From: Flagellimonas onchidii
GTDB lineage: Bacteria > Bacteroidota > Bacteroidia > Flavobacteriales > Flavobacteriaceae
Reading direction: 5' to 3'
NCBI RefSeq assembly: GCF_004804315.1
Contig: NZ_SRXX01000001.1
Span: 186,001-250,000, forward strand
Length of the DNA: 64,000 nt
Shown in pieces: positions 1 to 64,000 of this stretch. The notes under the pieces are model-generated. The model searched no databases, had not been told where the DNA came from, and saw only the letters and a list, made by a program, of their open reading frames with translations. The translations under genes were made by a program, and so were the position numbers. The stretch's first letter is position 1. Every line of letters starts with the position of its first letter.

Positions 1-406
1 CACTCTTCCATAGGGAACGTGTGGCCAATCTTCCGTTTTGGTGCCATGTGTTCCAAACAGAAACTTTTAGCCCGTTTTTAAACACACCCTTTTCGGCAAG
101 TTGGCTGTCCGGATAATACTTGAGGTATTCCCCATCCAGCAGTTCTCCGGCATAGTTGTTCTGAGAGGTGTGCACCTTTCGGGATTTGTACCAATGGTAC
201 ATGCGCTTGCCCTTGGGTTCCGGGGTCTTGTCAGTCACATAAACAATCTCCCTACCTCCCTTATCATTGATGACCTTCCGATGTACCGACAGTTCAAATG
301 TCTGCCCTAAAAGATTATTCGCGGATAACACAAACAACATTAAAAGAAGAAAGGGGATATACCCCTTGTTGAATACCAAATGACTATTTCTTGGTTGCCT
401 TTTCAT
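1..406 (-). CDS. Secreted MORN/YwqK-like repeat protein, 3' end outside window
   Basis: Reading the minus strand from the ATG at 404-406 gives an open frame of 135 codons to the window edge. It starts with a basic stretch and a hydrophobic signal segment (about residues 18-35) ending in LLGQ. The mature part contains GELLDGEYLKYYPDSQLAEKG and then KNGLKVSVWNTWHQNGRLA, which is the pattern of MORN-like repeats in YwqK-type proteins (G-x-Y-x3-Y-x-G-x-L-x-x-x-G). Such proteins are exported or surface proteins of unknown function in Bacteroidetes, despite the 'antitoxin' label often attached. The gene continues left of the window. Its upstream region carries the same dyad element as the RHS operon promoter region (641-787), so co-regulation is possible. 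Repeat assignment is confident; function is not known. Confidence 0.75.
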   Translation of the reverse strand, partial: MKRQPRNSHLVFNKGYIPFLLLMLFVLSANNLLGQTFELSVHRKVINDKGGREIVYVTDKTPEPKGKRMYHWYKSRKVHTSQNNYAGELLDGEYLKYYPDSQLAEKGVFKNGLKVSVWNTWHQNGRLATRSLWKS

Positions 407-508
407 TATTGGTCTATAGCTTGACTTTATTTATGGAAATGACATTTCCTGTATTGAACGGACTCTTGGATCATGCTTCAAACTTCCAGTCTGGTGTTGT
501 TCAGAAGT

Positions 509-787
509 CTGTAAGAATCAACAGTTCGGTGCCCTATCCATTTGTTTATGCTTGATTGGGTTAATTGGTAAATGATTCCCCTGTTTTCATATAAGAATCA
601 TCTCAAATTTGTTCGAAAAGGATTGTGATAACAAGTCACATTCGATGAAGTGCAAAAAGTGCATCATGAAATACTCTGGAATTCGGTAACAGGATCTATT
701 TCTTCGCTGTATTACCCTATAAGGACTTTATGAAAGACCTAGACTACGGCATTGGTAGTGATGGAAAAACCATCATGTTGTAAGAAA
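509..787 (-). promoter_or_regulatory. Putative upstream control element, copy 1 (dyad TGATGG-N5-CCATCA)
   Basis: This lies in the 431-base stretch 407-837, which holds no convincing gene. A perfect 6-bp inverted repeat, TGATGG (759-764) and CCATCA (770-775), is preceded 118 bases away by TTCGATGAAGTG (641-652) and GAAATACT (668-675), and followed by GTAAGAA (780-786). CTGTAAGAAT also occurs at 509-518. The same parts recur at 28564-28768 with a spacing of 116, again about 330-350 bases upstream of a minus-strand start codon. Conservation is seen directly; a role as operator or leader for both operons is inference. Confidence 0.45.
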
Positions 788-837
788 ATTGTGTGTTGCA
801 CGTTTCTAATGGTCAGGGTGCAGAAAAGGCATGTAAA

Positions 838-2301
838 CTATAGTTTAAACCGTGAGAAGGTGATTTTGTTTCCTTTTTTAGAACTCATGACAGTGTTCAA
901 TCCTTGGTCCATGAATACGCCTTTGATCAAAAATTCCCCATCATTATTTAATCTATTCAGATGTTCTCTGAAAGCGGAACTGTATAGGGCAGCATATATG
1001 ATACTACGGTCCAACTTAAGATTTTTATAACCTGTAATCTTTTCGTACTCGGAATCCAGACCACTGAACTTACTTTTCACATCATAAAAACCAGAATTGG
1101 AATAAAACCCGTATTTGTCATATTTTTCTTGAGCGATCATCTCACTTGTATTTTTATCCACGATATAAAAATCACAGTAACTCTTCCCTTTTGTGGAATT
1201 TACAGAGACACCTATGAATTGTGGGTAAATATCGAATGAAAGATATCGGTTAAAACTATTAAGATACCGTAGTTGTGTATCACTCAACTGATGTTGTCGT
1301 TGCCATAATAAACTACCACTGGAATCATATTTATAGATTAAAATACTGGAATCTCCTTTTTTGGGTTTTATCCCTGCGTAGACATAGATTGCCTTTTCAT
1401 ATGGGTCGTATTTAATGTTACAATGAGCGTTGACCGTAGCGAAACCATATTGATCTAAATCTGTATTGCCCACAGTATTGCCCAGTCCGTAGTATTTTGT
1501 TACTGTTACAGTGGCAAAACTGCCATTTTCCAAATTTGCATAAGCAAAAGATTCATTGTTCGAATCCAAAATATCCAAGGATACATCTACATAACCCAAT
1601 AGATTGCCTTCATAGTCATAAGTAGCAACACGATATGTTTTATTGGTCTTGTTCCCTTCCAAGTAAAAGGAAACCAAAAAATGCTCATTGTCATGGTATA
1701 GCACTTTCGTAGAGCCTCCATTGAAATAACAACCTTCCGGAACTTCAATTTTGAATACAGTCGTCTTTTTATCAGCCATACCTGTACGCAGCATATAGTG
1801 GTTCTCTGAGTAGACATCTTCTGAATTTATCCAGGCACTATTACTGAACAATTTTATCTTTTTGTCTATTATTTCCTTCCCTATTGCCACATGATACCCT
1901 TTTGACAACACTTCTAGGTTTATCAAAAAGTCCTTATCGGTCAAGCTGTTCATATCCAGTTCCGTATCAGATACCAAACTCCATTCGTTGATTTTTCTTT
2001 GATAGGTAAAGTAATTTCCAATACTGGATATTGCCCCTATTTCAAAACCATCTATTTTCTTGTCCGCTGTAATGGTTTGGAACAAATTAAAGTTGGAGTC
2101 GAAGGCCCGATATCTAGTTTTATAATCCTTATCCTTAGCAAACTCCATAATATAAAAATTACCCGATGGAGTAAATTCGGCCAACTTTACGGCATGGTCA
2201 GGCTCTATATTGACTTCTATTACTTTTTCTTGCGAAAAAATAGGCGCTTGGAGTATCAAAAAACAAGCAACGGAAAATACAATACCTTGGAATCTCATCA
2301 T
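838..2301 (-). CDS. Secreted protein of unknown function, probable beta-propeller
   Basis: A 487-aa protein with a clear signal peptide (MMRF then a hydrophobic run ending IFSQ). The mature chain is rich in short strands with repeating patterns such as FTPSGNFYIMEF, GYVDVSLDILDS and GIKPKKGDSSILIYKYDSSG. These resemble the blades of a beta-propeller, but no named family is recognised. It lies 256 bases downstream of the last gene of the RHS unit and on the same strand, so it may be read through from it or have its own promoter in 2302-2557. The first two codons are both Met, and either could be the start. Real coding sequence is supported by length and signal peptide; function is unknown. Confidence 0.8.
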   Translation of the reverse strand: MMRFQGIVFSVACFLILQAPIFSQEKVIEVNIEPDHAVKLAEFTPSGNFYIMEFAKDKDYKTRYRAFDSNFNLFQTITADKKIDGFEIGAISSIGNYFTYQRKINEWSLVSDTELDMNSLTDKDFLINLEVLSKGYHVAIGKEIIDKKIKLFSNSAWINSEDVYSENHYMLRTGMADKKTTVFKIEVPEGCYFNGGSTKVLYHDNEHFLVSFYLEGNKTNKTYRVATYDYEGNLLGYVDVSLDILDSNNESFAYANLENGSFATVTVTKYYGLGNTVGNTDLDQYGFATVNAHCNIKYDPYEKAIYVYAGIKPKKGDSSILIYKYDSSGSLLWQRQHQLSDTQLRYLNSFNRYLSFDIYPQFIGVSVNSTKGKSYCDFYIVDKNTSEMIAQEKYDKYGFYSNSGFYDVKSKFSGLDSEYEKITGYKNLKLDRSIIYAALYSSAFREHLNRLNNDGEFLIKGVFMDQGLNTVMSSKKGNKITFSRFKL

Positions 2302-2557
2302 ATGCAGGTTAGGTTATTATAACAGTGGAATGAAATAAAAATTCACATTTCAAACATATCCCGATTGTATTGGACTACGAAATACTTGTTGTGTATATGC
2401 GGTTCTTGTATATAAATACTGCATGAGAAGAAAGGATACAAAAACTTCTGAGGTGGACTTCCAATAAAAGCTTGCGAAATAAAAAACCACGACCAAAAAT
2501 GGCCATGGCTTTCTCTTATTTTGTTTGACTCAGCAACGACTACTTCGGCACAGATGG

Positions 2558-2968
2558 TCACATATTAATGGAAGCATTAATCCTTTTAAAATGCATTTCG
2601 CCATTATCCGATTGTAATTTCATTATGACACTACCCTTGTCATCAGATAAATTTACTTTGAACGTACCGTTTAAATTCTTTAAGTCTGATTTGAATTTTA
2701 TTGAATCTAAATTCGAGTTTAATTCAAAATTTGCCTTGATAACTTTTTTATTTTCATCATCAAGAAAAACTATCAGTTGCCCATTTTTTGTAAACGTTGC
2801 CAATTTAGAAAAATAGACTACATCATTGTCATAATAACCGACAAAATCCTCTCCATTAACGTACATATATCTAACATTCCAATCACCATATATCGGATGT
2901 TTTTCAGATTTATCAGCACAAGATGTAACTATAAGCAAAAAAAGCAATAGCGTCAATTTTTTCAACAT
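2558..2968 (-). CDS. Small lipoprotein after the RHS gene, candidate immunity protein
   Basis: A 136-aa lipoprotein: hydrophobic N-terminus ending in a lipobox (LIVTSC, Cys17). The mature part, with HPIYGDWNVRYMYVNGED and a later GSVIMKLQSDNGEMHFKR, reads like the small lipocalin-like beta-barrels common in Bacteroidetes. It begins 3 bases after the stop of the 3594-aa RHS gene and is as AT-rich as that gene's last kilobase. In polymorphic toxin systems the gene directly after the variable C-terminal tip is normally the immunity gene, so this is the best candidate. That role is inferred from position, not from family membership. An accessory lipoprotein is the alternative. Confidence 0.7.
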   Translation of the reverse strand: MLKKLTLLLFLLIVTSCADKSEKHPIYGDWNVRYMYVNGEDFVGYYDNDVVYFSKLATFTKNGQLIVFLDDENKKVIKANFELNSNLDSIKFKSDLKNLNGTFKVNLSDDKGSVIMKLQSDNGEMHFKRINASINM

Positions 2969-2971
2969 AAT

Positions 2972-5900
2972 TTAATTTTTGGTTTCTGTAAATATTATGG
3001 GTGTAAAATCCTCGCCTGTTTCATTTTCTAAAACAGGGCCTTCTTGCTTTCCAAACACTTTATCTAATATTTTTCTTCCGGCAATTTTAGCTTTTGGCGA
3101 CTCATTCCCATCTCCGCCATACAACACAATATTAGTAACTTCTGAAACGAATTGAACATCTGTTGCCAAATCTCGAGGTATTAAACCAGCAACTATGGCT
3201 TGTGAAACATCCTTTGTTGCTTTTGTCAATGGAGAAATATGGGGTTCCCATCTACTTTGGATCCAATTAAATCTTACTCTATCCATAGCTTGTTGATCAA
3301 TTGTAGACAATATATCACTTAGGTCTATGTTATTTTTCATATTATATCCTTCAATGACAAGACTAATTACATCTAGGGCTGCTCCAGTTTTTGATGTGCT
3401 CCCGCCATTCCCTAATTTTATCCGCTTAGAAGAAAAGTCCGCTATCTTGAATTCATAAACTGGTTTCCAATTTTTAGAAGATCTAAAAGAGGTTAAATGG
3501 GGATTCCCATCCTTCTTATTAACTCCTATAAACTTGAAATTATTGATTCTGGAAAAAATAATTTTTTTGGCCTTTAGATTATGTTCAATAGGCTGTTGGT
3601 TTAGTGTTTCCGAATGGGCCAAACCATCTACCATGGGATTTGTTTCCACCTCAAACAAGGGACTTTCCGTTAGTCTATCAGTTGGCACTCCATCGTAAGA
3701 CAATCCAAAACCGGTTCCACGTGACTTTATATAGGCGTCTCGAAAATCACTTGAAGTATTAGAAAGTTGAATTATCGGATATCCTAAAGCTAATTTGACT
3801 AGTGCTTTGTTTCTTTGAAGATACTCTGCACCTTCTAGTTCTATACCATCGATTACCCTATTTTCTGCAAATGCAAAAGGTGAATTATGTGGATAATCCG
3901 ATGATAAAGGGTCAAGACTTAGGAACTTTCCTAATCTTGTGTCGTACATCCTAAATTTATAATTAACGGATAAACCTTCTCCTTTCAACTCACTGTCCTT
4001 CTCCTGCCCCTGGAAACCGTACCTGTATTCTTGACTGTCAAAATTCCGGTTGGGCTGTGGCATCCCGAAGGGGTAGTAGTTATTATAACTCACCACATTC
4101 GCGGACAATGTATTGTCACTTGTATCCAAGTTCTTTCTATCATTGACCACAACCCTTACGTTGCCCAAATGATCCTTAAGCTCATAATACTTTTCACCTA
4201 TATTACGGTACACTACCCCATTGGTTGCAGGTGGCGTAATCCCATTTATGGTATACGGTTGGTAGGGTTGGTACCCCGTAACCCCATTGTTGGAGGTGGG
4301 TAAATTACCCAAGGTTACAATATTGGTAGCTGCCAAGTTATATTCCTGCCCCGAATCGGTGCCTTCCACAAAGTTGTAAAACTTGTTGTTCTTATTAGCC
4401 CTAAGGTCACCAATGTTGTTGTTCACCACTTGTCCATCGGAAGCCCGTATAATCCGTACGGTCTCCGTTGCAGTGCTTATCTCTTGGGCCCGTTGCGTAT
4501 AATACAACTCCGTGCCCGTATTTATCAAAGAACCTTTGCCAATATTCCCACCTATTGTTGTTTGTTGGGTACTGCTCTGTAAAGGTAGCCAATCTTCATT
4601 TAATTGCCATGTACGCAGTTCTGCTTCACCCAATCCCGTCCACTGCGTGGCCAGTCCAGTAAAGTTGTACATATTAAGGCTATTACCATCCAACGCAATC
4701 TGCAGTTCTCCACTACCTTGTATATCATAGCTTTCAAAGGGATCCAATACTGCTCCCTCCTCGGTAATGGCACCTGTACCATCCAAGGCAAAGCGTACCA
4801 AGGTGGCCTGCGGTGGTGTAACCACATTGCCGTCCACATCCACCACGGCATCGGTATGGGTAGTGGCATAGACAAAGGCACGTTGCATCTGGCGGTCGTC
4901 CACCACGGCCATATGTCGGCCATAGTTGCTAGAGCTTCGCTGTACCGTTGTGGTTACCTCCAAACTACCAGAGGCTGTACTTAATGTTGCCGTATGCAAG
5001 TTGCCCGCTACATCTTTATAGAACAGGAAGAACTCATCGTTACGTCCGGGGTTTTTCACCACCACACTTTTGGCCAAATAATCCACGGCGTCCGCGGTAT
5101 CCGCATTGATCAACTGCAATCCGGGAATCAGATTTCCGTTGGTGTCATAAATGAGCATGACCCCGTCCTCGGCATTGGCACTGAAATAATTGCTGGCCAC
5201 TACGCCATATCCCAGTGGGTTTTCTTCTACATCCTCAATCAAGAAGATGTTGTTATCTGTTGTAATCGGGGTACTGTCGGCATCCTGAATAAGGGTGCTA
5301 TCGTACATTAGTTCAACATACTCCCCATCAACCGTAGCGGTCGCCAAGTTTGTTCCGGGTATGGTTATTGTATTCCCATCCACATCAAAAAGTCCCGCAA
5401 CTATATTTTGGGCCACCAATACATTGCCCAAGGCCACACTATTGATCTGCTCTACAAATTGGAGCATCACGGCATTGTAATCTGCCTCACTGCCAAAGTT
5501 ATAAACGGTACTGTATATTTCCTCTTCATGGGTGTCCTGTCCGATACGGTCACTGCCGTACATTGGGCGTTCCGTTGTTTTGAACACGGCTTTGTAACTG
5601 GTATCAGTCGCATCACCGGGCACTACTTTTACGTCTTCCCGCTTATAGATGCCCATCACATTGCCTTGGGCATCCAAACTGTAATAGGTGGTCTCCAAAG
5701 CTTCCGGGTTGTTCACCTGTGGGCCATTGCCACTTTCATAGGGCAGACGGTTCACTTGTTTAACAATACGGTTGCCCATACCATCATAAGTGAATTTCAT
5801 ATGCACCTTTTGCGTATTGGCATCACCGGTGTCATCCGGAATGATCTCGGATACCTTGCCCGAAGTGTTCCAGACATATTGCAAACCTTCGCTGTTGTCT

Positions 5901-8900
5901 CGTACCAGTTGCCCAATGGCATCGTATACATAGTTACCATTGTTCTGATCGGGCAGATCGTTGATCGCTGTGCTTACTTGACCCACGGCATCGTCCACAT
6001 GGGTCAATTTATTGGACAGGTTAGGATTGGTCAAATCATAGTTATACGCCAAATCGTCCATCAATTGCCCATCATCCTTAAAGCGTCGCAGTGTCAATAA
6101 ATTACCATTGCCATCATAACTGTAATTGGTCTTAAAGGCATCGGTCTGTCCATTGATCGGTTCAAACACCTGACTGGCCTCATTAAAGGCCTTTGTAGTC
6201 GCTTCTTTGATACGGTTCAACTGGTCATATTGATAGGCATTGCCCACCAAATAGCTGTTTACATTTTTAGCCTTGGCCTCTGCCGCCGTATGCGAGGTCC
6301 ATGTACTGATGTTCCCATTGTACAGGTCCTGCGAATTACCATTTATCTGGTTTTCCAACACAAAGGGATTGGCTGCCGTCAAACGGCTATCGAATACTCC
6401 ATCACGGGCAAAGTCCCCACCGTAATACCCCAGTGCCATACCAAATTCATCCTTTGCGTGGGTATTGGGGGCATCGCCTTGGGTATTCACCCCATCAGGA
6501 TTATAGGCGTTTTGCGCCAAATCGGGGGTGTTGATGCCCTTTAACCACCCATGGATGGTATAGGTGAAGTCCAATCCTTGAATCCTATCCTCACCCAATT
6601 CGGTACGGGCCAGGGGACCATGCAAGTAATAATCATACCGTGCATCTTCATCCCAAAGATGACCATTCTTCGAAGTCTTAACGGATACAATACGGTTGTC
6701 CTCATCATAGGCATATTGGTGATGGTACTCATCCACCTTACCCAAATTAAAGACCACTTGGTTCACATTACCAGAAATCAGGTCATATTCGTAAGCAACC
6801 GTAGTCTGTCCAATGGACGGTAAGTTTTGTACGATCCATTCTACATTGCCATGGGGGTCATAACTGTAGTATGTATAACTCTCCTGACCGTTCTTGTCCA
6901 GATTAAAGATTTGACTCACCCGATTACGCAAGAACCGCTGTTCCTCACCTTGGTAGGTGATAGAGGTCTGGTCATTAAAGGTGGTTTGTATGTACTCCAC
7001 CTTCTCGGCCAATGGAATGGCCTGTGCCACAGTTTCATCAGCCTGTCCGTTCACAAAGAAATCGGTCGGGAATACTTTTCCGGCCAATTGGGCCTCCCCG
7101 GCCTCGATGATACGGCCCAATTTATCATAAATACTGTATGAAAAGGTATTATCCGCAATTTGGCGTTCATTCTGCGAATAGAGCAGCTGTCCAATATCGT
7201 TGTACAGGAAGTTCGTTGTGCCGCCATCAGGTGTATTCTGGCCGCCCAATTGCGAAATACTGTTGTAATCATAACCTGTGACGTAGGTGTGATCGGTAGC
7301 TACCCTTGCCACGTTTCCATCGCCATCAACGGCCAAATTCACTCCAGCTGGAGGTACCGTACGTACCAGATTACCCGCTCTATCGTAGTAGTAAAGTGTA
7401 TAGTGGTATACCTCACTGTTGCTGGTATAGGCTAAGCTTACCGTATCCTTTACCTGTTCAATATCCTTTAGGAAACTGGCCACATTGGCTCTGGATACCT
7501 CTTGGGTCTCCGCAATACAGCGTTCTATCTGTGTTGCAAGTGCCAACCTATAGTTTGATGGCCCTATGGGATCTACTTCAAAGGTTCTTGGATTTGGATT
7601 TTCATTTTCCTGAATCACTTTGGAACTCCAAGACAGGTTGATGTTGTATTGTCTAGCTACCTCGGGCTGGGTCACAGCAGTTACCAAACTTTCTGCGGTA
7701 CAGCCATTGGCATCGGTGATCATAACTTTATAGTCACCAGCAGTGATACCCACATAGGTGGACGTACCTCCATCGGGTACTATTTCTTGGTACACAAAAG
7801 ATTCGCTGGTCACTTCAATGCCTTCAAAATCGGTCGTTGTCAAAATTTCATACCACCTAAAGGTATAGGGTGCCGTTCCCGATGTATAGCCAGATGCCGC
7901 GGGACCACCACTACCGGCTATGGCCTCACAAGCGGTCTGTACATCCTCAATAAATGGTGCTTCCAATGTATCTGGATCCGTCAATGTAAAGGTCAATGGC
8001 ACCGGAACATCACATCCCTTTGCATTGGTCACTGTAACTTGATAATCCCCTGCTGCCAATCCAGTAGCTCGGTACCCCGTGGATACCACTTGGCCACTCT
8101 GGTTTGTCCATTCATAACTAAAGGTACCCGTACCACCATTGATAACCACTTCGGCACTACCGGATGCCTCACCGGCACACAATGGATCAATGGTGTTCAA
8201 AGAAGCCGAGAAGGTGGCACTTGATGTAATGCTAAAGGTTCTTTCCACATAACAAGCCGAAATATCATCTGGATAACCAGAGGCATTTTCCGGTCTGATA
8301 ATAATTTTATAATTACCCTCTCCAAGACCGTTCAAATCCAATTGATTAGAGAGCCCACTAATGGTCTGAGGGGTACCGATAAAAGGATTGCCTTCGACAT
8401 CCGTATCATAAACTCCAAATAAGGCCTCATAATTAGGCACTGAAAAAGCGGAACACGTTGGGATGTTATCATTGATGTTCACAACAATGTCCTTGGTCTC
8501 GTTGGCAAAACAAAGCTCTTGGTTAGCAGGTTGACTGACCGTCACCTGATAGGTGTCGATAACAAATGACCTGGCGTACACGCAACCATTGTCCGCACTT
8601 ACTTCCAGCGTATAGGTGGCATTTGGCGCCACATTGGTCAATACACGAGACTGTGTATCGGGGAAATTTCCTGTAAAATTCAAAATTGCGGTTCCCGTTT
8701 GGTTATCGGTCACCACGGCATTGTATGCCGTGCTATTTAGCACACTGTGCAAATCGGCCATATCAAAGCCCATGGTAACATCACCAGATGCCACACCACA
8801 GGGCAATAATGTTGTACAGAAATTTGTTATCGGGTTTCCAATGGTTGGAACGTTCAAGGTTCGCTCAAACGTACAGCCATAATTGTCCTTAAAATTGATG

Positions 8901-11900
8901 GTAAACGGCCCTTGTGGTAGGTTTTCCACGGTTATGGATTCTCCATCATTGACCATTTGACCAATCGTCACCGTTCCCAATGGGGATGCACTTATGATTT
9001 CAAAAGGTTGCTGTTCTGTAAACCCTGTTCCCTGTTCTCCAAAAATGGCCATTGATATGCTGGCATCAGATTCTCCAGCACAGGTCACTCCCTCTATCAG
9101 GCTCATGTTAATTGTGGCCCCCGGATATATTTCCACATCCAAATTAGCCGTTCCGGCACAAGTTGGGCTATTGTTGCCCACCGGAGATACACTGACCTGC
9201 AATTGGGCAGCGTTGAACAACGTAAAGGTAAATTGGTTGTTGTTCTGTGAGGTCGGTGCAATATTCCAGTTAAACACATATTCTGAGTAATCGGTCACCC
9301 CTACCAGTTCAACAGCTACAGTAATCGGTGTTCCTTCACATACTGGGGTGCTAGTAATTGGGTTTATGGTCACCTGTGGCAAGGTAATCTGAGCGGCGTT
9401 GTCGGTATCTTGTGCTGTGGTCACCTGTAAATCACATGCCAAGGCATCCGTAACACAGGTAGCTTGTCCGTTTTGCACCACATCCACGGCATAATCAAAG
9501 GACAGTACATTTAAATCGGTTAGATTGGTGAAAATACTGAACGTCTGTGTTCTATTGGTATTGATGTCATTGATATCCCATGTCAACACATTACCGTTCT
9601 GAACTGGAGCTGGCGAACCATTAGCCACTCCGCCATAGGTTACCCCGTTCGGCAAGGTCAATCTAATTTCTTGCTGTGCCACATCAGGATTCGGGTCATT
9701 ATTTGATAGGTTAATGTCCACTTGGTTCTGCGTACTGCATACCAAAAAGTCACTGGCCATTACATCCACTGCCAAATCAGGCAATACCACTCCATTGATG
9801 GGGAACAATCGGTTGAACAACAAATTGATGTTGTCGTTACAATTGGTTACCCCATCCAGATCAAAGCGTACTGGAATCCCAGGATCCATGGTACAATCTG
9901 CTATCAGGTTGATATTGAAGGTAATCTCATTCTTTCCCTGTAATCGGGAGCCTGGAATGGTGTTGTCCCCTGCTTCTATCCCAGCCGTCCCTGCAGCCAC
10001 CAACAAATCGGTGACCAGTTCAGAGACCTTAATTTTAAAATTGTCCGATGCCCCGGTATTGTCCTCAATAAAATTGGCCACGTTCACCAATCCGGTCACG
10101 CCGTCATATTGATATTGGATATTGGCAATATCTTCAGGAGTAATGCCTTGCGGTAGGGTTACGGTCAGTTCCGTGTCATAGACATTGGCAAATTTTGAAC
10201 TCAATACCTTGACCTCATAAGTCAGTGCTTCACAAAGGTCTACCTGATCTTCCAAACGATTGACTTCCCAAGTCAAGTCCCCTGTTTTGTACCGAAGTGT
10301 TACCTCTTGTTCATCCAATCGGTATTGGCAGGAGAGAACTCCATCATCTTTGATAGATCCGATAGCAGCCAAAGTTGTCGAATCCAGACCATCCAACGGA
10401 TGGGTTTCGCAAGCAATACTGGAAATCAAATCAATGTTTTGAACAGCATCATTTTCACAGTTGATATATGTGACCCTTGGGAAAATTGTCACACAGGTAT
10501 TACTAATAATATTGTCTATCTTCACCAACATTCCCCTTGCCGTTTCTGGAGTAGTCCCTCCATAAAATACTACTTCCAATTCATTGCCAGCCTCGTCCGT
10601 AGCACCTTGCAACTGTGTTCTATCGTCCGTTTCTTTTAATTCCAAAGCAATCCAAGGAGATGTAAGGGATTGGCTAGTACCACCTTCATGACAAAACAAT
10701 ACTGGCCAAGAGACTGAACGTTCAAAACCTTCCTGTGTGGTGTTGGGTTCTATGGAGAATGGAAGGTCGATATCCAAACGCTTATATTCGCGTGTGGAAA
10801 CAATTGGTGGCTCATCGTTGAATAGATTAATATATTGGAATTCCCTGTTATTTAGTATTGCTGTGGCAAATGGAAGTCTTTGAAAATTATCGTCACAAAT
10901 TGGCACCAATTTTTGCCTAAAGAACGATGAGTATGATCGCTGCCTAGCTTCTAATATGGGTACCTCATTAAACTGAAATGCTATTTCATTGGATACTGGG
11001 TCTTCAGAAAAAGTAATTGGAAAATTTGTATTCAGAGTGACAAGAAAACTACCTGCAGGATCATAACGATAACCATCAGGTGGCATGGCCACAAAAGATT
11101 GGAAAGAAATAACCGGTCTATATTCATTTGGAAAATCATCACCACCTGTAGCTGAAGTAATAGATATAATTGCATCATTCACCTCTCCCGTACAGTTACC
11201 GACTTGCCCAGTCCCTGCAGAAGCACCAGTTCGTGGTGTATATAGTGCAAATTCGGATCCCTTACTCCCTGTACTGCAACCTATGCTACCACTCACTTTT
11301 CTTCCATAAAAATTCGCACGGAATATAGAAAGGTTTCTTATGCCAAAACCAATCGCTCCTAGGTTGGATAGCTCTTCAATCTGCAATAGTAAATCAGAGA
11401 CGCTAATTATTTTTTCAACCGAATTATCGAAATTCATAGAAATCTCGTAGGTATAGGTAACCCTGTTAGTGGCATCAATTGAAATCGAGGGTGCTGTAGT
11501 CAAAGGTATTGAGTTGCCATCTATAGTTATCGTACCTGTTTGATTTGATGTTAAGTGTTTCAATAATTCCCCACTGTATCCTTCAGGCAAATAAAATCCA
11601 AATTCAAAATAAAGCCTATCATATGATTCAGGTGTTGTCGACGCAAGTATTTTCCCTTCCGCCTCAACCATTACTTCATCCAAAGGATAGGCAGCGTTTA
11701 ATTCTATACCAGGTGTGTTTTCATCTGCTCTTGGGGCAGTAAGGATTTCATTGTGGGTATAGTAAAGCAACCCCTGTCTTGCAACTGTAGGCATAAGATA
11801 ACCAAAGGTATTCCTATCAATATTGAATGAATCGGTAGCGAAAGCACATCCATTACCCGTGCCTCCTCCACCTGGATTACAGGATTCGTATGCTGTAAAA

Positions 11901-13756
11901 ATGGGTTGACTTAAATCAACTACGGTATACAATTCATCTAAACTAGGGTTTGGGCAAATATCTAAGTACATTTTCCAATCTACCGCACCAAATTCTGACA
12001 CTCCATCAGCACATTCTACTGTTACATCCAATTCATAACTTCCCCTTTCTTCTCCCCCAAAAGCCCTATACCTGTTATTCCCAAGGTCTTGGACATTCAG
12101 AATCTGTGTACTTCCAGAACCAACTGTGGAATTCCATCGTATTTCATTCACAACGTAACCTTCAGGCACGGTGAAATCCGAAAAGAAGTTGCCAAAATTC
12201 AAAACTCCTGTTGGACTTGAACCCAAGTCACGTCTGTTAACTCTGTAAGTAAATGTCTCCGATTGATTGGTAGCCATTTCTTGAGGCACCTCCATGGACG
12301 GAGCGGACAGTTGGTTAAAGGACATAGAAACTGATAGCGAGCTTCCTCCGTAACGGGAAGGGTCACATTCGTTACTGTCATAATATGGGAAAAGTGAAAC
12401 CAATGAAATAAAGGTTCTGGTAGTCAAAGTATCATCCCAGGTTGCATTAATATCAACATCAACAGATAGTTGATTCCCTACGGCCAAATCATCATAGAAC
12501 CCATCATTATCCAAATCTTCCAATCCACCAGGTCCATCAATATCTGTTGCAAAAAGTGGGTTCCCATTGAATATGGATTCAAAAGTAGTGGTTGGATTAT
12601 CATCAGTCAATGTAGTCCCATTAATGGAAAATGATGCTGTGATAAAAGATTGTATTCCTGTCCTTAAGAGGACATCAAATGCAGCATCGGATTCTTCATT
12701 AGTTGATCCTGACCCTCCATTTGTAAATGTATACCTTACCCGAACATCATCACCACAAAAATCACCACTATCCATGTTGATTAATTGTATTCGAGATGAT
12801 GGGTTATTCAGATTAGGCCTTCCCGGCACAAAACTCAAAAAGGCAATTGAGGTAGCTTCTTGATCCCCATCGTTACAAACGGTGGCATTACATCCCCAAT
12901 TTACCTTGTAGTTGGTCTCCAATGCAGATTCACAGGTTCCAAATAACATGGATACCTTATCGGTAAATGTCATAACCTCATCCTGCTCAAAAAAAGCATT
13001 CCCATTTCCAATGGATGAAAAGTCTGAGAAGGTATAGGTGTATCTATTGACATTAGGATCAGTTGGTGATACCCCCGTAGAAGTGGGAGTCAAAACCTGC
13101 CCGTCCAAAGACAGCTCAGAAAATACAATCCTATTGTCCACATCCAAGTAAAAGGTGTATTCGGACAACCTCCCAAGTCCGGAATTGCGCACCTCTATCT
13201 CACGAGTAAAGACCGTTCCATCCGCATCTTTTTCCAGAATGCCCGTAAACTGGTTCACATCATCATCAGCAACCTTTACTTCCAGTTCTGCAAAACGGAT
13301 ATTATAGGACTCTGAATTTCCCGTAAAACTGATTTCAGGGCCATTGTCCAGGCTGTACCGCACCGTGTTTTCATTACTGACGTCAAATTCGGTATCATCA
13401 CCGAAGGTGCTTTCAAATTCATCCAACAGCTCGCAATTTCCTGAAATCTCGTAAGTAAAACTTGCTACCGAACTTGCCGGTATGTCAGGTATCTGAAAGA
13501 TTGGAAAATCCAAGGACCCTATATTGGTGTATTGTGATGCCGTCACGGATATACCAACTGGCAAATCCGATTCAAAACGAATGTTCGTAGCCGCCGCAGA
13601 GGAGGAATTGGTGATGGTCACCGTTAAGATTTCCGAATCACCACAGAGGTTCAATGATGCCGAGGCATTGGTTTCCACCAAAAGGTTCACATCCGATTGT
13701 GCAGCTGCAAAAAAAGATGTCAAAAACAGGCTTATAAGGAGGTAAATATTTCGCAT
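2972..13756 (-). CDS. Giant SprB/YD-repeat RHS protein with variable C-terminal tip
   Basis: A 3594-aa exported protein with signal peptide MRNIYLLISLFLTSFFAAAQ. Residues about 25-1500 are beta-rich adhesin-like repeats of the DUF11 type (for example VTITNSSSAAATNI). PKD/SprB-like repeats follow, the clearest at about 1855-1935 (CAGEASGSAEV...GTGTFSYEW...LAAGDYQVTV). YD/RHS repeats cover about 2115-2730 (YDRAGNLVRTVPPAG, YDQLNRIKEA, YVYDAIGQLVRD). A non-RHS beta-propeller-like insert occupies about 2740-3150. The RHS core end lies at about 3165-3300 (YYELKDHLGNVRVVV, RYGFQGQEKDSE, YDTRLGKFLSLDPLSSDYP). The final 290 residues are an unrecognised tip, more AT-rich in DNA than the core. RHS proteins build hollow shells around a C-terminal toxin; that role here is inferred. 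No T9SS C-terminal signal is visible. Confidence 0.9.
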   Translation of the reverse strand: MRNIYLLISLFLTSFFAAAQSDVNLLVETNASASLNLCGDSEILTVTITNSSSAAATNIRFESDLPVGISVTASQYTNIGSLDFPIFQIPDIPASSVASFTYEISGNCELLDEFESTFGDDTEFDVSNENTVRYSLDNGPEISFTGNSESYNIRFAELEVKVADDDVNQFTGILEKDADGTVFTREIEVRNSGLGRLSEYTFYLDVDNRIVFSELSLDGQVLTPTSTGVSPTDPNVNRYTYTFSDFSSIGNGNAFFEQDEVMTFTDKVSMLFGTCESALETNYKVNWGCNATVCNDGDQEATSIAFLSFVPGRPNLNNPSSRIQLINMDSGDFCGDDVRVRYTFTNGGSGSTNEESDAAFDVLLRTGIQSFITASFSINGTTLTDDNPTTTFESIFNGNPLFATDIDGPGGLEDLDNDGFYDDLAVGNQLSVDVDINATWDDTLTTRTFISLVSLFPYYDSNECDPSRYGGSSLSVSMSFNQLSAPSMEVPQEMATNQSETFTYRVNRRDLGSSPTGVLNFGNFFSDFTVPEGYVVNEIRWNSTVGSGSTQILNVQDLGNNRYRAFGGEERGSYELDVTVECADGVSEFGAVDWKMYLDICPNPSLDELYTVVDLSQPIFTAYESCNPGGGGTGNGCAFATDSFNIDRNTFGYLMPTVARQGLLYYTHNEILTAPRADENTPGIELNAAYPLDEVMVEAEGKILASTTPESYDRLYFEFGFYLPEGYSGELLKHLTSNQTGTITIDGNSIPLTTAPSISIDATNRVTYTYEISMNFDNSVEKIISVSDLLLQIEELSNLGAIGFGIRNLSIFRANFYGRKVSGSIGCSTGSKGSEFALYTPRTGASAGTGQVGNCTGEVNDAIISITSATGGDDFPNEYRPVISFQSFVAMPPDGYRYDPAGSFLVTLNTNFPITFSEDPVSNEIAFQFNEVPILEARQRSYSSFFRQKLVPICDDNFQRLPFATAILNNREFQYINLFNDEPPIVSTREYKRLDIDLPFSIEPNTTQEGFERSVSWPVLFCHEGGTSQSLTSPWIALELKETDDRTQLQGATDEAGNELEVVFYGGTTPETARGMLVKIDNIISNTCVTIFPRVTYINCENDAVQNIDLISSIACETHPLDGLDSTTLAAIGSIKDDGVLSCQYRLDEQEVTLRYKTGDLTWEVNRLEDQVDLCEALTYEVKVLSSKFANVYDTELTVTLPQGITPEDIANIQYQYDGVTGLVNVANFIEDNTGASDNFKIKVSELVTDLLVAAGTAGIEAGDNTIPGSRLQGKNEITFNINLIADCTMDPGIPVRFDLDGVTNCNDNINLLFNRLFPINGVVLPDLAVDVMASDFLVCSTQNQVDINLSNNDPNPDVAQQEIRLTLPNGVTYGGVANGSPAPVQNGNVLTWDINDINTNRTQTFSIFTNLTDLNVLSFDYAVDVVQNGQATCVTDALACDLQVTTAQDTDNAAQITLPQVTINPITSTPVCEGTPITVAVELVGVTDYSEYVFNWNIAPTSQNNNQFTFTLFNAAQLQVSVSPVGNNSPTCAGTANLDVEIYPGATINMSLIEGVTCAGESDASISMAIFGEQGTGFTEQQPFEIISASPLGTVTIGQMVNDGESITVENLPQGPFTINFKDNYGCTFERTLNVPTIGNPITNFCTTLLPCGVASGDVTMGFDMADLHSVLNSTAYNAVVTDNQTGTAILNFTGNFPDTQSRVLTNVAPNATYTLEVSADNGCVYARSFVIDTYQVTVSQPANQELCFANETKDIVVNINDNIPTCSAFSVPNYEALFGVYDTDVEGNPFIGTPQTISGLSNQLDLNGLGEGNYKIIIRPENASGYPDDISACYVERTFSITSSATFSASLNTIDPLCAGEASGSAEVVINGGTGTFSYEWTNQSGQVVSTGYRATGLAAGDYQVTVTNAKGCDVPVPLTFTLTDPDTLEAPFIEDVQTACEAIAGSGGPAASGYTSGTAPYTFRWYEILTTTDFEGIEVTSESFVYQEIVPDGGTSTYVGITAGDYKVMITDANGCTAESLVTAVTQPEVARQYNINLSWSSKVIQENENPNPRTFEVDPIGPSNYRLALATQIERCIAETQEVSRANVASFLKDIEQVKDTVSLAYTSNSEVYHYTLYYYDRAGNLVRTVPPAGVNLAVDGDGNVARVATDHTYVTGYDYNSISQLGGQNTPDGGTTNFLYNDIGQLLYSQNERQIADNTFSYSIYDKLGRIIEAGEAQLAGKVFPTDFFVNGQADETVAQAIPLAEKVEYIQTTFNDQTSITYQGEEQRFLRNRVSQIFNLDKNGQESYTYYSYDPHGNVEWIVQNLPSIGQTTVAYEYDLISGNVNQVVFNLGKVDEYHHQYAYDEDNRIVSVKTSKNGHLWDEDARYDYYLHGPLARTELGEDRIQGLDFTYTIHGWLKGINTPDLAQNAYNPDGVNTQGDAPNTHAKDEFGMALGYYGGDFARDGVFDSRLTAANPFVLENQINGNSQDLYNGNISTWTSHTAAEAKAKNVNSYLVGNAYQYDQLNRIKEATTKAFNEASQVFEPINGQTDAFKTNYSYDGNGNLLTLRRFKDDGQLMDDLAYNYDLTNPNLSNKLTHVDDAVGQVSTAINDLPDQNNGNYVYDAIGQLVRDNSEGLQYVWNTSGKVSEIIPDDTGDANTQKVHMKFTYDGMGNRIVKQVNRLPYESGNGPQVNNPEALETTYYSLDAQGNVMGIYKREDVKVVPGDATDTSYKAVFKTTERPMYGSDRIGQDTHEEEIYSTVYNFGSEADYNAVMLQFVEQINSVALGNVLVAQNIVAGLFDVDGNTITIPGTNLATATVDGEYVELMYDSTLIQDADSTPITTDNNIFLIEDVEENPLGYGVVASNYFSANAEDGVMLIYDTNGNLIPGLQLINADTADAVDYLAKSVVVKNPGRNDEFFLFYKDVAGNLHTATLSTASGSLEVTTTVQRSSSNYGRHMAVVDDRQMQRAFVYATTHTDAVVDVDGNVVTPPQATLVRFALDGTGAITEEGAVLDPFESYDIQGSGELQIALDGNSLNMYNFTGLATQWTGLGEAELRTWQLNEDWLPLQSSTQQTTIGGNIGKGSLINTGTELYYTQRAQEISTATETVRIIRASDGQVVNNNIGDLRANKNNKFYNFVEGTDSGQEYNLAATNIVTLGNLPTSNNGVTGYQPYQPYTINGITPPATNGVVYRNIGEKYYELKDHLGNVRVVVNDRKNLDTSDNTLSANVVSYNNYYPFGMPQPNRNFDSQEYRYGFQGQEKDSELKGEGLSVNYKFRMYDTRLGKFLSLDPLSSDYPHNSPFAFAENRVIDGIELEGAEYLQRNKALVKLALGYPIIQLSNTSSDFRDAYIKSRGTGFGLSYDGVPTDRLTESPLFEVETNPMVDGLAHSETLNQQPIEHNLKAKKIIFSRINNFKFIGVNKKDGNPHLTSFRSSKNWKPVYEFKIADFSSKRIKLGNGGSTSKTGAALDVISLVIEGYNMKNNIDLSDILSTIDQQAMDRVRFNWIQSRWEPHISPLTKATKDVSQAIVAGLIPRDLATDVQFVSEVTNIVLYGGDGNESPKAKIAGRKILDKVFGKQEGPVLENETGEDFTPIIFTETKN

Positions 13757-13767
13757 CTTGAGTGTTT

Positions 13768-14172
13768 TTAGTATTCAATGACCTTTTGGTAGGAGTCAAT
13801 CAGGTTAAAATCTTTGTCCAGCAACCTTACCATCACCGAATGCTCTTGGAGCATCCCAAAATCATGGGTAAAGTTCATTGTCATCTCTCCCGGGGACACC
13901 ATTTTTTCATCCCCATCACAGGACAGGTAGAACTTTCCGTCCTTTTTCTGGTTGAGGGAAGCGACGTTCATTGCCAGTTCATTGCCCTTTTCCAAGAATT
14001 TGATCTCTATGAACTGGACATTGGCCGTATTGAACAACTGAAACTGCATTTCATAATTCACAGAGTCCAGTTTTTGGATCTGATAATCGAACAATGTGCC
14101 TTCCTGTGCATGGGAAACCCCTATGAAAGCAATCAAAAGAATAATGGTGGCTATTGTTTTTTTCATGGTCAT
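13768..14172 (-). CDS. Small secreted protein of RHS operon
   Basis: A 134-aa protein with a signal peptide (MTMKKTIATIILLIAFIGVSHAQ). The mature part is about 110 residues of probable beta-sandwich (QFQLFNTANVQFIEIKFLEKG, then HSVMVRLLDKDFNLIDSY). It sits between the 1663-aa protein (4 bases from its stop) and the giant RHS gene (11 bases), so it is co-transcribed. A second Met two codons later (14166) is an equally possible start; I chose 14172 because the stop-N4-ATG layout matches the upstream junction at 19168-19175. No family is recognised; a subunit or chaperone of the RHS shell is a guess from position. Confidence 0.8.
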   Translation of the reverse strand: MTMKKTIATIILLIAFIGVSHAQEGTLFDYQIQKLDSVNYEMQFQLFNTANVQFIEIKFLEKGNELAMNVASLNQKKDGKFYLSCDGDEKMVSPGEMTMNFTHDFGMLQEHSVMVRLLDKDFNLIDSYQKVIEY

Positions 14173-14176
14173 ACGG

Positions 14177-17100
14177 TTAGTTGTTATCTATTTCTACTTT
14201 TATACCCACTGCTGGTGAGTTTACCGGTTCGTTCAATGCAGGATCATTGGGCGAAGCAGGTGTTGTATTGTTCTTTATGTACTGATCTCGTTCCACAAAA
14301 GTGTCACCTGGCCCTGTCGGATTGTCCTTGGTCACATATGGACTGGGTGCAATGGAAAAACTTTGTTGTATATCATACAGTCCTGTTTCTTCATTGAACA
14401 GGTACACAGGTTCAATGGGAAGACCATTGGAATCATAGGTCAATGACACATTGTAGTTCCCAAATTCATCACATTTGCTAGGTATATCCAGGACAATGTC
14501 CCATTCCATGGCCTGTGTCCAACGTGTAAATTCGGCATAGGTCAATGATCGACGGACGTCCCATATGGAAGGATCGGAACCATAATCGTACTTTTCAAAG
14601 GCCCCTGTGGCCGATACGTTCTGTACCAAAGCGCCCTCCCCCGTATCCACAATGGTCGCCGAGTTGGTATCGATGACCCTAAGGGTCTGGTTCTCACGAT
14701 TGGATATGCCAGTGACAATCGGACCACTTACCCCAAAATCAATATAGGAGGTATTGAAATCATTGCTGGCCTCAGGACTGCCACCAAATTCCAAAGGAGA
14801 TTTGGTAGGTAAACGACAAGGTTCATCAGAACATGCAAAGGAGCTTATGGTACACTGTGATTTACATTGGGCCACAATCTGATCGACCATCAATTCAATG
14901 TCCTCATAGGGGATAATGTTATCATTGGGGTCAATCTTACATTCCCCAATCTCATAACAACGATCAGAAAATGCCCGTATAAGTTCTTCTCGAAACTCAT
15001 CCCTACGTTGGTCACAATTAGAGCTACATTCCTCCATCATGGCATAAGCATCATTTTCAATGATACTTACCCCAGTAGTCTGGGCATCCCCATTGATATC
15101 ATTCATTTCCACAGGTCCGCCTTCCGATTGCAATTGTTCAAATGTCTTATTGGAAACATACGTATCGATCAGGTCTCGAGATAGATATGGCAAATCCACA
15201 AAGGCATCCAACGGTATGTCCGGATTCAAATACTGCAGTACAAAATCCCCTGTATTTCCACCATCTTCATCCAATAGTTTTTCAAAATCAGGGTTGACAA
15301 CATATTCGGTAGCCTCATAGTAGTTTTCGCAACTGATGACCACACCGTCAGGAGTCAATACTTCATCATAGTTTTTGATCATATCGTAAAAGGTGAACCG
15401 TTGGTCACAACTCCAACTACTTTTATCGTACGGGCAAGTGATATACCCTATCCCACAGAAGTTACAGGGTACGGGATCTTGTAGCGTCCCGCCACAACAA
15501 GGGATAGGGTTCCCATTTTCGTCAAAACAAATATTGGGATCCCGATAACAGGTCTCCACTTCCAAGCTTGGAAAGGTTCCGTTCTTATATGCATAGTACT
15601 TGAAGGCATATACGGGATCTTGGATATTGGGAAAGATATCCCTTAAAATTCCTGTTGTCTCTATCGCCGGGTCTGATGGTGGTTGTACATAGGTTCCAGC
15701 CGCAACGTTTTGATCAATGGAGAAAAATGCCCAATCAGCACCATTGCCTCCATTTAAAAGACGCTCCTTATTGTATTCCCCATCATTGATGTCCGTGTCA
15801 AAATCATTATCAAATTCCGCAAAATTGTTGGAGGGTGTATCCGGATCCAAAATATCGGCAAAGACATAGCCTGTACAATCCAAAAAGGTCTTGACCAAGT
15901 TATTGTCCAATTTCTCCACTTCGTCCCTGATATCATCCGTGGTGCTGGCATTTTTTTTGCGTAATTTCCGCTTGATCTTGCCCCTTGAAATCCAACGGAT
16001 AATCCAACTCTTTATATTTTTTACGGCATCATTGACCGCATCTTTATTCTGATCATCCACATTATTGGCCACGTTGCTATCCTGATCGATATCCGCAGTG
16101 TATGGATTAACGCAAATTTTGTTCACCAATTCAATGACCAATGGCTCCCAACATTCCGCCAATTCATTGACAGAATATTGTGCGCCGTTCAAACGGACAG
16201 GAGCTTCGGGAATATCGCAAATATTATACTTTCCAATATTGGGATTGGGCGTACCACCAACAAATGTTGGTGGGTCATTGGGATCCGATCCATCGGCTCT
16301 ATTCGCACATCCATTTGCACCATAATCGTCGGTAGCCATATGGTAGACCATTTGGTTCAATAATCCAGGCCTGTGCCAGCCCCGCATGGCGTTGTAAATT
16401 TCATCGGCTGCCATGTTTCTGGTATAGTTAGTATCCGTCAATGTCTTGCATTCATACAGCATGGAAATGGCATAGCCTTCAAAATCCATGGGATAAGCAT
16501 TCCTATTGGTAATCGTGATGCTTCCACTTCCGTTGTCCTGATAGGTGAAATTCGAGGCAGTATCCGTTAAAAATTCGTTGTTGGGATTGATCGCATTTGA
16601 TGGTGTATCAAAATAGTTGGTCGAACCATTCAGTTGACCAACTGCCGTTGCATCGGCCGTATAGGCCTCCAATGCTTCAGGCGAGGGTTTTCTAAATGGA
16701 GGCGTAAATACTATAGGGATATTAAACTCACAGCAGGGCGTCGTAAACCGTACTTCGATGGGTTTGATATCCCCTAGACTAGATGTCTGGGCATAATCAA
16801 TGGGCACCAGATTGTTCCCATCAAAATAAATAATCTCTACGCCATACAGTCCGGGATTCTGTTCGTAAAAATCTAAAAATTCATCTGTGGCTTCAAGATC
16901 AGCGCTGTCCTTTCTTTTGAATTGATAGGCTATGGTTGAACAATCTGTGCAGTCAAAATTCAAAATATTGTCGGTATCCAAACTGGCTACCAAATTCTGG
17001 TTGGCGAGTATCTGTCCATAGAAGAAAATATCGTTGTACAGGTACTGCATCTCCTCTTCACAATCAATTTCGTCCAGAGCACTGACCAACCATGCAAAAT

Positions 17101-19168
17101 AAGGTTCGATAAGTTTCTTGGTGTTCTCTTGATTGGCCACCAATTTTGCCGTAAAGTCATCCACAGGTTCCAAGGTCTTTTGCACATAATACGTTCCTGT
17201 GTCCAAATTGACGGATCCAAAATCCACTATGATCTTTTGGTTCGTAGGGTCAGTGGATAGATCGCCAATGCTCTCTTCTGTAAATTCTTGAACCATTGTA
17301 CCAGTGTCCGCATTGAATATTTGTATGTGAAGTTTATAATCCACATCAATTTCAAGGTTATTGCAGAGTCCCTCCAAAACTGGTTTGTCAATCGTATAAC
17401 CGATGTTCAAATCCGTGGCATCCTGCAGAATGGTAATTCGCTTGGAAGCCTTGAAACCTTTTTCCGTTGCCGTATTATTTGTGATTTTATCATTTATCCC
17501 GGAAACAGTGGGACCTGTAGTGATCTTATCCAACACAGTGTCATCCTCACTGAAAGTCAGTCCTGTAGCGATCGTATTCCCTTCCTTGGTGATATAAGCT
17601 ACGGATTTGGTGTTGTTTGGATCAATCGTAATGACCTTGGCCACTTGTTCGGGATCTGGGGCCTCATCTCCAAAAAGTGCCACCAATTCCTCTTCGGTCG
17701 GAGTGCCATACAAAGTTCTTACCGTACGTCCCTGTCCAATGGCTTGATCGCCCAACATATGGGTCTTGCCCACTCCGGATTGTTCAACGACCCTGTCTGT
17801 ACCATCATTGCTAAAAATGACCCTTGTATAGGGGTATCCTTCTGAATTTGGTATCCGTTTATCCGTGTTCAAGCTTGAATAATACGCAAAGGCACCCGTT
17901 GCATCAATGGTGGATGGCTGTCCATAATTGGATACCTCATCAAAATGCTTGGCCCGGTAAAGCTCACCGTTTGTAGTAACAAAATTGTTCCTGTACCTAT
18001 CAATACGTTCCCCTTCTATGGGAACGGGCAATGTTGTCAAAGTCGGCCTGCCCGAATGGTCCAAAACTGTTTGCGACACAATTTTATAATCCTTTGAGGG
18101 AAAGTAGCGCTGGGTTTGTTTTACTTGGTTCAGGGTAGTGGCATAGGTTGCTTGCTCACTTACCTTGTTTCCTTCTGTAAACACCCTACTATACTGGTAA
18201 TTGGTATTGTCATCGGGGTCCTCAAAAAAGAAAGCTTCCACAGTCCCTGTTGGGTCGTTGAATTCATAACTGCCCGCGTCATAGGCAGATGTGTTCCATA
18301 CTCCCCAGTTCTTGTTGTTCCCTGATCCATTGTCATAGAAAGTACCTATGGGACGCACCCGCCACACATAGAACCCCTGCCCCTCACCAATGGTAAGGGA
18401 AATTTGGTTACTGGAACTAAACGTATGAAAGTTCAATGCCTTGCTCCAATCCACTGTTGTTCCAATTTGTCGCTCATCGGAAACCAAGGTCTCGTCCTTA
18501 TTGAACAGACGGAGCAATTGAAATTCGTAATTGGGAGCTTCGCAGGTATCCGTCCATTCAAAGGAAACCACCTTGCCGTTTGGCGTTACGGTATTGGATA
18601 CCAAATTCACTACATTATTGGCTACATCGATGCCATAACTCAATTCATAGTAAAGTCCAATCCCCATATTGGCCTGTACATCAATGGTTCCTAGACCATC
18701 TGAGGCAGAATTTATGGTCGCAGTGACACTGCTTATCGATTCGGACAAATAGGAAAGTCCCGTAGCTGGATTTGTACGATCCAGATACTGCTCCAAATCC
18801 AAATAAACCAACCCTTCCGGGTTTTGGTTATCCAAGTTTACATCAAAATTAATGGTCGGATTGGTGCCTCCTGAAGTGACCAAGGTTAAATCGAGATTGA
18901 CGTTGATATCGAAGAGCAGTCCAGCAGTTCCGCTACCAAAACCATATTGTTGTCCCAAATCGATCTTGACCCATGTTTTTCCACCCTTCACATAAAAATC
19001 AGAGCACGGGGTCGTGAAATTCAAGCTTCCTGTTGTCGTATTTCCACTGGAAGGGACCGCTATCATCGTATGATCCGATCGAACTCCCAATTCCTGGGCT
19101 TGTATATGCTGTGTGGCGATAAAACAGCCTATTGCTATTAGCTTGGCAAAAAAGTTCTGTATCCGCAT
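14177..19168 (-). CDS. RHS-operon bridging protein, 1663 aa, secreted
   Basis: The start at 19168 is preferred to the upstream ATG at 19201: it gives a clean signal peptide (MRIQNFFAKLIAIGCFIATQHIQAQ) and lies 4 bases after the previous stop. The N-terminal 350 residues resemble a fibronectin-like segment that retrieves text-like fields (NYEFQLLRLFNKDE, GFYVWRVRPIG). Next is an RHS-linked block (QTQRYFPSKDYKIVSQT, LDHSGRPTLTTLPVP) like the DUF6443-type region usually found at the front of Bacteroidetes RHS proteins. The C-terminal half is cysteine-rich (CYRDPNICFDENG, PCCGG, CNFCGIGYITCPYD) and contains a basic stretch around GKIKRKLRKK. It has no YD repeats of its own and probably bridges the 1938-aa and 3594-aa proteins. 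Family name uncertain. Confidence 0.8.
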   Translation of the reverse strand: MRIQNFFAKLIAIGCFIATQHIQAQELGVRSDHTMIAVPSSGNTTTGSLNFTTPCSDFYVKGGKTWVKIDLGQQYGFGSGTAGLLFDINVNLDLTLVTSGGTNPTINFDVNLDNQNPEGLVYLDLEQYLDRTNPATGLSYLSESISSVTATINSASDGLGTIDVQANMGIGLYYELSYGIDVANNVVNLVSNTVTPNGKVVSFEWTDTCEAPNYEFQLLRLFNKDETLVSDERQIGTTVDWSKALNFHTFSSSNQISLTIGEGQGFYVWRVRPIGTFYDNGSGNNKNWGVWNTSAYDAGSYEFNDPTGTVEAFFFEDPDDNTNYQYSRVFTEGNKVSEQATYATTLNQVKQTQRYFPSKDYKIVSQTVLDHSGRPTLTTLPVPIEGERIDRYRNNFVTTNGELYRAKHFDEVSNYGQPSTIDATGAFAYYSSLNTDKRIPNSEGYPYTRVIFSNDGTDRVVEQSGVGKTHMLGDQAIGQGRTVRTLYGTPTEEELVALFGDEAPDPEQVAKVITIDPNNTKSVAYITKEGNTIATGLTFSEDDTVLDKITTGPTVSGINDKITNNTATEKGFKASKRITILQDATDLNIGYTIDKPVLEGLCNNLEIDVDYKLHIQIFNADTGTMVQEFTEESIGDLSTDPTNQKIIVDFGSVNLDTGTYYVQKTLEPVDDFTAKLVANQENTKKLIEPYFAWLVSALDEIDCEEEMQYLYNDIFFYGQILANQNLVASLDTDNILNFDCTDCSTIAYQFKRKDSADLEATDEFLDFYEQNPGLYGVEIIYFDGNNLVPIDYAQTSSLGDIKPIEVRFTTPCCEFNIPIVFTPPFRKPSPEALEAYTADATAVGQLNGSTNYFDTPSNAINPNNEFLTDTASNFTYQDNGSGSITITNRNAYPMDFEGYAISMLYECKTLTDTNYTRNMAADEIYNAMRGWHRPGLLNQMVYHMATDDYGANGCANRADGSDPNDPPTFVGGTPNPNIGKYNICDIPEAPVRLNGAQYSVNELAECWEPLVIELVNKICVNPYTADIDQDSNVANNVDDQNKDAVNDAVKNIKSWIIRWISRGKIKRKLRKKNASTTDDIRDEVEKLDNNLVKTFLDCTGYVFADILDPDTPSNNFAEFDNDFDTDINDGEYNKERLLNGGNGADWAFFSIDQNVAAGTYVQPPSDPAIETTGILRDIFPNIQDPVYAFKYYAYKNGTFPSLEVETCYRDPNICFDENGNPIPCCGGTLQDPVPCNFCGIGYITCPYDKSSWSCDQRFTFYDMIKNYDEVLTPDGVVISCENYYEATEYVVNPDFEKLLDEDGGNTGDFVLQYLNPDIPLDAFVDLPYLSRDLIDTYVSNKTFEQLQSEGGPVEMNDINGDAQTTGVSIIENDAYAMMEECSSNCDQRRDEFREELIRAFSDRCYEIGECKIDPNDNIIPYEDIELMVDQIVAQCKSQCTISSFACSDEPCRLPTKSPLEFGGSPEASNDFNTSYIDFGVSGPIVTGISNRENQTLRVIDTNSATIVDTGEGALVQNVSATGAFEKYDYGSDPSIWDVRRSLTYAEFTRWTQAMEWDIVLDIPSKCDEFGNYNVSLTYDSNGLPIEPVYLFNEETGLYDIQQSFSIAPSPYVTKDNPTGPGDTFVERDQYIKNNTTPASPNDPALNEPVNSPAVGIKVEIDNN

Positions 19169-19172
19169 AGTG

Positions 19173-19913
19173 TCAATTTTTTCTGTTATCGATGATTTCA
19201 AATCCTTTATAGGCAGGTTTTAGCTGGTGTCCTTTGAACAGGGCCGCAACCGGGGAAATAATTTCTTTTGGACTGTCAAAGTCCATTTTTTCATAGGTAA
19301 TCCGCTGCTTTTTGATCTTGCTTTGGCCATTGTAGCCGTTCTCAACACTGACGATCTTATCCTTTTTTGGATCATATGTGATCTTTTGTTGCACCAACTT
19401 TGTCCGTTTGGCAAAATCTGCGTTCGGAATCACGGTTATCAATGTCAGTCCATTGTCTTTATGAACGCAATCAACAGTTTCGGCCGAATCCAATAAAGTG
19501 CGTTGTATTTCAAGAAATTTCCTGTACGTATTGATATCATTGAAAATCCTTGGGTCTGAATTGTTCCAATAGATTTTTCCATGTTCCGGAAGTACCACAA
19601 AGATGTCTTTTTCGTCCCCAAAGACACTCATGTTGCTATCATAGACAGCTATTTTGTTGGCCGTTGTGAACACCTCGGTATCCGTTGTTTTGGACTCCAC
19701 CCCGCTATTCGAGCTGAACTTAGTTTCCATGCTGTACCTCACATGGTAAACCTGCCCATTTTTTGGGGCGCTCATGGATTCCATCCTATTCAAATAGGAC
19801 ATTAGTTTTTCCTTGCAGTCCATGACATTACAGCTGGGGCCATGGCTCCATCCCATTATGGGAAACAATGCTAAAATGACGATTTGTATCCTAAAGATTA
19901 TTGCGGTTTTCAC
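19173..19913 (-). CDS. Secreted LolA-like fold protein
   Basis: A 246-aa protein with a signal peptide (hydrophobic 5-22, ending GWSHG). The mature chain has the order of strands seen in LolA/LppX-type lipid-binding folds: VYHVRYSMETKF, then TEVFTTANKIAVYDSNMSVF, DIFVVLPEHGKIYW and KITYDPKKDKIVSVE. Its start overlaps the 3' end of the 1938-aa gene by 23 bases and its stop lies 4 bases before the next ATG, so translation is probably coupled. LolA-like proteins carry lipoproteins or hydrophobic ligands across the periplasm; here it may escort one of the two lipoproteins of the operon. The fold call is by pattern only. Confidence 0.75.
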   Translation of the reverse strand: MKTAIIFRIQIVILALFPIMGWSHGPSCNVMDCKEKLMSYLNRMESMSAPKNGQVYHVRYSMETKFSSNSGVESKTTDTEVFTTANKIAVYDSNMSVFGDEKDIFVVLPEHGKIYWNNSDPRIFNDINTYRKFLEIQRTLLDSAETVDCVHKDNGLTLITVIPNADFAKRTKLVQQKITYDPKKDKIVSVENGYNGQSKIKKQRITYEKMDFDSPKEIISPVAALFKGHQLKPAYKGFEIIDNRKN

Positions 19914-22900
19914 GGGGTGTATTGTATTGGGTTTCTGTAATGGTTTTCAATCCTCTTTCCGTTTCAATGAGTTTTCTTACCAACTGGCCTTCATTGTTGT
20001 ATTGATAATACAGACCAAAATGCTGGTCATCGAAAAGGGTAATCAACCGCAAAGACTTCACATCATAAACAAAACAGGTCGTTTGTGATTCTTTTGGATT
20101 GAATTTGATATCATCGATATGGGCAATAGGGTTGCCAAAGCTCAATATCATGTTCACTTGTTGCCCAAGAGGCAGTGATGCTGCATCGATAAAGACCCTA
20201 TAAAGTGTCCACTCCCCTGTCTTGGCTACCAATTCTGGACTGTAATCTGTTCCAAGTACGGTAATAATCGGGCTGTCCAATACATCTTGGGACCTCGTCC
20301 AAAACTTGAGCCATCCACCTGTGGTGCTCAACAAATCCTGTGCAATCACATTGGAAACAATGGAGGCACCAGATGTAATTTCTTGGGAATACCTGCCTGA
20401 ATGGGCCACACCTTGGGCTATATTGGGAATACTGCTCCCTTGCTTGTCCTCAAAGTGCTCAAAATAAATTTCATCATATCGTGCATTTTGCCCGATCATT
20501 ATGGGTTGTGTAAAATCATATCCAAATTTTGATGCACTGTAAACCCCTAGGACATCTTGTTCTTCCAAAGCATTGCCATTTGGCGAATATTTGGTGACCT
20601 CGCTCAGTTTTACCCAGCGTTCGTCTTGATTGGCCCCTATGGTATAGTCAAAAAGAGTATAGTCCTCAAGTACTCCACCTTCATATATCTTACCCAACTG
20701 GGTATCCCTATTGGAGGATTTTTTGGTCTCGCCCTTGTACACATAACTCTGGTGCAGACGCCATATCCTTTCCAATTCAGGGGTCGCCCCGGCAGAATTA
20801 TAAATGGCATTGATGTTGCCATCCATCCAAGTAGTGATTCCAGCCAACGTATTGAATGTGTTGGCTCCGGACGAGATGACCCTATCGGTCTTGATGTCCC
20901 AAGTACCTACATCCCCATTCGTGGGGTTCAATGGGTTGGCCCCCGAACCATAGGTCACTACCTGTCCTGAACTTGCCAACAATTGGTTGGTATAATTGGA
21001 ATTTTCGGATTTTCTACCCATCTGCGCATAGTTCCAATGCGCAGGAAGGTTCAAACTGTAGATCGATCCATCATGCACATCCGTCGTTCCCGCCAGAGGG
21101 ATGTTGTGATACGCATCAAAGGTCCTGGTCAACAAAGGTCTTCCCGTAGCATTATCGAAAGCCAGATGTTCTGTTTCGGACGCAATATTGTCACTATAGG
21201 AAACCACCTTTTTTTGGATTGCGGGATATTTGATGACCTTGGATATGGCATATTTGCTCAGTTTTTGTTCACTAAAACTGAACTGTAACCATCCGGACAC
21301 AAATATGGGCGGTGGAAATACCAGACCAACACTGACATCGATTTCAAAATTGAAATCCAAGTTTTGGTTCTGTAACTGGAATTTCTCCATGGTAATATCC
21401 ATTTCCTTTCCCGGGGTATCCCAATAATAGGTGCCATCCCCCTGCATCATGGGAACCTTCTCTCCAGGTTCGTAGTAGTAAAAATCCTGTCCTGAGGAAA
21501 TATAGCTGGTATTCCCCATGGTATAATCCCCGCCATAGGTCCGTACCGATTTGGGCTTTCCATCCATGGAATTCATAATGAATCGAAATCCCTGGGAGGC
21601 CCATGCCTTATCAACACTATAACTAAAGTTAGGTGTTGGAATACGAAGTTTATCATCGTAACTATTGTCCTGAAGCACGGAATAGTCAACCCCTCTAGCT
21701 GGTTGTGCGGCCCCTATATCAAATTGATCGGCAGCCCCATTACCATTTTGGGAATAATCATATAGTTTGTCAAAGGGATAATCCCTGCAGGTAAAGAATT
21801 CATAGACCGTATAACCAGACCCTGTCCTCCCTTTATGGATATTTTCGACCACTACTCGAGCATGCTTTACAGAAGGGGAAGGAAGTAGGGATTCCCCTAT
21901 GGGCCCTTCCGATTGTTCCATGTCCTTCCCAGAAATCAAGCGGTTCAACCAGGATTGATCGTCCTTGGGCAAAAAGCCAACAAGGGCATTTTCCTCACGC
22001 ATCTCATTGGGTTCGTTGGTGGCAACACCACTGCTACGGCCATCTTCCAATTCATAGGTGTACTCTTGACCATAGATGGCGGCATCCCCATCCTCAATTC
22101 CCTTATCGAACATCAGAACCCTTTTGACACGGATGCCATCGCCACGTTTGGCTTTGTTAATGGGTATTTTCAAATAGGACAGTTCCGGGTTGAGCGCCAT
22201 ACATACCTCCGATTTCTCAGGATATCTAGAATTCACCGATAGCCCAGAAACGACTCCGATACCTGCAACGGTAAACTCCGCAATGGCAACAGCTTCTCCA
22301 ATATTATTGACCAATGGGCCTTCACAACCCGCCAATTCATTGATACGCCGTTCATATCTTCGCTCTATATTTGATTCACAGCCAGCAGTGAATTTCCCCC
22401 ATCGCTGTGTGGTATAGTAATCATAACAAGCCTGTCTGGGCGTCAGACGATACCCTTGATCTTCCACAGGGTCGTCAAAAAGACCAACCCCCACCAAGTT
22501 TTTCCCGTCATTGGAACCGTCCAATTGGATGGCTATCTGGTTATTGCCAGAATCATACTGTACATCCAACACTTTGGCATAACCGGTAACATATTCTGAT
22601 TTGCAATTTTCAATACCAGCAAAAGTTCCCTCAAGTGCGTACAATAATTTGAAGTATATCCGCTTGTCCACTTTGAGATTGCCCAAATCCTTGCCCAATA
22701 TATTGGCCAACCCTCCATTTACCGGTATCGCCGTATCATCATATTCTTCCAAAAAGTATGTTCTTAAATATTGATGGAGGTCTTGAATCTTATCGGCATC
22801 TTCCACAGGATCATACCCTATGTCCGTCAAATCAAGGGTATAGGTCGGAGCATCATAATTGTCATTGGTATCCGAAAGTTTCACCAAGGCCATCACATTG

Positions 22901-25707
22901 CGGTCCTGTACATAGGAATAATCCTTGCTCTCGTATTCCACCAAAATTTGTCCTCCCGATGGCAGGGTCACCTGTTTCAACTGCCATGCAGCCGGATCAA
23001 AAGCATTATCCGGGATTTCACCTTGATAGGGCCATTTGATCAAGTTCAAATGCCTTTCCCTACCATTGTATTGGTTGGCACCCCAGGCATCGAGTAAATG
23101 TGGGCCATAATCCGGGTTTTGCGCATTGACCGAATAACGATCACTCAATGAAAAGAAACTGGCCAGTTCTGGTCGTTCCGAAACCAGATAATCGGGATAA
23201 TCCGCTCTGTCCTTGTAACGGTAATCAAATTTATACGAACTGATACGGGCTCCCACGACGCCTTCGAACTCAGACCATACTTTTCTTAAGGTCAGCTTGC
23301 CGCTATTCCCGGTTGTCGAGCTGTTGGGAAAATTGCCATTGGTATTATTCGGAAGGTTTCCCACCAAAGAATAATCATACTTGAAGTTTGTCGTCTGCAA
23401 AGGGATTTCTGGTCTATCCTTGGCAAACAACACCACTTTTTCAAGGTACTCCAATTGATCAACAGTATTTTTAGCACTTGCACTATTGGCCGATGGATCT
23501 TCAGTGGTAAGAACGGAAGCAGCCAACCCATCAAACCGATCCGCACCGGTACCCTGTAAAAAACGGGCCTGATCATTTGATCCGTCCACACCAAAACGGT
23601 CTGGGGTAGATTTGTTGGTCACAAAGTAGGCCACATGGGTCTTGGTCTCCACCTTTTTCAACAAATAGATTTCCTTTTCACCAGTGGTCACAAAACCCGT
23701 ATCATCCTTAATATCCGAAATTGAATTTTTTGAATAGAACAATCCATTGTAGGGAATTCTCCATCGATACCAATTTGAATTACCCTCGTCATTTGCATCT
23801 CCATACTTTTTGTGATATTCAAACTTGGTCCATCCCCCAAAATCCCCTTCATCAGGCCCAGAGGCTCCCAAATCAATATAATCTGAAGTGGTTATACTGG
23901 TCAGAAGCGAGGTAGCGGCATAGCCTTCTTTTTTAACATCGCCCACGACCACGTTGTGAAGGCACTGGTCCACATCAAAATTGTTATCCAAAAACAATTG
24001 CTTGAATGCGAGATAGTTCTCTTCAATATTGTCATTGTCATTTACATCTATGGAGAGGTTGGCCGTATTTTTGACTTTCATATCCACATCATAGGTATAT
24101 TTCAAGCCCGCCTCGTTATGGATACTGAAACCAGAACTCTCCTTTTCGATATACGAGGCATGTTTTGCTTGGGTTTCATCCAAATCTGTAATCTGTTCCG
24201 ATGTTAAGGTTGGAAATACCGTTGTGATGCCGGGAAAATTTGGTGAAGCGGTCAAATCCGCTTTGGCCAAGTCATTATTGCCATACGCCATCTTACCTCC
24301 CATATCGCCGTAGAAACGATATAAATTATCATTGGCTGAATCGTTGAATGAAAAGCCACCTGCGTTGGTATTGCCATCCCTAGCCCAATCCTTGATTTTT
24401 GACTTGGTATTGCCAAAGGCCAAATTTACCCCTACACCGATATTGGTCCCGAACATCCCTTCAATACCTATCCCATAGGTCCGACGTTTGTTCTCATCCC
24501 CGTCAATCATTTCAGGGAAATAGTGCCCCACACTTTTTCGATAGGGTCGGAAACCACCGGAAAGCCCTTCCCCGGTCAACATATAGTTATCGGGGGTTGA
24601 AAATGGAATTCCGATAAAGTAGTCCCTACGATCAAAGGACTGTGCTTTTTCCGTAAAATAATCGGACCGATAGTTGCCAATACCGGAAGGTGTATTTAAA
24701 TATCCATAAGTTGGCACGGATTCTTTTTCTTTGGTTACAGTCAATCCAAAGGTCCCTGTTAGTCCACCTTCAATACCAATGGGGGCCACTGCGGGATTGA
24801 CCTGCGCCCCGAAACTTACATTGAAATTGTATCCACGTAATTTGGATAGTGAGGTCGTAACACCCTGATCGGTAAAGGTTCTAAAAGGACTTAATGTCCC
24901 CAATATGGTATTCTGCCCTGCGTTTAGCGTTGATGCTTGAGCATTTTTATCAAACTTTAAAGCGTTTTTATTAAATCTAAAAAAGCCTTTATCCTTATTT
25001 GTTTTTAACCCTTTTTCTTTTATTTCTGCTGGTTCTCTAAATATCGCCAATGGATTTACCGTTGCACTAAAGGTAATCCCTGTTACGGAACGGTTCATCG
25101 AAAGACTACCATAACCATTGGAAAGCCCTATTGATGAAGTTTTTGCTACCCCTTGATAATTATTAAACCGGACAAACTTGCTAAGGTTGACTGCCCCTAA
25201 ACCTGTTCCGGATACTGGATCTTGGCCTTTCAAACCAGCTTCTGCTTTTTGCGATTTACTAAAAACCTCAAGATTTAATTTTTCAGATCCACTTAAAGTC
25301 CAATTAGGCCGAGTCTTGTTATACACATCGATGGGAGTATCATTGTACTCATCGGGCAATCCCCTTACATTTCTGTTAATAGCACCTGGGTTCAACGTCC
25401 AACCATGGCCTACCCAAGAGGCCTCTTCTTCCGGCGAGGTACCACTGTGATAGGAAAGGGACATGGCATAGCCCCCGCCATCCGGACCGGGAACTTGAAT
25501 CACTGGAAGATTATAGGTGAAATTCCCAGATAATGGATCCACCAAATTGGTCGTCGCCACTGGTTCAAAGCTTGTGAATTCCGGTGTGGTCGGACCTGAG
25601 GTCAAAGCATATATCGCATTTGTGGAAGGTACCACTATGGTCAAAGCCATATCGAACAATAGTACATATGCCGCTGCCTTAATGTGTTTTCTGCAGATAG
25701 AGATCAT
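19891..25707 (-). CDS. SpvB/TcB-like RHS-associated protein, 1938 aa
   Basis: An exported protein (N-terminal hydrophobic segment 10-30). The N-terminal domain has the hallmark of SpvB/TcB-type shells and related Bacteroidetes proteins: DPLSGNFTYNLPVIQVPGP, then GGYAMSLSYHSG and WVGHGWTLNPGAI. The middle is a long beta-rich region with segments such as LKQVTLPSGGQILVEYES and AWGANQYNGRERHLNL. The end carries CFVYDVKSLRLITLFDDQHF and YYQYNNEGQLVRKLIETERG, the block typical of RHS partners in this phylum. In Tc toxins TcB forms half of the cocoon that holds TcC's toxin domain. Here the SpvB-like part and the YD/RHS-core part are encoded separately, with a bridging gene between them. Assignment to the SpvB-like class is confident; a toxin role is inferred. 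Confidence 0.85.
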   Translation of the reverse strand: MISICRKHIKAAAYVLLFDMALTIVVPSTNAIYALTSGPTTPEFTSFEPVATTNLVDPLSGNFTYNLPVIQVPGPDGGGYAMSLSYHSGTSPEEEASWVGHGWTLNPGAINRNVRGLPDEYNDTPIDVYNKTRPNWTLSGSEKLNLEVFSKSQKAEAGLKGQDPVSGTGLGAVNLSKFVRFNNYQGVAKTSSIGLSNGYGSLSMNRSVTGITFSATVNPLAIFREPAEIKEKGLKTNKDKGFFRFNKNALKFDKNAQASTLNAGQNTILGTLSPFRTFTDQGVTTSLSKLRGYNFNVSFGAQVNPAVAPIGIEGGLTGTFGLTVTKEKESVPTYGYLNTPSGIGNYRSDYFTEKAQSFDRRDYFIGIPFSTPDNYMLTGEGLSGGFRPYRKSVGHYFPEMIDGDENKRRTYGIGIEGMFGTNIGVGVNLAFGNTKSKIKDWARDGNTNAGGFSFNDSANDNLYRFYGDMGGKMAYGNNDLAKADLTASPNFPGITTVFPTLTSEQITDLDETQAKHASYIEKESSGFSIHNEAGLKYTYDVDMKVKNTANLSIDVNDNDNIEENYLAFKQLFLDNNFDVDQCLHNVVVGDVKKEGYAATSLLTSITTSDYIDLGASGPDEGDFGGWTKFEYHKKYGDANDEGNSNWYRWRIPYNGLFYSKNSISDIKDDTGFVTTGEKEIYLLKKVETKTHVAYFVTNKSTPDRFGVDGSNDQARFLQGTGADRFDGLAASVLTTEDPSANSASAKNTVDQLEYLEKVVLFAKDRPEIPLQTTNFKYDYSLVGNLPNNTNGNFPNSSTTGNSGKLTLRKVWSEFEGVVGARISSYKFDYRYKDRADYPDYLVSERPELASFFSLSDRYSVNAQNPDYGPHLLDAWGANQYNGRERHLNLIKWPYQGEIPDNAFDPAAWQLKQVTLPSGGQILVEYESKDYSYVQDRNVMALVKLSDTNDNYDAPTYTLDLTDIGYDPVEDADKIQDLHQYLRTYFLEEYDDTAIPVNGGLANILGKDLGNLKVDKRIYFKLLYALEGTFAGIENCKSEYVTGYAKVLDVQYDSGNNQIAIQLDGSNDGKNLVGVGLFDDPVEDQGYRLTPRQACYDYYTTQRWGKFTAGCESNIERRYERRINELAGCEGPLVNNIGEAVAIAEFTVAGIGVVSGLSVNSRYPEKSEVCMALNPELSYLKIPINKAKRGDGIRVKRVLMFDKGIEDGDAAIYGQEYTYELEDGRSSGVATNEPNEMREENALVGFLPKDDQSWLNRLISGKDMEQSEGPIGESLLPSPSVKHARVVVENIHKGRTGSGYTVYEFFTCRDYPFDKLYDYSQNGNGAADQFDIGAAQPARGVDYSVLQDNSYDDKLRIPTPNFSYSVDKAWASQGFRFIMNSMDGKPKSVRTYGGDYTMGNTSYISSGQDFYYYEPGEKVPMMQGDGTYYWDTPGKEMDITMEKFQLQNQNLDFNFEIDVSVGLVFPPPIFVSGWLQFSFSEQKLSKYAISKVIKYPAIQKKVVSYSDNIASETEHLAFDNATGRPLLTRTFDAYHNIPLAGTTDVHDGSIYSLNLPAHWNYAQMGRKSENSNYTNQLLASSGQVVTYGSGANPLNPTNGDVGTWDIKTDRVISSGANTFNTLAGITTWMDGNINAIYNSAGATPELERIWRLHQSYVYKGETKKSSNRDTQLGKIYEGGVLEDYTLFDYTIGANQDERWVKLSEVTKYSPNGNALEEQDVLGVYSASKFGYDFTQPIMIGQNARYDEIYFEHFEDKQGSSIPNIAQGVAHSGRYSQEITSGASIVSNVIAQDLLSTTGGWLKFWTRSQDVLDSPIITVLGTDYSPELVAKTGEWTLYRVFIDAASLPLGQQVNMILSFGNPIAHIDDIKFNPKESQTTCFVYDVKSLRLITLFDDQHFGLYYQYNNEGQLVRKLIETERGLKTITETQYNTPRENRNNL

Positions 25708-25713
25708 ATCGTA

Positions 25714-26343
25714 TCAGTTTATAAATTCAAGTGTGGGTATTTGGTCTATATGTTGTTTTTTGAACACAAAATGGCTAATGCCCGTATCCAAAAAAGGGTC
25801 GTCAAAAACAATATCTAGGGATTCTGTTTTCCATTGCTCCTCATCGGTTTTCGGAAATACCACATAGAAAGTTTTTTTGCCTCCTATCTCATAGTTATTC
25901 TCAAAAGTTGTAAGTACCGGCCTTATTTTTTTCCCTTCTGACCCTTTGATAAAAAGGTGCTGCTTTAGGTCAAAGTTCAGTTCGTTGATGCGCTCCTTAT
26001 AAGCGGCCATGTTCTGGACATCGTAATTAGTGGCATCGATACCGTGCATATCATGTTCTATGGAAAACAATATGGACATCGAACTTTCAAAATCGTGCAA
26101 CAACTCGTTCCAACCCTTTTCATCATTTCCCTTTTTCAATTCGGTATAAGCCACATATTCAGAGGGCAGGAATTTTAAGGAGAATGAAAAACCATTGGCA
26201 GATGCCTTTTTTACCAGTCCATTTTTTGGATTGTCAAGCCATTTCAAAAAAGCTGTTTCCGAGCCGATTGACCTGGTGCAACTACTGAACGCTAAAGCTC
26301 CAATAGTCATGACCATAAGAATTTTACTGAACCCCTTCGACAT
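25714..26343 (-). CDS. Lipoprotein of RHS operon
   Basis: A 209-aa protein with a lipoprotein signal (hydrophobic run followed by LAFSSC, Cys22). The mature chain is mixed alpha/beta with LLHDFESSMSILFSIEHDMHG and KKTFYVVFPKTDEEQWK; no family is recognised. Its start overlaps the OmpH-like gene by 20 bases and its stop lies 6 bases before the SpvB-like gene, so the three are co-translated. It may anchor part of the RHS assembly to a membrane. Its lipobox is followed by TRSIG, with no Asp at +2, which gives no sign of inner-membrane retention by the E. coli rule; that rule may not apply in Bacteroidetes. Confidence 0.8.
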   Translation of the reverse strand: MSKGFSKILMVMTIGALAFSSCTRSIGSETAFLKWLDNPKNGLVKKASANGFSFSLKFLPSEYVAYTELKKGNDEKGWNELLHDFESSMSILFSIEHDMHGIDATNYDVQNMAAYKERINELNFDLKQHLFIKGSEGKKIRPVLTTFENNYEIGGKKTFYVVFPKTDEEQWKTESLDIVFDDPFLDTGISHFVFKKQHIDQIPTLEFIN

Positions 26344-26869
26344 ATTCCTTATTTAATGCGTTGATCACTTCTTGGGTTATGTCAATTTTTCCATCCACAT
26401 ACATTACATTTCCTTGCCCATTGGCGCCCAGTATGGCGGCATAGCCTTTTTTCTTGCCATAGCGTTGGACGAAATCATTGATCTTGTTATACACACCTTC
26501 CAACAACTTGGACTCCTCCTCGGTTGTTTGACCTTCTATGGCAGTACCGAGCTTCATTAATTCTTGCTGCATAACGGCCAGATCGGCTCGTTTTTTTGAC
26601 TTCTCGGTACCAGATAGTGAGCTTTCCAAAATTTCATACTCCTTGGTCTTGGATTCGAACACTTTCCGTTTTTCATTAAAACTTTTGTTCAGGTCATTGA
26701 TCTTTACCTCATAAGAGTCCTTAGCTTCCAAAAAGCCTTGATATTCTTCCAAAACCCTTTGTGAATCAACCACGACGACATTACCATCTGTTTTTGAGAA
26801 GCTAAATAGGAGCCAAATTGCTATTATGGCCAGAGCTCCGGCCACGCTAAATAGTATCTTTTCTTTCAT
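26324..26869 (-). CDS. OmpH/Skp-like periplasmic chaperone, membrane-anchored
   Basis: A 181-aa protein with an uncleaved-looking N-terminal membrane segment (residues about 6-24), then the OmpH/Skp layout: a short strand (VVVVDSQRVLEEYQGF), a long charged coiled coil (about 45-125, rich in K/E), and a C-terminal strand pair (GYAAILGANGQGNVMYVDGKIDITQEVINAL). Skp/OmpH trimers hold unfolded outer-membrane and secreted proteins in the periplasm. A dedicated copy at the head of an operon encoding very large secreted proteins suggests it keeps them unfolded for export. It overlaps the next gene by 20 bases and follows the previous stop by 3. Confidence 0.85.
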   Translation of the reverse strand: MKEKILFSVAGALAIIAIWLLFSFSKTDGNVVVVDSQRVLEEYQGFLEAKDSYEVKINDLNKSFNEKRKVFESKTKEYEILESSLSGTEKSKKRADLAVMQQELMKLGTAIEGQTTEEESKLLEGVYNKINDFVQRYGKKKGYAAILGANGQGNVMYVDGKIDITQEVINALNKEYVEGVQ

Positions 26870-26872
26870 GTC

Positions 26873-28351
26873 TCAAAGTATCAGGAATTGTCCGTTGAAT
26901 ATTTTCTCTTGTATCCGAATCTTGAACTTGTACAGTCCAGGCTGCGCTTGTGTTCCATCCCATACAAAATTGTTATTGGGAATATCCGGTGCAATGCTTA
27001 TCGAAAAATTGTCCGGTCCGGAGATTTCCAGATTGCCCCCTTCCACACTCAACACTTCCACAAGTTTGAATTCCAAGGGGTTCAATCGGTCGTATTCCAC
27101 TCCGTTCACCAGATTCAGTATAAATGGGGAAATAGTATCAGAACCCTCAGTCGTAAAGGATATGGTATCCCCGCTAATAGTATAAAACTCTTCACTCAAC
27201 AAAAGCCAAACGCCATTTTGGAATACCTCGATTTGAAATTGCTCTTGATTTTTAGTTATTCTAAGGTTCAGGGGCGCCTTTGTTGTAGTTCCCAAAACAT
27301 TTATCAAGAGTATGATGTCCTCTCCATTGGCAGGACCGGTCTCAACAAACACTTCGCTTTCCTCAGTACCACTGATCAAATTATCTATCGTTATGTCCCC
27401 AAAAATTATCTCGAATTCTGAACTGGGAAGGCTTTTGGTATTGATAGTGATACCCTCAACATTTGTATCACAGGGTTGGGTCGTGGGATCCAAATAGTCA
27501 TCGTTCACATCCCAATACCCATCACAGGATATCACTTTACCCCATCGATTGACCACAGGAACGCCTTCCCCTAGAATACCATCATTGTCAGGATCTTCAA
27601 AACCAGCCTCCAGCACATCGTTGCATCCATCTCCATCGCTGTCCAAATCCTTACTATTGATAATGCCATCACCATCCAGATCACGGTTGCCAAAAGAGGA
27701 AAAAATCTGGAATTTTGAAAAGATGGCCTTTCGGTAATATCCATAAGCCCCTTTAAAAGAAGTATCCAGATAAAAACCTATATTTTCACCAACGTCAATG
27801 GTTTTGATGAGCCTGTCATTTTTAAAGAACTTCAGCTCATCCCGTTCATATACAATTTTGAACTTGTCGTTGAACCTATAGTATTTTTCATTGGAAATAG
27901 ATGAACCGTTGGCATATATGCTAAATCGGCCTCCATCAAATAAAAATCCGTAATCAACGTCATCCCTGCCTATCCCATTCTCTTCGATTCCAAATCCCAC
28001 TATGGCCTTTGTAGAAACCTTCGCATTGAATGAAACCGCATAGTTCTTTATAAATCCAAACGAAGTAAAGGGTTGGGAGTTTACTGAATTGTTCCACCCC
28101 AAATCTCCGCGTCGAAAGAAAATATCATTGCGCCAAGCACTAACGTTTACACGGTTTACCCAATTCTTCATGGGGATTTTTCTGACCCGGTTCTCGTAAC
28201 GATCAAAGATTCCGTCATTATCGTCATCAACATCTCTTTTGTCAATTACACCGTCGCCGTCGGTATCCAAACGGCCGTTCCTTTGTGCTTGCATTTGGGT
28301 TGAGAATGCACATATTAGCAATAGGCATAGAAATACTACTCTATTCATCAA
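26873..28351 (-). CDS. Secreted thrombospondin type 3-repeat protein, T9SS-like C-terminus
   Basis: A 492-aa protein, first gene of the RHS unit. Signal peptide ends STQMQAQ. Two blocks of acidic calcium-binding repeats are visible: RLDTDGDGVIDKRDVDDDNDG at about 27-47 and RDLDGDGIINSKDLDSDGDG at about 222-241. Between them is a jelly-roll-like segment (FSIYANGSSISNEKYYRF). The last 80 residues (VWDGTQAQPGLYKFKIRI, ending NGQFLIL) look like a divergent type B sorting domain of the type IX secretion system, which carries proteins across the outer membrane and attaches them to the surface. This suggests a surface receptor or scaffold for the locus. The sorting-domain call is moderate because key glycines are altered. 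Confidence 0.8.
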   Translation of the reverse strand: MMNRVVFLCLLLICAFSTQMQAQRNGRLDTDGDGVIDKRDVDDDNDGIFDRYENRVRKIPMKNWVNRVNVSAWRNDIFFRRGDLGWNNSVNSQPFTSFGFIKNYAVSFNAKVSTKAIVGFGIEENGIGRDDVDYGFLFDGGRFSIYANGSSISNEKYYRFNDKFKIVYERDELKFFKNDRLIKTIDVGENIGFYLDTSFKGAYGYYRKAIFSKFQIFSSFGNRDLDGDGIINSKDLDSDGDGCNDVLEAGFEDPDNDGILGEGVPVVNRWGKVISCDGYWDVNDDYLDPTTQPCDTNVEGITINTKSLPSSEFEIIFGDITIDNLISGTEESEVFVETGPANGEDIILLINVLGTTTKAPLNLRITKNQEQFQIEVFQNGVWLLLSEEFYTISGDTISFTTEGSDTISPFILNLVNGVEYDRLNPLEFKLVEVLSVEGGNLEISGPDNFSISIAPDIPNNNFVWDGTQAQPGLYKFKIRIQEKIFNGQFLIL

Positions 28352-28563
28352 TAGTCTTGTTTGGTAATTATGTTAAAAGAATAAGTTTGCGATGGAGGGA
28401 TACACGCCAGCTCTAATGGAAATAAAAACAAAGAACAGTTATTGTTCAAAGAATTTTATTCCATGCATTTGTTTAATATGATTCATTGTTTTTGGTTTGG
28501 TTTTGATCATTAAAAATGTTCCCAACAAATCTGTCCAATCCAATTTTCTTCAACAAAACCGAT

Positions 28564-28768
28564 TTCGATGAAGTGTTGAAAAAATCCCACGAAATACTTT
28601 TTGCTCGATGAATTGCAGTTTTTGTCGACATACAACCAGCCCTTGGTTGGTTACGTCTAATTGTTTATCGAGTGGGGAGTGATGGGTATTCCATCATTCC
28701 GTAAGAATAATCTACAGTTTGAAATAGTCAATCCAAACAATGGACATACAGTTCCGAAATTCTTACAG
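28564..28768 (-). promoter_or_regulatory. Putative control element upstream of RHS operon, copy 2
   Basis: The 527-base divergent region 28352-28878 has no gene. It contains TTCGATGAAGTG (28564-28575), GAAATACT (28591-28598), the perfect dyad TGATGG (28680-28685) / CCATCA (28691-28696), CCGTAAGAAT (28699-28708) and the inverted ATTCTTACAG (28759-28768). All parts match copy 1 near the left edge, and the dyad starts 116 bases from the TTCGATG block (118 in copy 1). Its placement between the operon and an orphan response regulator suggests it is the regulator's binding region. Orientation is given for the RHS operon; the regulator gene itself could also be controlled here. Confidence 0.45.
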
Positions 28769-28878
28769 CGTTCGAGATTGCCATATTTAGTATACAAGAA
28801 TTAAACGTTCATATACAAAACATCTTTTTAACAAAACATTAGTCAGAATTATTCGTTTGGAAATGTGTTATTTAAAAA

Positions 28879-29544
28879 ATGAAGAAAATGTCCCAAATTT
28901 TAATCATTGACGATCACCCTATTACCGTAAAGGGTTACAAAATCTTATTGGAAAATCTTGAAATTCCGACTTCTCTGGAGTTTGATGGCGCTCATAGTTG
29001 TGATGAGGTACTCTTAAAAATGGATGAGTTGGAAGGTAACTTTTTTGACATTGTCCTTTTGGACATCAGCCTTCCCGCCTCCAAGGATAGAACGGTCACA
29101 AGTGGTGAAGACCTTGGATTATTGATTAAGAAAAGATTTCCCAAGACAAAAATCATTGTACACACTGGATTGAATGAAATCCAACGTATTTCCAATATTT
29201 TTAGAACCTTGAAACCCGAAGGCTTTTTGATAAAATCAGATATTGACCCTAAAACATTGAACCATGCTGTGAGCAGAGTACTACAGAACAAGAATTTTTA
29301 TAGCGAGAAAATTAGGACTCTGTTAAGCCCTGATGATTTTGAAAAAATTTATGTTGACTCATGGAACAGAAAAATACTGTACCACCTTTCCCAAGGACAT
29401 AAAATGAAAGATTTGCCTTCGCATATTCCTTTGTCAATGCCAACCATTGAACGTAGAAAGAAACGGATAAAATCTTTGCTTGGGGTTCCGGATGGAAGCA
29501 CAAAGGAATTATTGGATGTGGCTCGAAAAAAAGGATTTATTTAA
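28879..29544 (+). CDS. Orphan NarL/LuxR-type response regulator
   Basis: A 221-aa protein. The receiver domain (1-125) has the acidic pair DD11-12, phosphoacceptor D62 in DIVLLDIS, T96 in VHTG and K119 in FLIKSD. The C-terminal 75 residues form a helix-turn-helix with a NarL/FixJ-like layout (ILYHLSQGHKMKDLPSHI, then MPTIERRKKRIKSLLG), though it diverges from the LuxR consensus. No histidine kinase is nearby. It is transcribed away from the RHS operon and shares its 527-base control region. Met4 (28888) is an alternative start, closer to the receiver. Role inferred: activation or repression of the RHS unit and perhaps of the gene ending at the left edge. Confidence 0.85.
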   Translation: MKKMSQILIIDDHPITVKGYKILLENLEIPTSLEFDGAHSCDEVLLKMDELEGNFFDIVLLDISLPASKDRTVTSGEDLGLLIKKRFPKTKIIVHTGLNEIQRISNIFRTLKPEGFLIKSDIDPKTLNHAVSRVLQNKNFYSEKIRTLLSPDDFEKIYVDSWNRKILYHLSQGHKMKDLPSHIPLSMPTIERRKKRIKSLLGVPDGSTKELLDVARKKGFI

Positions 29545-29586
29545 ATCCGTTTCTTTAGTTCCAACTCACAATAGGATTAAACAACA

Positions 29587-29610
29587 GCAATAAAAAACTA
29601 TTTTTATTGC
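29587..29610 (+). terminator. Hairpin after response regulator gene
   Basis: A perfect 10-bp stem (GCAATAAAAA / TTTTTATTGC) with a 4-base loop lies 43 bases after the regulator stop codon. The stem is AT-rich and has only a short T run inside the right arm, so terminator strength is uncertain. A second small hairpin (ACCTAA-N5-TTAGGT) lies near 29660. The gap 29545-29819 holds no gene. Confidence 0.4.
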
Positions 29611-29819
29611 ACAGCTTAGGTAAGCCCCAATACACATTTTAATTGACAGGATTCCACAATACCTAAAATAATTAGGTGTCCTATTCGGAGAGCACAAAAA
29701 TGCAAAGGCATGGAAACCTCAGTAAACAAAGCCATTTAAAATCTAGGTTCTAGTCTTTATACAATCTATTTTTTAACTACATAAACATTGTATTCTTCGT
29801 TTACGATTTAGTCTATTAC

Positions 29820-32800
29820 TTACTCCAAATAAACAAAAGCACCCCATTTCTCGGGTTCTTCCCGATACTTTTGCATCATTGTTGTTTGGGCCTCTTTAAA
29901 AGCATCTTTGGGATTGTTTCGTTTTTTCAAATTTCTATAAAACAACTTCATAAACTCAGCGGTTTCCTTATCCGGAACCTCCCAAAGGGTCATTATTATG
30001 GTGTCAACCCCCGCCATCTTGAAAGCTCTTTGAAGACCATAGACTCCCTCAGAACTAGGGATGTCGCCCAAGCCTGTCTCACAGGCCGATAAGATAACGA
30101 TGTCAGTGTTTCTGAGGTCGAGATTCGAAATTTCCAATGCAGTCAATATACCATCTTCATCTTCATGCGGATTATTGCCGTTCTGCCACGCATAGTTAGC
30201 ATTAGCCAGTATCAGGCCCGAACGTAATAGTGGGTTCTCAGCATGTACATAAGGCTTCCCTTGTCTCAACAGACGGTCTTCTTTCTTATTCTCTAGATCA
30301 GGGAAGAAATATCCATGGGTCGCAATATGGAGGACCGAGGGGCTATTGCCACTCAATGCCTTGAAGGATGTCTCGGTGGCCGTCTTACCGCTCCATATCT
30401 TGCTTGCTGGCAACAGGGATTTGATGTCCTCTACTTCCTTTTGAGTGCCTGGAAGATAGTTCCAGATGCCTTCTCTGGTATTGCGGTTTTTGTTCTCCCA
30501 GCTGCCCAATAGCTGTTCGCTCTCAAGAACACTGAATCCCCTATCGCCTTCTGAATCGATAGTATCTCCTTCGTAGGCGTATTCCACACCTCCTATCAAG
30601 AGCACATCATTTAGATTCGGTTGTATTGGATACATGTTCACATCAGCAGTATTACCCATTCGGCTCAGGTCATGACCTGAGCCTAATAACTCGCCTTCCT
30701 TATTCGGCAGGGCATCAAACGCTATTTTGTGCAAAAGCCCATCTGGGGAGTAGTAAATCTTTGAAATGTTTTGGGTATGTTCTTCCAAGGGCTCCCATAC
30801 CAACTTGTAGATACTATCGGAAACCATGGTGCCTGAGGAAACCGCCTTCGCGCCCCTGATATTGTACAATTGGTTTGGCGAACTGGCATTCACAAGGTAT
30901 TTTTCTAACTGCCCTGCTTCAAAAAGGTTAATCGCCTTGGGCGCCTCCCAGCCCTTTTTATATAAGTACGCCACATACATGGTACTGTCAGTCCATTGTT
31001 TGTTGTACACATCAAAATAGGTAAATTCTATCGCAAGGTCTTCTTCTTCTAATTTAATATCCTTAAAGTCCCGGACATAATTCATTTCCTCACCAAAATG
31101 CTCGTCATGAAGATTAACCAACTCACGTTCTAAAACCTCCAATTGCGATCGGCGTTCCTCAAAATCCTTGGAACGTTTGGCCATTGGAAGTTGTTCCTGG
31201 CTTTGCATAAAGCTCATATTGCCACGAAATTCGTTTACCTTTTTATCAATGCCAACTTGACCAAGGGAACTTAACTCTTCCAAGATATTTTTAGATGAGT
31301 TCAATAAAATGCCTTTTCTGGTCAAAATATTGTTCATTGCTATGGTTGAAGCCTGTTTGTATTTCGAATCTGAGATATAATTAAAGTTGGAAAAAACTTT
31401 AAAGTTGTATTTGCCAATATTATTTTCAAAAAAACTTTCTTTTTCTTTAGCTGTTTGATAACTAAAGTTTCTTGCAATTTGAAGTTGAGTGATTTTATTG
31501 TACTCCTTTAACGTTGTAAAAGCTTTTCCATAATCGCCCAACCTTTCATATACAATTGCAATATTCACTAAGACTTGTCCATAGTCGGGATGGTTTTTTC
31601 CTAGGTTATGTTCCATATTCTCAAGAGCTTCAATACTTAATTGCAAAGCTTTTTGATTTCTGCCAGTTTCCAAAAAAAGAATAGCTAAATCGTTTAATCG
31701 AAGTCCATAGAGCGGATGGTCCCTCCCCAACAACATTTCAGTCTCATTTTTAACTTTTAATGACAACTCTAAAGCTCTTTCAAAATCCCCCATGGATTTA
31801 TAAGACTGGGACAAATTGGATAAAATTGTTACATAGTTTGGATGATTTTTACTAAGGGTGGTTTCAACATTTTCTTTAGCCCTTAAAAATAGAGACAAAG
31901 CTTTATTATAGTCTCCCATTTCACGATATAATAAGGCCAAATTACTAAGAACAATCCCGTAGTCCGGGTGGTTCTTACCAAGAATTCTTTCTGTATTAGT
32001 CATTGATTTTCTATATAATGACAGTGCATTTTTAAAATGTCCTATTTTACGATAAAAATCAGCGAGACTATTTAAAACTGTCCCATAGAATGGATGGTCT
32101 CTCCCAACTGAGTTCTGAACAACCTTCAAAGCTTCTAAATACAATGGTAATGCTGTCTTATATTCTCCGATAGCGGTATATGTTTGTGCCAAAGTTTTTA
32201 TTCGAATTCCATAATAGGGATGGCTGCGTCCAAGTGAGTTTTTGGTATTTTTCACTGCCTCTATGAAAAAAGGCAAAGCTTTTTCATAATTCCCAAGCTG
32301 ACGAAATAAATCGCCCAAATTATTCAACCGATTACCATAATCGGGATGGTTTTTTCCAAGTGAATTCTCGGCATTTTCCAAAGCCTCAAAATATAAAGGT
32401 CGAGCTTTTTCAAATTTGCCCATAACCTTATATAATTGAGCCAGATTGTTCAATCGAATCCCGTAATCGGGATGGTTTTTTCCCAGATTCTGTTCTGTAT
32501 TCTCGAGAGCTTCAAGACTTAACGGTAAAGCTTTTTGAAATTCTCCCATGTCGTAATAAAGTGTTGCCAAATTATTCAATCTATTTCCATAATCTGTGTG
32601 ATTCTTACCAAGGAATTTTTCGGCGTGTCGTAAGGCGTCTAAACTTATAGGCAAGGCTTCATCATATTGGCCCATCTGAGTGTATAATTGACCTAAATTG
32701 TTTAAAATTGCTCCATAATTTGGGTGGTTTTGACCAAAGTTTTTATCAAAATTTTTCAAAACCTCCAAATACAGAGGTAGTGCTTTTTGATATTCACCCA

Positions 32801-33191
32801 TTGAGTTATACAAATCAGCCAAATTATTCATATTAATTCCATATTCAGCATGGGCCTCTCCTGCAGTTTTTTTAGTGCTTTCAAGTGCTTTCAGTTGTAA
32901 GGGCAAGGCTTTTTTGTAATCGCCCATATCTTGATATATACCTGCAATCATTGATAAAAACGTACCATAATATTGATGGTTTGTACCGTACAAATTTTTA
33001 AAACGTTCCAATGCCCTTTGGTAAGTATTTATGGCTTTATCAAAATTTAGTTTTGCTTTGAATTCACTAGCTTCGTTATATAAGCTTAAAATCTCTTGAA
33101 ATTCAAGTGAATTTTCATCAATCTCTACTTGTTGCCCTGAAGCCTCTGACGCAAGAAAAAAAAAGAAAAAAAAGAGGATTTGAATGCGCAT
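29820..33191 (-). CDS. Exported TPR-CHAT protease
   Basis: A 1123-aa protein: signal peptide (MRIQILFFFFFFLASEASGQ), then about twelve 42-residue tetratricopeptide repeats of the kinesin-light-chain type (about 60-580, consensus LGKNHPDYGxRLNNLAxLYxxMG), a helical linker, and a C-terminal CHAT domain (about 790-1123). The caspase-like catalytic residues are His959 in HIATHGYF and Cys1037 in LSACETGLG. The family is a caspase-fold peptidase; cytosolic relatives act with CRISPR type III-E or gasdermins. Here the signal peptide points to the periplasm or surface. It ends a three-gene unit with the two WD40-caspase genes (28-base gap). Substrate unknown. Confidence 0.9.
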   Translation of the reverse strand: MRIQILFFFFFFLASEASGQQVEIDENSLEFQEILSLYNEASEFKAKLNFDKAINTYQRALERFKNLYGTNHQYYGTFLSMIAGIYQDMGDYKKALPLQLKALESTKKTAGEAHAEYGINMNNLADLYNSMGEYQKALPLYLEVLKNFDKNFGQNHPNYGAILNNLGQLYTQMGQYDEALPISLDALRHAEKFLGKNHTDYGNRLNNLATLYYDMGEFQKALPLSLEALENTEQNLGKNHPDYGIRLNNLAQLYKVMGKFEKARPLYFEALENAENSLGKNHPDYGNRLNNLGDLFRQLGNYEKALPFFIEAVKNTKNSLGRSHPYYGIRIKTLAQTYTAIGEYKTALPLYLEALKVVQNSVGRDHPFYGTVLNSLADFYRKIGHFKNALSLYRKSMTNTERILGKNHPDYGIVLSNLALLYREMGDYNKALSLFLRAKENVETTLSKNHPNYVTILSNLSQSYKSMGDFERALELSLKVKNETEMLLGRDHPLYGLRLNDLAILFLETGRNQKALQLSIEALENMEHNLGKNHPDYGQVLVNIAIVYERLGDYGKAFTTLKEYNKITQLQIARNFSYQTAKEKESFFENNIGKYNFKVFSNFNYISDSKYKQASTIAMNNILTRKGILLNSSKNILEELSSLGQVGIDKKVNEFRGNMSFMQSQEQLPMAKRSKDFEERRSQLEVLERELVNLHDEHFGEEMNYVRDFKDIKLEEEDLAIEFTYFDVYNKQWTDSTMYVAYLYKKGWEAPKAINLFEAGQLEKYLVNASSPNQLYNIRGAKAVSSGTMVSDSIYKLVWEPLEEHTQNISKIYYSPDGLLHKIAFDALPNKEGELLGSGHDLSRMGNTADVNMYPIQPNLNDVLLIGGVEYAYEGDTIDSEGDRGFSVLESEQLLGSWENKNRNTREGIWNYLPGTQKEVEDIKSLLPASKIWSGKTATETSFKALSGNSPSVLHIATHGYFFPDLENKKEDRLLRQGKPYVHAENPLLRSGLILANANYAWQNGNNPHEDEDGILTALEISNLDLRNTDIVILSACETGLGDIPSSEGVYGLQRAFKMAGVDTIIMTLWEVPDKETAEFMKLFYRNLKKRNNPKDAFKEAQTTMMQKYREEPEKWGAFVYLE

Positions 33192-33219
33192 TATTAAAAC
33201 TGATTTTTAACTTTAAAAA

Positions 33220-36200
33220 CTAGTATTTTAAAAAGTCCATTATCTGCTCCACTAACATTTCAGTATCATTAGCTTTAATGGTGCTTTTTAGTTCAGAATC
33301 CCCACACTTTTGTTTCATCTGCAATTCAAGGCCATCTTTAGTTTGCTTGTAAATACCGCTCAACTTGCACGAATCAGGAAAGTCTGGTGTATCAAAAAAA
33401 ACCAAGTCCGCATCTACACCAATCGCAGAAATTGTAGATAGTTCTTTATCTACCAATTCAGTCAAACTCAACTTGTCATCAAAACTGTCGCTGGAAAGGA
33501 AAGATGACCGTACAAACACTTCCTTTGGTTTGGCGAGGGGAATCTCTTTCCGTTCCTCTTTGTCTAAAATACCGATGTAAACCGCTCCACTCTCCAAAAA
33601 AATATCTGGTTGTTGAATACCCCCCAATGACTCCGCCAATTTTGGCACCTCTTTTTCCGCAAAGCTCATAATTGGAATAATGTCTACCAATTTGTTGTCT
33701 TCTAACTGCTGAGCTCCACGTATCCCTTGTAAAATGGTATAGGTCAGTAAACCCTGACCAAAACGACTGGACTCATAACTGACTGCATCGGCCGCACTTC
33801 CCGAAATTATCGAAGTCCCTGCGTCATCAGCCATTCTATCTAAAGCCTTTTTCTTAGAGGGGTCATCATTGCGGGCTAACTTTATATTCTCTACCGCTTT
33901 GCCCGAACCACAGGCGTCAATGACCACAACCCGTTTTTGTGCTGCAATGTCTTTTAACCAATTCTTTAAATCTTTTGTGGAAACCGTTCTTGTATCCCGG
34001 ATGGCCTTATCGTTGTATACCTCTTTATTGGCTGAAGTAGCCTCTAAGGTCAAATAATGAAAGTCCCCTTGTAGGCCTCCCCAAGTAATGCCATGCCCTG
34101 CCATGTAGATAAAAATGATGTCTTCGGCATTGGCCTTTTCTGCAATTTCTTTAAAAGTATTCTCAATATTTCTTTTGGTCGGTTTTAGCCCTTCATCTGA
34201 TGTAAGTTTGTACATAAAGGTACGTTTTTCTTCGAACAAGTTTGACGCCCCTTTCTCTACAGCTTTGTATATTGAAGTGGCATCTTGAGCGGGATATTTG
34301 AGGTTGATTTCAGCATTTGCATATTCACTAACACCAAGGATTACTCCAAAAAATTGTGGTTCGGGCACCTCATCTTTATCTACTGTCAAAATCGCTTTTG
34401 CTCCGCGGCCCTGACCAAAATATTCATCTTTTCCTGAAGCCTTGACCCCAATTTCGTTATCCCCATCAACTAAATAGGGATGATCATCAACTTTTAGGTA
34501 TAACGTCTGTCTTTCTTCGGTGTTATCAAACTCACTTCCTCGGACATCATCAATAATACGTTTGCCATTTAAGAAAACAGAAACCTTACCATAGCCACCT
34601 TCTCGCTTTGTAAGGTGAATAGGTAATTTTCCCTCAACTATTTTACCCAATTCAACTTCAGGGGTCAACTGGTACTCGTCCATATCACGTACATCGGGTA
34701 AGATTTCACCTGCCATTACCTTTTTCCATAAGCCCGGAAGCCAATAGCGCTCTTTCAACTGTTCAAATTCAATGATTTCCGAACCCTTGGTCCAGTACAT
34801 CAATTTCATGGCTTCGGGTGAAGCATCAAACAGACCAGTTGGATGAAGGTGGAGCCACTTTTCAGGATTATCCTCAAAAATAAAATGACGTATCGTAGTT
34901 TCTTCCTTATCCAAGCTGAATATTTTGATGCTTCCATCTTTTGAAGCAGTCATAATTGTATTATCTTTTGGATGAAAAACTATAGAATTGATTTCATCAA
35001 AATGCCCACCTATTCTTCTTAACTCTTTGGCAGACTCCAAGCTCCACAATCTAACATAATTATCATCTGAAGCACTTAAAATGTAATTACCATTTTGACT
35101 GACTATTACGTCATTAACCCTTCCTTTATGACCTATAAATGTTTTAAGTGTTTCACCAGTTTTTACATCCCAAATCTTTATCTTTTTATCAGCAGAAGAT
35201 GAAATGATTTTCCCTTTGTCAAGAAATCTTACAAATCGAACGGCGGACTTATGGCCTAAATAAGTAAAGTTACAGTCTCCTGTTTCTAAATCCCAAATTT
35301 TTGCAGTATCATCTGAAGAAGCAGTAGCGATTTTTTTTCCATCCATATCCATATCAATACTCCATACCCAATCGGAATGACCTTTAAAAGTTTGCAATAA
35401 GTTAGAAGTTTCAACATCCCACAGCTTTGCTGTTTTATCCCAAGAAGATGTTAAAATAGTTAAATCATCAGGCCCAAATATTGCAGATGTGATTGCTCTG
35501 TTATGACTGCCTAAGAATTTCAATATTTCTCCTGTCTTTGAATTCCAAAGCTTTGAGGAGCCATCCCATGAAGACGTTAAAATATAATTGCCGCCAGAAC
35601 TAAATTTGGCTCCGGAAACATTGCCTCTATGGCCTTCAAGAACAGCATTCAACTTGCCATCTATCGTATTCCATACTCTGGCTGTTTTATCAGCATATGA
35701 GGAAACAAAGCTTTGCCCTGTAGCATCAAACTCAGCAGAGTTTACTTCACCCGTATAACCTTTAAAACTTCTAAGACAATTACCACTTGAAACATCCCAA
35801 ACTCTTGCCGATTTGTCCGATGAAACGGTTAAAATGTTATTTTCATTAGGCGAAAATATCGCGGATCGAACGCTACTTTTGTGACCAATGAAACTCTTAA
35901 TTTCAGTTCCTGTTTCCACATCCCATAATTTGGCGGTCTTGTCCCAAGAAGCTGTTAAAATTCTTGACCCATTATTATCAAAAATAGCTGAATCCACAAC
36001 TCCATCATGCCCTTCTAAGACATGTAATGGTGCGCCAGTTCGAACATCCCAAATTCTTACGGTATTATCATAACTAGCTGTTAACAAAATTTTTTCATTT
36101 GGTCCAAATACCGCGGATATTACTTTATCTGTATGGCCAAAAAATTGTTTCAAAAGTTTGCCGTTTTTTGAGTTCCATATAGCCGCCGTACTGTCAGATG

Positions 36201-36885
36201 AAGAAGTAAGAATCATATCTCCATTTTTATTAAAAACTGCAGAATTAACTGCATCCTTATGAGTTAAGGTGGTTTTCAATTTTCCATTATGGATATTCCA
36301 AGTTCTGGCAGTTCCATCATCTGAGGCTGTTAGAACCAATTCCATGCTAGGGTGAAATGCTGCCCCAACCACCGCATCTTCATGTCCACTATATGTTTGA
36401 ATAGCAGTACCACTGGAGACATCCCACAGCTTTGCGGTAAAATCAGCAGAACCTGTTAGCAATAGATTTTCCTCGGAGCGAAAACAAGAGGTTTCTACAC
36501 TTCCTGCATGACCATCAAATGACTTTAAAAGCTCTCCTGATTCTACATCCCAAAACTTGGCAGACCCATCATATGAATTTGTAATCACAATTTTGGATTC
36601 AGAATCAAACATTGCAGACCAAACATAACTAAAATGACCATTAAAAATTTGTAGCAATTTTCCTGTTTCCACATCCCATAACCGTGCAGTTTTATCATTT
36701 GAACCCGTTAATATTTGTTTACCAGTTTTGTCAAAATATCCAGTAATTATACCGTCAGTATGCCCCAAGGGCAATCCCAATTTCACTTCTTGTGCTAGTG
36801 AGATATTAGCAATAGACAAACCAGATATCAGACACAACAATGACGCTTTAAGGAGATAGAATTTCGGTAAATTTACACGAGTCAT
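33220..36885 (-). CDS. Exported WD40-caspase (C14) protein
   Basis: A 1221-aa protein. After a signal peptide ending SLAQ come fifteen WD40 repeats (about 40-665; typical unit GHxxxVxSAxFxxxGxxILTASxDxTAKLWDVETG), enough for two seven-bladed propellers. A linker with WLHLHP and GLFDASPEAMKLMY (about 675-705) and an Ig-like segment (FLNGKRIIDDVRG) lead to a caspase domain of peptidase family C14. Its dyad is His931 (IYMAGHG) and Cys992 (VIDACGSG). The C-terminal 150 residues are unassigned. WD40 modules sense or bind partners; cleavage specificity cannot be read. It sits 9 bases after its paralogue and 28 before the TPR-CHAT gene. Confidence 0.9.
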   Translation of the reverse strand: MTRVNLPKFYLLKASLLCLISGLSIANISLAQEVKLGLPLGHTDGIITGYFDKTGKQILTGSNDKTARLWDVETGKLLQIFNGHFSYVWSAMFDSESKIVITNSYDGSAKFWDVESGELLKSFDGHAGSVETSCFRSEENLLLTGSADFTAKLWDVSSGTAIQTYSGHEDAVVGAAFHPSMELVLTASDDGTARTWNIHNGKLKTTLTHKDAVNSAVFNKNGDMILTSSSDSTAAIWNSKNGKLLKQFFGHTDKVISAVFGPNEKILLTASYDNTVRIWDVRTGAPLHVLEGHDGVVDSAIFDNNGSRILTASWDKTAKLWDVETGTEIKSFIGHKSSVRSAIFSPNENNILTVSSDKSARVWDVSSGNCLRSFKGYTGEVNSAEFDATGQSFVSSYADKTARVWNTIDGKLNAVLEGHRGNVSGAKFSSGGNYILTSSWDGSSKLWNSKTGEILKFLGSHNRAITSAIFGPDDLTILTSSWDKTAKLWDVETSNLLQTFKGHSDWVWSIDMDMDGKKIATASSDDTAKIWDLETGDCNFTYLGHKSAVRFVRFLDKGKIISSSADKKIKIWDVKTGETLKTFIGHKGRVNDVIVSQNGNYILSASDDNYVRLWSLESAKELRRIGGHFDEINSIVFHPKDNTIMTASKDGSIKIFSLDKEETTIRHFIFEDNPEKWLHLHPTGLFDASPEAMKLMYWTKGSEIIEFEQLKERYWLPGLWKKVMAGEILPDVRDMDEYQLTPEVELGKIVEGKLPIHLTKREGGYGKVSVFLNGKRIIDDVRGSEFDNTEERQTLYLKVDDHPYLVDGDNEIGVKASGKDEYFGQGRGAKAILTVDKDEVPEPQFFGVILGVSEYANAEINLKYPAQDATSIYKAVEKGASNLFEEKRTFMYKLTSDEGLKPTKRNIENTFKEIAEKANAEDIIFIYMAGHGITWGGLQGDFHYLTLEATSANKEVYNDKAIRDTRTVSTKDLKNWLKDIAAQKRVVVIDACGSGKAVENIKLARNDDPSKKKALDRMADDAGTSIISGSAADAVSYESSRFGQGLLTYTILQGIRGAQQLEDNKLVDIIPIMSFAEKEVPKLAESLGGIQQPDIFLESGAVYIGILDKEERKEIPLAKPKEVFVRSSFLSSDSFDDKLSLTELVDKELSTISAIGVDADLVFFDTPDFPDSCKLSGIYKQTKDGLELQMKQKCGDSELKSTIKANDTEMLVEQIMDFLKY

Positions 36886-36894
36886 TATTTAAAC

Positions 36895-39800
36895 TTATTT
36901 TCCAAGTAAATCTTCCAATGTTTGAATCACTAAATTCATATCAAATTTATTATTCAAAATCAATGACTTACTGAAATCATTTTGATTATTATATAAATCC
37001 AACTCTAAAATTAGTTGGCCTTCTTCAGATTTGGTATAATGACCAGCTAAAGTATAATATTCATTATTACCAGAATCAATGCTGAAATAAGAAAATAATT
37101 CATCTTCTCCATCAACATAGTCTTTAATAGCTTGAATCGCCTTATCAGTTAACCCTAATGGGTCACGGGTAGTTCTAGTTTTTGAGGTCAATCTAATTTC
37201 TTTGACAACAGGTTTACCACGCAAGCTCGGGAAATTTTTGTTAGCTTTTTCATCTAAGCTGCCAAAGGGAAAATTAGCGGTACCAATAATTTTTGGTTGC
37301 TGTTTTACACCTAATTCTTCAGCCAAATCCTGCACTCGTTCCTCGGCATGCTGCAATATCTTTAAAGAATTGATGGGGCTTGATTGTGGCGTGTTCTTTA
37401 TACCTTCCAATAGGGAATAGGTCAACAGACCCATCTCATAATTGCTGGTCTCGTAGCTGGCCTGATCTTCCTGACTCCCCATGATCATCGCCGCTCCGGA
37501 AGCTGTTCGGAGCCGATCCAAGGATTTGGCGATAGTATTGCCTCCACTTTTTTCGTTGTAAAAACTCCCAGCCTCACAGGCATCCAAGACCACCACTCTC
37601 TTATTGGCCTTTATCTTTTTCAGCATTTCCTTAAGTTCATCGCCTGAAATACTACGTTGCTTAATCAAATCTCTAGCACCCGGCCCATCCATGTCAATGT
37701 TTACCCAATCATTCAAGAGTAAATGAATGTCCTTGTCCTCAGAACCATCTCTAGGAATGGCCTTGCCATGGCCACTAAAATGCACCCATACCACATCATT
37801 TGGGCCAGCCTTTTCGGCAATAGTCGAGAATACTTTTTCAATATTGGTTTTATTAGGTAGGGAATCCACTTTTTTTGAATGGGTGCTTAGCTTGTAAAAG
37901 CTTCGTTTTTTAAAAAATGAAGGAGTGGCCAATTTTAAGGCCTTTCCCATGGCTTGCACATCTTTTTCGGCGAACTGGAGATCCAAATCTTGAAAATTTC
38001 CGTCAGGGTAATCCCCAACCCCAATGATAACTCCATAAAAACTGGGATCTTCTAAATTTTTGTTGTTGCTAACAGGTACTGCTCCCCGATTACTAGTAAC
38101 TTTACCATTTGCTGTTTCTGCAATGATGCTTATGCTATTTTTCCCGTTAGGTAAGTCCTTTTTTGGATCCAAAACGAGCTTCAATTTTTGAACCGCTAAA
38201 GCACTATCAACCTGTTGGTTCAGGTCATGTGCAATTTCAACCCCATTGACATAGACCCGTATTACGCCCAAACCGCCTTCCCGTTTGGTAACCGTAACGG
38301 GTATGGTATAGCTATTTTTGGCCAATTGCTTAGGGTACTCCACTTTTGGAGGAAGATAATTTTTGAGTTCTTCTTTTGAGGGAACATCTCGCAAAGGCTC
38401 ATTGTTCATAACCTTTGGCCAAAGGTCAGGTTCCCAGTATAATTCTTTTAATTGTTGGAATTCTAGGACTTCAAGACCATAGGTATAGTACATGAGTTTC
38501 ATTGCTTCTGGCGAGGCATCAAAAAGGCCGCCTGGGTGAAGGTGGAGCCATTTATTGGGATCCCCATCAAACATAAAAAATCGAATCAATTGTTGCACGC
38601 CACCTGATTTCCAAATCACAAAACTGCCATCTTTTGAAGTACTAATAATTTTATCTTTTTTATTGGATAATTTAATTGATGTTATACCTAGGGAATGTGC
38701 TTTTTCCGATTTAATTAAATTGCCTGAAGAAACTTCCAATTCACTTAAAAAGCCCTCTTCATTTCTAGCTATTAAAATCGTTTGGTCCTTTGGGGTAAAC
38801 ACTGATGAATTATGATAACCATGCTGGTTCTTAAATTTTAGGATTTTTTTACCAGTCTTAAATTCCCAAAGAACCGGATCTTCGGTAAATGCAGAAGTTA
38901 ATAGGTATTTTCCGTTGTTGGAAAAAATTGCATTGGTAACATACTCTGAGTGACCTTTTAAGGTTGTCAATTTTTCGTTTGTCCGCAAGCTCCATGATTC
39001 TATCAACGAATCGTTGGCAATCAAAATGGTTTCGTCGTCTGAAGAAAAACCTAAAGATTTAACTCTTGAACCACTGGTTAAAAACGAGGCTAAAAGATTT
39101 CCTGTTATTTTATCGAAGACATTAACCTCGTGTTTTGAAATTTCACTTGATTTTTTGTCCCTACGAAAAAACTGGGTAACCATGACTTTATCTCCTTTAT
39201 TGGACATTTGATCCCATACTATAGAATTATTTGTCTTTAGTCTTTTTTCAATTCCGAAATCCCAAAATTTTAATTCTCTACCTGCACTAGTTATAATCAA
39301 TCCTGGCTCCAATAAATCGAACTTTGCCATTGTAATCTCCGATTTGTGGCCATCTAGAAAGGTTAATAGTTTATTTGCTTTGAAGTTTATACTCTTCAGA
39401 GTATGACCATCTTTGATAAACCAAAGGCTTTTGCTATCTGGTGTAAAAAACATTGTTTTGGGTGATAAATAATAGTTATTCGAGTATGAAAACAATTTTT
39501 CATAAGTATTTAAATCCCAAACACTTACATCTCCTTTATTTGATGCGGTTAAGAGTATTCTTCCATTTGGCGAGAACTTGGCAAAACGAACAGGGTTTTT
39601 ATTTTTAAAAGGTAGGGTGATGGTTTTTTGCGAATTATTATCAAACAGAATGGAATTACCCCAGTGATCTAAAAATGTTTTTGACCCATCAGGTGATATA
39701 ATGGGCGAAGAATAATATCCCTTCCACAACTTCAATTGAATTCTAGATTCTAAATCCCATAAGATAGTGGCATCATTAGAACTGGAAAGCAAGTATTTAT

Positions 39801-41565
39801 GGTCGTGTGAAAACTCCAATCGAGTTATTCGTTTGTCGTGGCCCTCCAAAGTACACATTAATTGTCCATTATTTAAATTCCAGATTTTAATTTTATTGTC
39901 AAGGCCCGCAGTGGCGATTTGCTCACCTGAAGCAGAAAGACCAGGACTTGCTGAGCTGTAATTCTCAAAAGTATAATTCAACTGGCCATTAGAAGAGTCC
40001 CATACCTTGATGTAATCATCATCTCGAGCTCTGGTTATTAGACTTTCATCCTTAGGATTCACAATTATTGAAACAATATGGGACGAATGCGCCTTTATAG
40101 ATTTGATTTGTTTAGTTGTTAGAACATTCCAAATCGATATTGACCCTTCTTGATGGCCAGTAAAACAATACTGGCCGTTAGAATAAAATCTGGAGATATT
40201 ATGAGACTTACCGTTTTCAAGTTTTTTAGTAATTCGATTTAAGTCAATATCAAATATACTTGAGTAAGTTTCCATATAATTCGAGGAAGAAATCAATATG
40301 TGTTTTCCATCAGGAGAAAGATCAATTGATTTCATAGCGGTGGTCAGCCCGTCACTTATAAAACTTCCTTTTCCAGTTGAGGAGTCTATTATTTGAGGCA
40401 TACTTCCTTGAATATTCAATAAAATCTTACTGTCATCTTGGTTGAATTCAGCTGATTTAATAGCGTGAGTTTTTGATTCAAGCGAATGGATTAGTTGTCC
40501 GGTATTTACATCCCAAATATTTACCGTACCATTAGCATGAGACGTTAAAATTTTATTCCCCTCAGGAGAAAATTCGGTGGAATATAAATGACTTTTATAG
40601 TCCAACAAATGGATTAAATCTCCAGTATTAACATCTCTCAGTTCCGCTTCATCCAGAAAATTTGCTATAAGGACTTTTTTTCCATCTTTTGAAAAGACTT
40701 TTTCATCGAAGTACCAATTGTTTTTGTTACTAACAAAACTGGAAATAGTTTTTTTTGAGTTTATTTTTTTAATTTCTGTCTTTCCACTCGAGGCAATCAA
40801 AATGTAATTGCCTATTTCCGAAAATACTGCCCGACAAGTTTTATTTTTATAATCATTAAAAGAATGCTCCAACATTCCATTTAAAAGTTTCCAAATTTTG
40901 ACCGAACCGTTTAAAGATGCGGTCATGACATGATTTCCACTAGGAGAAAATGAAACAGAAGTGACATGGCCTTCATGGTCTTTAAGCGTGTTTATCAATC
41001 TACCTGAATTATTATCCCAAATCTTTGCAGTCCCGTCCCAGGACCCTGTAATTGATTTCTTTCCATCTGGCGAAAATTTAGCTCGATATACAGTCTCACC
41101 ATGATGGTCAAATGAATGAAGTAAATTTCCTTCTAAAACACTCCACAGTTTGGCTGTGCCATCTTTTGATGCGGTAAGAATTCTACTCCCATCGGGAGAA
41201 AAGGTTACAAAATAAAGAGTGTCCGAATGTTTTTCGTAAGAATAGATAATCTCACCTGTTTCAGTGTCCCAGAGTTTTGCTGTACCATCCCAAGAGCTGG
41301 TGGCAATCTTTTTTCCGTCTGGGGAAAACGTAGTAGAATGAACCATGTTTGAGTGTCCTTCCAGTGAGTGTATTAGTTTTCCTGTCTCTGAATCCCAAAG
41401 TTTGGCTGAAGAGTCCGCGGAACCTGTCAAAACCAATTTACCATCAGGGGAAAACTCAGCTGGAATTGCATGGCCAGAATGCCCCAACGGCAACCCCAAC
41501 TTAATCTCCTGTCCAAAACAAAAAGACCAAAAGACAAGCAATAACAATGTAAAATAGCTTTTCAT
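36895..41565 (-). CDS. Exported long WD40-caspase (C14) protein
   Basis: A 1556-aa protein counted from the ATG at 41565. This start gives a good signal peptide (MKSYFTLLLLVFWSFCFGQ), whereas the further upstream ATG at 41604 adds 13 hydrophobic residues. More than twenty WD40-like units fill residues 25-1000, the first five canonical and the later ones degenerate. It shares its mature N-terminus (EIKLGLPLGHS), the WLHLHP/GLFDASPEAMKLMY linker and the Ig-like segment with the next gene, so the two are paralogues. The caspase domain carries His1266 (VHFSGHG) and Cys1330 (VLDACEAG). First gene of the three-gene minus-strand unit; its promoter must lie in 41566-41691, shared with the divergent caspase-OmpA gene. 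Confidence 0.9.
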   Translation of the reverse strand: MKSYFTLLLLVFWSFCFGQEIKLGLPLGHSGHAIPAEFSPDGKLVLTGSADSSAKLWDSETGKLIHSLEGHSNMVHSTTFSPDGKKIATSSWDGTAKLWDTETGEIIYSYEKHSDTLYFVTFSPDGSRILTASKDGTAKLWSVLEGNLLHSFDHHGETVYRAKFSPDGKKSITGSWDGTAKIWDNNSGRLINTLKDHEGHVTSVSFSPSGNHVMTASLNGSVKIWKLLNGMLEHSFNDYKNKTCRAVFSEIGNYILIASSGKTEIKKINSKKTISSFVSNKNNWYFDEKVFSKDGKKVLIANFLDEAELRDVNTGDLIHLLDYKSHLYSTEFSPEGNKILTSHANGTVNIWDVNTGQLIHSLESKTHAIKSAEFNQDDSKILLNIQGSMPQIIDSSTGKGSFISDGLTTAMKSIDLSPDGKHILISSSNYMETYSSIFDIDLNRITKKLENGKSHNISRFYSNGQYCFTGHQEGSISIWNVLTTKQIKSIKAHSSHIVSIIVNPKDESLITRARDDDYIKVWDSSNGQLNYTFENYSSASPGLSASGEQIATAGLDNKIKIWNLNNGQLMCTLEGHDKRITRLEFSHDHKYLLSSSNDATILWDLESRIQLKLWKGYYSSPIISPDGSKTFLDHWGNSILFDNNSQKTITLPFKNKNPVRFAKFSPNGRILLTASNKGDVSVWDLNTYEKLFSYSNNYYLSPKTMFFTPDSKSLWFIKDGHTLKSINFKANKLLTFLDGHKSEITMAKFDLLEPGLIITSAGRELKFWDFGIEKRLKTNNSIVWDQMSNKGDKVMVTQFFRRDKKSSEISKHEVNVFDKITGNLLASFLTSGSRVKSLGFSSDDETILIANDSLIESWSLRTNEKLTTLKGHSEYVTNAIFSNNGKYLLTSAFTEDPVLWEFKTGKKILKFKNQHGYHNSSVFTPKDQTILIARNEEGFLSELEVSSGNLIKSEKAHSLGITSIKLSNKKDKIISTSKDGSFVIWKSGGVQQLIRFFMFDGDPNKWLHLHPGGLFDASPEAMKLMYYTYGLEVLEFQQLKELYWEPDLWPKVMNNEPLRDVPSKEELKNYLPPKVEYPKQLAKNSYTIPVTVTKREGGLGVIRVYVNGVEIAHDLNQQVDSALAVQKLKLVLDPKKDLPNGKNSISIIAETANGKVTSNRGAVPVSNNKNLEDPSFYGVIIGVGDYPDGNFQDLDLQFAEKDVQAMGKALKLATPSFFKKRSFYKLSTHSKKVDSLPNKTNIEKVFSTIAEKAGPNDVVWVHFSGHGKAIPRDGSEDKDIHLLLNDWVNIDMDGPGARDLIKQRSISGDELKEMLKKIKANKRVVVLDACEAGSFYNEKSGGNTIAKSLDRLRTASGAAMIMGSQEDQASYETSNYEMGLLTYSLLEGIKNTPQSSPINSLKILQHAEERVQDLAEELGVKQQPKIIGTANFPFGSLDEKANKNFPSLRGKPVVKEIRLTSKTRTTRDPLGLTDKAIQAIKDYVDGEDELFSYFSIDSGNNEYYTLAGHYTKSEEGQLILELDLYNNQNDFSKSLILNNKFDMNLVIQTLEDLLGK

Positions 41566-41691
41566 AGGAAAGTATCTGCTTAAAACTAAAAATATTAACA
41601 ACAAAAAGTATCACTATAAGTGGAAATTTTAAGGAAGACCTCCTGTAGAAAACAATGGTTTTTACTATTTTGGGTCATATTTACCCTATCA

Positions 41692-43047
41692 ATGAATATT
41701 CAATTAGTACATTCAACCATTTGCTGTTTTGTGACAATTCTAATTTCAATATTGTTCTCAGTTGGACTTTACTCGCAATCTAGAGGGGCCAAACCTATTG
41801 TCTCAAATGAAAAAGCTATAGAAATTAGAACAATTTATTCTGGAAGTTATGCATTGGTCATTGGGAATAGCTTATACCAATCTTGGGATAATCTTCCAGG
41901 CGTAAACAAAGATATAGGTGCAATTAAAAAGGTACTTGAACAGCATGGTTTTATTGTATTTACCAAACAAAACCTGAATAAAATAGAGCTTGATAATGCA
42001 TTTTCCAATTTCATCAGGGATTATGGTTATCAAGCGAATAATAGGCTTCTGTTCTATTTCGCAGGCCATGGATATACTTTGGAAAGCTCCTATGGGGAAC
42101 AATTTGGGTATTTGGTTCCTGTGGACGCGGAGAACCCAGTTTTTGCCAGTGATGCCCAATTTAAAAATAGTTCTATACCAATGAGTAGGATAATAGAATA
42201 TGCCAAAAGTATAGATTCAAAGCATGCTTTATTTTTATTCGATGCTTGTTTTTCAGGCTCCTTAATCAATGCAAGAGGGGGAAATCAAAATTTGGCAAGT
42301 ATAGTAGATAGTGTAAAATTACCTATTCGATATTTTATCACAAGTGGTTCTCCCAATGAAACCGTTCCGGATAAAAGTATTTTTAGAGAATTGTTTGTTG
42401 AAGCATTAACATCTTCAAGGGCCGATTATACTCAAGATGGTTTTGTGACGGAAGAAGAGTTAGGTCTTTTTCTAAGGGATAATGTTATCAACTATAGTTA
42501 TGGTCAGCAACATCCTCAGAAAGGCCCGATTAGAAACAATAGATTAGACAAAGGTGATTTCATTTTTAAATTACCAATGGTACATGAAGGTTTTTCTTCT
42601 TCTGATAGAATTACATTTTCGTATGAAAGCAGTGAAAATTCCAATAATTCGGCAAGCCCTTCAAATACTCCAAAAAAAAGGAAAATTAAGGAGGAGGAGT
42701 TGAAAAAATTAAGAGATTTCGGAAGAAAAATATTGTTCAACACAGGAAAGTCTGATATTAAGTCTGAGGGTATTTCTTCTATACTTGAAATCGTTTTAAT
42801 ACTACAGAAATATCCTGAAACAGCTTTTTTTGTAGAAGGACATACTGATAACATTGGCGACGGCCCTACAAATCAACTACTCTCTGAAAAAAGAGCCTCG
42901 GCAGTTAGATATTACCTTATCGGTAGAGGAATTAATGCATCGAGGCTTACCAGTATTGGATATGGAGAAAGCAAGCCAATAGCTACTAACAGAACTAAAT
43001 CTGGCAGAGCACAAAACAGAAGAATAGAATTTCGACTGAAAAAATAA
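41692..43047 (+). CDS. Exported caspase (C14)-OmpA fusion protein
   Basis: A 451-aa protein from the ATG at 41692, chosen because it gives one signal peptide ending VGLYSQ; an earlier in-frame ATG at 41620 would add a second hydrophobic stretch. The caspase domain (about 40-290) has His126 (YFAGHG) and Cys186 (LFDACFSGS), plus an EF-hand-like TQDGFVTEEELG. The last 105 residues are an OmpA/MotB peptidoglycan-binding domain (ILFNTGKSDI, VEGHTDNIGDG, RASAVRYYLIGRGI, NRRIEFRL). The OmpA domain should tether the protease to the cell wall in the periplasm. It heads a plus-strand unit with CHASE2 and FecR-like genes and is divergent from the WD40-caspase genes. Confidence 0.88.
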   Translation: MNIQLVHSTICCFVTILISILFSVGLYSQSRGAKPIVSNEKAIEIRTIYSGSYALVIGNSLYQSWDNLPGVNKDIGAIKKVLEQHGFIVFTKQNLNKIELDNAFSNFIRDYGYQANNRLLFYFAGHGYTLESSYGEQFGYLVPVDAENPVFASDAQFKNSSIPMSRIIEYAKSIDSKHALFLFDACFSGSLINARGGNQNLASIVDSVKLPIRYFITSGSPNETVPDKSIFRELFVEALTSSRADYTQDGFVTEEELGLFLRDNVINYSYGQQHPQKGPIRNNRLDKGDFIFKLPMVHEGFSSSDRITFSYESSENSNNSASPSNTPKKRKIKEEELKKLRDFGRKILFNTGKSDIKSEGISSILEIVLILQKYPETAFFVEGHTDNIGDGPTNQLLSEKRASAVRYYLIGRGINASRLTSIGYGESKPIATNRTKSGRAQNRRIEFRLKK

Positions 43048-43054
43048 TCTTAAT

Positions 43055-44230
43055 TTGAAAATTCAAAACTCATTTTTACTCTGGCGTGATGCTCTTGGAT
43101 GTACCCTTTTAACTTTTTTGATTGGGGGCTTTTTCTACTTGTTATTGAATAGTGCCAATTTTTTAAGTCCGATTGAAAATGCCTTTCGGGATTTTAATTA
43201 TAGTGACATTTATTATTCCAAACTTCAGGATTCTGTTACCAAAACGGACAAGATTATTTTGGTGAATGTGGGCCATGCCAATCGTTTGGAGATAGCTATG
43301 GGTTTGCAAACAGTTACTTCGCAAAACCCAAAAGTCATTGGCTTGGATATGATATTTAAAGATGCCAAAGAGCCAAATAGTGATTCCATTCTTAAAGCCA
43401 TATTAAAAAGCACCCCTAATTTGGTCTCTGCCTTTCGTTTTGATCGGGACAGAATAGTAGATAATCATCCCAAGTTTGAAATTCCCCTGAAAAATTCTGG
43501 ATATTTGGATTTATCAATAAATGATGAAACTTCCGTTGTGCGGCAGTTCACTGGGGCCAAAACAATTAAAAATAACACCTTATTGGCGTTTCCAGTAAAA
43601 GTGGCTTTAGAGGCAGGCTTTCTTGATAAGGATAAGATAGCTAAACTTTATGACCATGAATTGACCATTAATTATTTTGGAAACCAAAATCGTTATCTGA
43701 GTTTTGACATTGAAGAATTATTGGATCGGAAAAACATCCCAGCCATGTACAATGCCATTGTATTGTTTGGGTTTATGGGTGATAGTTTAGGCGACAATTT
43801 TTCTTTGGAGGACAGACATTACTCCCCCTTGAATCCTAAGTTTGCCGGAAGGTCTTTTCCAGATATTTATGGGCTTGTGATTCATGCCAATATCATAGAA
43901 ATGTTCACCACTAGTCAATTTATTTATCGAGTACCTAATTTTTTTAGTTGGTTATTTGCGTTTATTGGCACATGGGGCCTAATTGCGTTGGGCATGAGAA
44001 TTGGAAAAAAGAATGCCTTCGCCTTTGATTTTGGCATCAAAATTGTACAAATTTTAGCTACCATTATCTTATTATACCTTACATATGCATTGGTAAAGAC
44101 AAACATTCATTTGCAAATTACCCCCTTAATAATTTTGTCTTTATTAGGTTTAGAAATGATTTGTTTTTATACTCATTTAACCCGATTTGTTAAAAAACGC
44201 TGGCCATGGAAAAGCTATGTTATAGATTAA
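43055..44230 (+). CDS. CHASE2-domain membrane protein
   Basis: A 391-aa protein starting at a TTG 7 bases after the caspase-OmpA stop; no closer ATG exists. One N-terminal membrane helix (about 14-34) is followed by an extracytoplasmic CHASE2 sensor domain (about 40-285; VIGLDMIFKDAKE, NYFGNQNRYLSF, YNAIVLFGFMGDSLGD) and three C-terminal helices (about 295-375). CHASE2 is usually joined to a cyclase or kinase; here it ends after the helices, so it has no built-in output domain. Its 3' end overlaps the FecR-like gene by 25 bases. CHASE2 next to FecR and caspase or CHAT genes is a recurring bacterial arrangement. Ligand unknown. Confidence 0.85.
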   Translation: MKIQNSFLLWRDALGCTLLTFLIGGFFYLLLNSANFLSPIENAFRDFNYSDIYYSKLQDSVTKTDKIILVNVGHANRLEIAMGLQTVTSQNPKVIGLDMIFKDAKEPNSDSILKAILKSTPNLVSAFRFDRDRIVDNHPKFEIPLKNSGYLDLSINDETSVVRQFTGAKTIKNNTLLAFPVKVALEAGFLDKDKIAKLYDHELTINYFGNQNRYLSFDIEELLDRKNIPAMYNAIVLFGFMGDSLGDNFSLEDRHYSPLNPKFAGRSFPDIYGLVIHANIIEMFTTSQFIYRVPNFFSWLFAFIGTWGLIALGMRIGKKNAFAFDFGIKIVQILATIILLYLTYALVKTNIHLQITPLIILSLLGLEMICFYTHLTRFVKKRWPWKSYVID

Positions 44231-44976
44231 TTCTCTTCCTTTTTGTTCCCGTTTCCTTTTATGGTCAAAGGGTCAACTCACTACTTGTGTTCAGCTCAAA
44301 AGGCGATATCATCAATATGAAAACAAGAGAAGTTATTTTAAAAGGTGACATCCTGAAAAAGCAAGATGTTTTGCTTTTGGATAATGAAGCAAGTATTACA
44401 GCTATTGATGCAGACGGACAGGCATACACCTATGAAGGTGAAGCAAAATGCAGGTTTGCTGATTTGCTCGAAAAGAAAAAAAAGTTGAACAATCTGACCG
44501 TTCGCTATTTTCAATTCATCTATCAGGAATTTACAGGACAACAACCTAAAGAGTCAGTCATGGCTGGGGTTTATCGGGGTAATGATTTGCTAATTACGCC
44601 ACCAGATTCGGCAATGGTCTCCAATCGAAATCTAAGATTCTTTTGGGAACATGCTAATACCAACTTCTATTACTTTTTCCTTCGGAACAAAACCACAGAA
44701 GAAATTTTTAAAATCGGTGTTTCTGGAACCCAAATTAAGCTTTATGAAGAAAAGTCCATTTTTAAAGGTTCGACCCAATTTGAATGGACGGTGGACACCC
44801 GTGAATATCCTGATTTAAAAAATATTGGATGGAATAGGTTTGAGATAAAAAATTATAAAGAAGTTGAGACTGAACTATTACGCTATGAAAAATTCATTGA
44901 AGACATGAAAGTACTCGGATTTAGTAAAAATGAAGTTACTAAAAGAATTTGTGAAAGCTATGGTGTCTGCAAATAG
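44206..44976 (+). CDS. Secreted FecR-like domain protein
   Basis: A 256-aa protein with signal peptide MEKLCYRLILFLFVPVSFYGQ. Residues about 25-85 follow the FecR beta pattern (LLVFSSKGDII...GDILKKQDVLLLDNEASITAIDADGQAYTYEGE). Residues about 115-215 form a second beta domain (TPPDSAMVSNRNLRFFWEHAN). The start overlaps the CHASE2 gene by 25 bases, so translation is coupled. FecR-type periplasmic domains interact with membrane partners in signalling. Here the partner is probably the CHASE2 protein. The 288 bases after it (44977-45264) hold no gene. Confidence 0.75.
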   Translation: MEKLCYRLILFLFVPVSFYGQRVNSLLVFSSKGDIINMKTREVILKGDILKKQDVLLLDNEASITAIDADGQAYTYEGEAKCRFADLLEKKKKLNNLTVRYFQFIYQEFTGQQPKESVMAGVYRGNDLLITPPDSAMVSNRNLRFFWEHANTNFYYFFLRNKTTEEIFKIGVSGTQIKLYEEKSIFKGSTQFEWTVDTREYPDLKNIGWNRFEIKNYKEVETELLRYEKFIEDMKVLGFSKNEVTKRICESYGVCK

Positions 44977-45264
44977 TTAAGATTTCAACGAATAGTTAGT
45001 TACCTGCCACCATTTTACTCCAAGACAACTAGTGATATCATTTATTCTAATTTGAGGTAAGAAAAAAGTTCTGTGTATAATTTTACCTTGTATTTGAATG
45101 AAAACAGCATAATTCCCTATAGTATTAGAAATAAAGGTTAAAATGAAATGAGAAATACAACAAGCAATAATGCTGGCATTAACATCATTACAGAGCCTAA
45201 AAATTATTTTTATTTAACACTTTTTTCACTATATCCAAAATGATATGAACTAAAGCCAATTAGC

Positions 45265-47093
45265 ATGAATCAAAATTCACACTTATCGTTGTTTTTGTTG
45301 GCACAACTCTCCTTAGTGCCCAAAAAAGAGGTGCTAAACCAGTCGCAAAAACTAGTCCAAACGAGTTCATATCGTTATATCAAAACAGTTATGCCCTATT
45401 AATAGCTAATAGTAATTATAAAGAAGAAAATTGGAATAAACTACCTGGGACAAGAGAAGATATATTGGCAATAAAAAAGGCGCTTGAACAACACAATTTT
45501 AAAGTTGAGTTACACTATAATCTAAACCTCAGAGAGATGGACGAGGTGTTACAAAATTTTGCGGAGAAATATGGCTATCAAGAAAATAATCGTTTGTTAT
45601 ATTACTATGCCGGACATGGGGCCACACTTTACAATAAGGTTTTAAAAGAAGATGTCGGTTATCTAATTCCTTTAAATACTCCTAATCCAGCCAAAACCGA
45701 TAGCCCTGCAAGATTTAAAAAAAACGCTTTCCCTTTTTCCAAAATTATTGAATATGCAAAGACACATGTTGAATCGAAACACGCTTTGTTCTTATTTGAC
45801 GCTTGTTTTTCCGGATCCCTTTTCGAATCGCGTTCAGGAACAATCGAACCAAAGAATATTCCCAATTTCGACCTACCCATTAGATATTTCATAAGCAGTG
45901 GTACGGGCAAAGAATCAGTTCCCGATAAAAGCGAATTCAGAAGACAGTTTATAAAGGCTTTAACTTCTAATGAAGCGGACTATAACGGGGACACATATCT
46001 AACTGAAGAAGAATTGGGGTGGTTTCTAAGAAATAGTGTTTCTTATTATACTTCTTCTGCACAAAACCCCCAATTTGGTGCGATAAGGGATTCTCGTTTG
46101 GACAAAGGGGATTTCATATTTAATTTGCCAAAAAAAGAATCCGGGTTGGTACAAAATCAATTAAATACAGGCACTTTGGCACCTAAGCAGGCACTTGTTG
46201 CATTAGAAGCTGAGTCGGCCAACCTTAGTGTGGTTGATAATATTTTTGCCTTTAGCGAAAGACATCGAACAGCAGTAATCAGGCTAAAGAATTTTTCTGA
46301 CGTAGAAGGAAACAATGTTAAAGTACGAGGTTTCGCTTATTTGGATAATCGTATAGAGGAAATTGATTTTACCAGTGAAAAGTTAATCTTTCCTGGGGAC
46401 ATAAGTATTTTAGATACTGATTTACGCGGATTTCCATTAGAAAATAAACCTCCAGATTCCATTGTTTTATGTATTACTCATGGCAATAAAAACACCTCAG
46501 TAAAAACTAAATACAAGTACATGCTGGATGATCGGCGCCCTTCACTTTCAATTCAAGCAGCCACCTACACCTACCGTGTAAAACTTTTGAATCGTTACTC
46601 ATTCACAAATAAGGAACCCTCTTGCCTAACAGATACATCAAAACTAACTTCGGATACCGAAAGGGTGGAGCGAGAAGCCACTCTCAAAAAGAGAAATAAA
46701 ATTCGTCATGATGCGATAACATTTCTAATGGGAATGAATAGAAAAAAAGAGAACATATTTGAACCTTATTGCACCAAAGAAGTGCTTTCATCTGTTAAAA
46801 ATATCCTCAGCAAACAAAATTTTGGATTCAAACCAGATATTGACATCAACAACTTCAATACCAAAGTAGCTTATGTTACTATCTATATGACAAATAGTGA
46901 ATTTAAAAATAGAATGGTCGAAAACACCATTGCCCTATACAACCGCAGCAAAACTTTTGAAGATTTTGAAAACGAAAGTATTTTACCCTTTATGAAAGAA
47001 AATGGTTTTACGTGGACTGCCAAACTAGTAAAAAAAGGTGAAAACTGGAAGTTTACGGTGCATGAAGAGTCGGAAATGGCCAAAAAAAAATAA
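45265..47093 (+). CDS. Caspase-family (C14) protein with frameshifted signal-peptide region
   Basis: The long frame is open to 47093 and begins at a TTG at 45465, but its coding signal extends upstream: in the same frame 45271-45464 encodes a signal peptide and the caspase N-terminus (KFTLIVVFVGTTLLSAQ, then SYALLIANSNY and LPGTREDILAIKK) matching the caspase-OmpA paralogue. The only ATG (45265) is out of frame by 2. One extra A in ATGAATCA would give a perfect start (MKSKF). So either a 1-nt deletion has broken the gene or the sequence has an error. The dyad is intact (His codon 45615, Cys codon 45804). The C-terminal 330 residues lack OmpA and are unassigned. Confidence 0.8.
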
Positions 47094-47284
47094 ATTTACT
47101 GAGAATACATACCCGACAGTTTAGCTTGCCCTTAAATCGAGATAAAATTCTCTCCTTTACTTGGATTTAAAAAAAGTATTTAATAAATAAAAATCAGTCC
47201 ATTTCTAAGTTCACAACTAGAGTATTTGGTTTTTAAAAATAGAAAACAATATTCTAAGAAAAGGGAGAGTTACATATGAAATGG

Positions 47285-50200
47285 TCAATACCATAAGTCC
47301 CAATTTAAATACTTATTTGATTCTCTACTTGTTGGTTGCTGTGAACCTCCAGTAATAATTGGAACTGTTTTAAGAATGTAATTTTTAAGTTCATTTACGC
47401 TTATAATTCCATTTGAATCCTCATCAGCTTTATAATCTAGTAATCCAAGTTTAATAGTGTAAGTAAATGATCCATTCTGCCATCTTGAAGATTCTAGAGC
47501 AACACTATTTCCGGAGGCTGCAGTAATTGTTTCCAGACCAGTTGTTGAACTAAAGCTTGAAAAAACATTTTGCATCAATAAAAAAGCTGATTTTGCTGAA
47601 GTTTGGTTTTGGGTCTTCATAGAGGTAGCAACAGCGCCTTTGGTTGCAAACTGTTTTTCTTTAAGAACGGGTTTGTCATCAGCAATAATATCAGATTTTT
47701 TTTCATCTGAAGATTCTGTTGTATCTACTAAACCTGAATAACAGGAATCTATAAGCAACAACTTTTTATGCGAGTTTAATTTTGAAAGGAGTTTTTGAAA
47801 GTCTTTTAATCCCATTCCACGAATTTTCGGGTTATCAAAATCAATATCGTAAGTGGCGAAATAAAAATCATCGTTTTCATCCAAGAGTCCATGTCCAGAC
47901 AAGAAGATTACTACTTTATCATTAATACCTGTATTTAATTGAGTTAATAGGGCTTCAATATTTTCTTTGGTTACATCTTCATCATATAATTCTTTAGATA
48001 CAACCGATTTATAGGAGTCAGATTGTCTTTTAAATGCTTTAATAAGATCTTTTCCGTCTTTCGTGGCATACGTTAGATTATAATTTGAGTTTTGGTATTT
48101 TGAAACGCTTATGGTGTAGACAAATAAATTCTCATTTGCGGTTTTTGACCTTGAACTTATTTTTAACTCCTTGGCAAGCCTACTGTTATTTTGAATCAGT
48201 TCAATATGATTCTCACCATAACCTACAGGAATTTGTATATTCTCTATCGATTCTTCATCTTGTTTTATGTTTTGCCCATTTACCGTTTTAATGACTTTAT
48301 TGCGCTGTAGCGGTTTTTTTACATGTATTTTGACCATATTTTTATCCGAATTAAAAGACTGTTTGTCATAGTCTATGGACACCATACTTCTATCGCTGAT
48401 ATTTGAAGATGTATTCATGGATTCAAAAAATTCCTTTCTCAACTCATAGGCCTTATTATAGAGCGTTACAGTTTCATTATCTGACTTCCCAATAGATTTT
48501 AAAACAATATCAGGCCTGTTAAATTCTATATCCAAAAATTTATCATAATATATCTCTCCGCCAATTTGAGTAAGATAGACATTGGTCATTGGATTGGAAC
48601 TACAATAATATTCATCTTCGTCCAAGCCAATAATTTCTCCATTGCCATTTTGATAGACCTTTGCTAATAAATCTCCACTATTCGGATTTCGGAGATGAAC
48701 CGCACCACTGGATTCAACAACAATCAAAAAATCTTTTGATTTCGTAACCAATATCTTGATAGGTCTAGAGCTTAATGGGCGGAACTCACCCCATTTTTTA
48801 TCAATTCCATTGAATGGCACTATTCCGAATTTACCATAAGATTTTGAGAAAACTGTAGTCCAAATAAGTGAATCGCTCAATTTAGACATTAGCATAACAC
48901 GTGTGTAATCATCCGGTATACTTAAAGTATCGTTTTGCACAGAATTATTGGGATGATATCTTACTATATTTGTTAGTTGGGATTTTAGCAAACTTCTATC
49001 ATTTAGCCTAATACAACTAAAATCTGGAGCATCAAATGAGATGTAAAAGTGGTTTTTTGATGCTATATTATAACTCGATAATTTTTGTCTTTTTTTGTCC
49101 CATGTATAAAATTGATTTCTGGAATAAAATGTAATTGTGTTTTCATCAGAATTAAAATCATTTTTTATGAATATGTCATCTTTTTCTAGAAGAACTTTTT
49201 TTTCTTGAATATCAAAAATCTTGAGACCATCTATTCTATCCCAAGAATTATATCCCTTGACTTTTTCAAGAAATAAATATCTATCATCGAAAATTGCAAT
49301 AGGCCTATCAAATCTATTTACCCCAGAGCTATCAATAACAGTACTATCAGTAGTTTTAGTTTTTAAGTTTTCATTAAACGCTGTTTTTATAAGATAGGTT
49401 GGAGAGTTATTGGAGTAGCCTTTACTGGTAATTGAATAGTTAATTATTCCGTCAGAGGTGAGATTGGTAATTCCTTTTTCAAAATCTACTTCATGTTGGA
49501 AATTGGAAAGATTGGTAACATTATTATTTAAGCTTAGTACCCCCCCTTGCTGTTGAATTTTAGTGATTGGTAAATTTGAATTGGTTAAAACTTTTTGAAC
49601 ATTATCTCCCGATAGTTCTAATACATAAATATTATTGTTGTTTAATTTTACCAATAACCTGGTGCCTCCATAATTAATGTTAATATCATTTATTTCAAAG
49701 TCATAGCTATTATTGTAACGTTCAACGGGTAAAATACTACCGCCAATTATTGTCTGTTGGTTATAATCATAGCACATAAGACCAACACCCTTATAGTCTT
49801 CGACAGCATAAAATATCCAAGGTTGGGTTGGATGAAATTCAGCTATTTTTGAGATATTATGGGTAATAGCAATACTCTTTTTGGGCTTGGCAAGATTTAT
49901 AATCTTTTCATCGTACTCATCATCTTTTATCAGTAGTCTTTTTTTACTGTCAAAGGCCAATATATTTAAGCGGTCAAATTCAAATTCATAAAAGGGCTTC
50001 TCTATGGCATTTTTAACATTGTAGAACTTCATATTTTTACCCTCATTGTTATATATACCAATATTACCTGATAAGGGATCATAATATGTTTTAAGGAAAT
50101 AATGTGAGTATTCTTGATTTTTTATTGTAGCAATTGTATCCCCAGTCGTAAAGCTTACTAAGTTTATTTGCGTTTTAGGCACATCCAAAGTGAACATGTA

Positions 50201-50329
50201 ATCTGAATGACCATTTACATTTAATAAATTATTAGTGCTGTCGAATGTGTATTTTGGTATTAACGAATTATTTTTAAATTCAAATATGTCAAGTCCAGAA
50301 GTGTATGAGGGGTAAACCCAAAAGTGCAA
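47285..50329 (-). CDS. Propeller-caspase (C14) protein, 5' end cut by prophage
   Basis: A 1014-aa frame. Residues 1-620 are degenerate beta-propeller repeats (FTTGDTIATIKN, LVVESSGAVHLRNPNSGDL). The caspase domain at about 745-1014 has His813 (FLSGHG) and Cys863 (LIDSCYSG), with an EF-hand-like loop (DEDSNGIISVNEL) near the end. No signal peptide or true start is present: the frame opens at a TTG at 50329 that falls where the Mu-like prophage seems to begin, and the first in-frame ATG is codon 45 (50197). All three intact chromosomal relatives nearby are exported, so I infer that the promoter, signal peptide and first blades lie beyond the prophage's other end. Probably inactive. Confidence 0.8.
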   Translation of the reverse strand: MHFWVYPSYTSGLDIFEFKNNSLIPKYTFDSTNNLLNVNGHSDYMFTLDVPKTQINLVSFTTGDTIATIKNQEYSHYFLKTYYDPLSGNIGIYNNEGKNMKFYNVKNAIEKPFYEFEFDRLNILAFDSKKRLLIKDDEYDEKIINLAKPKKSIAITHNISKIAEFHPTQPWIFYAVEDYKGVGLMCYDYNQQTIIGGSILPVERYNNSYDFEINDININYGGTRLLVKLNNNNIYVLELSGDNVQKVLTNSNLPITKIQQQGGVLSLNNNVTNLSNFQHEVDFEKGITNLTSDGIINYSITSKGYSNNSPTYLIKTAFNENLKTKTTDSTVIDSSGVNRFDRPIAIFDDRYLFLEKVKGYNSWDRIDGLKIFDIQEKKVLLEKDDIFIKNDFNSDENTITFYSRNQFYTWDKKRQKLSSYNIASKNHFYISFDAPDFSCIRLNDRSLLKSQLTNIVRYHPNNSVQNDTLSIPDDYTRVMLMSKLSDSLIWTTVFSKSYGKFGIVPFNGIDKKWGEFRPLSSRPIKILVTKSKDFLIVVESSGAVHLRNPNSGDLLAKVYQNGNGEIIGLDEDEYYCSSNPMTNVYLTQIGGEIYYDKFLDIEFNRPDIVLKSIGKSDNETVTLYNKAYELRKEFFESMNTSSNISDRSMVSIDYDKQSFNSDKNMVKIHVKKPLQRNKVIKTVNGQNIKQDEESIENIQIPVGYGENHIELIQNNSRLAKELKISSRSKTANENLFVYTISVSKYQNSNYNLTYATKDGKDLIKAFKRQSDSYKSVVSKELYDEDVTKENIEALLTQLNTGINDKVVIFLSGHGLLDENDDFYFATYDIDFDNPKIRGMGLKDFQKLLSKLNSHKKLLLIDSCYSGLVDTTESSDEKKSDIIADDKPVLKEKQFATKGAVATSMKTQNQTSAKSAFLLMQNVFSSFSSTTGLETITAASGNSVALESSRWQNGSFTYTIKLGLLDYKADEDSNGIISVNELKNYILKTVPIITGGSQQPTSRESNKYLNWDLWY

Positions 50330-50460
50330 TAAAAATGGGGCTTTACGGGTTTTGGTATCATCATTTATGATAATCCCATGTTAATTTATATGTGGTGACT
50401 TCAGCCAAGTTCCAGTAAAGGTATTAATTTCCCCATTAAAAATGGGCGTTTTTAACCCAT
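50325..50460. promoter_or_regulatory. Putative left end of prophage with transposase-binding repeats
   Basis: AAAAATGGG followed by a TTT run occurs at 50331-50344 and again at 50438-50453, 107 bases apart. That spacing is similar to the L1-L2 spacing at the Mu left end. The second copy lies inside an inverted repeat (CCCATT-N3-AATGGG followed by CGTTTTT) that could also act as a terminator. The role is inferred from position; no footprint-like consensus is known to me for this phage group. Confidence 0.4.
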
Positions 50461-51270
50461 TGTGTTCATACGAACGGATGCCTTTACAAAGGCCAAAGCC
50501 CTGATGCGAGAGATTTCCAAGTCACGGGGCTGGTGATGCTGGTTATGACTGACAAGCTTGACATATTTCTCTCCTTTATCCGACTTCTGTATATACTTCA
50601 ATGTAGTAAAATCATCACCGTCCATGTCGATGGATATAAGGTACATCTCCCCCCAAAAGATGTTGTTCTCAATATCTTCAATTTGTTTGTAAAGCACTAT
50701 ATCCCCACTCTTTAAGATGGGGTACATGCTGTCCCCGGTAACATGTACCCCTCCATCACAATGCGGTAGATTGGGTATCTGCACATAATCAATGGGTTCG
50801 TAACTTTTAGTATCGGCAAACAAAGTCACAAGTCCGGCAGAGGCCTCAATATTATATAAAGGTACAAGCTGATGCTCTACATTTGCATCGCTCATCAGGG
50901 CAAACTTTTTAAGGTACACGTTTTTTTTACCGTTCCCGTTAGTAATGACAGGGGTTTGTTCCATTTCCATTACCTCATTACTTTGCACTTTTGGTTCATT
51001 CTCGTAAACCTTACCCTTTTCCTTACCATAATTTTGAGTAAGGTTTTTTGCATTTTTGGGGTTAATCATTTCACCTTTTCCGGTAATCAACCAAACGGGA
51101 TTTATGTCGTGATAGTTTTCTAAAATATTTTCAAGCCATTGACTTTTAATATCGGTTTTCTCTTTGAAGGCTCTCCTAAGCATGCCATTACTAGCACCTA
51201 TACTGCTTTCAAAAGAACTTACGGTAAGTTCTTTAAAATTAACGTACTCCTTTATTCTCTGTGTAATCAT
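50452..51270 (-). CDS. Phage repressor, HTH plus S24/LexA-like peptidase domain
   Basis: A 272-aa protein from the ATG at 51270 (MITQRIKEYVNF); an upstream ATG at 51309 would lie inside the operator. The N-terminal 65 residues form an XRE-type helix-turn-helix (TVSSFESSIGASNGMLRRAF, then NPVWLITGKGEM). The C-terminal half is a LexA/S24 domain with cleavage-like site ASAG (about 144-147), catalytic Ser181 in TGDSMYP and Lys225 in TTLKYIQ. It should hold the lysogenic state and be lost by self-cleavage after DNA damage. It is transcribed away from the early genes, with TTTTCTAA boxes between. Confidence 0.9.
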   Translation of the reverse strand: MITQRIKEYVNFKELTVSSFESSIGASNGMLRRAFKEKTDIKSQWLENILENYHDINPVWLITGKGEMINPKNAKNLTQNYGKEKGKVYENEPKVQSNEVMEMEQTPVITNGNGKKNVYLKKFALMSDANVEHQLVPLYNIEASAGLVTLFADTKSYEPIDYVQIPNLPHCDGGVHVTGDSMYPILKSGDIVLYKQIEDIENNIFWGEMYLISIDMDGDDFTTLKYIQKSDKGEKYVKLVSHNQHHQPRDLEISRIRALAFVKASVRMNTMG

Positions 51271-51298
51271 AAGCCTTTTGCAATTAAAAATCAGATAG

Positions 51299-51366
51299 TT
51301 TTCTAACACACTATGAGATATTTTTCTAAAAATATTTTATGTTTAGAAAATTTTCTAATATATTTG
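51299..51366 (+). promoter_or_regulatory. Repressor operator array and early promoter
   Basis: The octamer TTTTCTAA occurs at 51299-51306, 51322-51329 and 51351-51358, and inverted at 51343-51350. The last two form a perfect 16-bp palindrome, TTAGAAAATTTTCTAA. Directly after it, TATATTTG (51359-51366) matches the Bacteroidetes -7 box TAnnTTTG and would start transcription about 30 bases before the Ner-like gene. Bound repressor would cover this box. Confidence 0.7.
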
Positions 51367-51401
51367 TTCCCAATAAAGATAATTTTCAAAACTACACAAT
51401 T

Positions 51402-51611
51402 ATGGGAAAATCAAAAAGAGCCGGTACATATTACTTCCATGGCATTGGGGTATTGATCGCCAATCATACAGGTTATAGCACTAAATATGTGAACGATGTA
51501 TTGGCTGGCAGGCATGATGGCCGAGACTCAAAAGGCGTCAGAAAAATAATGGAGACCGCGGAGTTGTTCATGACACCGGTCAAAGATGCTGAAACTGCAA
51601 AACCCGCATAG
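51402..51611 (+). CDS. Ner-like small DNA-binding protein
   Basis: A 69-aa protein from the ATG at 51402 (MGKSKRAGTYYF); the longer frame from 51339 would begin inside the operator palindrome and is rejected. A helix-turn-helix-like stretch is visible (GVLIANHTGYSTKYVNDVLAG), with basic flanks (RHDGRDSKGVRK). As the first early gene before MuA it takes the place of Mu Ner, which dampens early and repressor transcription. Its stop is directly followed by the GTG start of MuA. Family match is by position and size. Confidence 0.65.
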   Translation: MGKSKRAGTYYFHGIGVLIANHTGYSTKYVNDVLAGRHDGRDSKGVRKIMETAELFMTPVKDAETAKPA

Positions 51612-53717
51612 GTGAATTTCCAAAGAGGTGACATAGTGGTCAGAAAAAACAATACCAAAGGTGTTGAGACTATATGGATAAGTCAAAGGCTTGTCAATGA
51701 AACTTGTGGTTTAAGCGATGAGTATTTATGGAAAATCCGTTCTCAATATAAAACATCTGTCACCCCGTGCCACCGCCACCACAACATCCTTCCCGATACC
51801 GGTAAGAGCTGGCGATGGGCGAAAATAAGGAATGACTTTTATTACGACCTCAATCGCATCCCCAACCGTAAGCCCACAGCCTACCGTGACCGCTTTGGCG
51901 ATGCCGACACCTTGGTCAGAAACTATGCCCTGGCATTAAGGTCATCGTTCGAGTCCCATTTCGACAGCAGGCTCTCTGAGCATATTAAAACTAGGCACCA
52001 CTATTTTATCAATTCATACATAGAGCATACAACAGAGCAACGAACGGCATTGGCAAAGGCCTGTGCGGTACTGGAGTTCACTTTGGACTATATGGACGAA
52101 AACCCCGATTTAAAAGTAAATGCTATTTATAAAGATGTATGTGCCGCGGTTACACGTAAAGACTTACGCTACTTACCCAGGAACTACAGAAAATTCAAAG
52201 AAAAAATTGACCGTATTATCAATGAAAACTTAGAAGTGACTCAGGTCATACGGTTACCACGATATAAAAATACCAACGGAGTGGTATTTGACGACCCTGA
52301 AATCATTGCCTGTGCCATCAAGATGAGGGCAATGCCCCAAAATTATTCAGGCGCGTATATAGCAAGGACCATCCAGCACCTTTGCAAGATCAGGGGCAGA
52401 AAAGCCCCGGGCCTTAGATGGTTTGGCAAAAACGTCTTTGAAAAGCAAAAAGTTAAGTTTTTGACCGATACAGCCCGTTATGGTAAGGGAAGTCGTAAAG
52501 CCTTTGAAAACACTGGATATATTCCAATGGAAAACGCCCTATTTGCCGGGGATTGCTGGCAAATAGATGCCACTCGTGTCAATTTGGTCGAGCATACGAA
52601 GGATGACAGATCCAAAGGCTTCCTGTTCGTCATCGCGGTCAGGGACGTGCACAGTGGAGACATGATCGGGTACAGCTTTGACTATTCAGAGAACAGATGG
52701 TCTGTATTGAACGCCATTAAAATGGCAGTTGAAAACACTGGTTATCTACCTTATGAGCTGGTTGCCGACCGCTTTCCGGGACACAATACCGATGAAGTAA
52801 AGGCTTTAATTGCCCATATGAAGGCCTTGGGCGTAAAAGTGACAATTACACACAAGGCAACCGGCAAACCACACGTTGAGCGTGGTTTTAGCACATTGCA
52901 AACTGTATTTATGCCTGATAGCAAGTACTACTATGGTGAGGGCATACAATCCCGCAGAGCTTATGCGCACAGAAGTCCTGAATACTTAAAGGAAATCCGA
53001 AAAGAGGCACGAAAAGAAGATTACGGACTGGCCAAGGCGTATAATGAAGCCAAGGCCATTATTGAACGCTACAGAACCACAAAACTATCTGTTTACTCAC
53101 GAAAGCACCACAATTTGGACAAGTCCCCCAAAATGCTGCACGATGAGAGTGACAAGCCTAACGTAAAACAGTTGGAGGGCCACCAAATATCAATGCTATT
53201 TGGACTTAAAAAGAAAGTCACAATTAAGCATAACGGTCAAATCAAGATTGAAATACAAAAAGCTGATTACATCTATCACATCAATGATTATGGGCTGTAT
53301 AGTGAACATTACAAAGACAGGGTGATATTGAGCTATGATTTAGGGGATTTAAACAAAGTCTACCTGTTCAAGCCAAGCGGAAATATGCTCATACACCTTG
53401 GCGGGGCAGAACTCTACACCAGGCCACAGCCTTATGGCCCGCAGGCAGAACATAACAAGATCAACAAAGAAAAGCAACGCTTAAAGGCGATTGAGGAGCG
53501 TAAAAATAAAGAGTTACAGGAGGTATCTGCCGGTTCTAACGAAGTGGATTTGATGATGGGTCGGTTTACGGACAAGAGATCTGCCGAAGACTCGGAGACA
53601 CTAAGACTTTTGAACGGCATCGATGACAGGCCGATAAAAAAGGCCGTGGGCAGTGATGTCGGCACTGCGCACAGCCAAGAAATTGACATCGATAATATTA
53701 TCACAAATCAATTTTAA
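51612..53717 (+). CDS. Mu-type DDE transposase (MuA)
   Basis: A 701-aa protein starting at GTG (51612), immediately after the preceding stop. The catalytic triad of the retroviral-integrase fold is visible: D319 in DCWQIDAT, D386 in ELVADRFPGHN and E423 in KPHVERGF. N-terminal about 240 residues should be the end-binding and core-binding domains, and about 560-650 is the beta-barrel domain (KVYLFKPSGNMLIHLGG). It joins the phage ends to new target sites during replication and lysogeny. The residues after about 640 are charged (KEKQRLKAIEERKNKEL), as in the region of MuA that contacts MuB. All key residues are intact. Confidence 0.93.
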   Translation: MNFQRGDIVVRKNNTKGVETIWISQRLVNETCGLSDEYLWKIRSQYKTSVTPCHRHHNILPDTGKSWRWAKIRNDFYYDLNRIPNRKPTAYRDRFGDADTLVRNYALALRSSFESHFDSRLSEHIKTRHHYFINSYIEHTTEQRTALAKACAVLEFTLDYMDENPDLKVNAIYKDVCAAVTRKDLRYLPRNYRKFKEKIDRIINENLEVTQVIRLPRYKNTNGVVFDDPEIIACAIKMRAMPQNYSGAYIARTIQHLCKIRGRKAPGLRWFGKNVFEKQKVKFLTDTARYGKGSRKAFENTGYIPMENALFAGDCWQIDATRVNLVEHTKDDRSKGFLFVIAVRDVHSGDMIGYSFDYSENRWSVLNAIKMAVENTGYLPYELVADRFPGHNTDEVKALIAHMKALGVKVTITHKATGKPHVERGFSTLQTVFMPDSKYYYGEGIQSRRAYAHRSPEYLKEIRKEARKEDYGLAKAYNEAKAIIERYRTTKLSVYSRKHHNLDKSPKMLHDESDKPNVKQLEGHQISMLFGLKKKVTIKHNGQIKIEIQKADYIYHINDYGLYSEHYKDRVILSYDLGDLNKVYLFKPSGNMLIHLGGAELYTRPQPYGPQAEHNKINKEKQRLKAIEERKNKELQEVSAGSNEVDLMMGRFTDKRSAEDSETLRLLNGIDDRPIKKAVGSDVGTAHSQEIDIDNIITNQF

Positions 53718-53729
53718 ATATTCTATTCT

Positions 53730-54665
53730 ATGACAAATTTACAAAAATCAGGGATTGTCACAACGATCGAAAACGAGATCCATCGCATTGGCAGTGCCAA
53801 CAAGTTCGCCAATAAATGCGGTGCATCCCCTGCCATTATCAGTCAGATGCGCAATGGGGAATGGGAACGTATAAGCAATGGTATGTGGCACAGGGTCGCC
53901 AGCAGATCGGGTCACGTGTTCTCCAACTGGCAGATTGCTGAAACTACCAATTACCGCTTGATGCAAAAGGTATTGAACGATGCCAAGGGGGAGTGTCTGT
54001 TCGTGCCGGTATCCTACAGGGCCGGTGCAGGGAAAACAGAGGGTCTAAAAGGCTGGATGAGATTTAACAACCGTGATTTCAACTATATGTTGAAGTGCCG
54101 CCAGTGGGCCGCGCGTGAGTTTATTGAAAACCTTATCCAAGAGCTGGGGCTGGAAATACCAAAGGGCTATATGAGCGTTGACAAGCTTGGTCAAGTTGCT
54201 ATTGACCGCTTTATTGAGCTTAAAGAGCATATACCGTTACTGGCCCTGGACCAGGCGAACTCATTAAAGCCGTCGGCCCTTAAATTCCTGATCCACCTGT
54301 ACAACGAGCTTGAGGATGAGATGTCCGTGGTGATTGTTGGTACCGAAAACCTTGAAACGGAGATCAAGCGGGGCGTTCGCTACAATAAGCACGGCTATGA
54401 TGAGATAGACAGCCGTTTCGGACGTAATTACATCCATCTAATAGGCTCGACAAAAACGGATGTTGCCGCAATCTGCGAGGCCAATGGTATCACCGACAAA
54501 AAACTCCATAAGGACATCTTTGACGAGTGCGGGCCAAGGCCCAAAAAGGTCGGCGACCAGTTTATCCATGTCGTAGAGGACACTCGCCGTGTTAAGCGTA
54601 TCATCAAAAGAGAGAAAATCAAACTTAAAAACAGTAATTATGAAGCGGTACAGGTACAACCCTGA
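53730..54665 (+). CDS. MuB-like AAA+ ATPase, target-DNA activator
   Basis: A 311-aa protein 12 bases after MuA. An N-terminal helix-turn-helix (FANKCGASPAIISQMRNGEW, about 26-45) precedes an AAA+ domain with Walker A at 96-103 (YRAGAGKT) and Walker B ending at D174 (PLLALDQAN), followed by a sensor region (VVIVGTENLETEIKRG). This is the layout of Mu B, which coats target DNA and activates MuA. The C-terminal end overlaps a small gene by 26 bases. Confidence 0.9.
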   Translation: MTNLQKSGIVTTIENEIHRIGSANKFANKCGASPAIISQMRNGEWERISNGMWHRVASRSGHVFSNWQIAETTNYRLMQKVLNDAKGECLFVPVSYRAGAGKTEGLKGWMRFNNRDFNYMLKCRQWAAREFIENLIQELGLEIPKGYMSVDKLGQVAIDRFIELKEHIPLLALDQANSLKPSALKFLIHLYNELEDEMSVVIVGTENLETEIKRGVRYNKHGYDEIDSRFGRNYIHLIGSTKTDVAAICEANGITDKKLHKDIFDECGPRPKKVGDQFIHVVEDTRRVKRIIKREKIKLKNSNYEAVQVQP

Positions 54666-54792
54666 AAAGAGGCAATTGGTCTTTCTAAGTGCCAAAGGGG
54701 GTCCGGTGTTCGGTCTCGCTGGCCCAATTGCCGAGAAAGTGCATCAAAGGATGCAACAATCCGAATTGAAAATTAATCCAAAAACACAATAA
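54640..54792 (+). CDS. Small phage protein, 50 aa
   Basis: The ATG at 54640 opens a 50-aa frame (MKRYRYNPEKRQLVFLSAKG) that overlaps the end of the MuB gene by 26 bases and ends one base before the next gene. The frame continues upstream to 54589, but only inside MuB. It is basic and contains a short glycine-rich hydrophobic stretch (GGPVFGLAGPIAEKV). No family is recognised. Tight packing between two real genes supports it. Confidence 0.55.
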   Translation: MKRYRYNPEKRQLVFLSAKGGPVFGLAGPIAEKVHQRMQQSELKINPKTQ

Positions 54793-54793
54793 A

Positions 54794-55417
54794 ATGACAA
54801 TTGCACAGACATCAAAGGACAAATTGTGGCTTGACGAAAGTGGCCAGGCCGTTCCTTACAACAGGACCACAAAAGCAGAGCGCTTGATGGAACGCCAAAG
54901 CTATAGACTGCTCAAACAGGCCCAGGGCCTGAACAAGCGTTTGGCAGACTTTAAAAATGAAGTGGCCCAAGTGTGCCAGAAGGCCTATGATGCCTTTATG
55001 GCCGAGAAGGGCGTAAACCCTGAAAACCGAAAGGGCAATTTTACGTGGTACAACTTTAACCGTACGATCAAGATCGAGGTGAGCATCAACGAACGTATCG
55101 ATTTCGATGACCTGACCGCTCAGGCCGCCAAAGAGAGATTTACGCAGTTTTTGGACACCAATATCGAGAGCAAGGACCAGTTCATCAAACAAATGGTACT
55201 GGATGCCTTTGAAACGTCAAGGGGCAAGCTGGATGCCCGTAAGGTTTTCGGACTTATCCGCTATAAGGCCAAAATCAAGAGCGCCCTGTTCCAAGAGGCC
55301 GTAAAGCTATTGGAGGAAAGCATCCGAAGGCCTGAAAGCCGTACCTACTTTAGGGTGTGGACAAAGGATGGGAATGGCAAGTACAACAATGTGGACCTTA
55401 ATTTTTCAAGTATTTGA
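54794..55417 (+). CDS. DUF3164-family phage protein
   Basis: A 207-aa protein. The pattern KDKLWLDESGQAVPYNRTTKAERLMER and, later, NFTWYNFNRTIKIEVSINERIDFDDLTAQAAKERF matches the DUF3164 family, found in the early region of Mu-like phages next to A and B. The C-terminal part has RVWTKDGNGKYNNVDLNFSSI. Function in the family is unknown. It is alpha-helical and strongly charged, which would suit a DNA-associated protein. Its stop overlaps or abuts the next gene. Confidence 0.8.
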   Translation: MTIAQTSKDKLWLDESGQAVPYNRTTKAERLMERQSYRLLKQAQGLNKRLADFKNEVAQVCQKAYDAFMAEKGVNPENRKGNFTWYNFNRTIKIEVSINERIDFDDLTAQAAKERFTQFLDTNIESKDQFIKQMVLDAFETSRGKLDARKVFGLIRYKAKIKSALFQEAVKLLEESIRRPESRTYFRVWTKDGNGKYNNVDLNFSSI

Positions 55418-55419
55418 CC

Positions 55420-55806
55420 ATGGGAAGCATATTGGACAATCCATCAAGATTAAACAGCTATGTAGTTCGCACAGGGATGCGAATAGACCACGGTACCGAT
55501 GCAAGTGCTTATTTGGTTTTTAAAAAGCTGGAGAGACGTGTAAAAAGGTATGTAAACAGCTTAAAAACACAATACGATCATACAAAGGTTGTTGCTGCGC
55601 CCAGTGCTTACAACATCACTAAAACCAAGTACAATCAAATCGTAAGGTATTTAGACAGCACACAGAATATGTGCCTGACAAAATTAGACGGTATCAGCAA
55701 TATATCAAGGTTAGAGGATTATCTCAAAATTCAAGATACTAACAAAATGATATACAGCATTACAGGACGTAATATCACTATAAAAATCGATAATATTTTA
55801 AACTAA
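55420..55806 (+). CDS. Phage early protein of unknown function
   Basis: A 128-aa frame starting at the ATG at 55420, 2 bases after the previous stop; a TTG at 55414 is less likely. Basic and helical (VFKKLERRVKRYVNSLKTQY), with no recognised family. Coding is supported by length, strand and packing in the early unit. Confidence 0.65.
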   Translation: MGSILDNPSRLNSYVVRTGMRIDHGTDASAYLVFKKLERRVKRYVNSLKTQYDHTKVVAAPSAYNITKTKYNQIVRYLDSTQNMCLTKLDGISNISRLEDYLKIQDTNKMIYSITGRNITIKIDNILN

Positions 55807-55811
55807 AAAAG

Positions 55812-56018
55812 ATGCAAGAAAATATAAAACTTGATTTCAAATTAATCGAAAAAAAAGAGCTAAGAGATTTGTTTTTGGAGTTTGCTGCGGATGCTCAATA
55901 TAAAGGTAAAAGAGCAAAAACCCACCATTCAAAAAGAAACCATAAAAGGACTGTTCAAATATTTGGAAGTGCAGCAACTTATATCACTGAATTAATGGAA
56001 AACAAAAACAGTAATTGA
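55812..56018 (+). CDS. Small phage protein, 68 aa
   Basis: MQENIKLDFKLIEKKELRDL opens a 68-aa frame 5 bases after the previous stop. The middle is very basic (KGKRAKTHHSKRNHKRTVQI), which suggests nucleic-acid contact. No family recognised. Confidence 0.55.
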   Translation: MQENIKLDFKLIEKKELRDLFLEFAADAQYKGKRAKTHHSKRNHKRTVQIFGSAATYITELMENKNSN

Positions 56019-56020
56019 TT

Positions 56021-56230
56021 ATGAGGGTACTACACACCATCTGTACGATCCTGGGCTACTTGATCAAGGCACCATGGATGGCCCTGAAGTGCACGGTCTT
56101 CCTTGTTTTCCTTCCAACGGTGTTGCTCGTGGCCCTTGCGGCCCTGTTGTTGGGGCTTCCCCCTAAGAGAGTGTTGGGGCGGCTAAAATGGCATATCGCA
56201 TATGAATACGGCCTATTGAGATCGTATTGA
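56021..56230 (+). CDS. Small phage membrane protein
   Basis: A 69-aa frame from the ATG at 56021, 2 bases after the previous stop. It has a hydrophobic stretch at about 22-48 (CTVFLVFLPTVLLVALAALLL) and a basic C-terminus. Probably one or two membrane helices; a role in host-envelope change or lysis control is possible but not shown. The 264 bases after it (56231-56494) hold no supported gene. Confidence 0.55.
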   Translation: MRVLHTICTILGYLIKAPWMALKCTVFLVFLPTVLLVALAALLLGLPPKRVLGRLKWHIAYEYGLLRSY

Positions 56231-56451
56231 ACCATTCCTCCCCCTGATCGTTGGCAGGCAGACCGGTTCGAGGCCGGAGAGGCAAACAAAAGACATTTTG
56301 AATGTGTTGGGGCTGAAGCTCCGTAGCAGAACGGTTTGGGGTTTTTGGTAATATTCCCCCATTAGAAGAGACTGTGGGATGCAGTGTTTATCCGTCAAAG
56401 CTGCACGTAACCTGAGCAGTATGGTCGTTACAGGTGTACACATTCGCATCA

Positions 56452-56475
56452 GCACGGTACAGTGATGTACCGTGC
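56452..56475 (+). promoter_or_regulatory. Perfect hairpin ahead of GemA-like gene
   Basis: GCACGGTACA and TGTACCGTGC form a perfect 10-bp stem with loop GTGA, 20 bases before the ATG at 56495. There is no T tract, so it is not a standard terminator; a translational control hairpin, protein-binding site or processed RNA end is possible. Confidence 0.45.
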
Positions 56476-56494
56476 TATTCAAAAACATAGGGAT

Positions 56495-56959
56495 ATGGCA
56501 ACACATAAAGGATTGATGACACTTTTTGGCAAGCTTGGATTTGACAGAAGGCAACGCTATGAGCTTATCTATGCTTGGACCGGGGGGCGTACAAAGTCCA
56601 GTACCGGACTTTTACCGATTGAAATCGATGAACTGTACACCATGCTACAAAACGATTTCAAATTTAGCAGCAATACAGATGCCCATATCGAGATATTATG
56701 TAAAAAAAAGCGCAGTATCGTGCTTTCCATTGCTACAAGAACAGGTATTCACGACCCCAATGACTGGAATAGGTTTAACCGCTTTATGAAAAACAGTAGC
56801 ATCCTGAAAAAGCAGTTAAACCAGTATGAAATTGATGAGCTGGACAAGCTCATAAAACAGTTTAGGGCATTGGAAGATAATTACGGGAGATCAGCCAAAA
56901 AAGCAGGCACCAAAGCGTGGAGCCACAAGCATGGTCTACCCCGAATATCACATAACTAG
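56495..56959 (+). CDS. Phage early regulator, GemA/Gp16-like (tentative)
   Basis: A 154-aa protein from the ATG at 56495 (MATHKGLMTLFGKLG). A farther start at 56462 would lie inside the hairpin. The N-terminal part (RRQRYELIYAWTGGRTKSSTGLLPIEIDELYTML) recalls the Mu GemA/Gp16 pattern with a short helical domain and a basic turn. A second domain follows (VLSIATRTGIHDPNDWNRFNRFM, then YEIDELDKLIKQFRALE). GemA affects host gene expression and DNA gyrase in Mu; equivalence here is by pattern and position in the early region. Confidence 0.5.
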   Translation: MATHKGLMTLFGKLGFDRRQRYELIYAWTGGRTKSSTGLLPIEIDELYTMLQNDFKFSSNTDAHIEILCKKKRSIVLSIATRTGIHDPNDWNRFNRFMKNSSILKKQLNQYEIDELDKLIKQFRALEDNYGRSAKKAGTKAWSHKHGLPRISHN

Positions 56960-56962
56960 CAA

Positions 56963-57187
56963 ATGGCTTACAACAAAAAGAACTATTACAAACGCATCAT
57001 TGAAATCCAGGAGCTTACCAAAGAGCTCCAGGAGATTGGCCTGAACAATACCAAGATCTACAATAAGCATGTAAAGGCTAGGTACCACATCTGTAAGCGC
57101 ACATTTGACGAGTATTTGGGAGTGCCTGCAAAACGAGAGCTTAAAAGGCTCTTGGAGACTGAAAAGCAACAAACAAAACTATTCTAA
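56963..57187 (+). CDS. Small phage protein, 74 aa
   Basis: A helical, basic 74-aa frame (YYKRIIEIQELTKELQEIGL then ICKRTFDEYLGVPAKRELKR) 3 bases after the previous gene. Its TAA shares a base with the ATG of the zinc-ribbon-like gene. The pattern with a helical hairpin and a terminal amphipathic helix could be DNA-binding. No family recognised. Confidence 0.6.
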   Translation: MAYNKKNYYKRIIEIQELTKELQEIGLNNTKIYNKHVKARYHICKRTFDEYLGVPAKRELKRLLETEKQQTKLF

Positions 57188-57318
57188 TGACAATAGAGGA
57201 TAAATGCACACATCCAAATGCAGAAACAAGATGTACCGGAGGAGCTATTACCATTGAGGAACTAGTGGACCATTGCCCTGATTGTGGTGCAAAATGGAAC
57301 TATAGATCGGAATGTTAG
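57187..57318 (+). CDS. 43-aa cysteine-rich zinc-ribbon-like protein
   Basis: The ATG overlaps the previous stop (TAATG) and the frame runs 43 codons to TAG at 57316-57318. The protein has Cys7, Cys16, Cys30 and Cys33, the last pair in HCPDCGAKW, which is a zinc-knuckle pattern, plus a terminal Cys43. It overlaps the next gene by 7 bases, as expected in this packed early unit. The small size means it could be missed by gene callers. Zinc binding is inferred. Confidence 0.6.
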   Translation: MTIEDKCTHPNAETRCTGGAITIEELVDHCPDCGAKWNYRSEC

Positions 57319-57536
57319 GCATGACCTGGAAAGAAAAATACAGCGAGAACAAAAAGCTGATCGCGTTATACGATAGCTATTTGGCAGTAGCGGAATTAAC
57401 CTTTGACAGTAGGCTAAGGCCCATGACCGAAATAGGACGGTTGAGCCGGCAGAACAAATATATAGGGCAAATGCCGGTATCGGAATTTCATAAAGATGCC
57501 AACGATCATATGTTTAAAACCAACTGGATGTCATGA
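57312..57536 (+). CDS. Small phage protein, 74 aa
   Basis: MLGMTWKEKYSENKKLIALY opens a 74-aa helical frame overlapping the zinc-ribbon-like gene by 7 bases and the next gene by 4. Met4 (57321) is an alternative start. No family recognised. Confidence 0.6.
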   Translation: MLGMTWKEKYSENKKLIALYDSYLAVAELTFDSRLRPMTEIGRLSRQNKYIGQMPVSEFHKDANDHMFKTNWMS

Positions 57537-57865
57537 ACCACGTTTTAAAGCTAAGAATAACATACGGGCAACTTGCAGCATTGAACCAGGTCTGGGGCTA
57601 TCTGGACTTTTTGGACGAAACCGAACCGGAAAACCGGGCCATTATAAGCATGGCCCGAAAACTGGCCGAAAAGCTTGTGAAAAAGCAGGTCTCTATGCAG
57701 TTTGGAGAGCAAAAAAAGGATAAAAGGCATACCCTTTCATTTGAGTACTACCAGGCCTATTTTTTTGAAATGTTGCTGCGTAGGAGCCTAAATGTTTTTC
57801 CGGAAGGTTACGGGCAAACGGTAATACACAATATCGCAAACGAACTGCACAGGCAATTACGATAA
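57533..57865 (+). CDS. Phage protein of unknown function, 110 aa
   Basis: A helical 110-aa protein (ITYGQLAALNQVWGYLDFLD, then FEYYQAYFFEMLLRR) overlapping its neighbours by 4 and 1 bases (ATGA and TAATG junctions). No family recognised, but coding is well supported by the overlaps. Confidence 0.65.
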   Translation: MNHVLKLRITYGQLAALNQVWGYLDFLDETEPENRAIISMARKLAEKLVKKQVSMQFGEQKKDKRHTLSFEYYQAYFFEMLLRRSLNVFPEGYGQTVIHNIANELHRQLR

Positions 57866-58314
57866 TGGAAGCACCAAGGACAATATATACGGTAAAAGGA
57901 AAGAACACGCCCATGCTCTGGGAGTTCCGCTACGACCTGGAAGGCTATTTGACGGACTTTAAAATACTGGAAGGACGTCTAAACGAAAGGCAGATAAAAT
58001 GGCTTTTTACACCTATCAGATTTCCTTATAGGGAGGCTTCGATAAGATCATGGAAGGCAATAAAGAACTTTGAAATGACCATAGGAAGACCAGAGCTGAC
58101 ATTCGGGGTGTTCTGGAACACCTACAATTACAAAGTTAAAAAAGTGGTCGCCCAGAGAGCTTGGGAACGGTTAAGCCAGTCCGATAAAATGAACGCGATC
58201 GCTGGCATAAAAAAGTACGATGGTTTTCTGCAGCGAAAAGTAAGCCAGGCGAAAGCAAATCCTGCAACTTACCTAAACCAACGCTATTGGGAAGATAGTT
58301 ACGGTAGCATTTAA
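57865..58314 (+). CDS. Phage protein with replication-protein-like C-terminus
   Basis: A 149-aa protein starting in the TAATG overlap with the previous gene. The N-terminal 50 residues are beta-rich (YTVKGKNTPMLWEFRYDLEG); the rest is helical and ends AKANPATYLNQRYWED, a tail similar to the C-terminal motif of many phage replication or helicase-loader proteins. Role in replication is tentative. Confidence 0.6.
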   Translation: MEAPRTIYTVKGKNTPMLWEFRYDLEGYLTDFKILEGRLNERQIKWLFTPIRFPYREASIRSWKAIKNFEMTIGRPELTFGVFWNTYNYKVKKVVAQRAWERLSQSDKMNAIAGIKKYDGFLQRKVSQAKANPATYLNQRYWEDSYGSI

Positions 58315-58346
58315 CAAATTACAATAAACAAAAAAATATAACGGCT

Positions 58347-58556
58347 ATGACAACTAAAGCAGCTTTAAAAAAACAAAATCAAATTCGCTACAACCTATAC
58401 CTAGAAATTAGAAAAGAAGGGTACAAGCTTAATACACGAAAGAGGACTATTTATGTGTTCTATAAAAATATTTATTTTACCAAAAACGTGTTAAGGCTTC
58501 GTAATGAGTTTGGATACTCGATACAAACAGAACTAGCAAAACCAATAAACCCGTAG
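58347..58556 (+). CDS. Small phage protein, 69 aa
   Basis: A basic 69-aa frame (MTTKAALKKQNQIRYNLYLE) between two real genes, 32 bases after the previous stop. Many Lys/Tyr/Asn residues, no family recognised. Confidence 0.5.
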   Translation: MTTKAALKKQNQIRYNLYLEIRKEGYKLNTRKRTIYVFYKNIYFTKNVLRLRNEFGYSIQTELAKPINP

Positions 58557-58580
58557 TATAATTAACAAACACTTGAAATT

Positions 58581-59024
58581 ATGAAAATATATGTAGCAAG
58601 TAGCTGGCGCAACGAGTACCAGCCCGAAGTCGTAAAACTATTAAAAGAGCTAGGACACGAAGTATACGACTTTAGAAGCCCGAGCGGGACCGACAAAGGA
58701 TTCAGTTGGTCTGAAATAGACCCTAACTGGGAAGACTGGACATCGGAAGAATACAAAGAGGCCCTAAAACACCAACGGGCCGAACAAGGCTTTAACCTAG
58801 ATTTTAACGCCATGAAATGGGCAGATGTTTGCGTTATGGTATTGCCTTGTGGCAGAAGCGCAAATACCGAGGCCGGCTGGATGAAAGGCGCAGGTAAAAA
58901 AGTTTACGTATACCAACCTGTTAAGCAAGAACCTGAATTGATGTACAAGATCTACGATGACATTATCAATTCAGTAGAAGAATTAACCTCTTTATTTTCT
59001 ACACTGGAACAACTAAATTTTTGA
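58581..59024 (+). CDS. Nucleoside 2-deoxyribosyltransferase-like protein
   Basis: A 147-aa protein with the nucleoside deoxyribosyltransferase/DUF4406-like layout: N-terminal strand MKIYVASSWRN (residues 1-11), a helix, then VCVMVLPCGRSANTEAGWMKGAGKKVYVY near the middle, where SANTE carries the likely catalytic Glu. These enzymes move deoxyribose between bases or act on NAD-like substrates. In a phage early operon it may alter nucleotides. It is the last plus-strand gene before the terminator at 59038. Confidence 0.75.
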   Translation: MKIYVASSWRNEYQPEVVKLLKELGHEVYDFRSPSGTDKGFSWSEIDPNWEDWTSEEYKEALKHQRAEQGFNLDFNAMKWADVCVMVLPCGRSANTEAGWMKGAGKKVYVYQPVKQEPELMYKIYDDIINSVEELTSLFSTLEQLNF

Positions 59025-59037
59025 TTTGAAAATAAGG

Positions 59038-59075
59038 AAAAAACAACCTTACGGAAATCCGTAAGGTTGTTTTTT
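59038..59075. terminator. Strong bidirectional terminator between early and late modules
   Basis: A perfect 17-bp stem (arms 59038-59054 and 59059-59075) with loop AAAT, A-run on the left and T-run on the right, lies between converging genes. It works as an intrinsic terminator in both directions. Confidence 0.85.
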
Positions 59076-59101
59076 ACATTTAAATACTATTTAACCGGCA
59101 A

Positions 59102-59605
59102 TTAATCAAATTGGTGCTTAATACCTGGGTCCATATCGATATCCTCTCCAGTGGTATACTTAAATTTTTCCTTGTTCCTACCGATGTATTGCCCTGTGTA
59201 GGTCAGCAAATGCACGTTTACAATCGCATCATCTTTGACCATTTCCTCATCAATAAGCTCCAGTTTACCATTTACCTCGCTCTCCAGCTCGTCAATAAGC
59301 CCGTTTGTGACCTCGATAAAATCAAAATATTTTAAGGCATTGTCCATCGTTTTACTGATACTGGAGGTATCCTGTGGTTGCTCATAGCATACATGTAATG
59401 TAATCGTTACAGTTTTATCCTTAAGGTTTATCCGATACTCAAATAGTACTGCTGGCAATGGAAAAGTATCGAAAGCCTCCCAGTTTAGGTATTGGCCCCT
59501 GTACAGGTCAACAAATTTACATGCTGGCACCGATGCCTCTTGATAGGCAGTCTTAGCCTCCTTGGAGCTTAATCTTCCAACGATTCTTTTATAGAGTACT
59601 TTCAT
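59102..59605 (-). CDS. Late phage protein of unknown function, 167 aa
   Basis: A 167-aa protein, last gene of the minus-strand late unit. The layout (helical N-terminus, then VLFEYRINLKDKTVTITLHVC and a C-terminal beta part IVNVHLLTYTGQYI) suits a small tail or virion completion protein. It overlaps the gpG-like gene by 4 bases. No specific family is recognised. Confidence 0.65.
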   Translation of the reverse strand: MKVLYKRIVGRLSSKEAKTAYQEASVPACKFVDLYRGQYLNWEAFDTFPLPAVLFEYRINLKDKTVTITLHVCYEQPQDTSSISKTMDNALKYFDFIEVTNGLIDELESEVNGKLELIDEEMVKDDAIVNVHLLTYTGQYIGRNKEKFKYTTGEDIDMDPGIKHQFD

Positions 59606-60099
59606 CTCAATGCGTTTTTCAATTCTTTTTCAATCATGCGTTCAATACGCCTGCTAAGTATGGCAGACTCACCGATAAACTGGCGTTTGGGCACTGTTAA
59701 ATCCATTTTTCTCTTATGCGATTTTACGGTCGCCCGACCACCTTTGCGCCCTCGTGCAATACGCCTTTGATGCTCCCTGACCGTTACCGTTTTATTGATG
59801 GTACCGCCCTCATTGTGCAATTGTGCATAGGGCACGTCCGTACCGATCAGGATATGGTTATTTGTAACCTGTAGTTTCCTGATCGAACGCTTTAGCCTCC
59901 CTGTGCGCACCATCAGACTGCCCCTGCCCTTTCTGCCTGCCCGTCTTTTAGGCCAGGCCTCTCTCGAATTATCGACCCAGTTTTTGCGCACAAACCGCTC
60001 CTTGCTGAAATTGACGGCGACCACGGCCGCACGGTTGGGCAACCTACTGACCACATTGTTAACACGGTTCAACCTATTTATAAAATTATGGTTAGCCAT
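59602..60099 (-). CDS. Phage virion morphogenesis protein (Mu gpG-like)
   Basis: A 165-aa basic protein with the pattern of the phage virion morphogenesis family: RFVRKNWVDNSREAWPKRRAG, LMVRTGRLKRSIRKL, then IGTDVPYAQLHNEGGTI, and VPKRQFIGESAILSRRIERM at the end. In Mu, gpG is needed to finish heads and join tails. It overlaps the tape measure gene by 8 bases and the next gene by 4. Confidence 0.8.
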   Translation of the reverse strand: MANHNFINRLNRVNNVVSRLPNRAAVVAVNFSKERFVRKNWVDNSREAWPKRRAGRKGRGSLMVRTGRLKRSIRKLQVTNNHILIGTDVPYAQLHNEGGTINKTVTVREHQRRIARGRKGGRATVKSHKRKMDLTVPKRQFIGESAILSRRIERMIEKELKNALR

Positions 60100-62242
60100 T
60101 GCTCATCTCAATTGCCCTTACCATTCTAAGTCCTGTCTCGATAAACCACTGCTCAATCTCCTCCTTGCTCATTTTTGAGAGGGTCGTATTTTGCGTATTG
60201 ATACCGCCTTTGTTAAGCGCATCAATATTGACCACAATACTGCGGGGCTGTGAGGCTTTCTCGGTTACACCGCTCAATTGACCGCCTGCGGTCTGTCCCA
60301 GTGATCCGCCGGTGGATGCTCCAGTCCCGGAGCCATCATCAGCCAAAAGTCCGTCACTTTTAGCATCGGTTTGCTTAGAGTCCGATTTTTTCCATTTGAG
60401 GCTGATGCCCTTGGACAGCTCAACGACCTGTTTAGCATTGTCAACGGTTTGCTTTTTAAAGGCATTGACCTGATCCTTGCGCCTCTTTTCCAAGGCTTCG
60501 AGCTGTTTGTCAGCCTCGGTGACAATTTCCTCCTTCATCTTGTCCTTGGCGGCACTAAAATTGCCCTGCCAAGCGAGTTTAACGGCCTCTTTTACCTTTT
60601 GTGCAAATCCGACTATATGCTGTCCGATGTTCTTAAATTTCAACCATAGCTTTTCAACGCCGTATTTAAACGAGTCCACGAAAAAGAAAAAGTTTGCTTT
60701 CATCTGTGACCAGACCACTTTGGCGATATTCTTAAAAGCTACCCACGATTTACCCCAGCCCTCTGTCTTTTTGACCACATAGATGATCGCTCCGACCAGT
60801 GCACCAATGGCTACGATAATTAATCCAATAGGGTTTGCTGTTAGAGCGGCATTTAAAAGCCATTGTACTCCAGTCCATAATTTGGTAAGTCCAACCGTTA
60901 CCAAGGTCACCCCATTGATGAGTCCAAGCTTAATCAAGTGTGCTGACAATGCCCCTCCGATGGCATACATGGCAATTTTAAAAGCTTCAGCTCCAGCAGT
61001 ACCACTGTCCAGCCATTTGATAAAGCCATTGTACGCATTGTAAGCTCCGACCAAGATGTTATTGATAAGATTTAAGCCCCTTGCTACCATAGGTAATATG
61101 AGCTGTCCCAGTTTAGACATTGCTGTATTAAATCTATTTTTCACAATATCTCCTAAAACTGTTACATCACCTTGAGCATTTTTAAGTGCTGCATCCAGAT
61201 CATATTGTGAGGCATCAAAGGCAGTGAGTGTCTTATGGAAATCATCCGCACCGGTCTTTAGCTTTATAAATAAGTTTCTCAAACCTTCAGGCCCTCCAAT
61301 TTTAGCGATCAGGGTATCTATTTGCTGAGGGGTCATCTTTTTAAACTTCCCTGACACCTCTGTCAGTACATCGCCCAAGTTCCTCATATTCCCATCAGCA
61401 TCATAAAGGCTGATACCAATGGACTTCAACCCTTTGACCGTGTTTGCCTGGGTCAGTCCCTCAAAGGCGGATTTTGTCATCGTTGCGGCCGTGGCACTGT
61501 TTTTGGCTATCGAGGTAAAGGCTGCGAATATCTTGTTTGCCGTGTCCACGGACTGCCCGGCCCCTGATGCTGCGCCTGCGTATTCGGTCTGTACCTTTGC
61601 CAGTTCGTCAAAGGTGGTGATACCGACCTGTACCGTTTTGGCATTCGAGGTCAAAAAGGCATCAATATCCCGTACACCGAGTCCAAAGGCCTTCATTGCC
61701 TTGGTAGTGGCGTTCATACTGTCTCCCAATTGTGCACCAGTGGCAATACTGTAACGCCCTACCTTTTTAAAGATCGATACGGCATCACCACCATACACCC
61801 CTGTAGCGGATTGTAGGTCATAAAATGCCTTGGTGGAATCCTGCAGGTTGGTACCCACCTCGAAAGCGGCATCCCGTATGTTCTCCTTATAACGGCTTAA
61901 CTGACCGGTACTCTTATCGAGGTTGAGCTGTTTGATCTGTAGAAACTCATGGTTGAACCGTTTGGCCTCTCCGTAGCCCTTTCCAAAGATGGTGGCCAAA
62001 GCCAGGGCACCGGCAGCGATCAAGGCATAAGGATTGCCAAGTAAGTCCACGGCCCTACCGAAAAGCGGTATTTCTGCTCGCATTGCCCTAAAGGCGTTCA
62101 ACGTGGATAATTTGAGGTTTTTGATATTGCCCCTCATCTTATTGGACACCTTTTTAAACTTACGTTGGGTCTCTACCAGTTTTTTATTGAAGAGCCTGTT
62201 CTTCAGCTCCAGTAACAATGCCAGTTTTGATGTTGCACCCAT
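60092..62242 (-). CDS. Phage tail tape measure protein
   Basis: A 716-aa protein. Residues about 110-330 match the tape measure core (QSATGVYGGDAVSIFKKVGR, then TVKGLKSIGISLYDADGNMRNLGDVL and LIAKIGGPEGLRNLF). Hydrophobic segments at about 75-90, 420-440 and 465-495 include YALIAAGALALATIFGKGYG and LIIVAIGALVGAIIYVVKK. The C-terminal 130 residues are a charged coiled coil with a final Gly/Ser-rich stretch. It sets tail length and may pass through the host membrane. The gap 62243-62351 before it holds no gene. Confidence 0.88.
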   Translation of the reverse strand: MGATSKLALLLELKNRLFNKKLVETQRKFKKVSNKMRGNIKNLKLSTLNAFRAMRAEIPLFGRAVDLLGNPYALIAAGALALATIFGKGYGEAKRFNHEFLQIKQLNLDKSTGQLSRYKENIRDAAFEVGTNLQDSTKAFYDLQSATGVYGGDAVSIFKKVGRYSIATGAQLGDSMNATTKAMKAFGLGVRDIDAFLTSNAKTVQVGITTFDELAKVQTEYAGAASGAGQSVDTANKIFAAFTSIAKNSATAATMTKSAFEGLTQANTVKGLKSIGISLYDADGNMRNLGDVLTEVSGKFKKMTPQQIDTLIAKIGGPEGLRNLFIKLKTGADDFHKTLTAFDASQYDLDAALKNAQGDVTVLGDIVKNRFNTAMSKLGQLILPMVARGLNLINNILVGAYNAYNGFIKWLDSGTAGAEAFKIAMYAIGGALSAHLIKLGLINGVTLVTVGLTKLWTGVQWLLNAALTANPIGLIIVAIGALVGAIIYVVKKTEGWGKSWVAFKNIAKVVWSQMKANFFFFVDSFKYGVEKLWLKFKNIGQHIVGFAQKVKEAVKLAWQGNFSAAKDKMKEEIVTEADKQLEALEKRRKDQVNAFKKQTVDNAKQVVELSKGISLKWKKSDSKQTDAKSDGLLADDGSGTGASTGGSLGQTAGGQLSGVTEKASQPRSIVVNIDALNKGGINTQNTTLSKMSKEEIEQWFIETGLRMVRAIEMSNG

Positions 62243-62351
62243 ATTTTTGTATATTTGTGGTCTAAACAGGTTTAATACAATCCTTTAATAGGCTTTAAAT
62301 GGTCACTGAATGCGAAACATACCAGCCTTAATATCCTTTAGGGGGAATGTC

Positions 62352-64000
62352 TTAGACCTTTCGTTTTTTAATCAATAATCCTTTTCTTATATCCGCTTCT
62401 TTGGTTTTCATGGCGTACCATGTCAATACCTCCATATTATTGGCACCTATAGCGGTATCAATGATGATGGCCCGATCCTTATAGAATTTCAGGTATCGGG
62501 CCTGAAACGTCTTGTTTGTATTGCTGTGGGTATGTAGCCACATCTCATCAGGATTGCTCAATATTCCTTTTAGGTGCGGAAAAATACGGTGTCGTTGCTC
62601 GGATTTGTTCAGGTATTTTCCCTGTGTATGCTTGTCGAACACTCGCTTTTTAAGGATGATTTTACGCTTTAGGTAATCCGTAAAGCCCATAAATTCCTGC
62701 TTGCCCTGTTTGCCGTCCGCTCTAAAGAGTTCCCTTACATTGTCACCGGTAATGGTCTGATCGAGTTTGATAGCTTTTAAACGCTGTTTGAATGCCGTCC
62801 AGCTCTCCAGTTTATAAGTACTCTCAAAGTCCATGGTATTGAGCTTTTTATTCAGCCCTTTGATGTCGCTGTAAAACTGCTTTTTGGTAAACACCTGTTT
62901 TAAATCCCCACGGTTTACATCGAACTGTGATCCAGGGAACCTGTCACCGAGCAATCGCTTGGCCGTACTGCCACTACTTACCACAGTATTACCGTCACCT
63001 AAATGCTGTACCATCTCACAACGGCAATTGTACCCATTTGGCGGCCATAGGTCACGAGCATCGGTATCACTAAGATTGAACACCTTACCGTCCAATAGTT
63101 GATGCTCACTGCGTACCTTGCTGTCCCCTACGGTCTGATAGCGTACAAAGGAGGTCACCGTATCTTTTTCGCTCATAAACCTGAGATAGTTTGCCGAGTT
63201 TTGCCCAACGGATACAGAGAGGTTGTACTCCGTTTCCAAATATGTCCCGTTAAACTCCTTTGTGATTTTCTGTGCCTCTTTTTCAAAATCTGCAAAAGAG
63301 CGTATTTGCAATACCTCCCTATCGATCAATAGCTGTGACAGGGATGCCAGTCGTGCCTCTGTCTTGGAGGAGGCAAACTCAAAGAGGTTGAACTCCATCA
63401 TTTGCATTGCCAAGTGGTCAGGAGCATTGTAGTCTATGGATACACGGCGGTCTCCCCATCCGTTAAAAAGCCCTTTGATAAATTCCAAGCTCTCCAGTGT
63501 GATGATTTTGACCGCCGATGGGATGGTGGGCCCATTGGCCCATAACTGGCTCAACAGCTCCTTATGATATTTCTGCATCAAGCTCTCAAAGTTGCTGCTT
63601 GTGGCATAAACATCATGTGTGTCACAGCAAGCCCCGACGGGATACCCAGGTAAATTTCCCCTTTTGATTTCCCCTATCAATGTTCGGTTTTCGATGGACT
63701 TAGGTAAAATCACCTGACTTTTTTTTTTACCGACAATGGGAATACTGAAGGTCTTGGATAGCCATTCCTCATCCACTTCATAATCGGTCATCACGCCTTT
63801 TGTAATTTTCCAGAACTTATCCAGTTCCAAGTTATGGGACTGGTTGAACTGAAAGCGGTCGCCGTCCCTCAGAAAGGAATAGCCCTGATTTCGGAGCAAT
63901 GGTATCAAAAGATCATTGACCAGAAATACAACGGAGCGTTTATCTGAGACCGCAATCTTATCATCCAAATTGCGCTCGTGTACCTCGCTTTGACTTCGAC
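62352..64000 (-). CDS. Portal-MuF-nuclease fusion protein, 5' part outside window
   Basis: The frame is open to the right edge, so the start lies outside. The visible part (549 codons) has three modules. First is the end of a DUF935/Mu gp29-type portal (SQSEVHERNLDDKIAVSDK, NDLLIPLLRNQGYSF, DEEWLSKTFSIPIVG). Next is a MuF head-morphogenesis domain (SLQLL-like middle, then LLDGKVFNLSDTDARDLWPP and NGYNCRCEMVQ). Last is about 130 residues with a PBECR-like (barnase-EndoU-ColicinE5/RelE) nuclease pattern (PDEMWLHTHSN, ARYLKFYKDRAIIID, TWYAMKTKEADIRKGLL). Portal and MuF are separate genes in Mu. The nuclease call is the least certain. Confidence 0.8.
   Translation of the reverse strand, partial: RSQSEVHERNLDDKIAVSDKRSVVFLVNDLLIPLLRNQGYSFLRDGDRFQFNQSHNLELDKFWKITKGVMTDYEVDEEWLSKTFSIPIVGKKKSQVILPKSIENRTLIGEIKRGNLPGYPVGACCDTHDVYATSSNFESLMQKYHKELLSQLWANGPTIPSAVKIITLESLEFIKGLFNGWGDRRVSIDYNAPDHLAMQMMEFNLFEFASSKTEARLASLSQLLIDREVLQIRSFADFEKEAQKITKEFNGTYLETEYNLSVSVGQNSANYLRFMSEKDTVTSFVRYQTVGDSKVRSEHQLLDGKVFNLSDTDARDLWPPNGYNCRCEMVQHLGDGNTVVSSGSTAKRLLGDRFPGSQFDVNRGDLKQVFTKKQFYSDIKGLNKKLNTMDFESTYKLESWTAFKQRLKAIKLDQTITGDNVRELFRADGKQGKQEFMGFTDYLKRKIILKKRVFDKHTQGKYLNKSEQRHRIFPHLKGILSNPDEMWLHTHSNTNKTFQARYLKFYKDRAIIIDTAIGANNMEVLTWYAMKTKEADIRKGLLIKKRKV

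Follow-up and report, generated by a model that had tools for sequence, protein, structure and literature searches.

A gene island of Flagellimonas onchidii places caspase-fold proteases beside a CHASE2/FecR-like pair and may encode an extracytoplasmic signalling module

Introduction

Several conflict systems use caspase and CHAT proteases as effectors. Exported bacterial caspases have, to our knowledge, no assigned job. Asplund-Samuelsson et al. (2012) described exported prokaryotic metacaspases and orthocaspases, and the accessible part of their paper raises surface or fratricidal action and gives OmpA in 14 of 217 metacaspase operons (PMC3501461). The BiofilmReg operon, as outlined in the accessible text, comprises a response regulator, a LysM-FecR protein and a CHASE2 histidine kinase and has been tied to Burkholderia biofilm; according to the same source, it is not known which cue the CHASE2 sensor perceives (PMC5192318). 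A group of CHASE2, DUF928 and WD40 genes has been reported from Nostoc punctiforme, one species of the seven surveyed in the excerpted text (PMC5587647). Exported bacterial caspases and CHASE2/FecR operons have each been described already, and no work joining both was found in the open-licence literature.

Here, we analysed a stretch of 64,000 nucleotides from Flagellimonas onchidii (the window, to which plain positions refer). An earlier note on this DNA had taken the export of its caspase-fold proteins as the novelty; export alone is not new, because it was already proposed for bacterial caspases (PMC3501461). We suggest that the cluster is an accessory island encoding an extracytoplasmic protease-signalling module, in which an envelope sensor pair controls exported caspase-fold proteases, and put the odds of this reading at about even (roughly 0.5).

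Results

Eight caspase-fold proteins are encoded in an AT-rich island

Six caspase-fold genes, one TPR-CHAT and five C14, lie at positions 29820-50329, each with a His/Cys dyad. All six had been listed in the earlier note and are present within the range it gave, and the dyads of the five C14 domains and the CHAT domain of the window are intact, as it held. Its six-protein cluster is real in its genes but incomplete: two further C14 proteins, both exported, are encoded beyond a Mu-like prophage together with a secreted protein, giving eight caspase-fold proteins in total, and the last C14 gene of the window is apparently the C-terminal part of a split gene. The outer genes of the cluster include TPR-CHAT, C14-DUF4384 and that of a 499-aa secreted protein. 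A PF00656 domain scores above the curated cut-off in five window proteins and in two past the prophage. The catalytic His and Cys are kept in 7/7 C14 proteins of the cluster, and with the 29820-33191 protein, in which both the CHAT domain (PF12770) and its dyad were found, the dyads are intact in eight of eight. The block is AT-rich, in agreement with the earlier description, with GC of 0.31-0.41 across 28-52 kb, compared with 0.41-0.48 in the stretches on either side (4-28 and 52-64 kb). At the far left end of the window (1-4 kb), GC is also low, at 0.34-0.38.

The TPR-CHAT protein (1123 aa; 29820..33191, reverse strand) carries a signal peptide, TPR_12, a CHAT match (1.1e-55) and the dyad ATHG / SACE; relatives of it adjoin CHASE2 elsewhere (L077, L123 and others). 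Two neighbouring genes on the same strand encode WD40-C14 proteins of 1221 aa (33220..36885) and, as listed, 1569 aa (36895..41604; the first ATG is codon 14). Both have a signal peptide and intact His/Cys, and they are about 30% identical to each other. Hypervariable WD40 repeats were searched for and not found. Because the repeats are not near-identical, nothing points to self/non-self variability.

On the forward strand, the C14-OmpA protein (475 aa; 41620..43047) has a caspase domain followed by a C-terminal OmpA domain, and a hydrophobic stretch at residues 32-50 that may be a signal peptide or an anchor. The closest fold to its predicted caspase domain in a structure model is MALT1 paracaspase. 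The C14 paralogue (542 aa as listed; 45465..47093, forward strand) has intact His/Cys; a signal-peptide-like stretch lies in frame just 5' of it, with no in-frame ATG, GTG or TTG ahead of the stretch. The propeller-type C14 gene is represented in the window by its C-terminal part (47285..50329, reverse strand), with a C14 domain and intact His/Cys. The five C14 proteins of the cluster other than the WD40-C14 pair were scanned with NF047832 (EACC1-associated caspase) and scored 24-60 bits against a curated cut-off of 140. A promoter scan gave nothing informative.

The left part of the Mu-like prophage (50452..64000) includes a repressor, a transposase and a transposition protein; the prophage extends past the window to about C1:268000 and splits the cluster in two. 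Some 32 kb away, across the prophage, an N-terminal part of a propeller-C14 gene with a signal peptide lies at C1:268024-269406 (L009:24-1406). This and 47285-50329 are likely one gene cut by the prophage, since both match L174:3-2837 in order and each stops at the prophage. A 5-bp repeat, AAGTG, is found near both prophage edges, and across it the frames of the two gene parts disagree; an alternative 8-bp repeat agrees in frame, with about one such repeat expected by chance.

The island is accessory

Judged from gene distribution, the cluster is an accessory island and not core envelope machinery, because CHASE2 was found in just 1 of 69 same-genus genomes. Across the phylum it was found in 29 of 395 genomes, that of Flagellimonas onchidii counted. 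Of the 16 same-genus genomes that were compared, G042 matches best; in it, synteny stops directly after a response-regulator gene (window 29544) and different genes follow, none matching the cluster. That response regulator (28879-29544), the nearest one detected to the CHASE2 operon, is part of the flank common to G042. Such a break, with unrelated genes beyond it, is what would be seen if the island neighbourhood gathers genes, and the cluster could then be no system at all, only unrelated accessory genes collected at an insertion hotspot. The comparison across genomes below bears on this.

CHASE2 is paired with a distantly FecR-like protein

The CHASE2 protein (391 aa; 43055..44230, forward strand) ends about 20 residues past its last helix. 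Its only domain match is CHASE2, with no histidine kinase output, and its operon has no response regulator. The gene of the FecR-like protein (256 aa; 44206..44976, forward strand) overlaps it and encodes a signal-peptide-like N-terminus. The FecR-like sensor of the earlier note proved to be a conserved CHASE2 partner, but no Pfam family matches the protein itself, and profile comparison suggests that it is FecR-like only distantly. With hhalign, the family matches at 92.5% to four proteins, of which the three that were scanned pass PF04773, and this link is a profile match running partly over signal peptides. FecR is not among the best 25 of 29 Pfam families listed for the family, and 2 of its 22 members match DUF928 weakly. 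The modelled structure, mostly beta, contains an Fn3-like part and has helices at the C-terminus; a fold search with it returned mostly Fn3-type domains, none at E < 0.001.

Most cluster proteins are predicted to be exported

A crude signal-peptide rule was passed by 65 of 79 C14, 8 of 8 CHAT, 20 of 25 C1 (papain-like) and 74 of 93 FecR-like ORFs, versus 365 of 1147 other ORFs. Export of most cluster proteins from the cytoplasm, as had been predicted, is supported by their signal peptides and by a barrel fusion described below, but the same rule fails the C14-OmpA protein, the FecR-like protein and the C14 paralogue of the window. No C-terminal sorting domain of T9SS is listed for cluster proteins, the whole WD40-C14 proteins being judged on their best 25 families. 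Across the 80 CHASE2 loci described below, dyads are intact in 40 of 40 matches (39 C14 and one CHAT); a C14 relative, L110:8541, is without both dyad residues.

CHASE2, FecR-like and caspase-fold genes recur together

With CHASE2 as sole bait, 296 loci were ranked by their similarity to the window CHASE2; the locus set is the top 80, and the rates given here hold for that subset. A first set had comprised 30 stretches. Many of the 80 loci span less than 20 kb, and, being often syntenic, they were grouped into 42 synteny groups. HMMs for the partner families were built from the CHASE2 loci themselves. Control loci (20, of 20 kb each) were hand-picked at round coordinates in 17 genomes, two of them outside the CHASE2 set, and are not matched to the genomes of the 80 loci.

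A FecR-like gene is present in 72 of the 80 loci (34 of 42 groups); in 70 it is downstream of CHASE2 and in the same orientation, overlapping it or separated from it by no more than 150 nt. A C14, CHAT or C1 gene is present in 42 loci (21 of 42 groups) versus 0 of 20 control loci. Of the 28 non-self genomes in which CHASE2 was matched, the genome-density test covered 27 (G181, whose match has internal stops, was left out). C14 lies within 10 kb of CHASE2 in 7 of these, with 0.29 expected, and C1 in 4, with 0.09 expected. Since these genomes have only 0 to 8 C14 matches each genome-wide and the 20 control loci have none, the Flagellimonas onchidii cluster exceeds what chance would give. The 80-locus and 27-genome sets are not independent, because they partly overlap (L073 and L170, for example, look like one contig). 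For C1, adjacency gave P 2e-6 in the genome-density test versus P 0.20 for synteny groups against control loci. CHAT occurs in 7 of 80 loci, including a caspase HMM match that proved to be CHAT (L134:15623), and the printed locus counts and tests carry six CHAT loci, not seven; its adjacency to CHASE2 is not significant. OmpA was dropped as a partner (9 of 80 loci versus 3 of 20 control loci, no enrichment).

CHASE2, FecR-like and exported caspase-fold genes are thus repeatedly associated in Bacteroidota. The co-occurrence foreseen in the earlier note holds for CHASE2, FecR-like and exported C14 genes; OmpA is not enriched, and CHAT falls short of significance. Reunion of the same families in distant Bacteroidota, also as fusion proteins, with none in 20 control loci, largely refutes a chance collection at a hotspot for CHASE2, FecR-like and C14; for CHAT and OmpA that explanation may hold, and for the cluster as a whole it is quite improbable.

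The pair also exists without a nearby protease, as 38 of the 80 loci show none within the stretch examined (30 with a FecR-like partner, 8 with CHASE2 only). G329 has CHASE2 and FecR-like with no C14 genome-wide and C1 present instead, and G146, G282 and G242 have 5, 5 and 8 C14 matches with zero near CHASE2. The presence of varied proteases (C14, CHAT, papain-like C1) next to one sensor type fits a generic proteolytic output, and the biofilm link of the Burkholderia operon, as given in the accessible text (PMC5192318), points the same way: the proteases might mature or turn over surface proteins, constitutively or under stress, while CHASE2/FecR-like regulates adhesion- or biofilm-type physiology. 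We consider such upkeep of the envelope unlikely, because the distribution of CHASE2 is accessory and patchy (1/69 and 29/395 genomes, as above); moreover, eight caspase-fold proteins would seem to exceed the need for maturation.

Fusion proteins link the components

In two genomes, a single protein encoded directly downstream of CHASE2 combines FecR-like, C14 and outer-membrane barrel parts, and by this domain architecture the fusion puts the caspase in the envelope. An independent origin of the L182 FecR-caspase fusion from that of L080 was ruled out, the two being 57% identical along the protein and so one event. CHASE2 and FecR-like are joined in one protein in L082. A comparable set is found in L134, where CHASE2 and FecR-like are accompanied by three C14 genes and one CHAT gene, four caspase-fold genes in all. 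Outer genes of the cluster also recur: in Pedobacter (L119), C14-DUF4384 is encoded 3 kb away from CHASE2, and 5 of the 80 CHASE2 loci encode the 499-aa secreted protein.

Discussion

A working model can be drawn from these data. CHASE2, membrane-anchored with a periplasmic sensor domain and no cytoplasmic output domain, may form one sensor with its periplasmic FecR-like partner. An envelope cue would then lead the pair to release or activate exported caspase-fold proteases, some of them probably tethered near the outer membrane or peptidoglycan through an OmpA domain or a fused barrel; WD40, TPR and propeller parts could serve for docking or sensing. The proteases might cleave targets in the envelope or self targets, and the cuts would probably fall after Arg/Lys provided that the enzymes follow the MALT1/orthocaspase fold. 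The signal would pass inward where CHASE2 bears a cyclase or SpoIIE phosphatase (relatives) or a histidine kinase (the published form); at the window locus it would run sideways inside the envelope. More tentatively, and with less confidence than in the module itself, we propose caspase-type proteolytic signalling wholly outside the cytoplasm, widespread but patchy in Bacteroidota, in which output-less CHASE2 and FecR-like would activate exported proteases of the caspase, CHAT and papain-like types, located in the periplasm and at the outer membrane.

The established role of caspase and CHAT effectors in conflict, and the AT-rich, patchy character of the island, could instead suggest regulated self-killing, for example when a phage attacks at the envelope, or killing of neighbouring cells by caspase-fold proteases that are exported. 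Some conflict systems bear OmpA or PEGA domains and are thought to act near the cell wall, according to the accessible part of PMC7159879, and surface or fratricidal action was raised in 2012 (PMC3501461, as above). PADLOC, however, found no complete anti-phage system, only partial single-domain matches in 10 proteins (caspase, ZorB over the OmpA domain, and a HEAT/ARM model covering WD40 repeats). Among the domain matches of the cluster (best 25 families for the WD40-C14 proteins), none was recognised as pointing to a STAND NTPase, a pore-former or an immunity gene, and a prophage sitting within the cluster would hardly argue for strong phage defence. A weapon or suicide device is a doubtful account. 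Under the preferred reading of an extracytoplasmic signalling module, the conserved CHASE2, FecR-like and exported-protease set, fusion included, would offer a genetic handle on both the CHASE2 cue and the caspase job.

Compared with known systems, the window TPR-CHAT protein shares its architecture and catalytic dyad with the TPR-CHAT protein Csx29 (PMC10028731) and other caspase/CHAT conflict effectors, whereas it is predicted to be exported, has no recognised CRISPR or NTPase partner in the cluster and is encoded beside CHASE2 and FecR-like genes. The Nostoc punctiforme group has CHASE2 with WD40 proteins in common with our locus, and its DUF928 is the weak FecR-like match; no caspase is named in the excerpted text (PMC5587647). 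BiofilmReg sets a CHASE2 sensor gene next to that of an exported FecR-domain protein, an arrangement resembling the window pair, whose partner is only distantly FecR-like; it signals through a histidine kinase in the cytoplasm and a response regulator, with no caspase mentioned in the accessible text (PMC5192318), whereas the window CHASE2 has no output domain. With the metacaspases of PMC3501461, the cluster shares the C14 domain and its His/Cys dyad, WD40 and peptidoglycan-binding partners, and the occurrence of some members with a probable signal peptide. As far as the accessible part of that survey goes, no FecR-like partner was found, CHASE2 appears as a fusion with caspase on the cytoplasmic side, and operons hold three metacaspases at most, against eight caspase-fold proteins in the Flagellimonas onchidii cluster.

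Gene content and layout of the caspase-fold cluster

The host assembly comprises 4.2 Mb in 57 contigs, and the window corresponds to C1:186001-250000; named relatives of the CHASE2 protein suggest that the host is a bacteroidote. All six caspase-fold genes claimed in the earlier note were found within it. A TPR-CHAT gene and two WD40-C14 genes are closely packed on the minus strand. Divergent from this trio, the plus strand carries C14-OmpA (41620-43047), CHASE2 (43055-44230), a FecR-like gene overlapping it (44206-44976), and then a C14 paralogue (45465-47093). The propeller-type C14 at 47285-50329 looks like the C-terminal part of a gene, because its open frame extends to the edge of a Mu-like prophage. 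On the far side of the prophage, at a distance of about 32 kb, is an N-terminal propeller part with a signal peptide (L009:24-1406), and the prophage appears to have split the gene. The same side also carries a probable lipoprotein (assigned by eye), two C14 proteins of 475 aa and 656 aa, the larger of which matches DUF4384 weakly, and a 499-aa secreted protein. With these genes counted in, the cluster consists of seven C14 and one CHAT protein; it is thus genuine but larger than first described, with eight caspase-fold proteins rather than six. His and Cys are kept in all eight, in agreement with the intact dyads proposed earlier. In a dyad alignment of 45 rows, two lacked them: another fragment of the propeller C14 in the window, and a relative at L110:8541, which has Arg and Thr.

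The prophage spans 50452-64000 and continues to about C1:268000 (L007, L008), encoding a repressor, transposase, transposition protein, DUF3164, sheath, baseplate and tail fibre. Its tape-measure-like gene (60092-62242) lies on the strand opposite to the tail genes further on. Left of the cluster are three very long minus-strand ORFs (2972-13756, 14177-19201 and 19891-25707; 3594, 1674 and 1938 aa).

GC content falls to 0.31-0.41 inside the block. PF00656 matches occur in 8 of 69 same-genus genomes, host included, and CHASE2 in the host genome only. Of 16 genomes from the genus, G042 matches best: its left flank is syntenic through the response-regulator gene (72%) and different beyond, and the 20 kb covered did not contain the right flank. 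Different genes occupy the island's start point there (L215, G042:C1:156001-176000), some of which presumably resemble conjugation genes.

Predicted export of the cluster proteins

Export was scored by a crude in-house signal-peptide rule on 12 cluster ORFs, CHASE2 excluded. Eight passed: TPR-CHAT, both WD40-C14, the propeller N-terminal part, the lipoprotein, both C14 proteins past the prophage and the 499-aa protein. C14-OmpA failed the rule; it has a hydrophobic stretch at 32-50 that would be a signal peptide or anchor. The FecR-like protein (signal-like apart from an acidic residue at position 2), the C14 paralogue (a signal-like stretch lacking a usual in-frame start codon) and the truncated propeller part also failed. 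The proposal that the proteins work outside the cytoplasm is borne out by prediction in the main. Across the window, L009 and loci L070-L194, the rule was passed by 65/79 C14 versus 365/1147 other ORFs (P 6e-19); exported proteins are also present among the other ORFs, and certain loci nearly duplicate each other.

Recurrent association with CHASE2

The cluster is part of a recurrent neighbourhood. With CHASE2 alone as bait, a match was present in 29 of 395 genomes sampled from the phylum, host counted. Among the 27 other genomes kept, C14 lay within 10 kb of CHASE2 in seven (expected 0.29, P 3e-8) and a papain-like C1 protease in four (expected 0.09, P 2e-6); CHAT did so in one (expected 0.18, P 0.16), which is not significant.

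A partly overlapping set comprised the best 80 of 296 CHASE2 relatives, by title from Bacteroidota in the wide sense, with Ignavibacteria and Kapaibacterium and one titled just 'bacterium'. Among these best 80 loci, FecR-like genes were found in 72, C14 in 30, C1 in 12, OmpA in 9 and CHAT in 6 (Pfam added L134 as a seventh), and any of C14, CHAT or C1 in 42. In 70 of the 80, the FecR-like gene follows CHASE2 on the same strand and is no more than 150 nt from it, the order seen in the window. Merging by common non-system neighbours gave 42 groups, of which 34 had FecR-like, 21 any protease, 17 C14, 4 C1 and 3 CHAT. None of twenty 20-kb control loci contained a C14, CHAT, C1, CHASE2 or FecR-like gene, and three contained OmpA. 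For the groups from these best 80 of 296, the difference from controls was significant for any protease (21/42 versus 0/20, P 3e-5) and C14 alone (P 3e-4), and not for CHAT (P 0.30) or C1 (P 0.20); OmpA, compared by loci, was not enriched (P 0.81). Of the co-occurrence suggested in the earlier note, the association of CHASE2, FecR-like and C14 therefore held; that of CHAT was not significant, and OmpA was not enriched.

Several caspase-fold genes per locus were seen among the best 80 of 296 (four in L134 and L189, three in L174), and TPR-CHAT and WD40-C14 relatives occur in L077, L123, L094, L174 and others. The 656-aa C14-DUF4384 protein aligns over its full length (32%) to a gene in Pedobacter that CHASE2 neighbours at a distance of 3 kb. 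Relatives of the 499-aa protein occur in 5 of the best 80 loci, four of them in one synteny group. A locus found by C14 rather than CHASE2 (L105:1-19850, G218) carries a papain-like C1 and eight consecutive C14 genes, of which the first is truncated where the locus ends; no CHASE2 was found within these 20 kb. Exported papain-like C1 proteins with a C-terminal DUF4384 match recur beside exported C14 genes or CHASE2 (L070:11984-13417, L072:7057-8421, L105:18408-19850). Flavobacteriaceae loci L116-L118, L121, L122, L127 and L133 have C1-DUF4384 as a neighbour of CHASE2, and C14 is absent from the stretch covered.

Fusions and a candidate control mechanism

A single gene immediately downstream of CHASE2 combines a signal peptide, a FecR-like domain, a caspase and an outer-membrane beta-barrel in L080 and L182; the two are taken as one event because they are 57% identical. 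The barrel match is just above the curated cut-off in L080 and below it in L182. A domain preceding a barrel of this kind is expected on the periplasmic side. In L082, CHASE2 and a FecR-like domain are joined in one protein. C14 is fused to an FGE-sulfatase domain at L101:8523-10574 and L141:5874-7754, the latter directly upstream of CHASE2.

The simplest fit is that the CHASE2/FecR-like sensor pair would control exported proteases inside the envelope, a reading favoured because it fits the adjacency, the fusion, and a CHASE2 without cytoplasmic output. It is limited by the existence of CHASE2/FecR-like pairs that have no protease nearby, and of genomes in which several C14 lie far from CHASE2. 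CHASE2 is fused to a SpoIIE phosphatase or nucleotide cyclase at L106:13665-15653 and L109:10971-13157, beside C14 and also C1 or a C1 fragment, which is a similar neighbourhood with output directed inward.

'FecR-like' is a working label, since FecR was absent among the best 25 of 29 families for 22 aligned members (DUF928 matched 2/22 weakly), the profile likeness extends in part over the signal peptide, and no strong fold match was obtained. That profile comparison, made against four proteins of which three pass PF04773 and the fourth is an unscanned member, gave 92.5% (E 5e-7). The predicted structure (pLDDT 83) is largely beta with C-terminal helices; Foldseek gave no match below 0.001, and its matches, which include the MtxA C-terminal domain, were mainly Fn3-type domains. 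The C14-OmpA model (mean pLDDT 69; 80-98 in most of the caspase part) is nearest to MALT1 (E 9e-15), from which Arg/Lys specificity may be guessed.

Comparison with known systems

In the portions of the open-licence PMC literature consulted, no report was found joining CHASE2, FecR-like and exported caspases. Individual papers cover its parts: a 2012 study already proposed exported metacaspases, operons of theirs that include OmpA, and a possible role at the surface or in fratricide (PMC3501461); an operon of CHASE2 and a LysM-FecR protein is described with a histidine kinase (PMC5192318); CHASE2 adjoins WD40 genes in Nostoc (PMC5587647) and occurs in TRADD-N conflict-system proteins (PMC8195603); and a TAT-like signal is noted on pseudo-orthocaspases (PMC6426788). 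In CHASE2-linked orthocaspases, according to a cyanobacterial orthocaspase review (PMC7475262), the caspase part is cytoplasmic.
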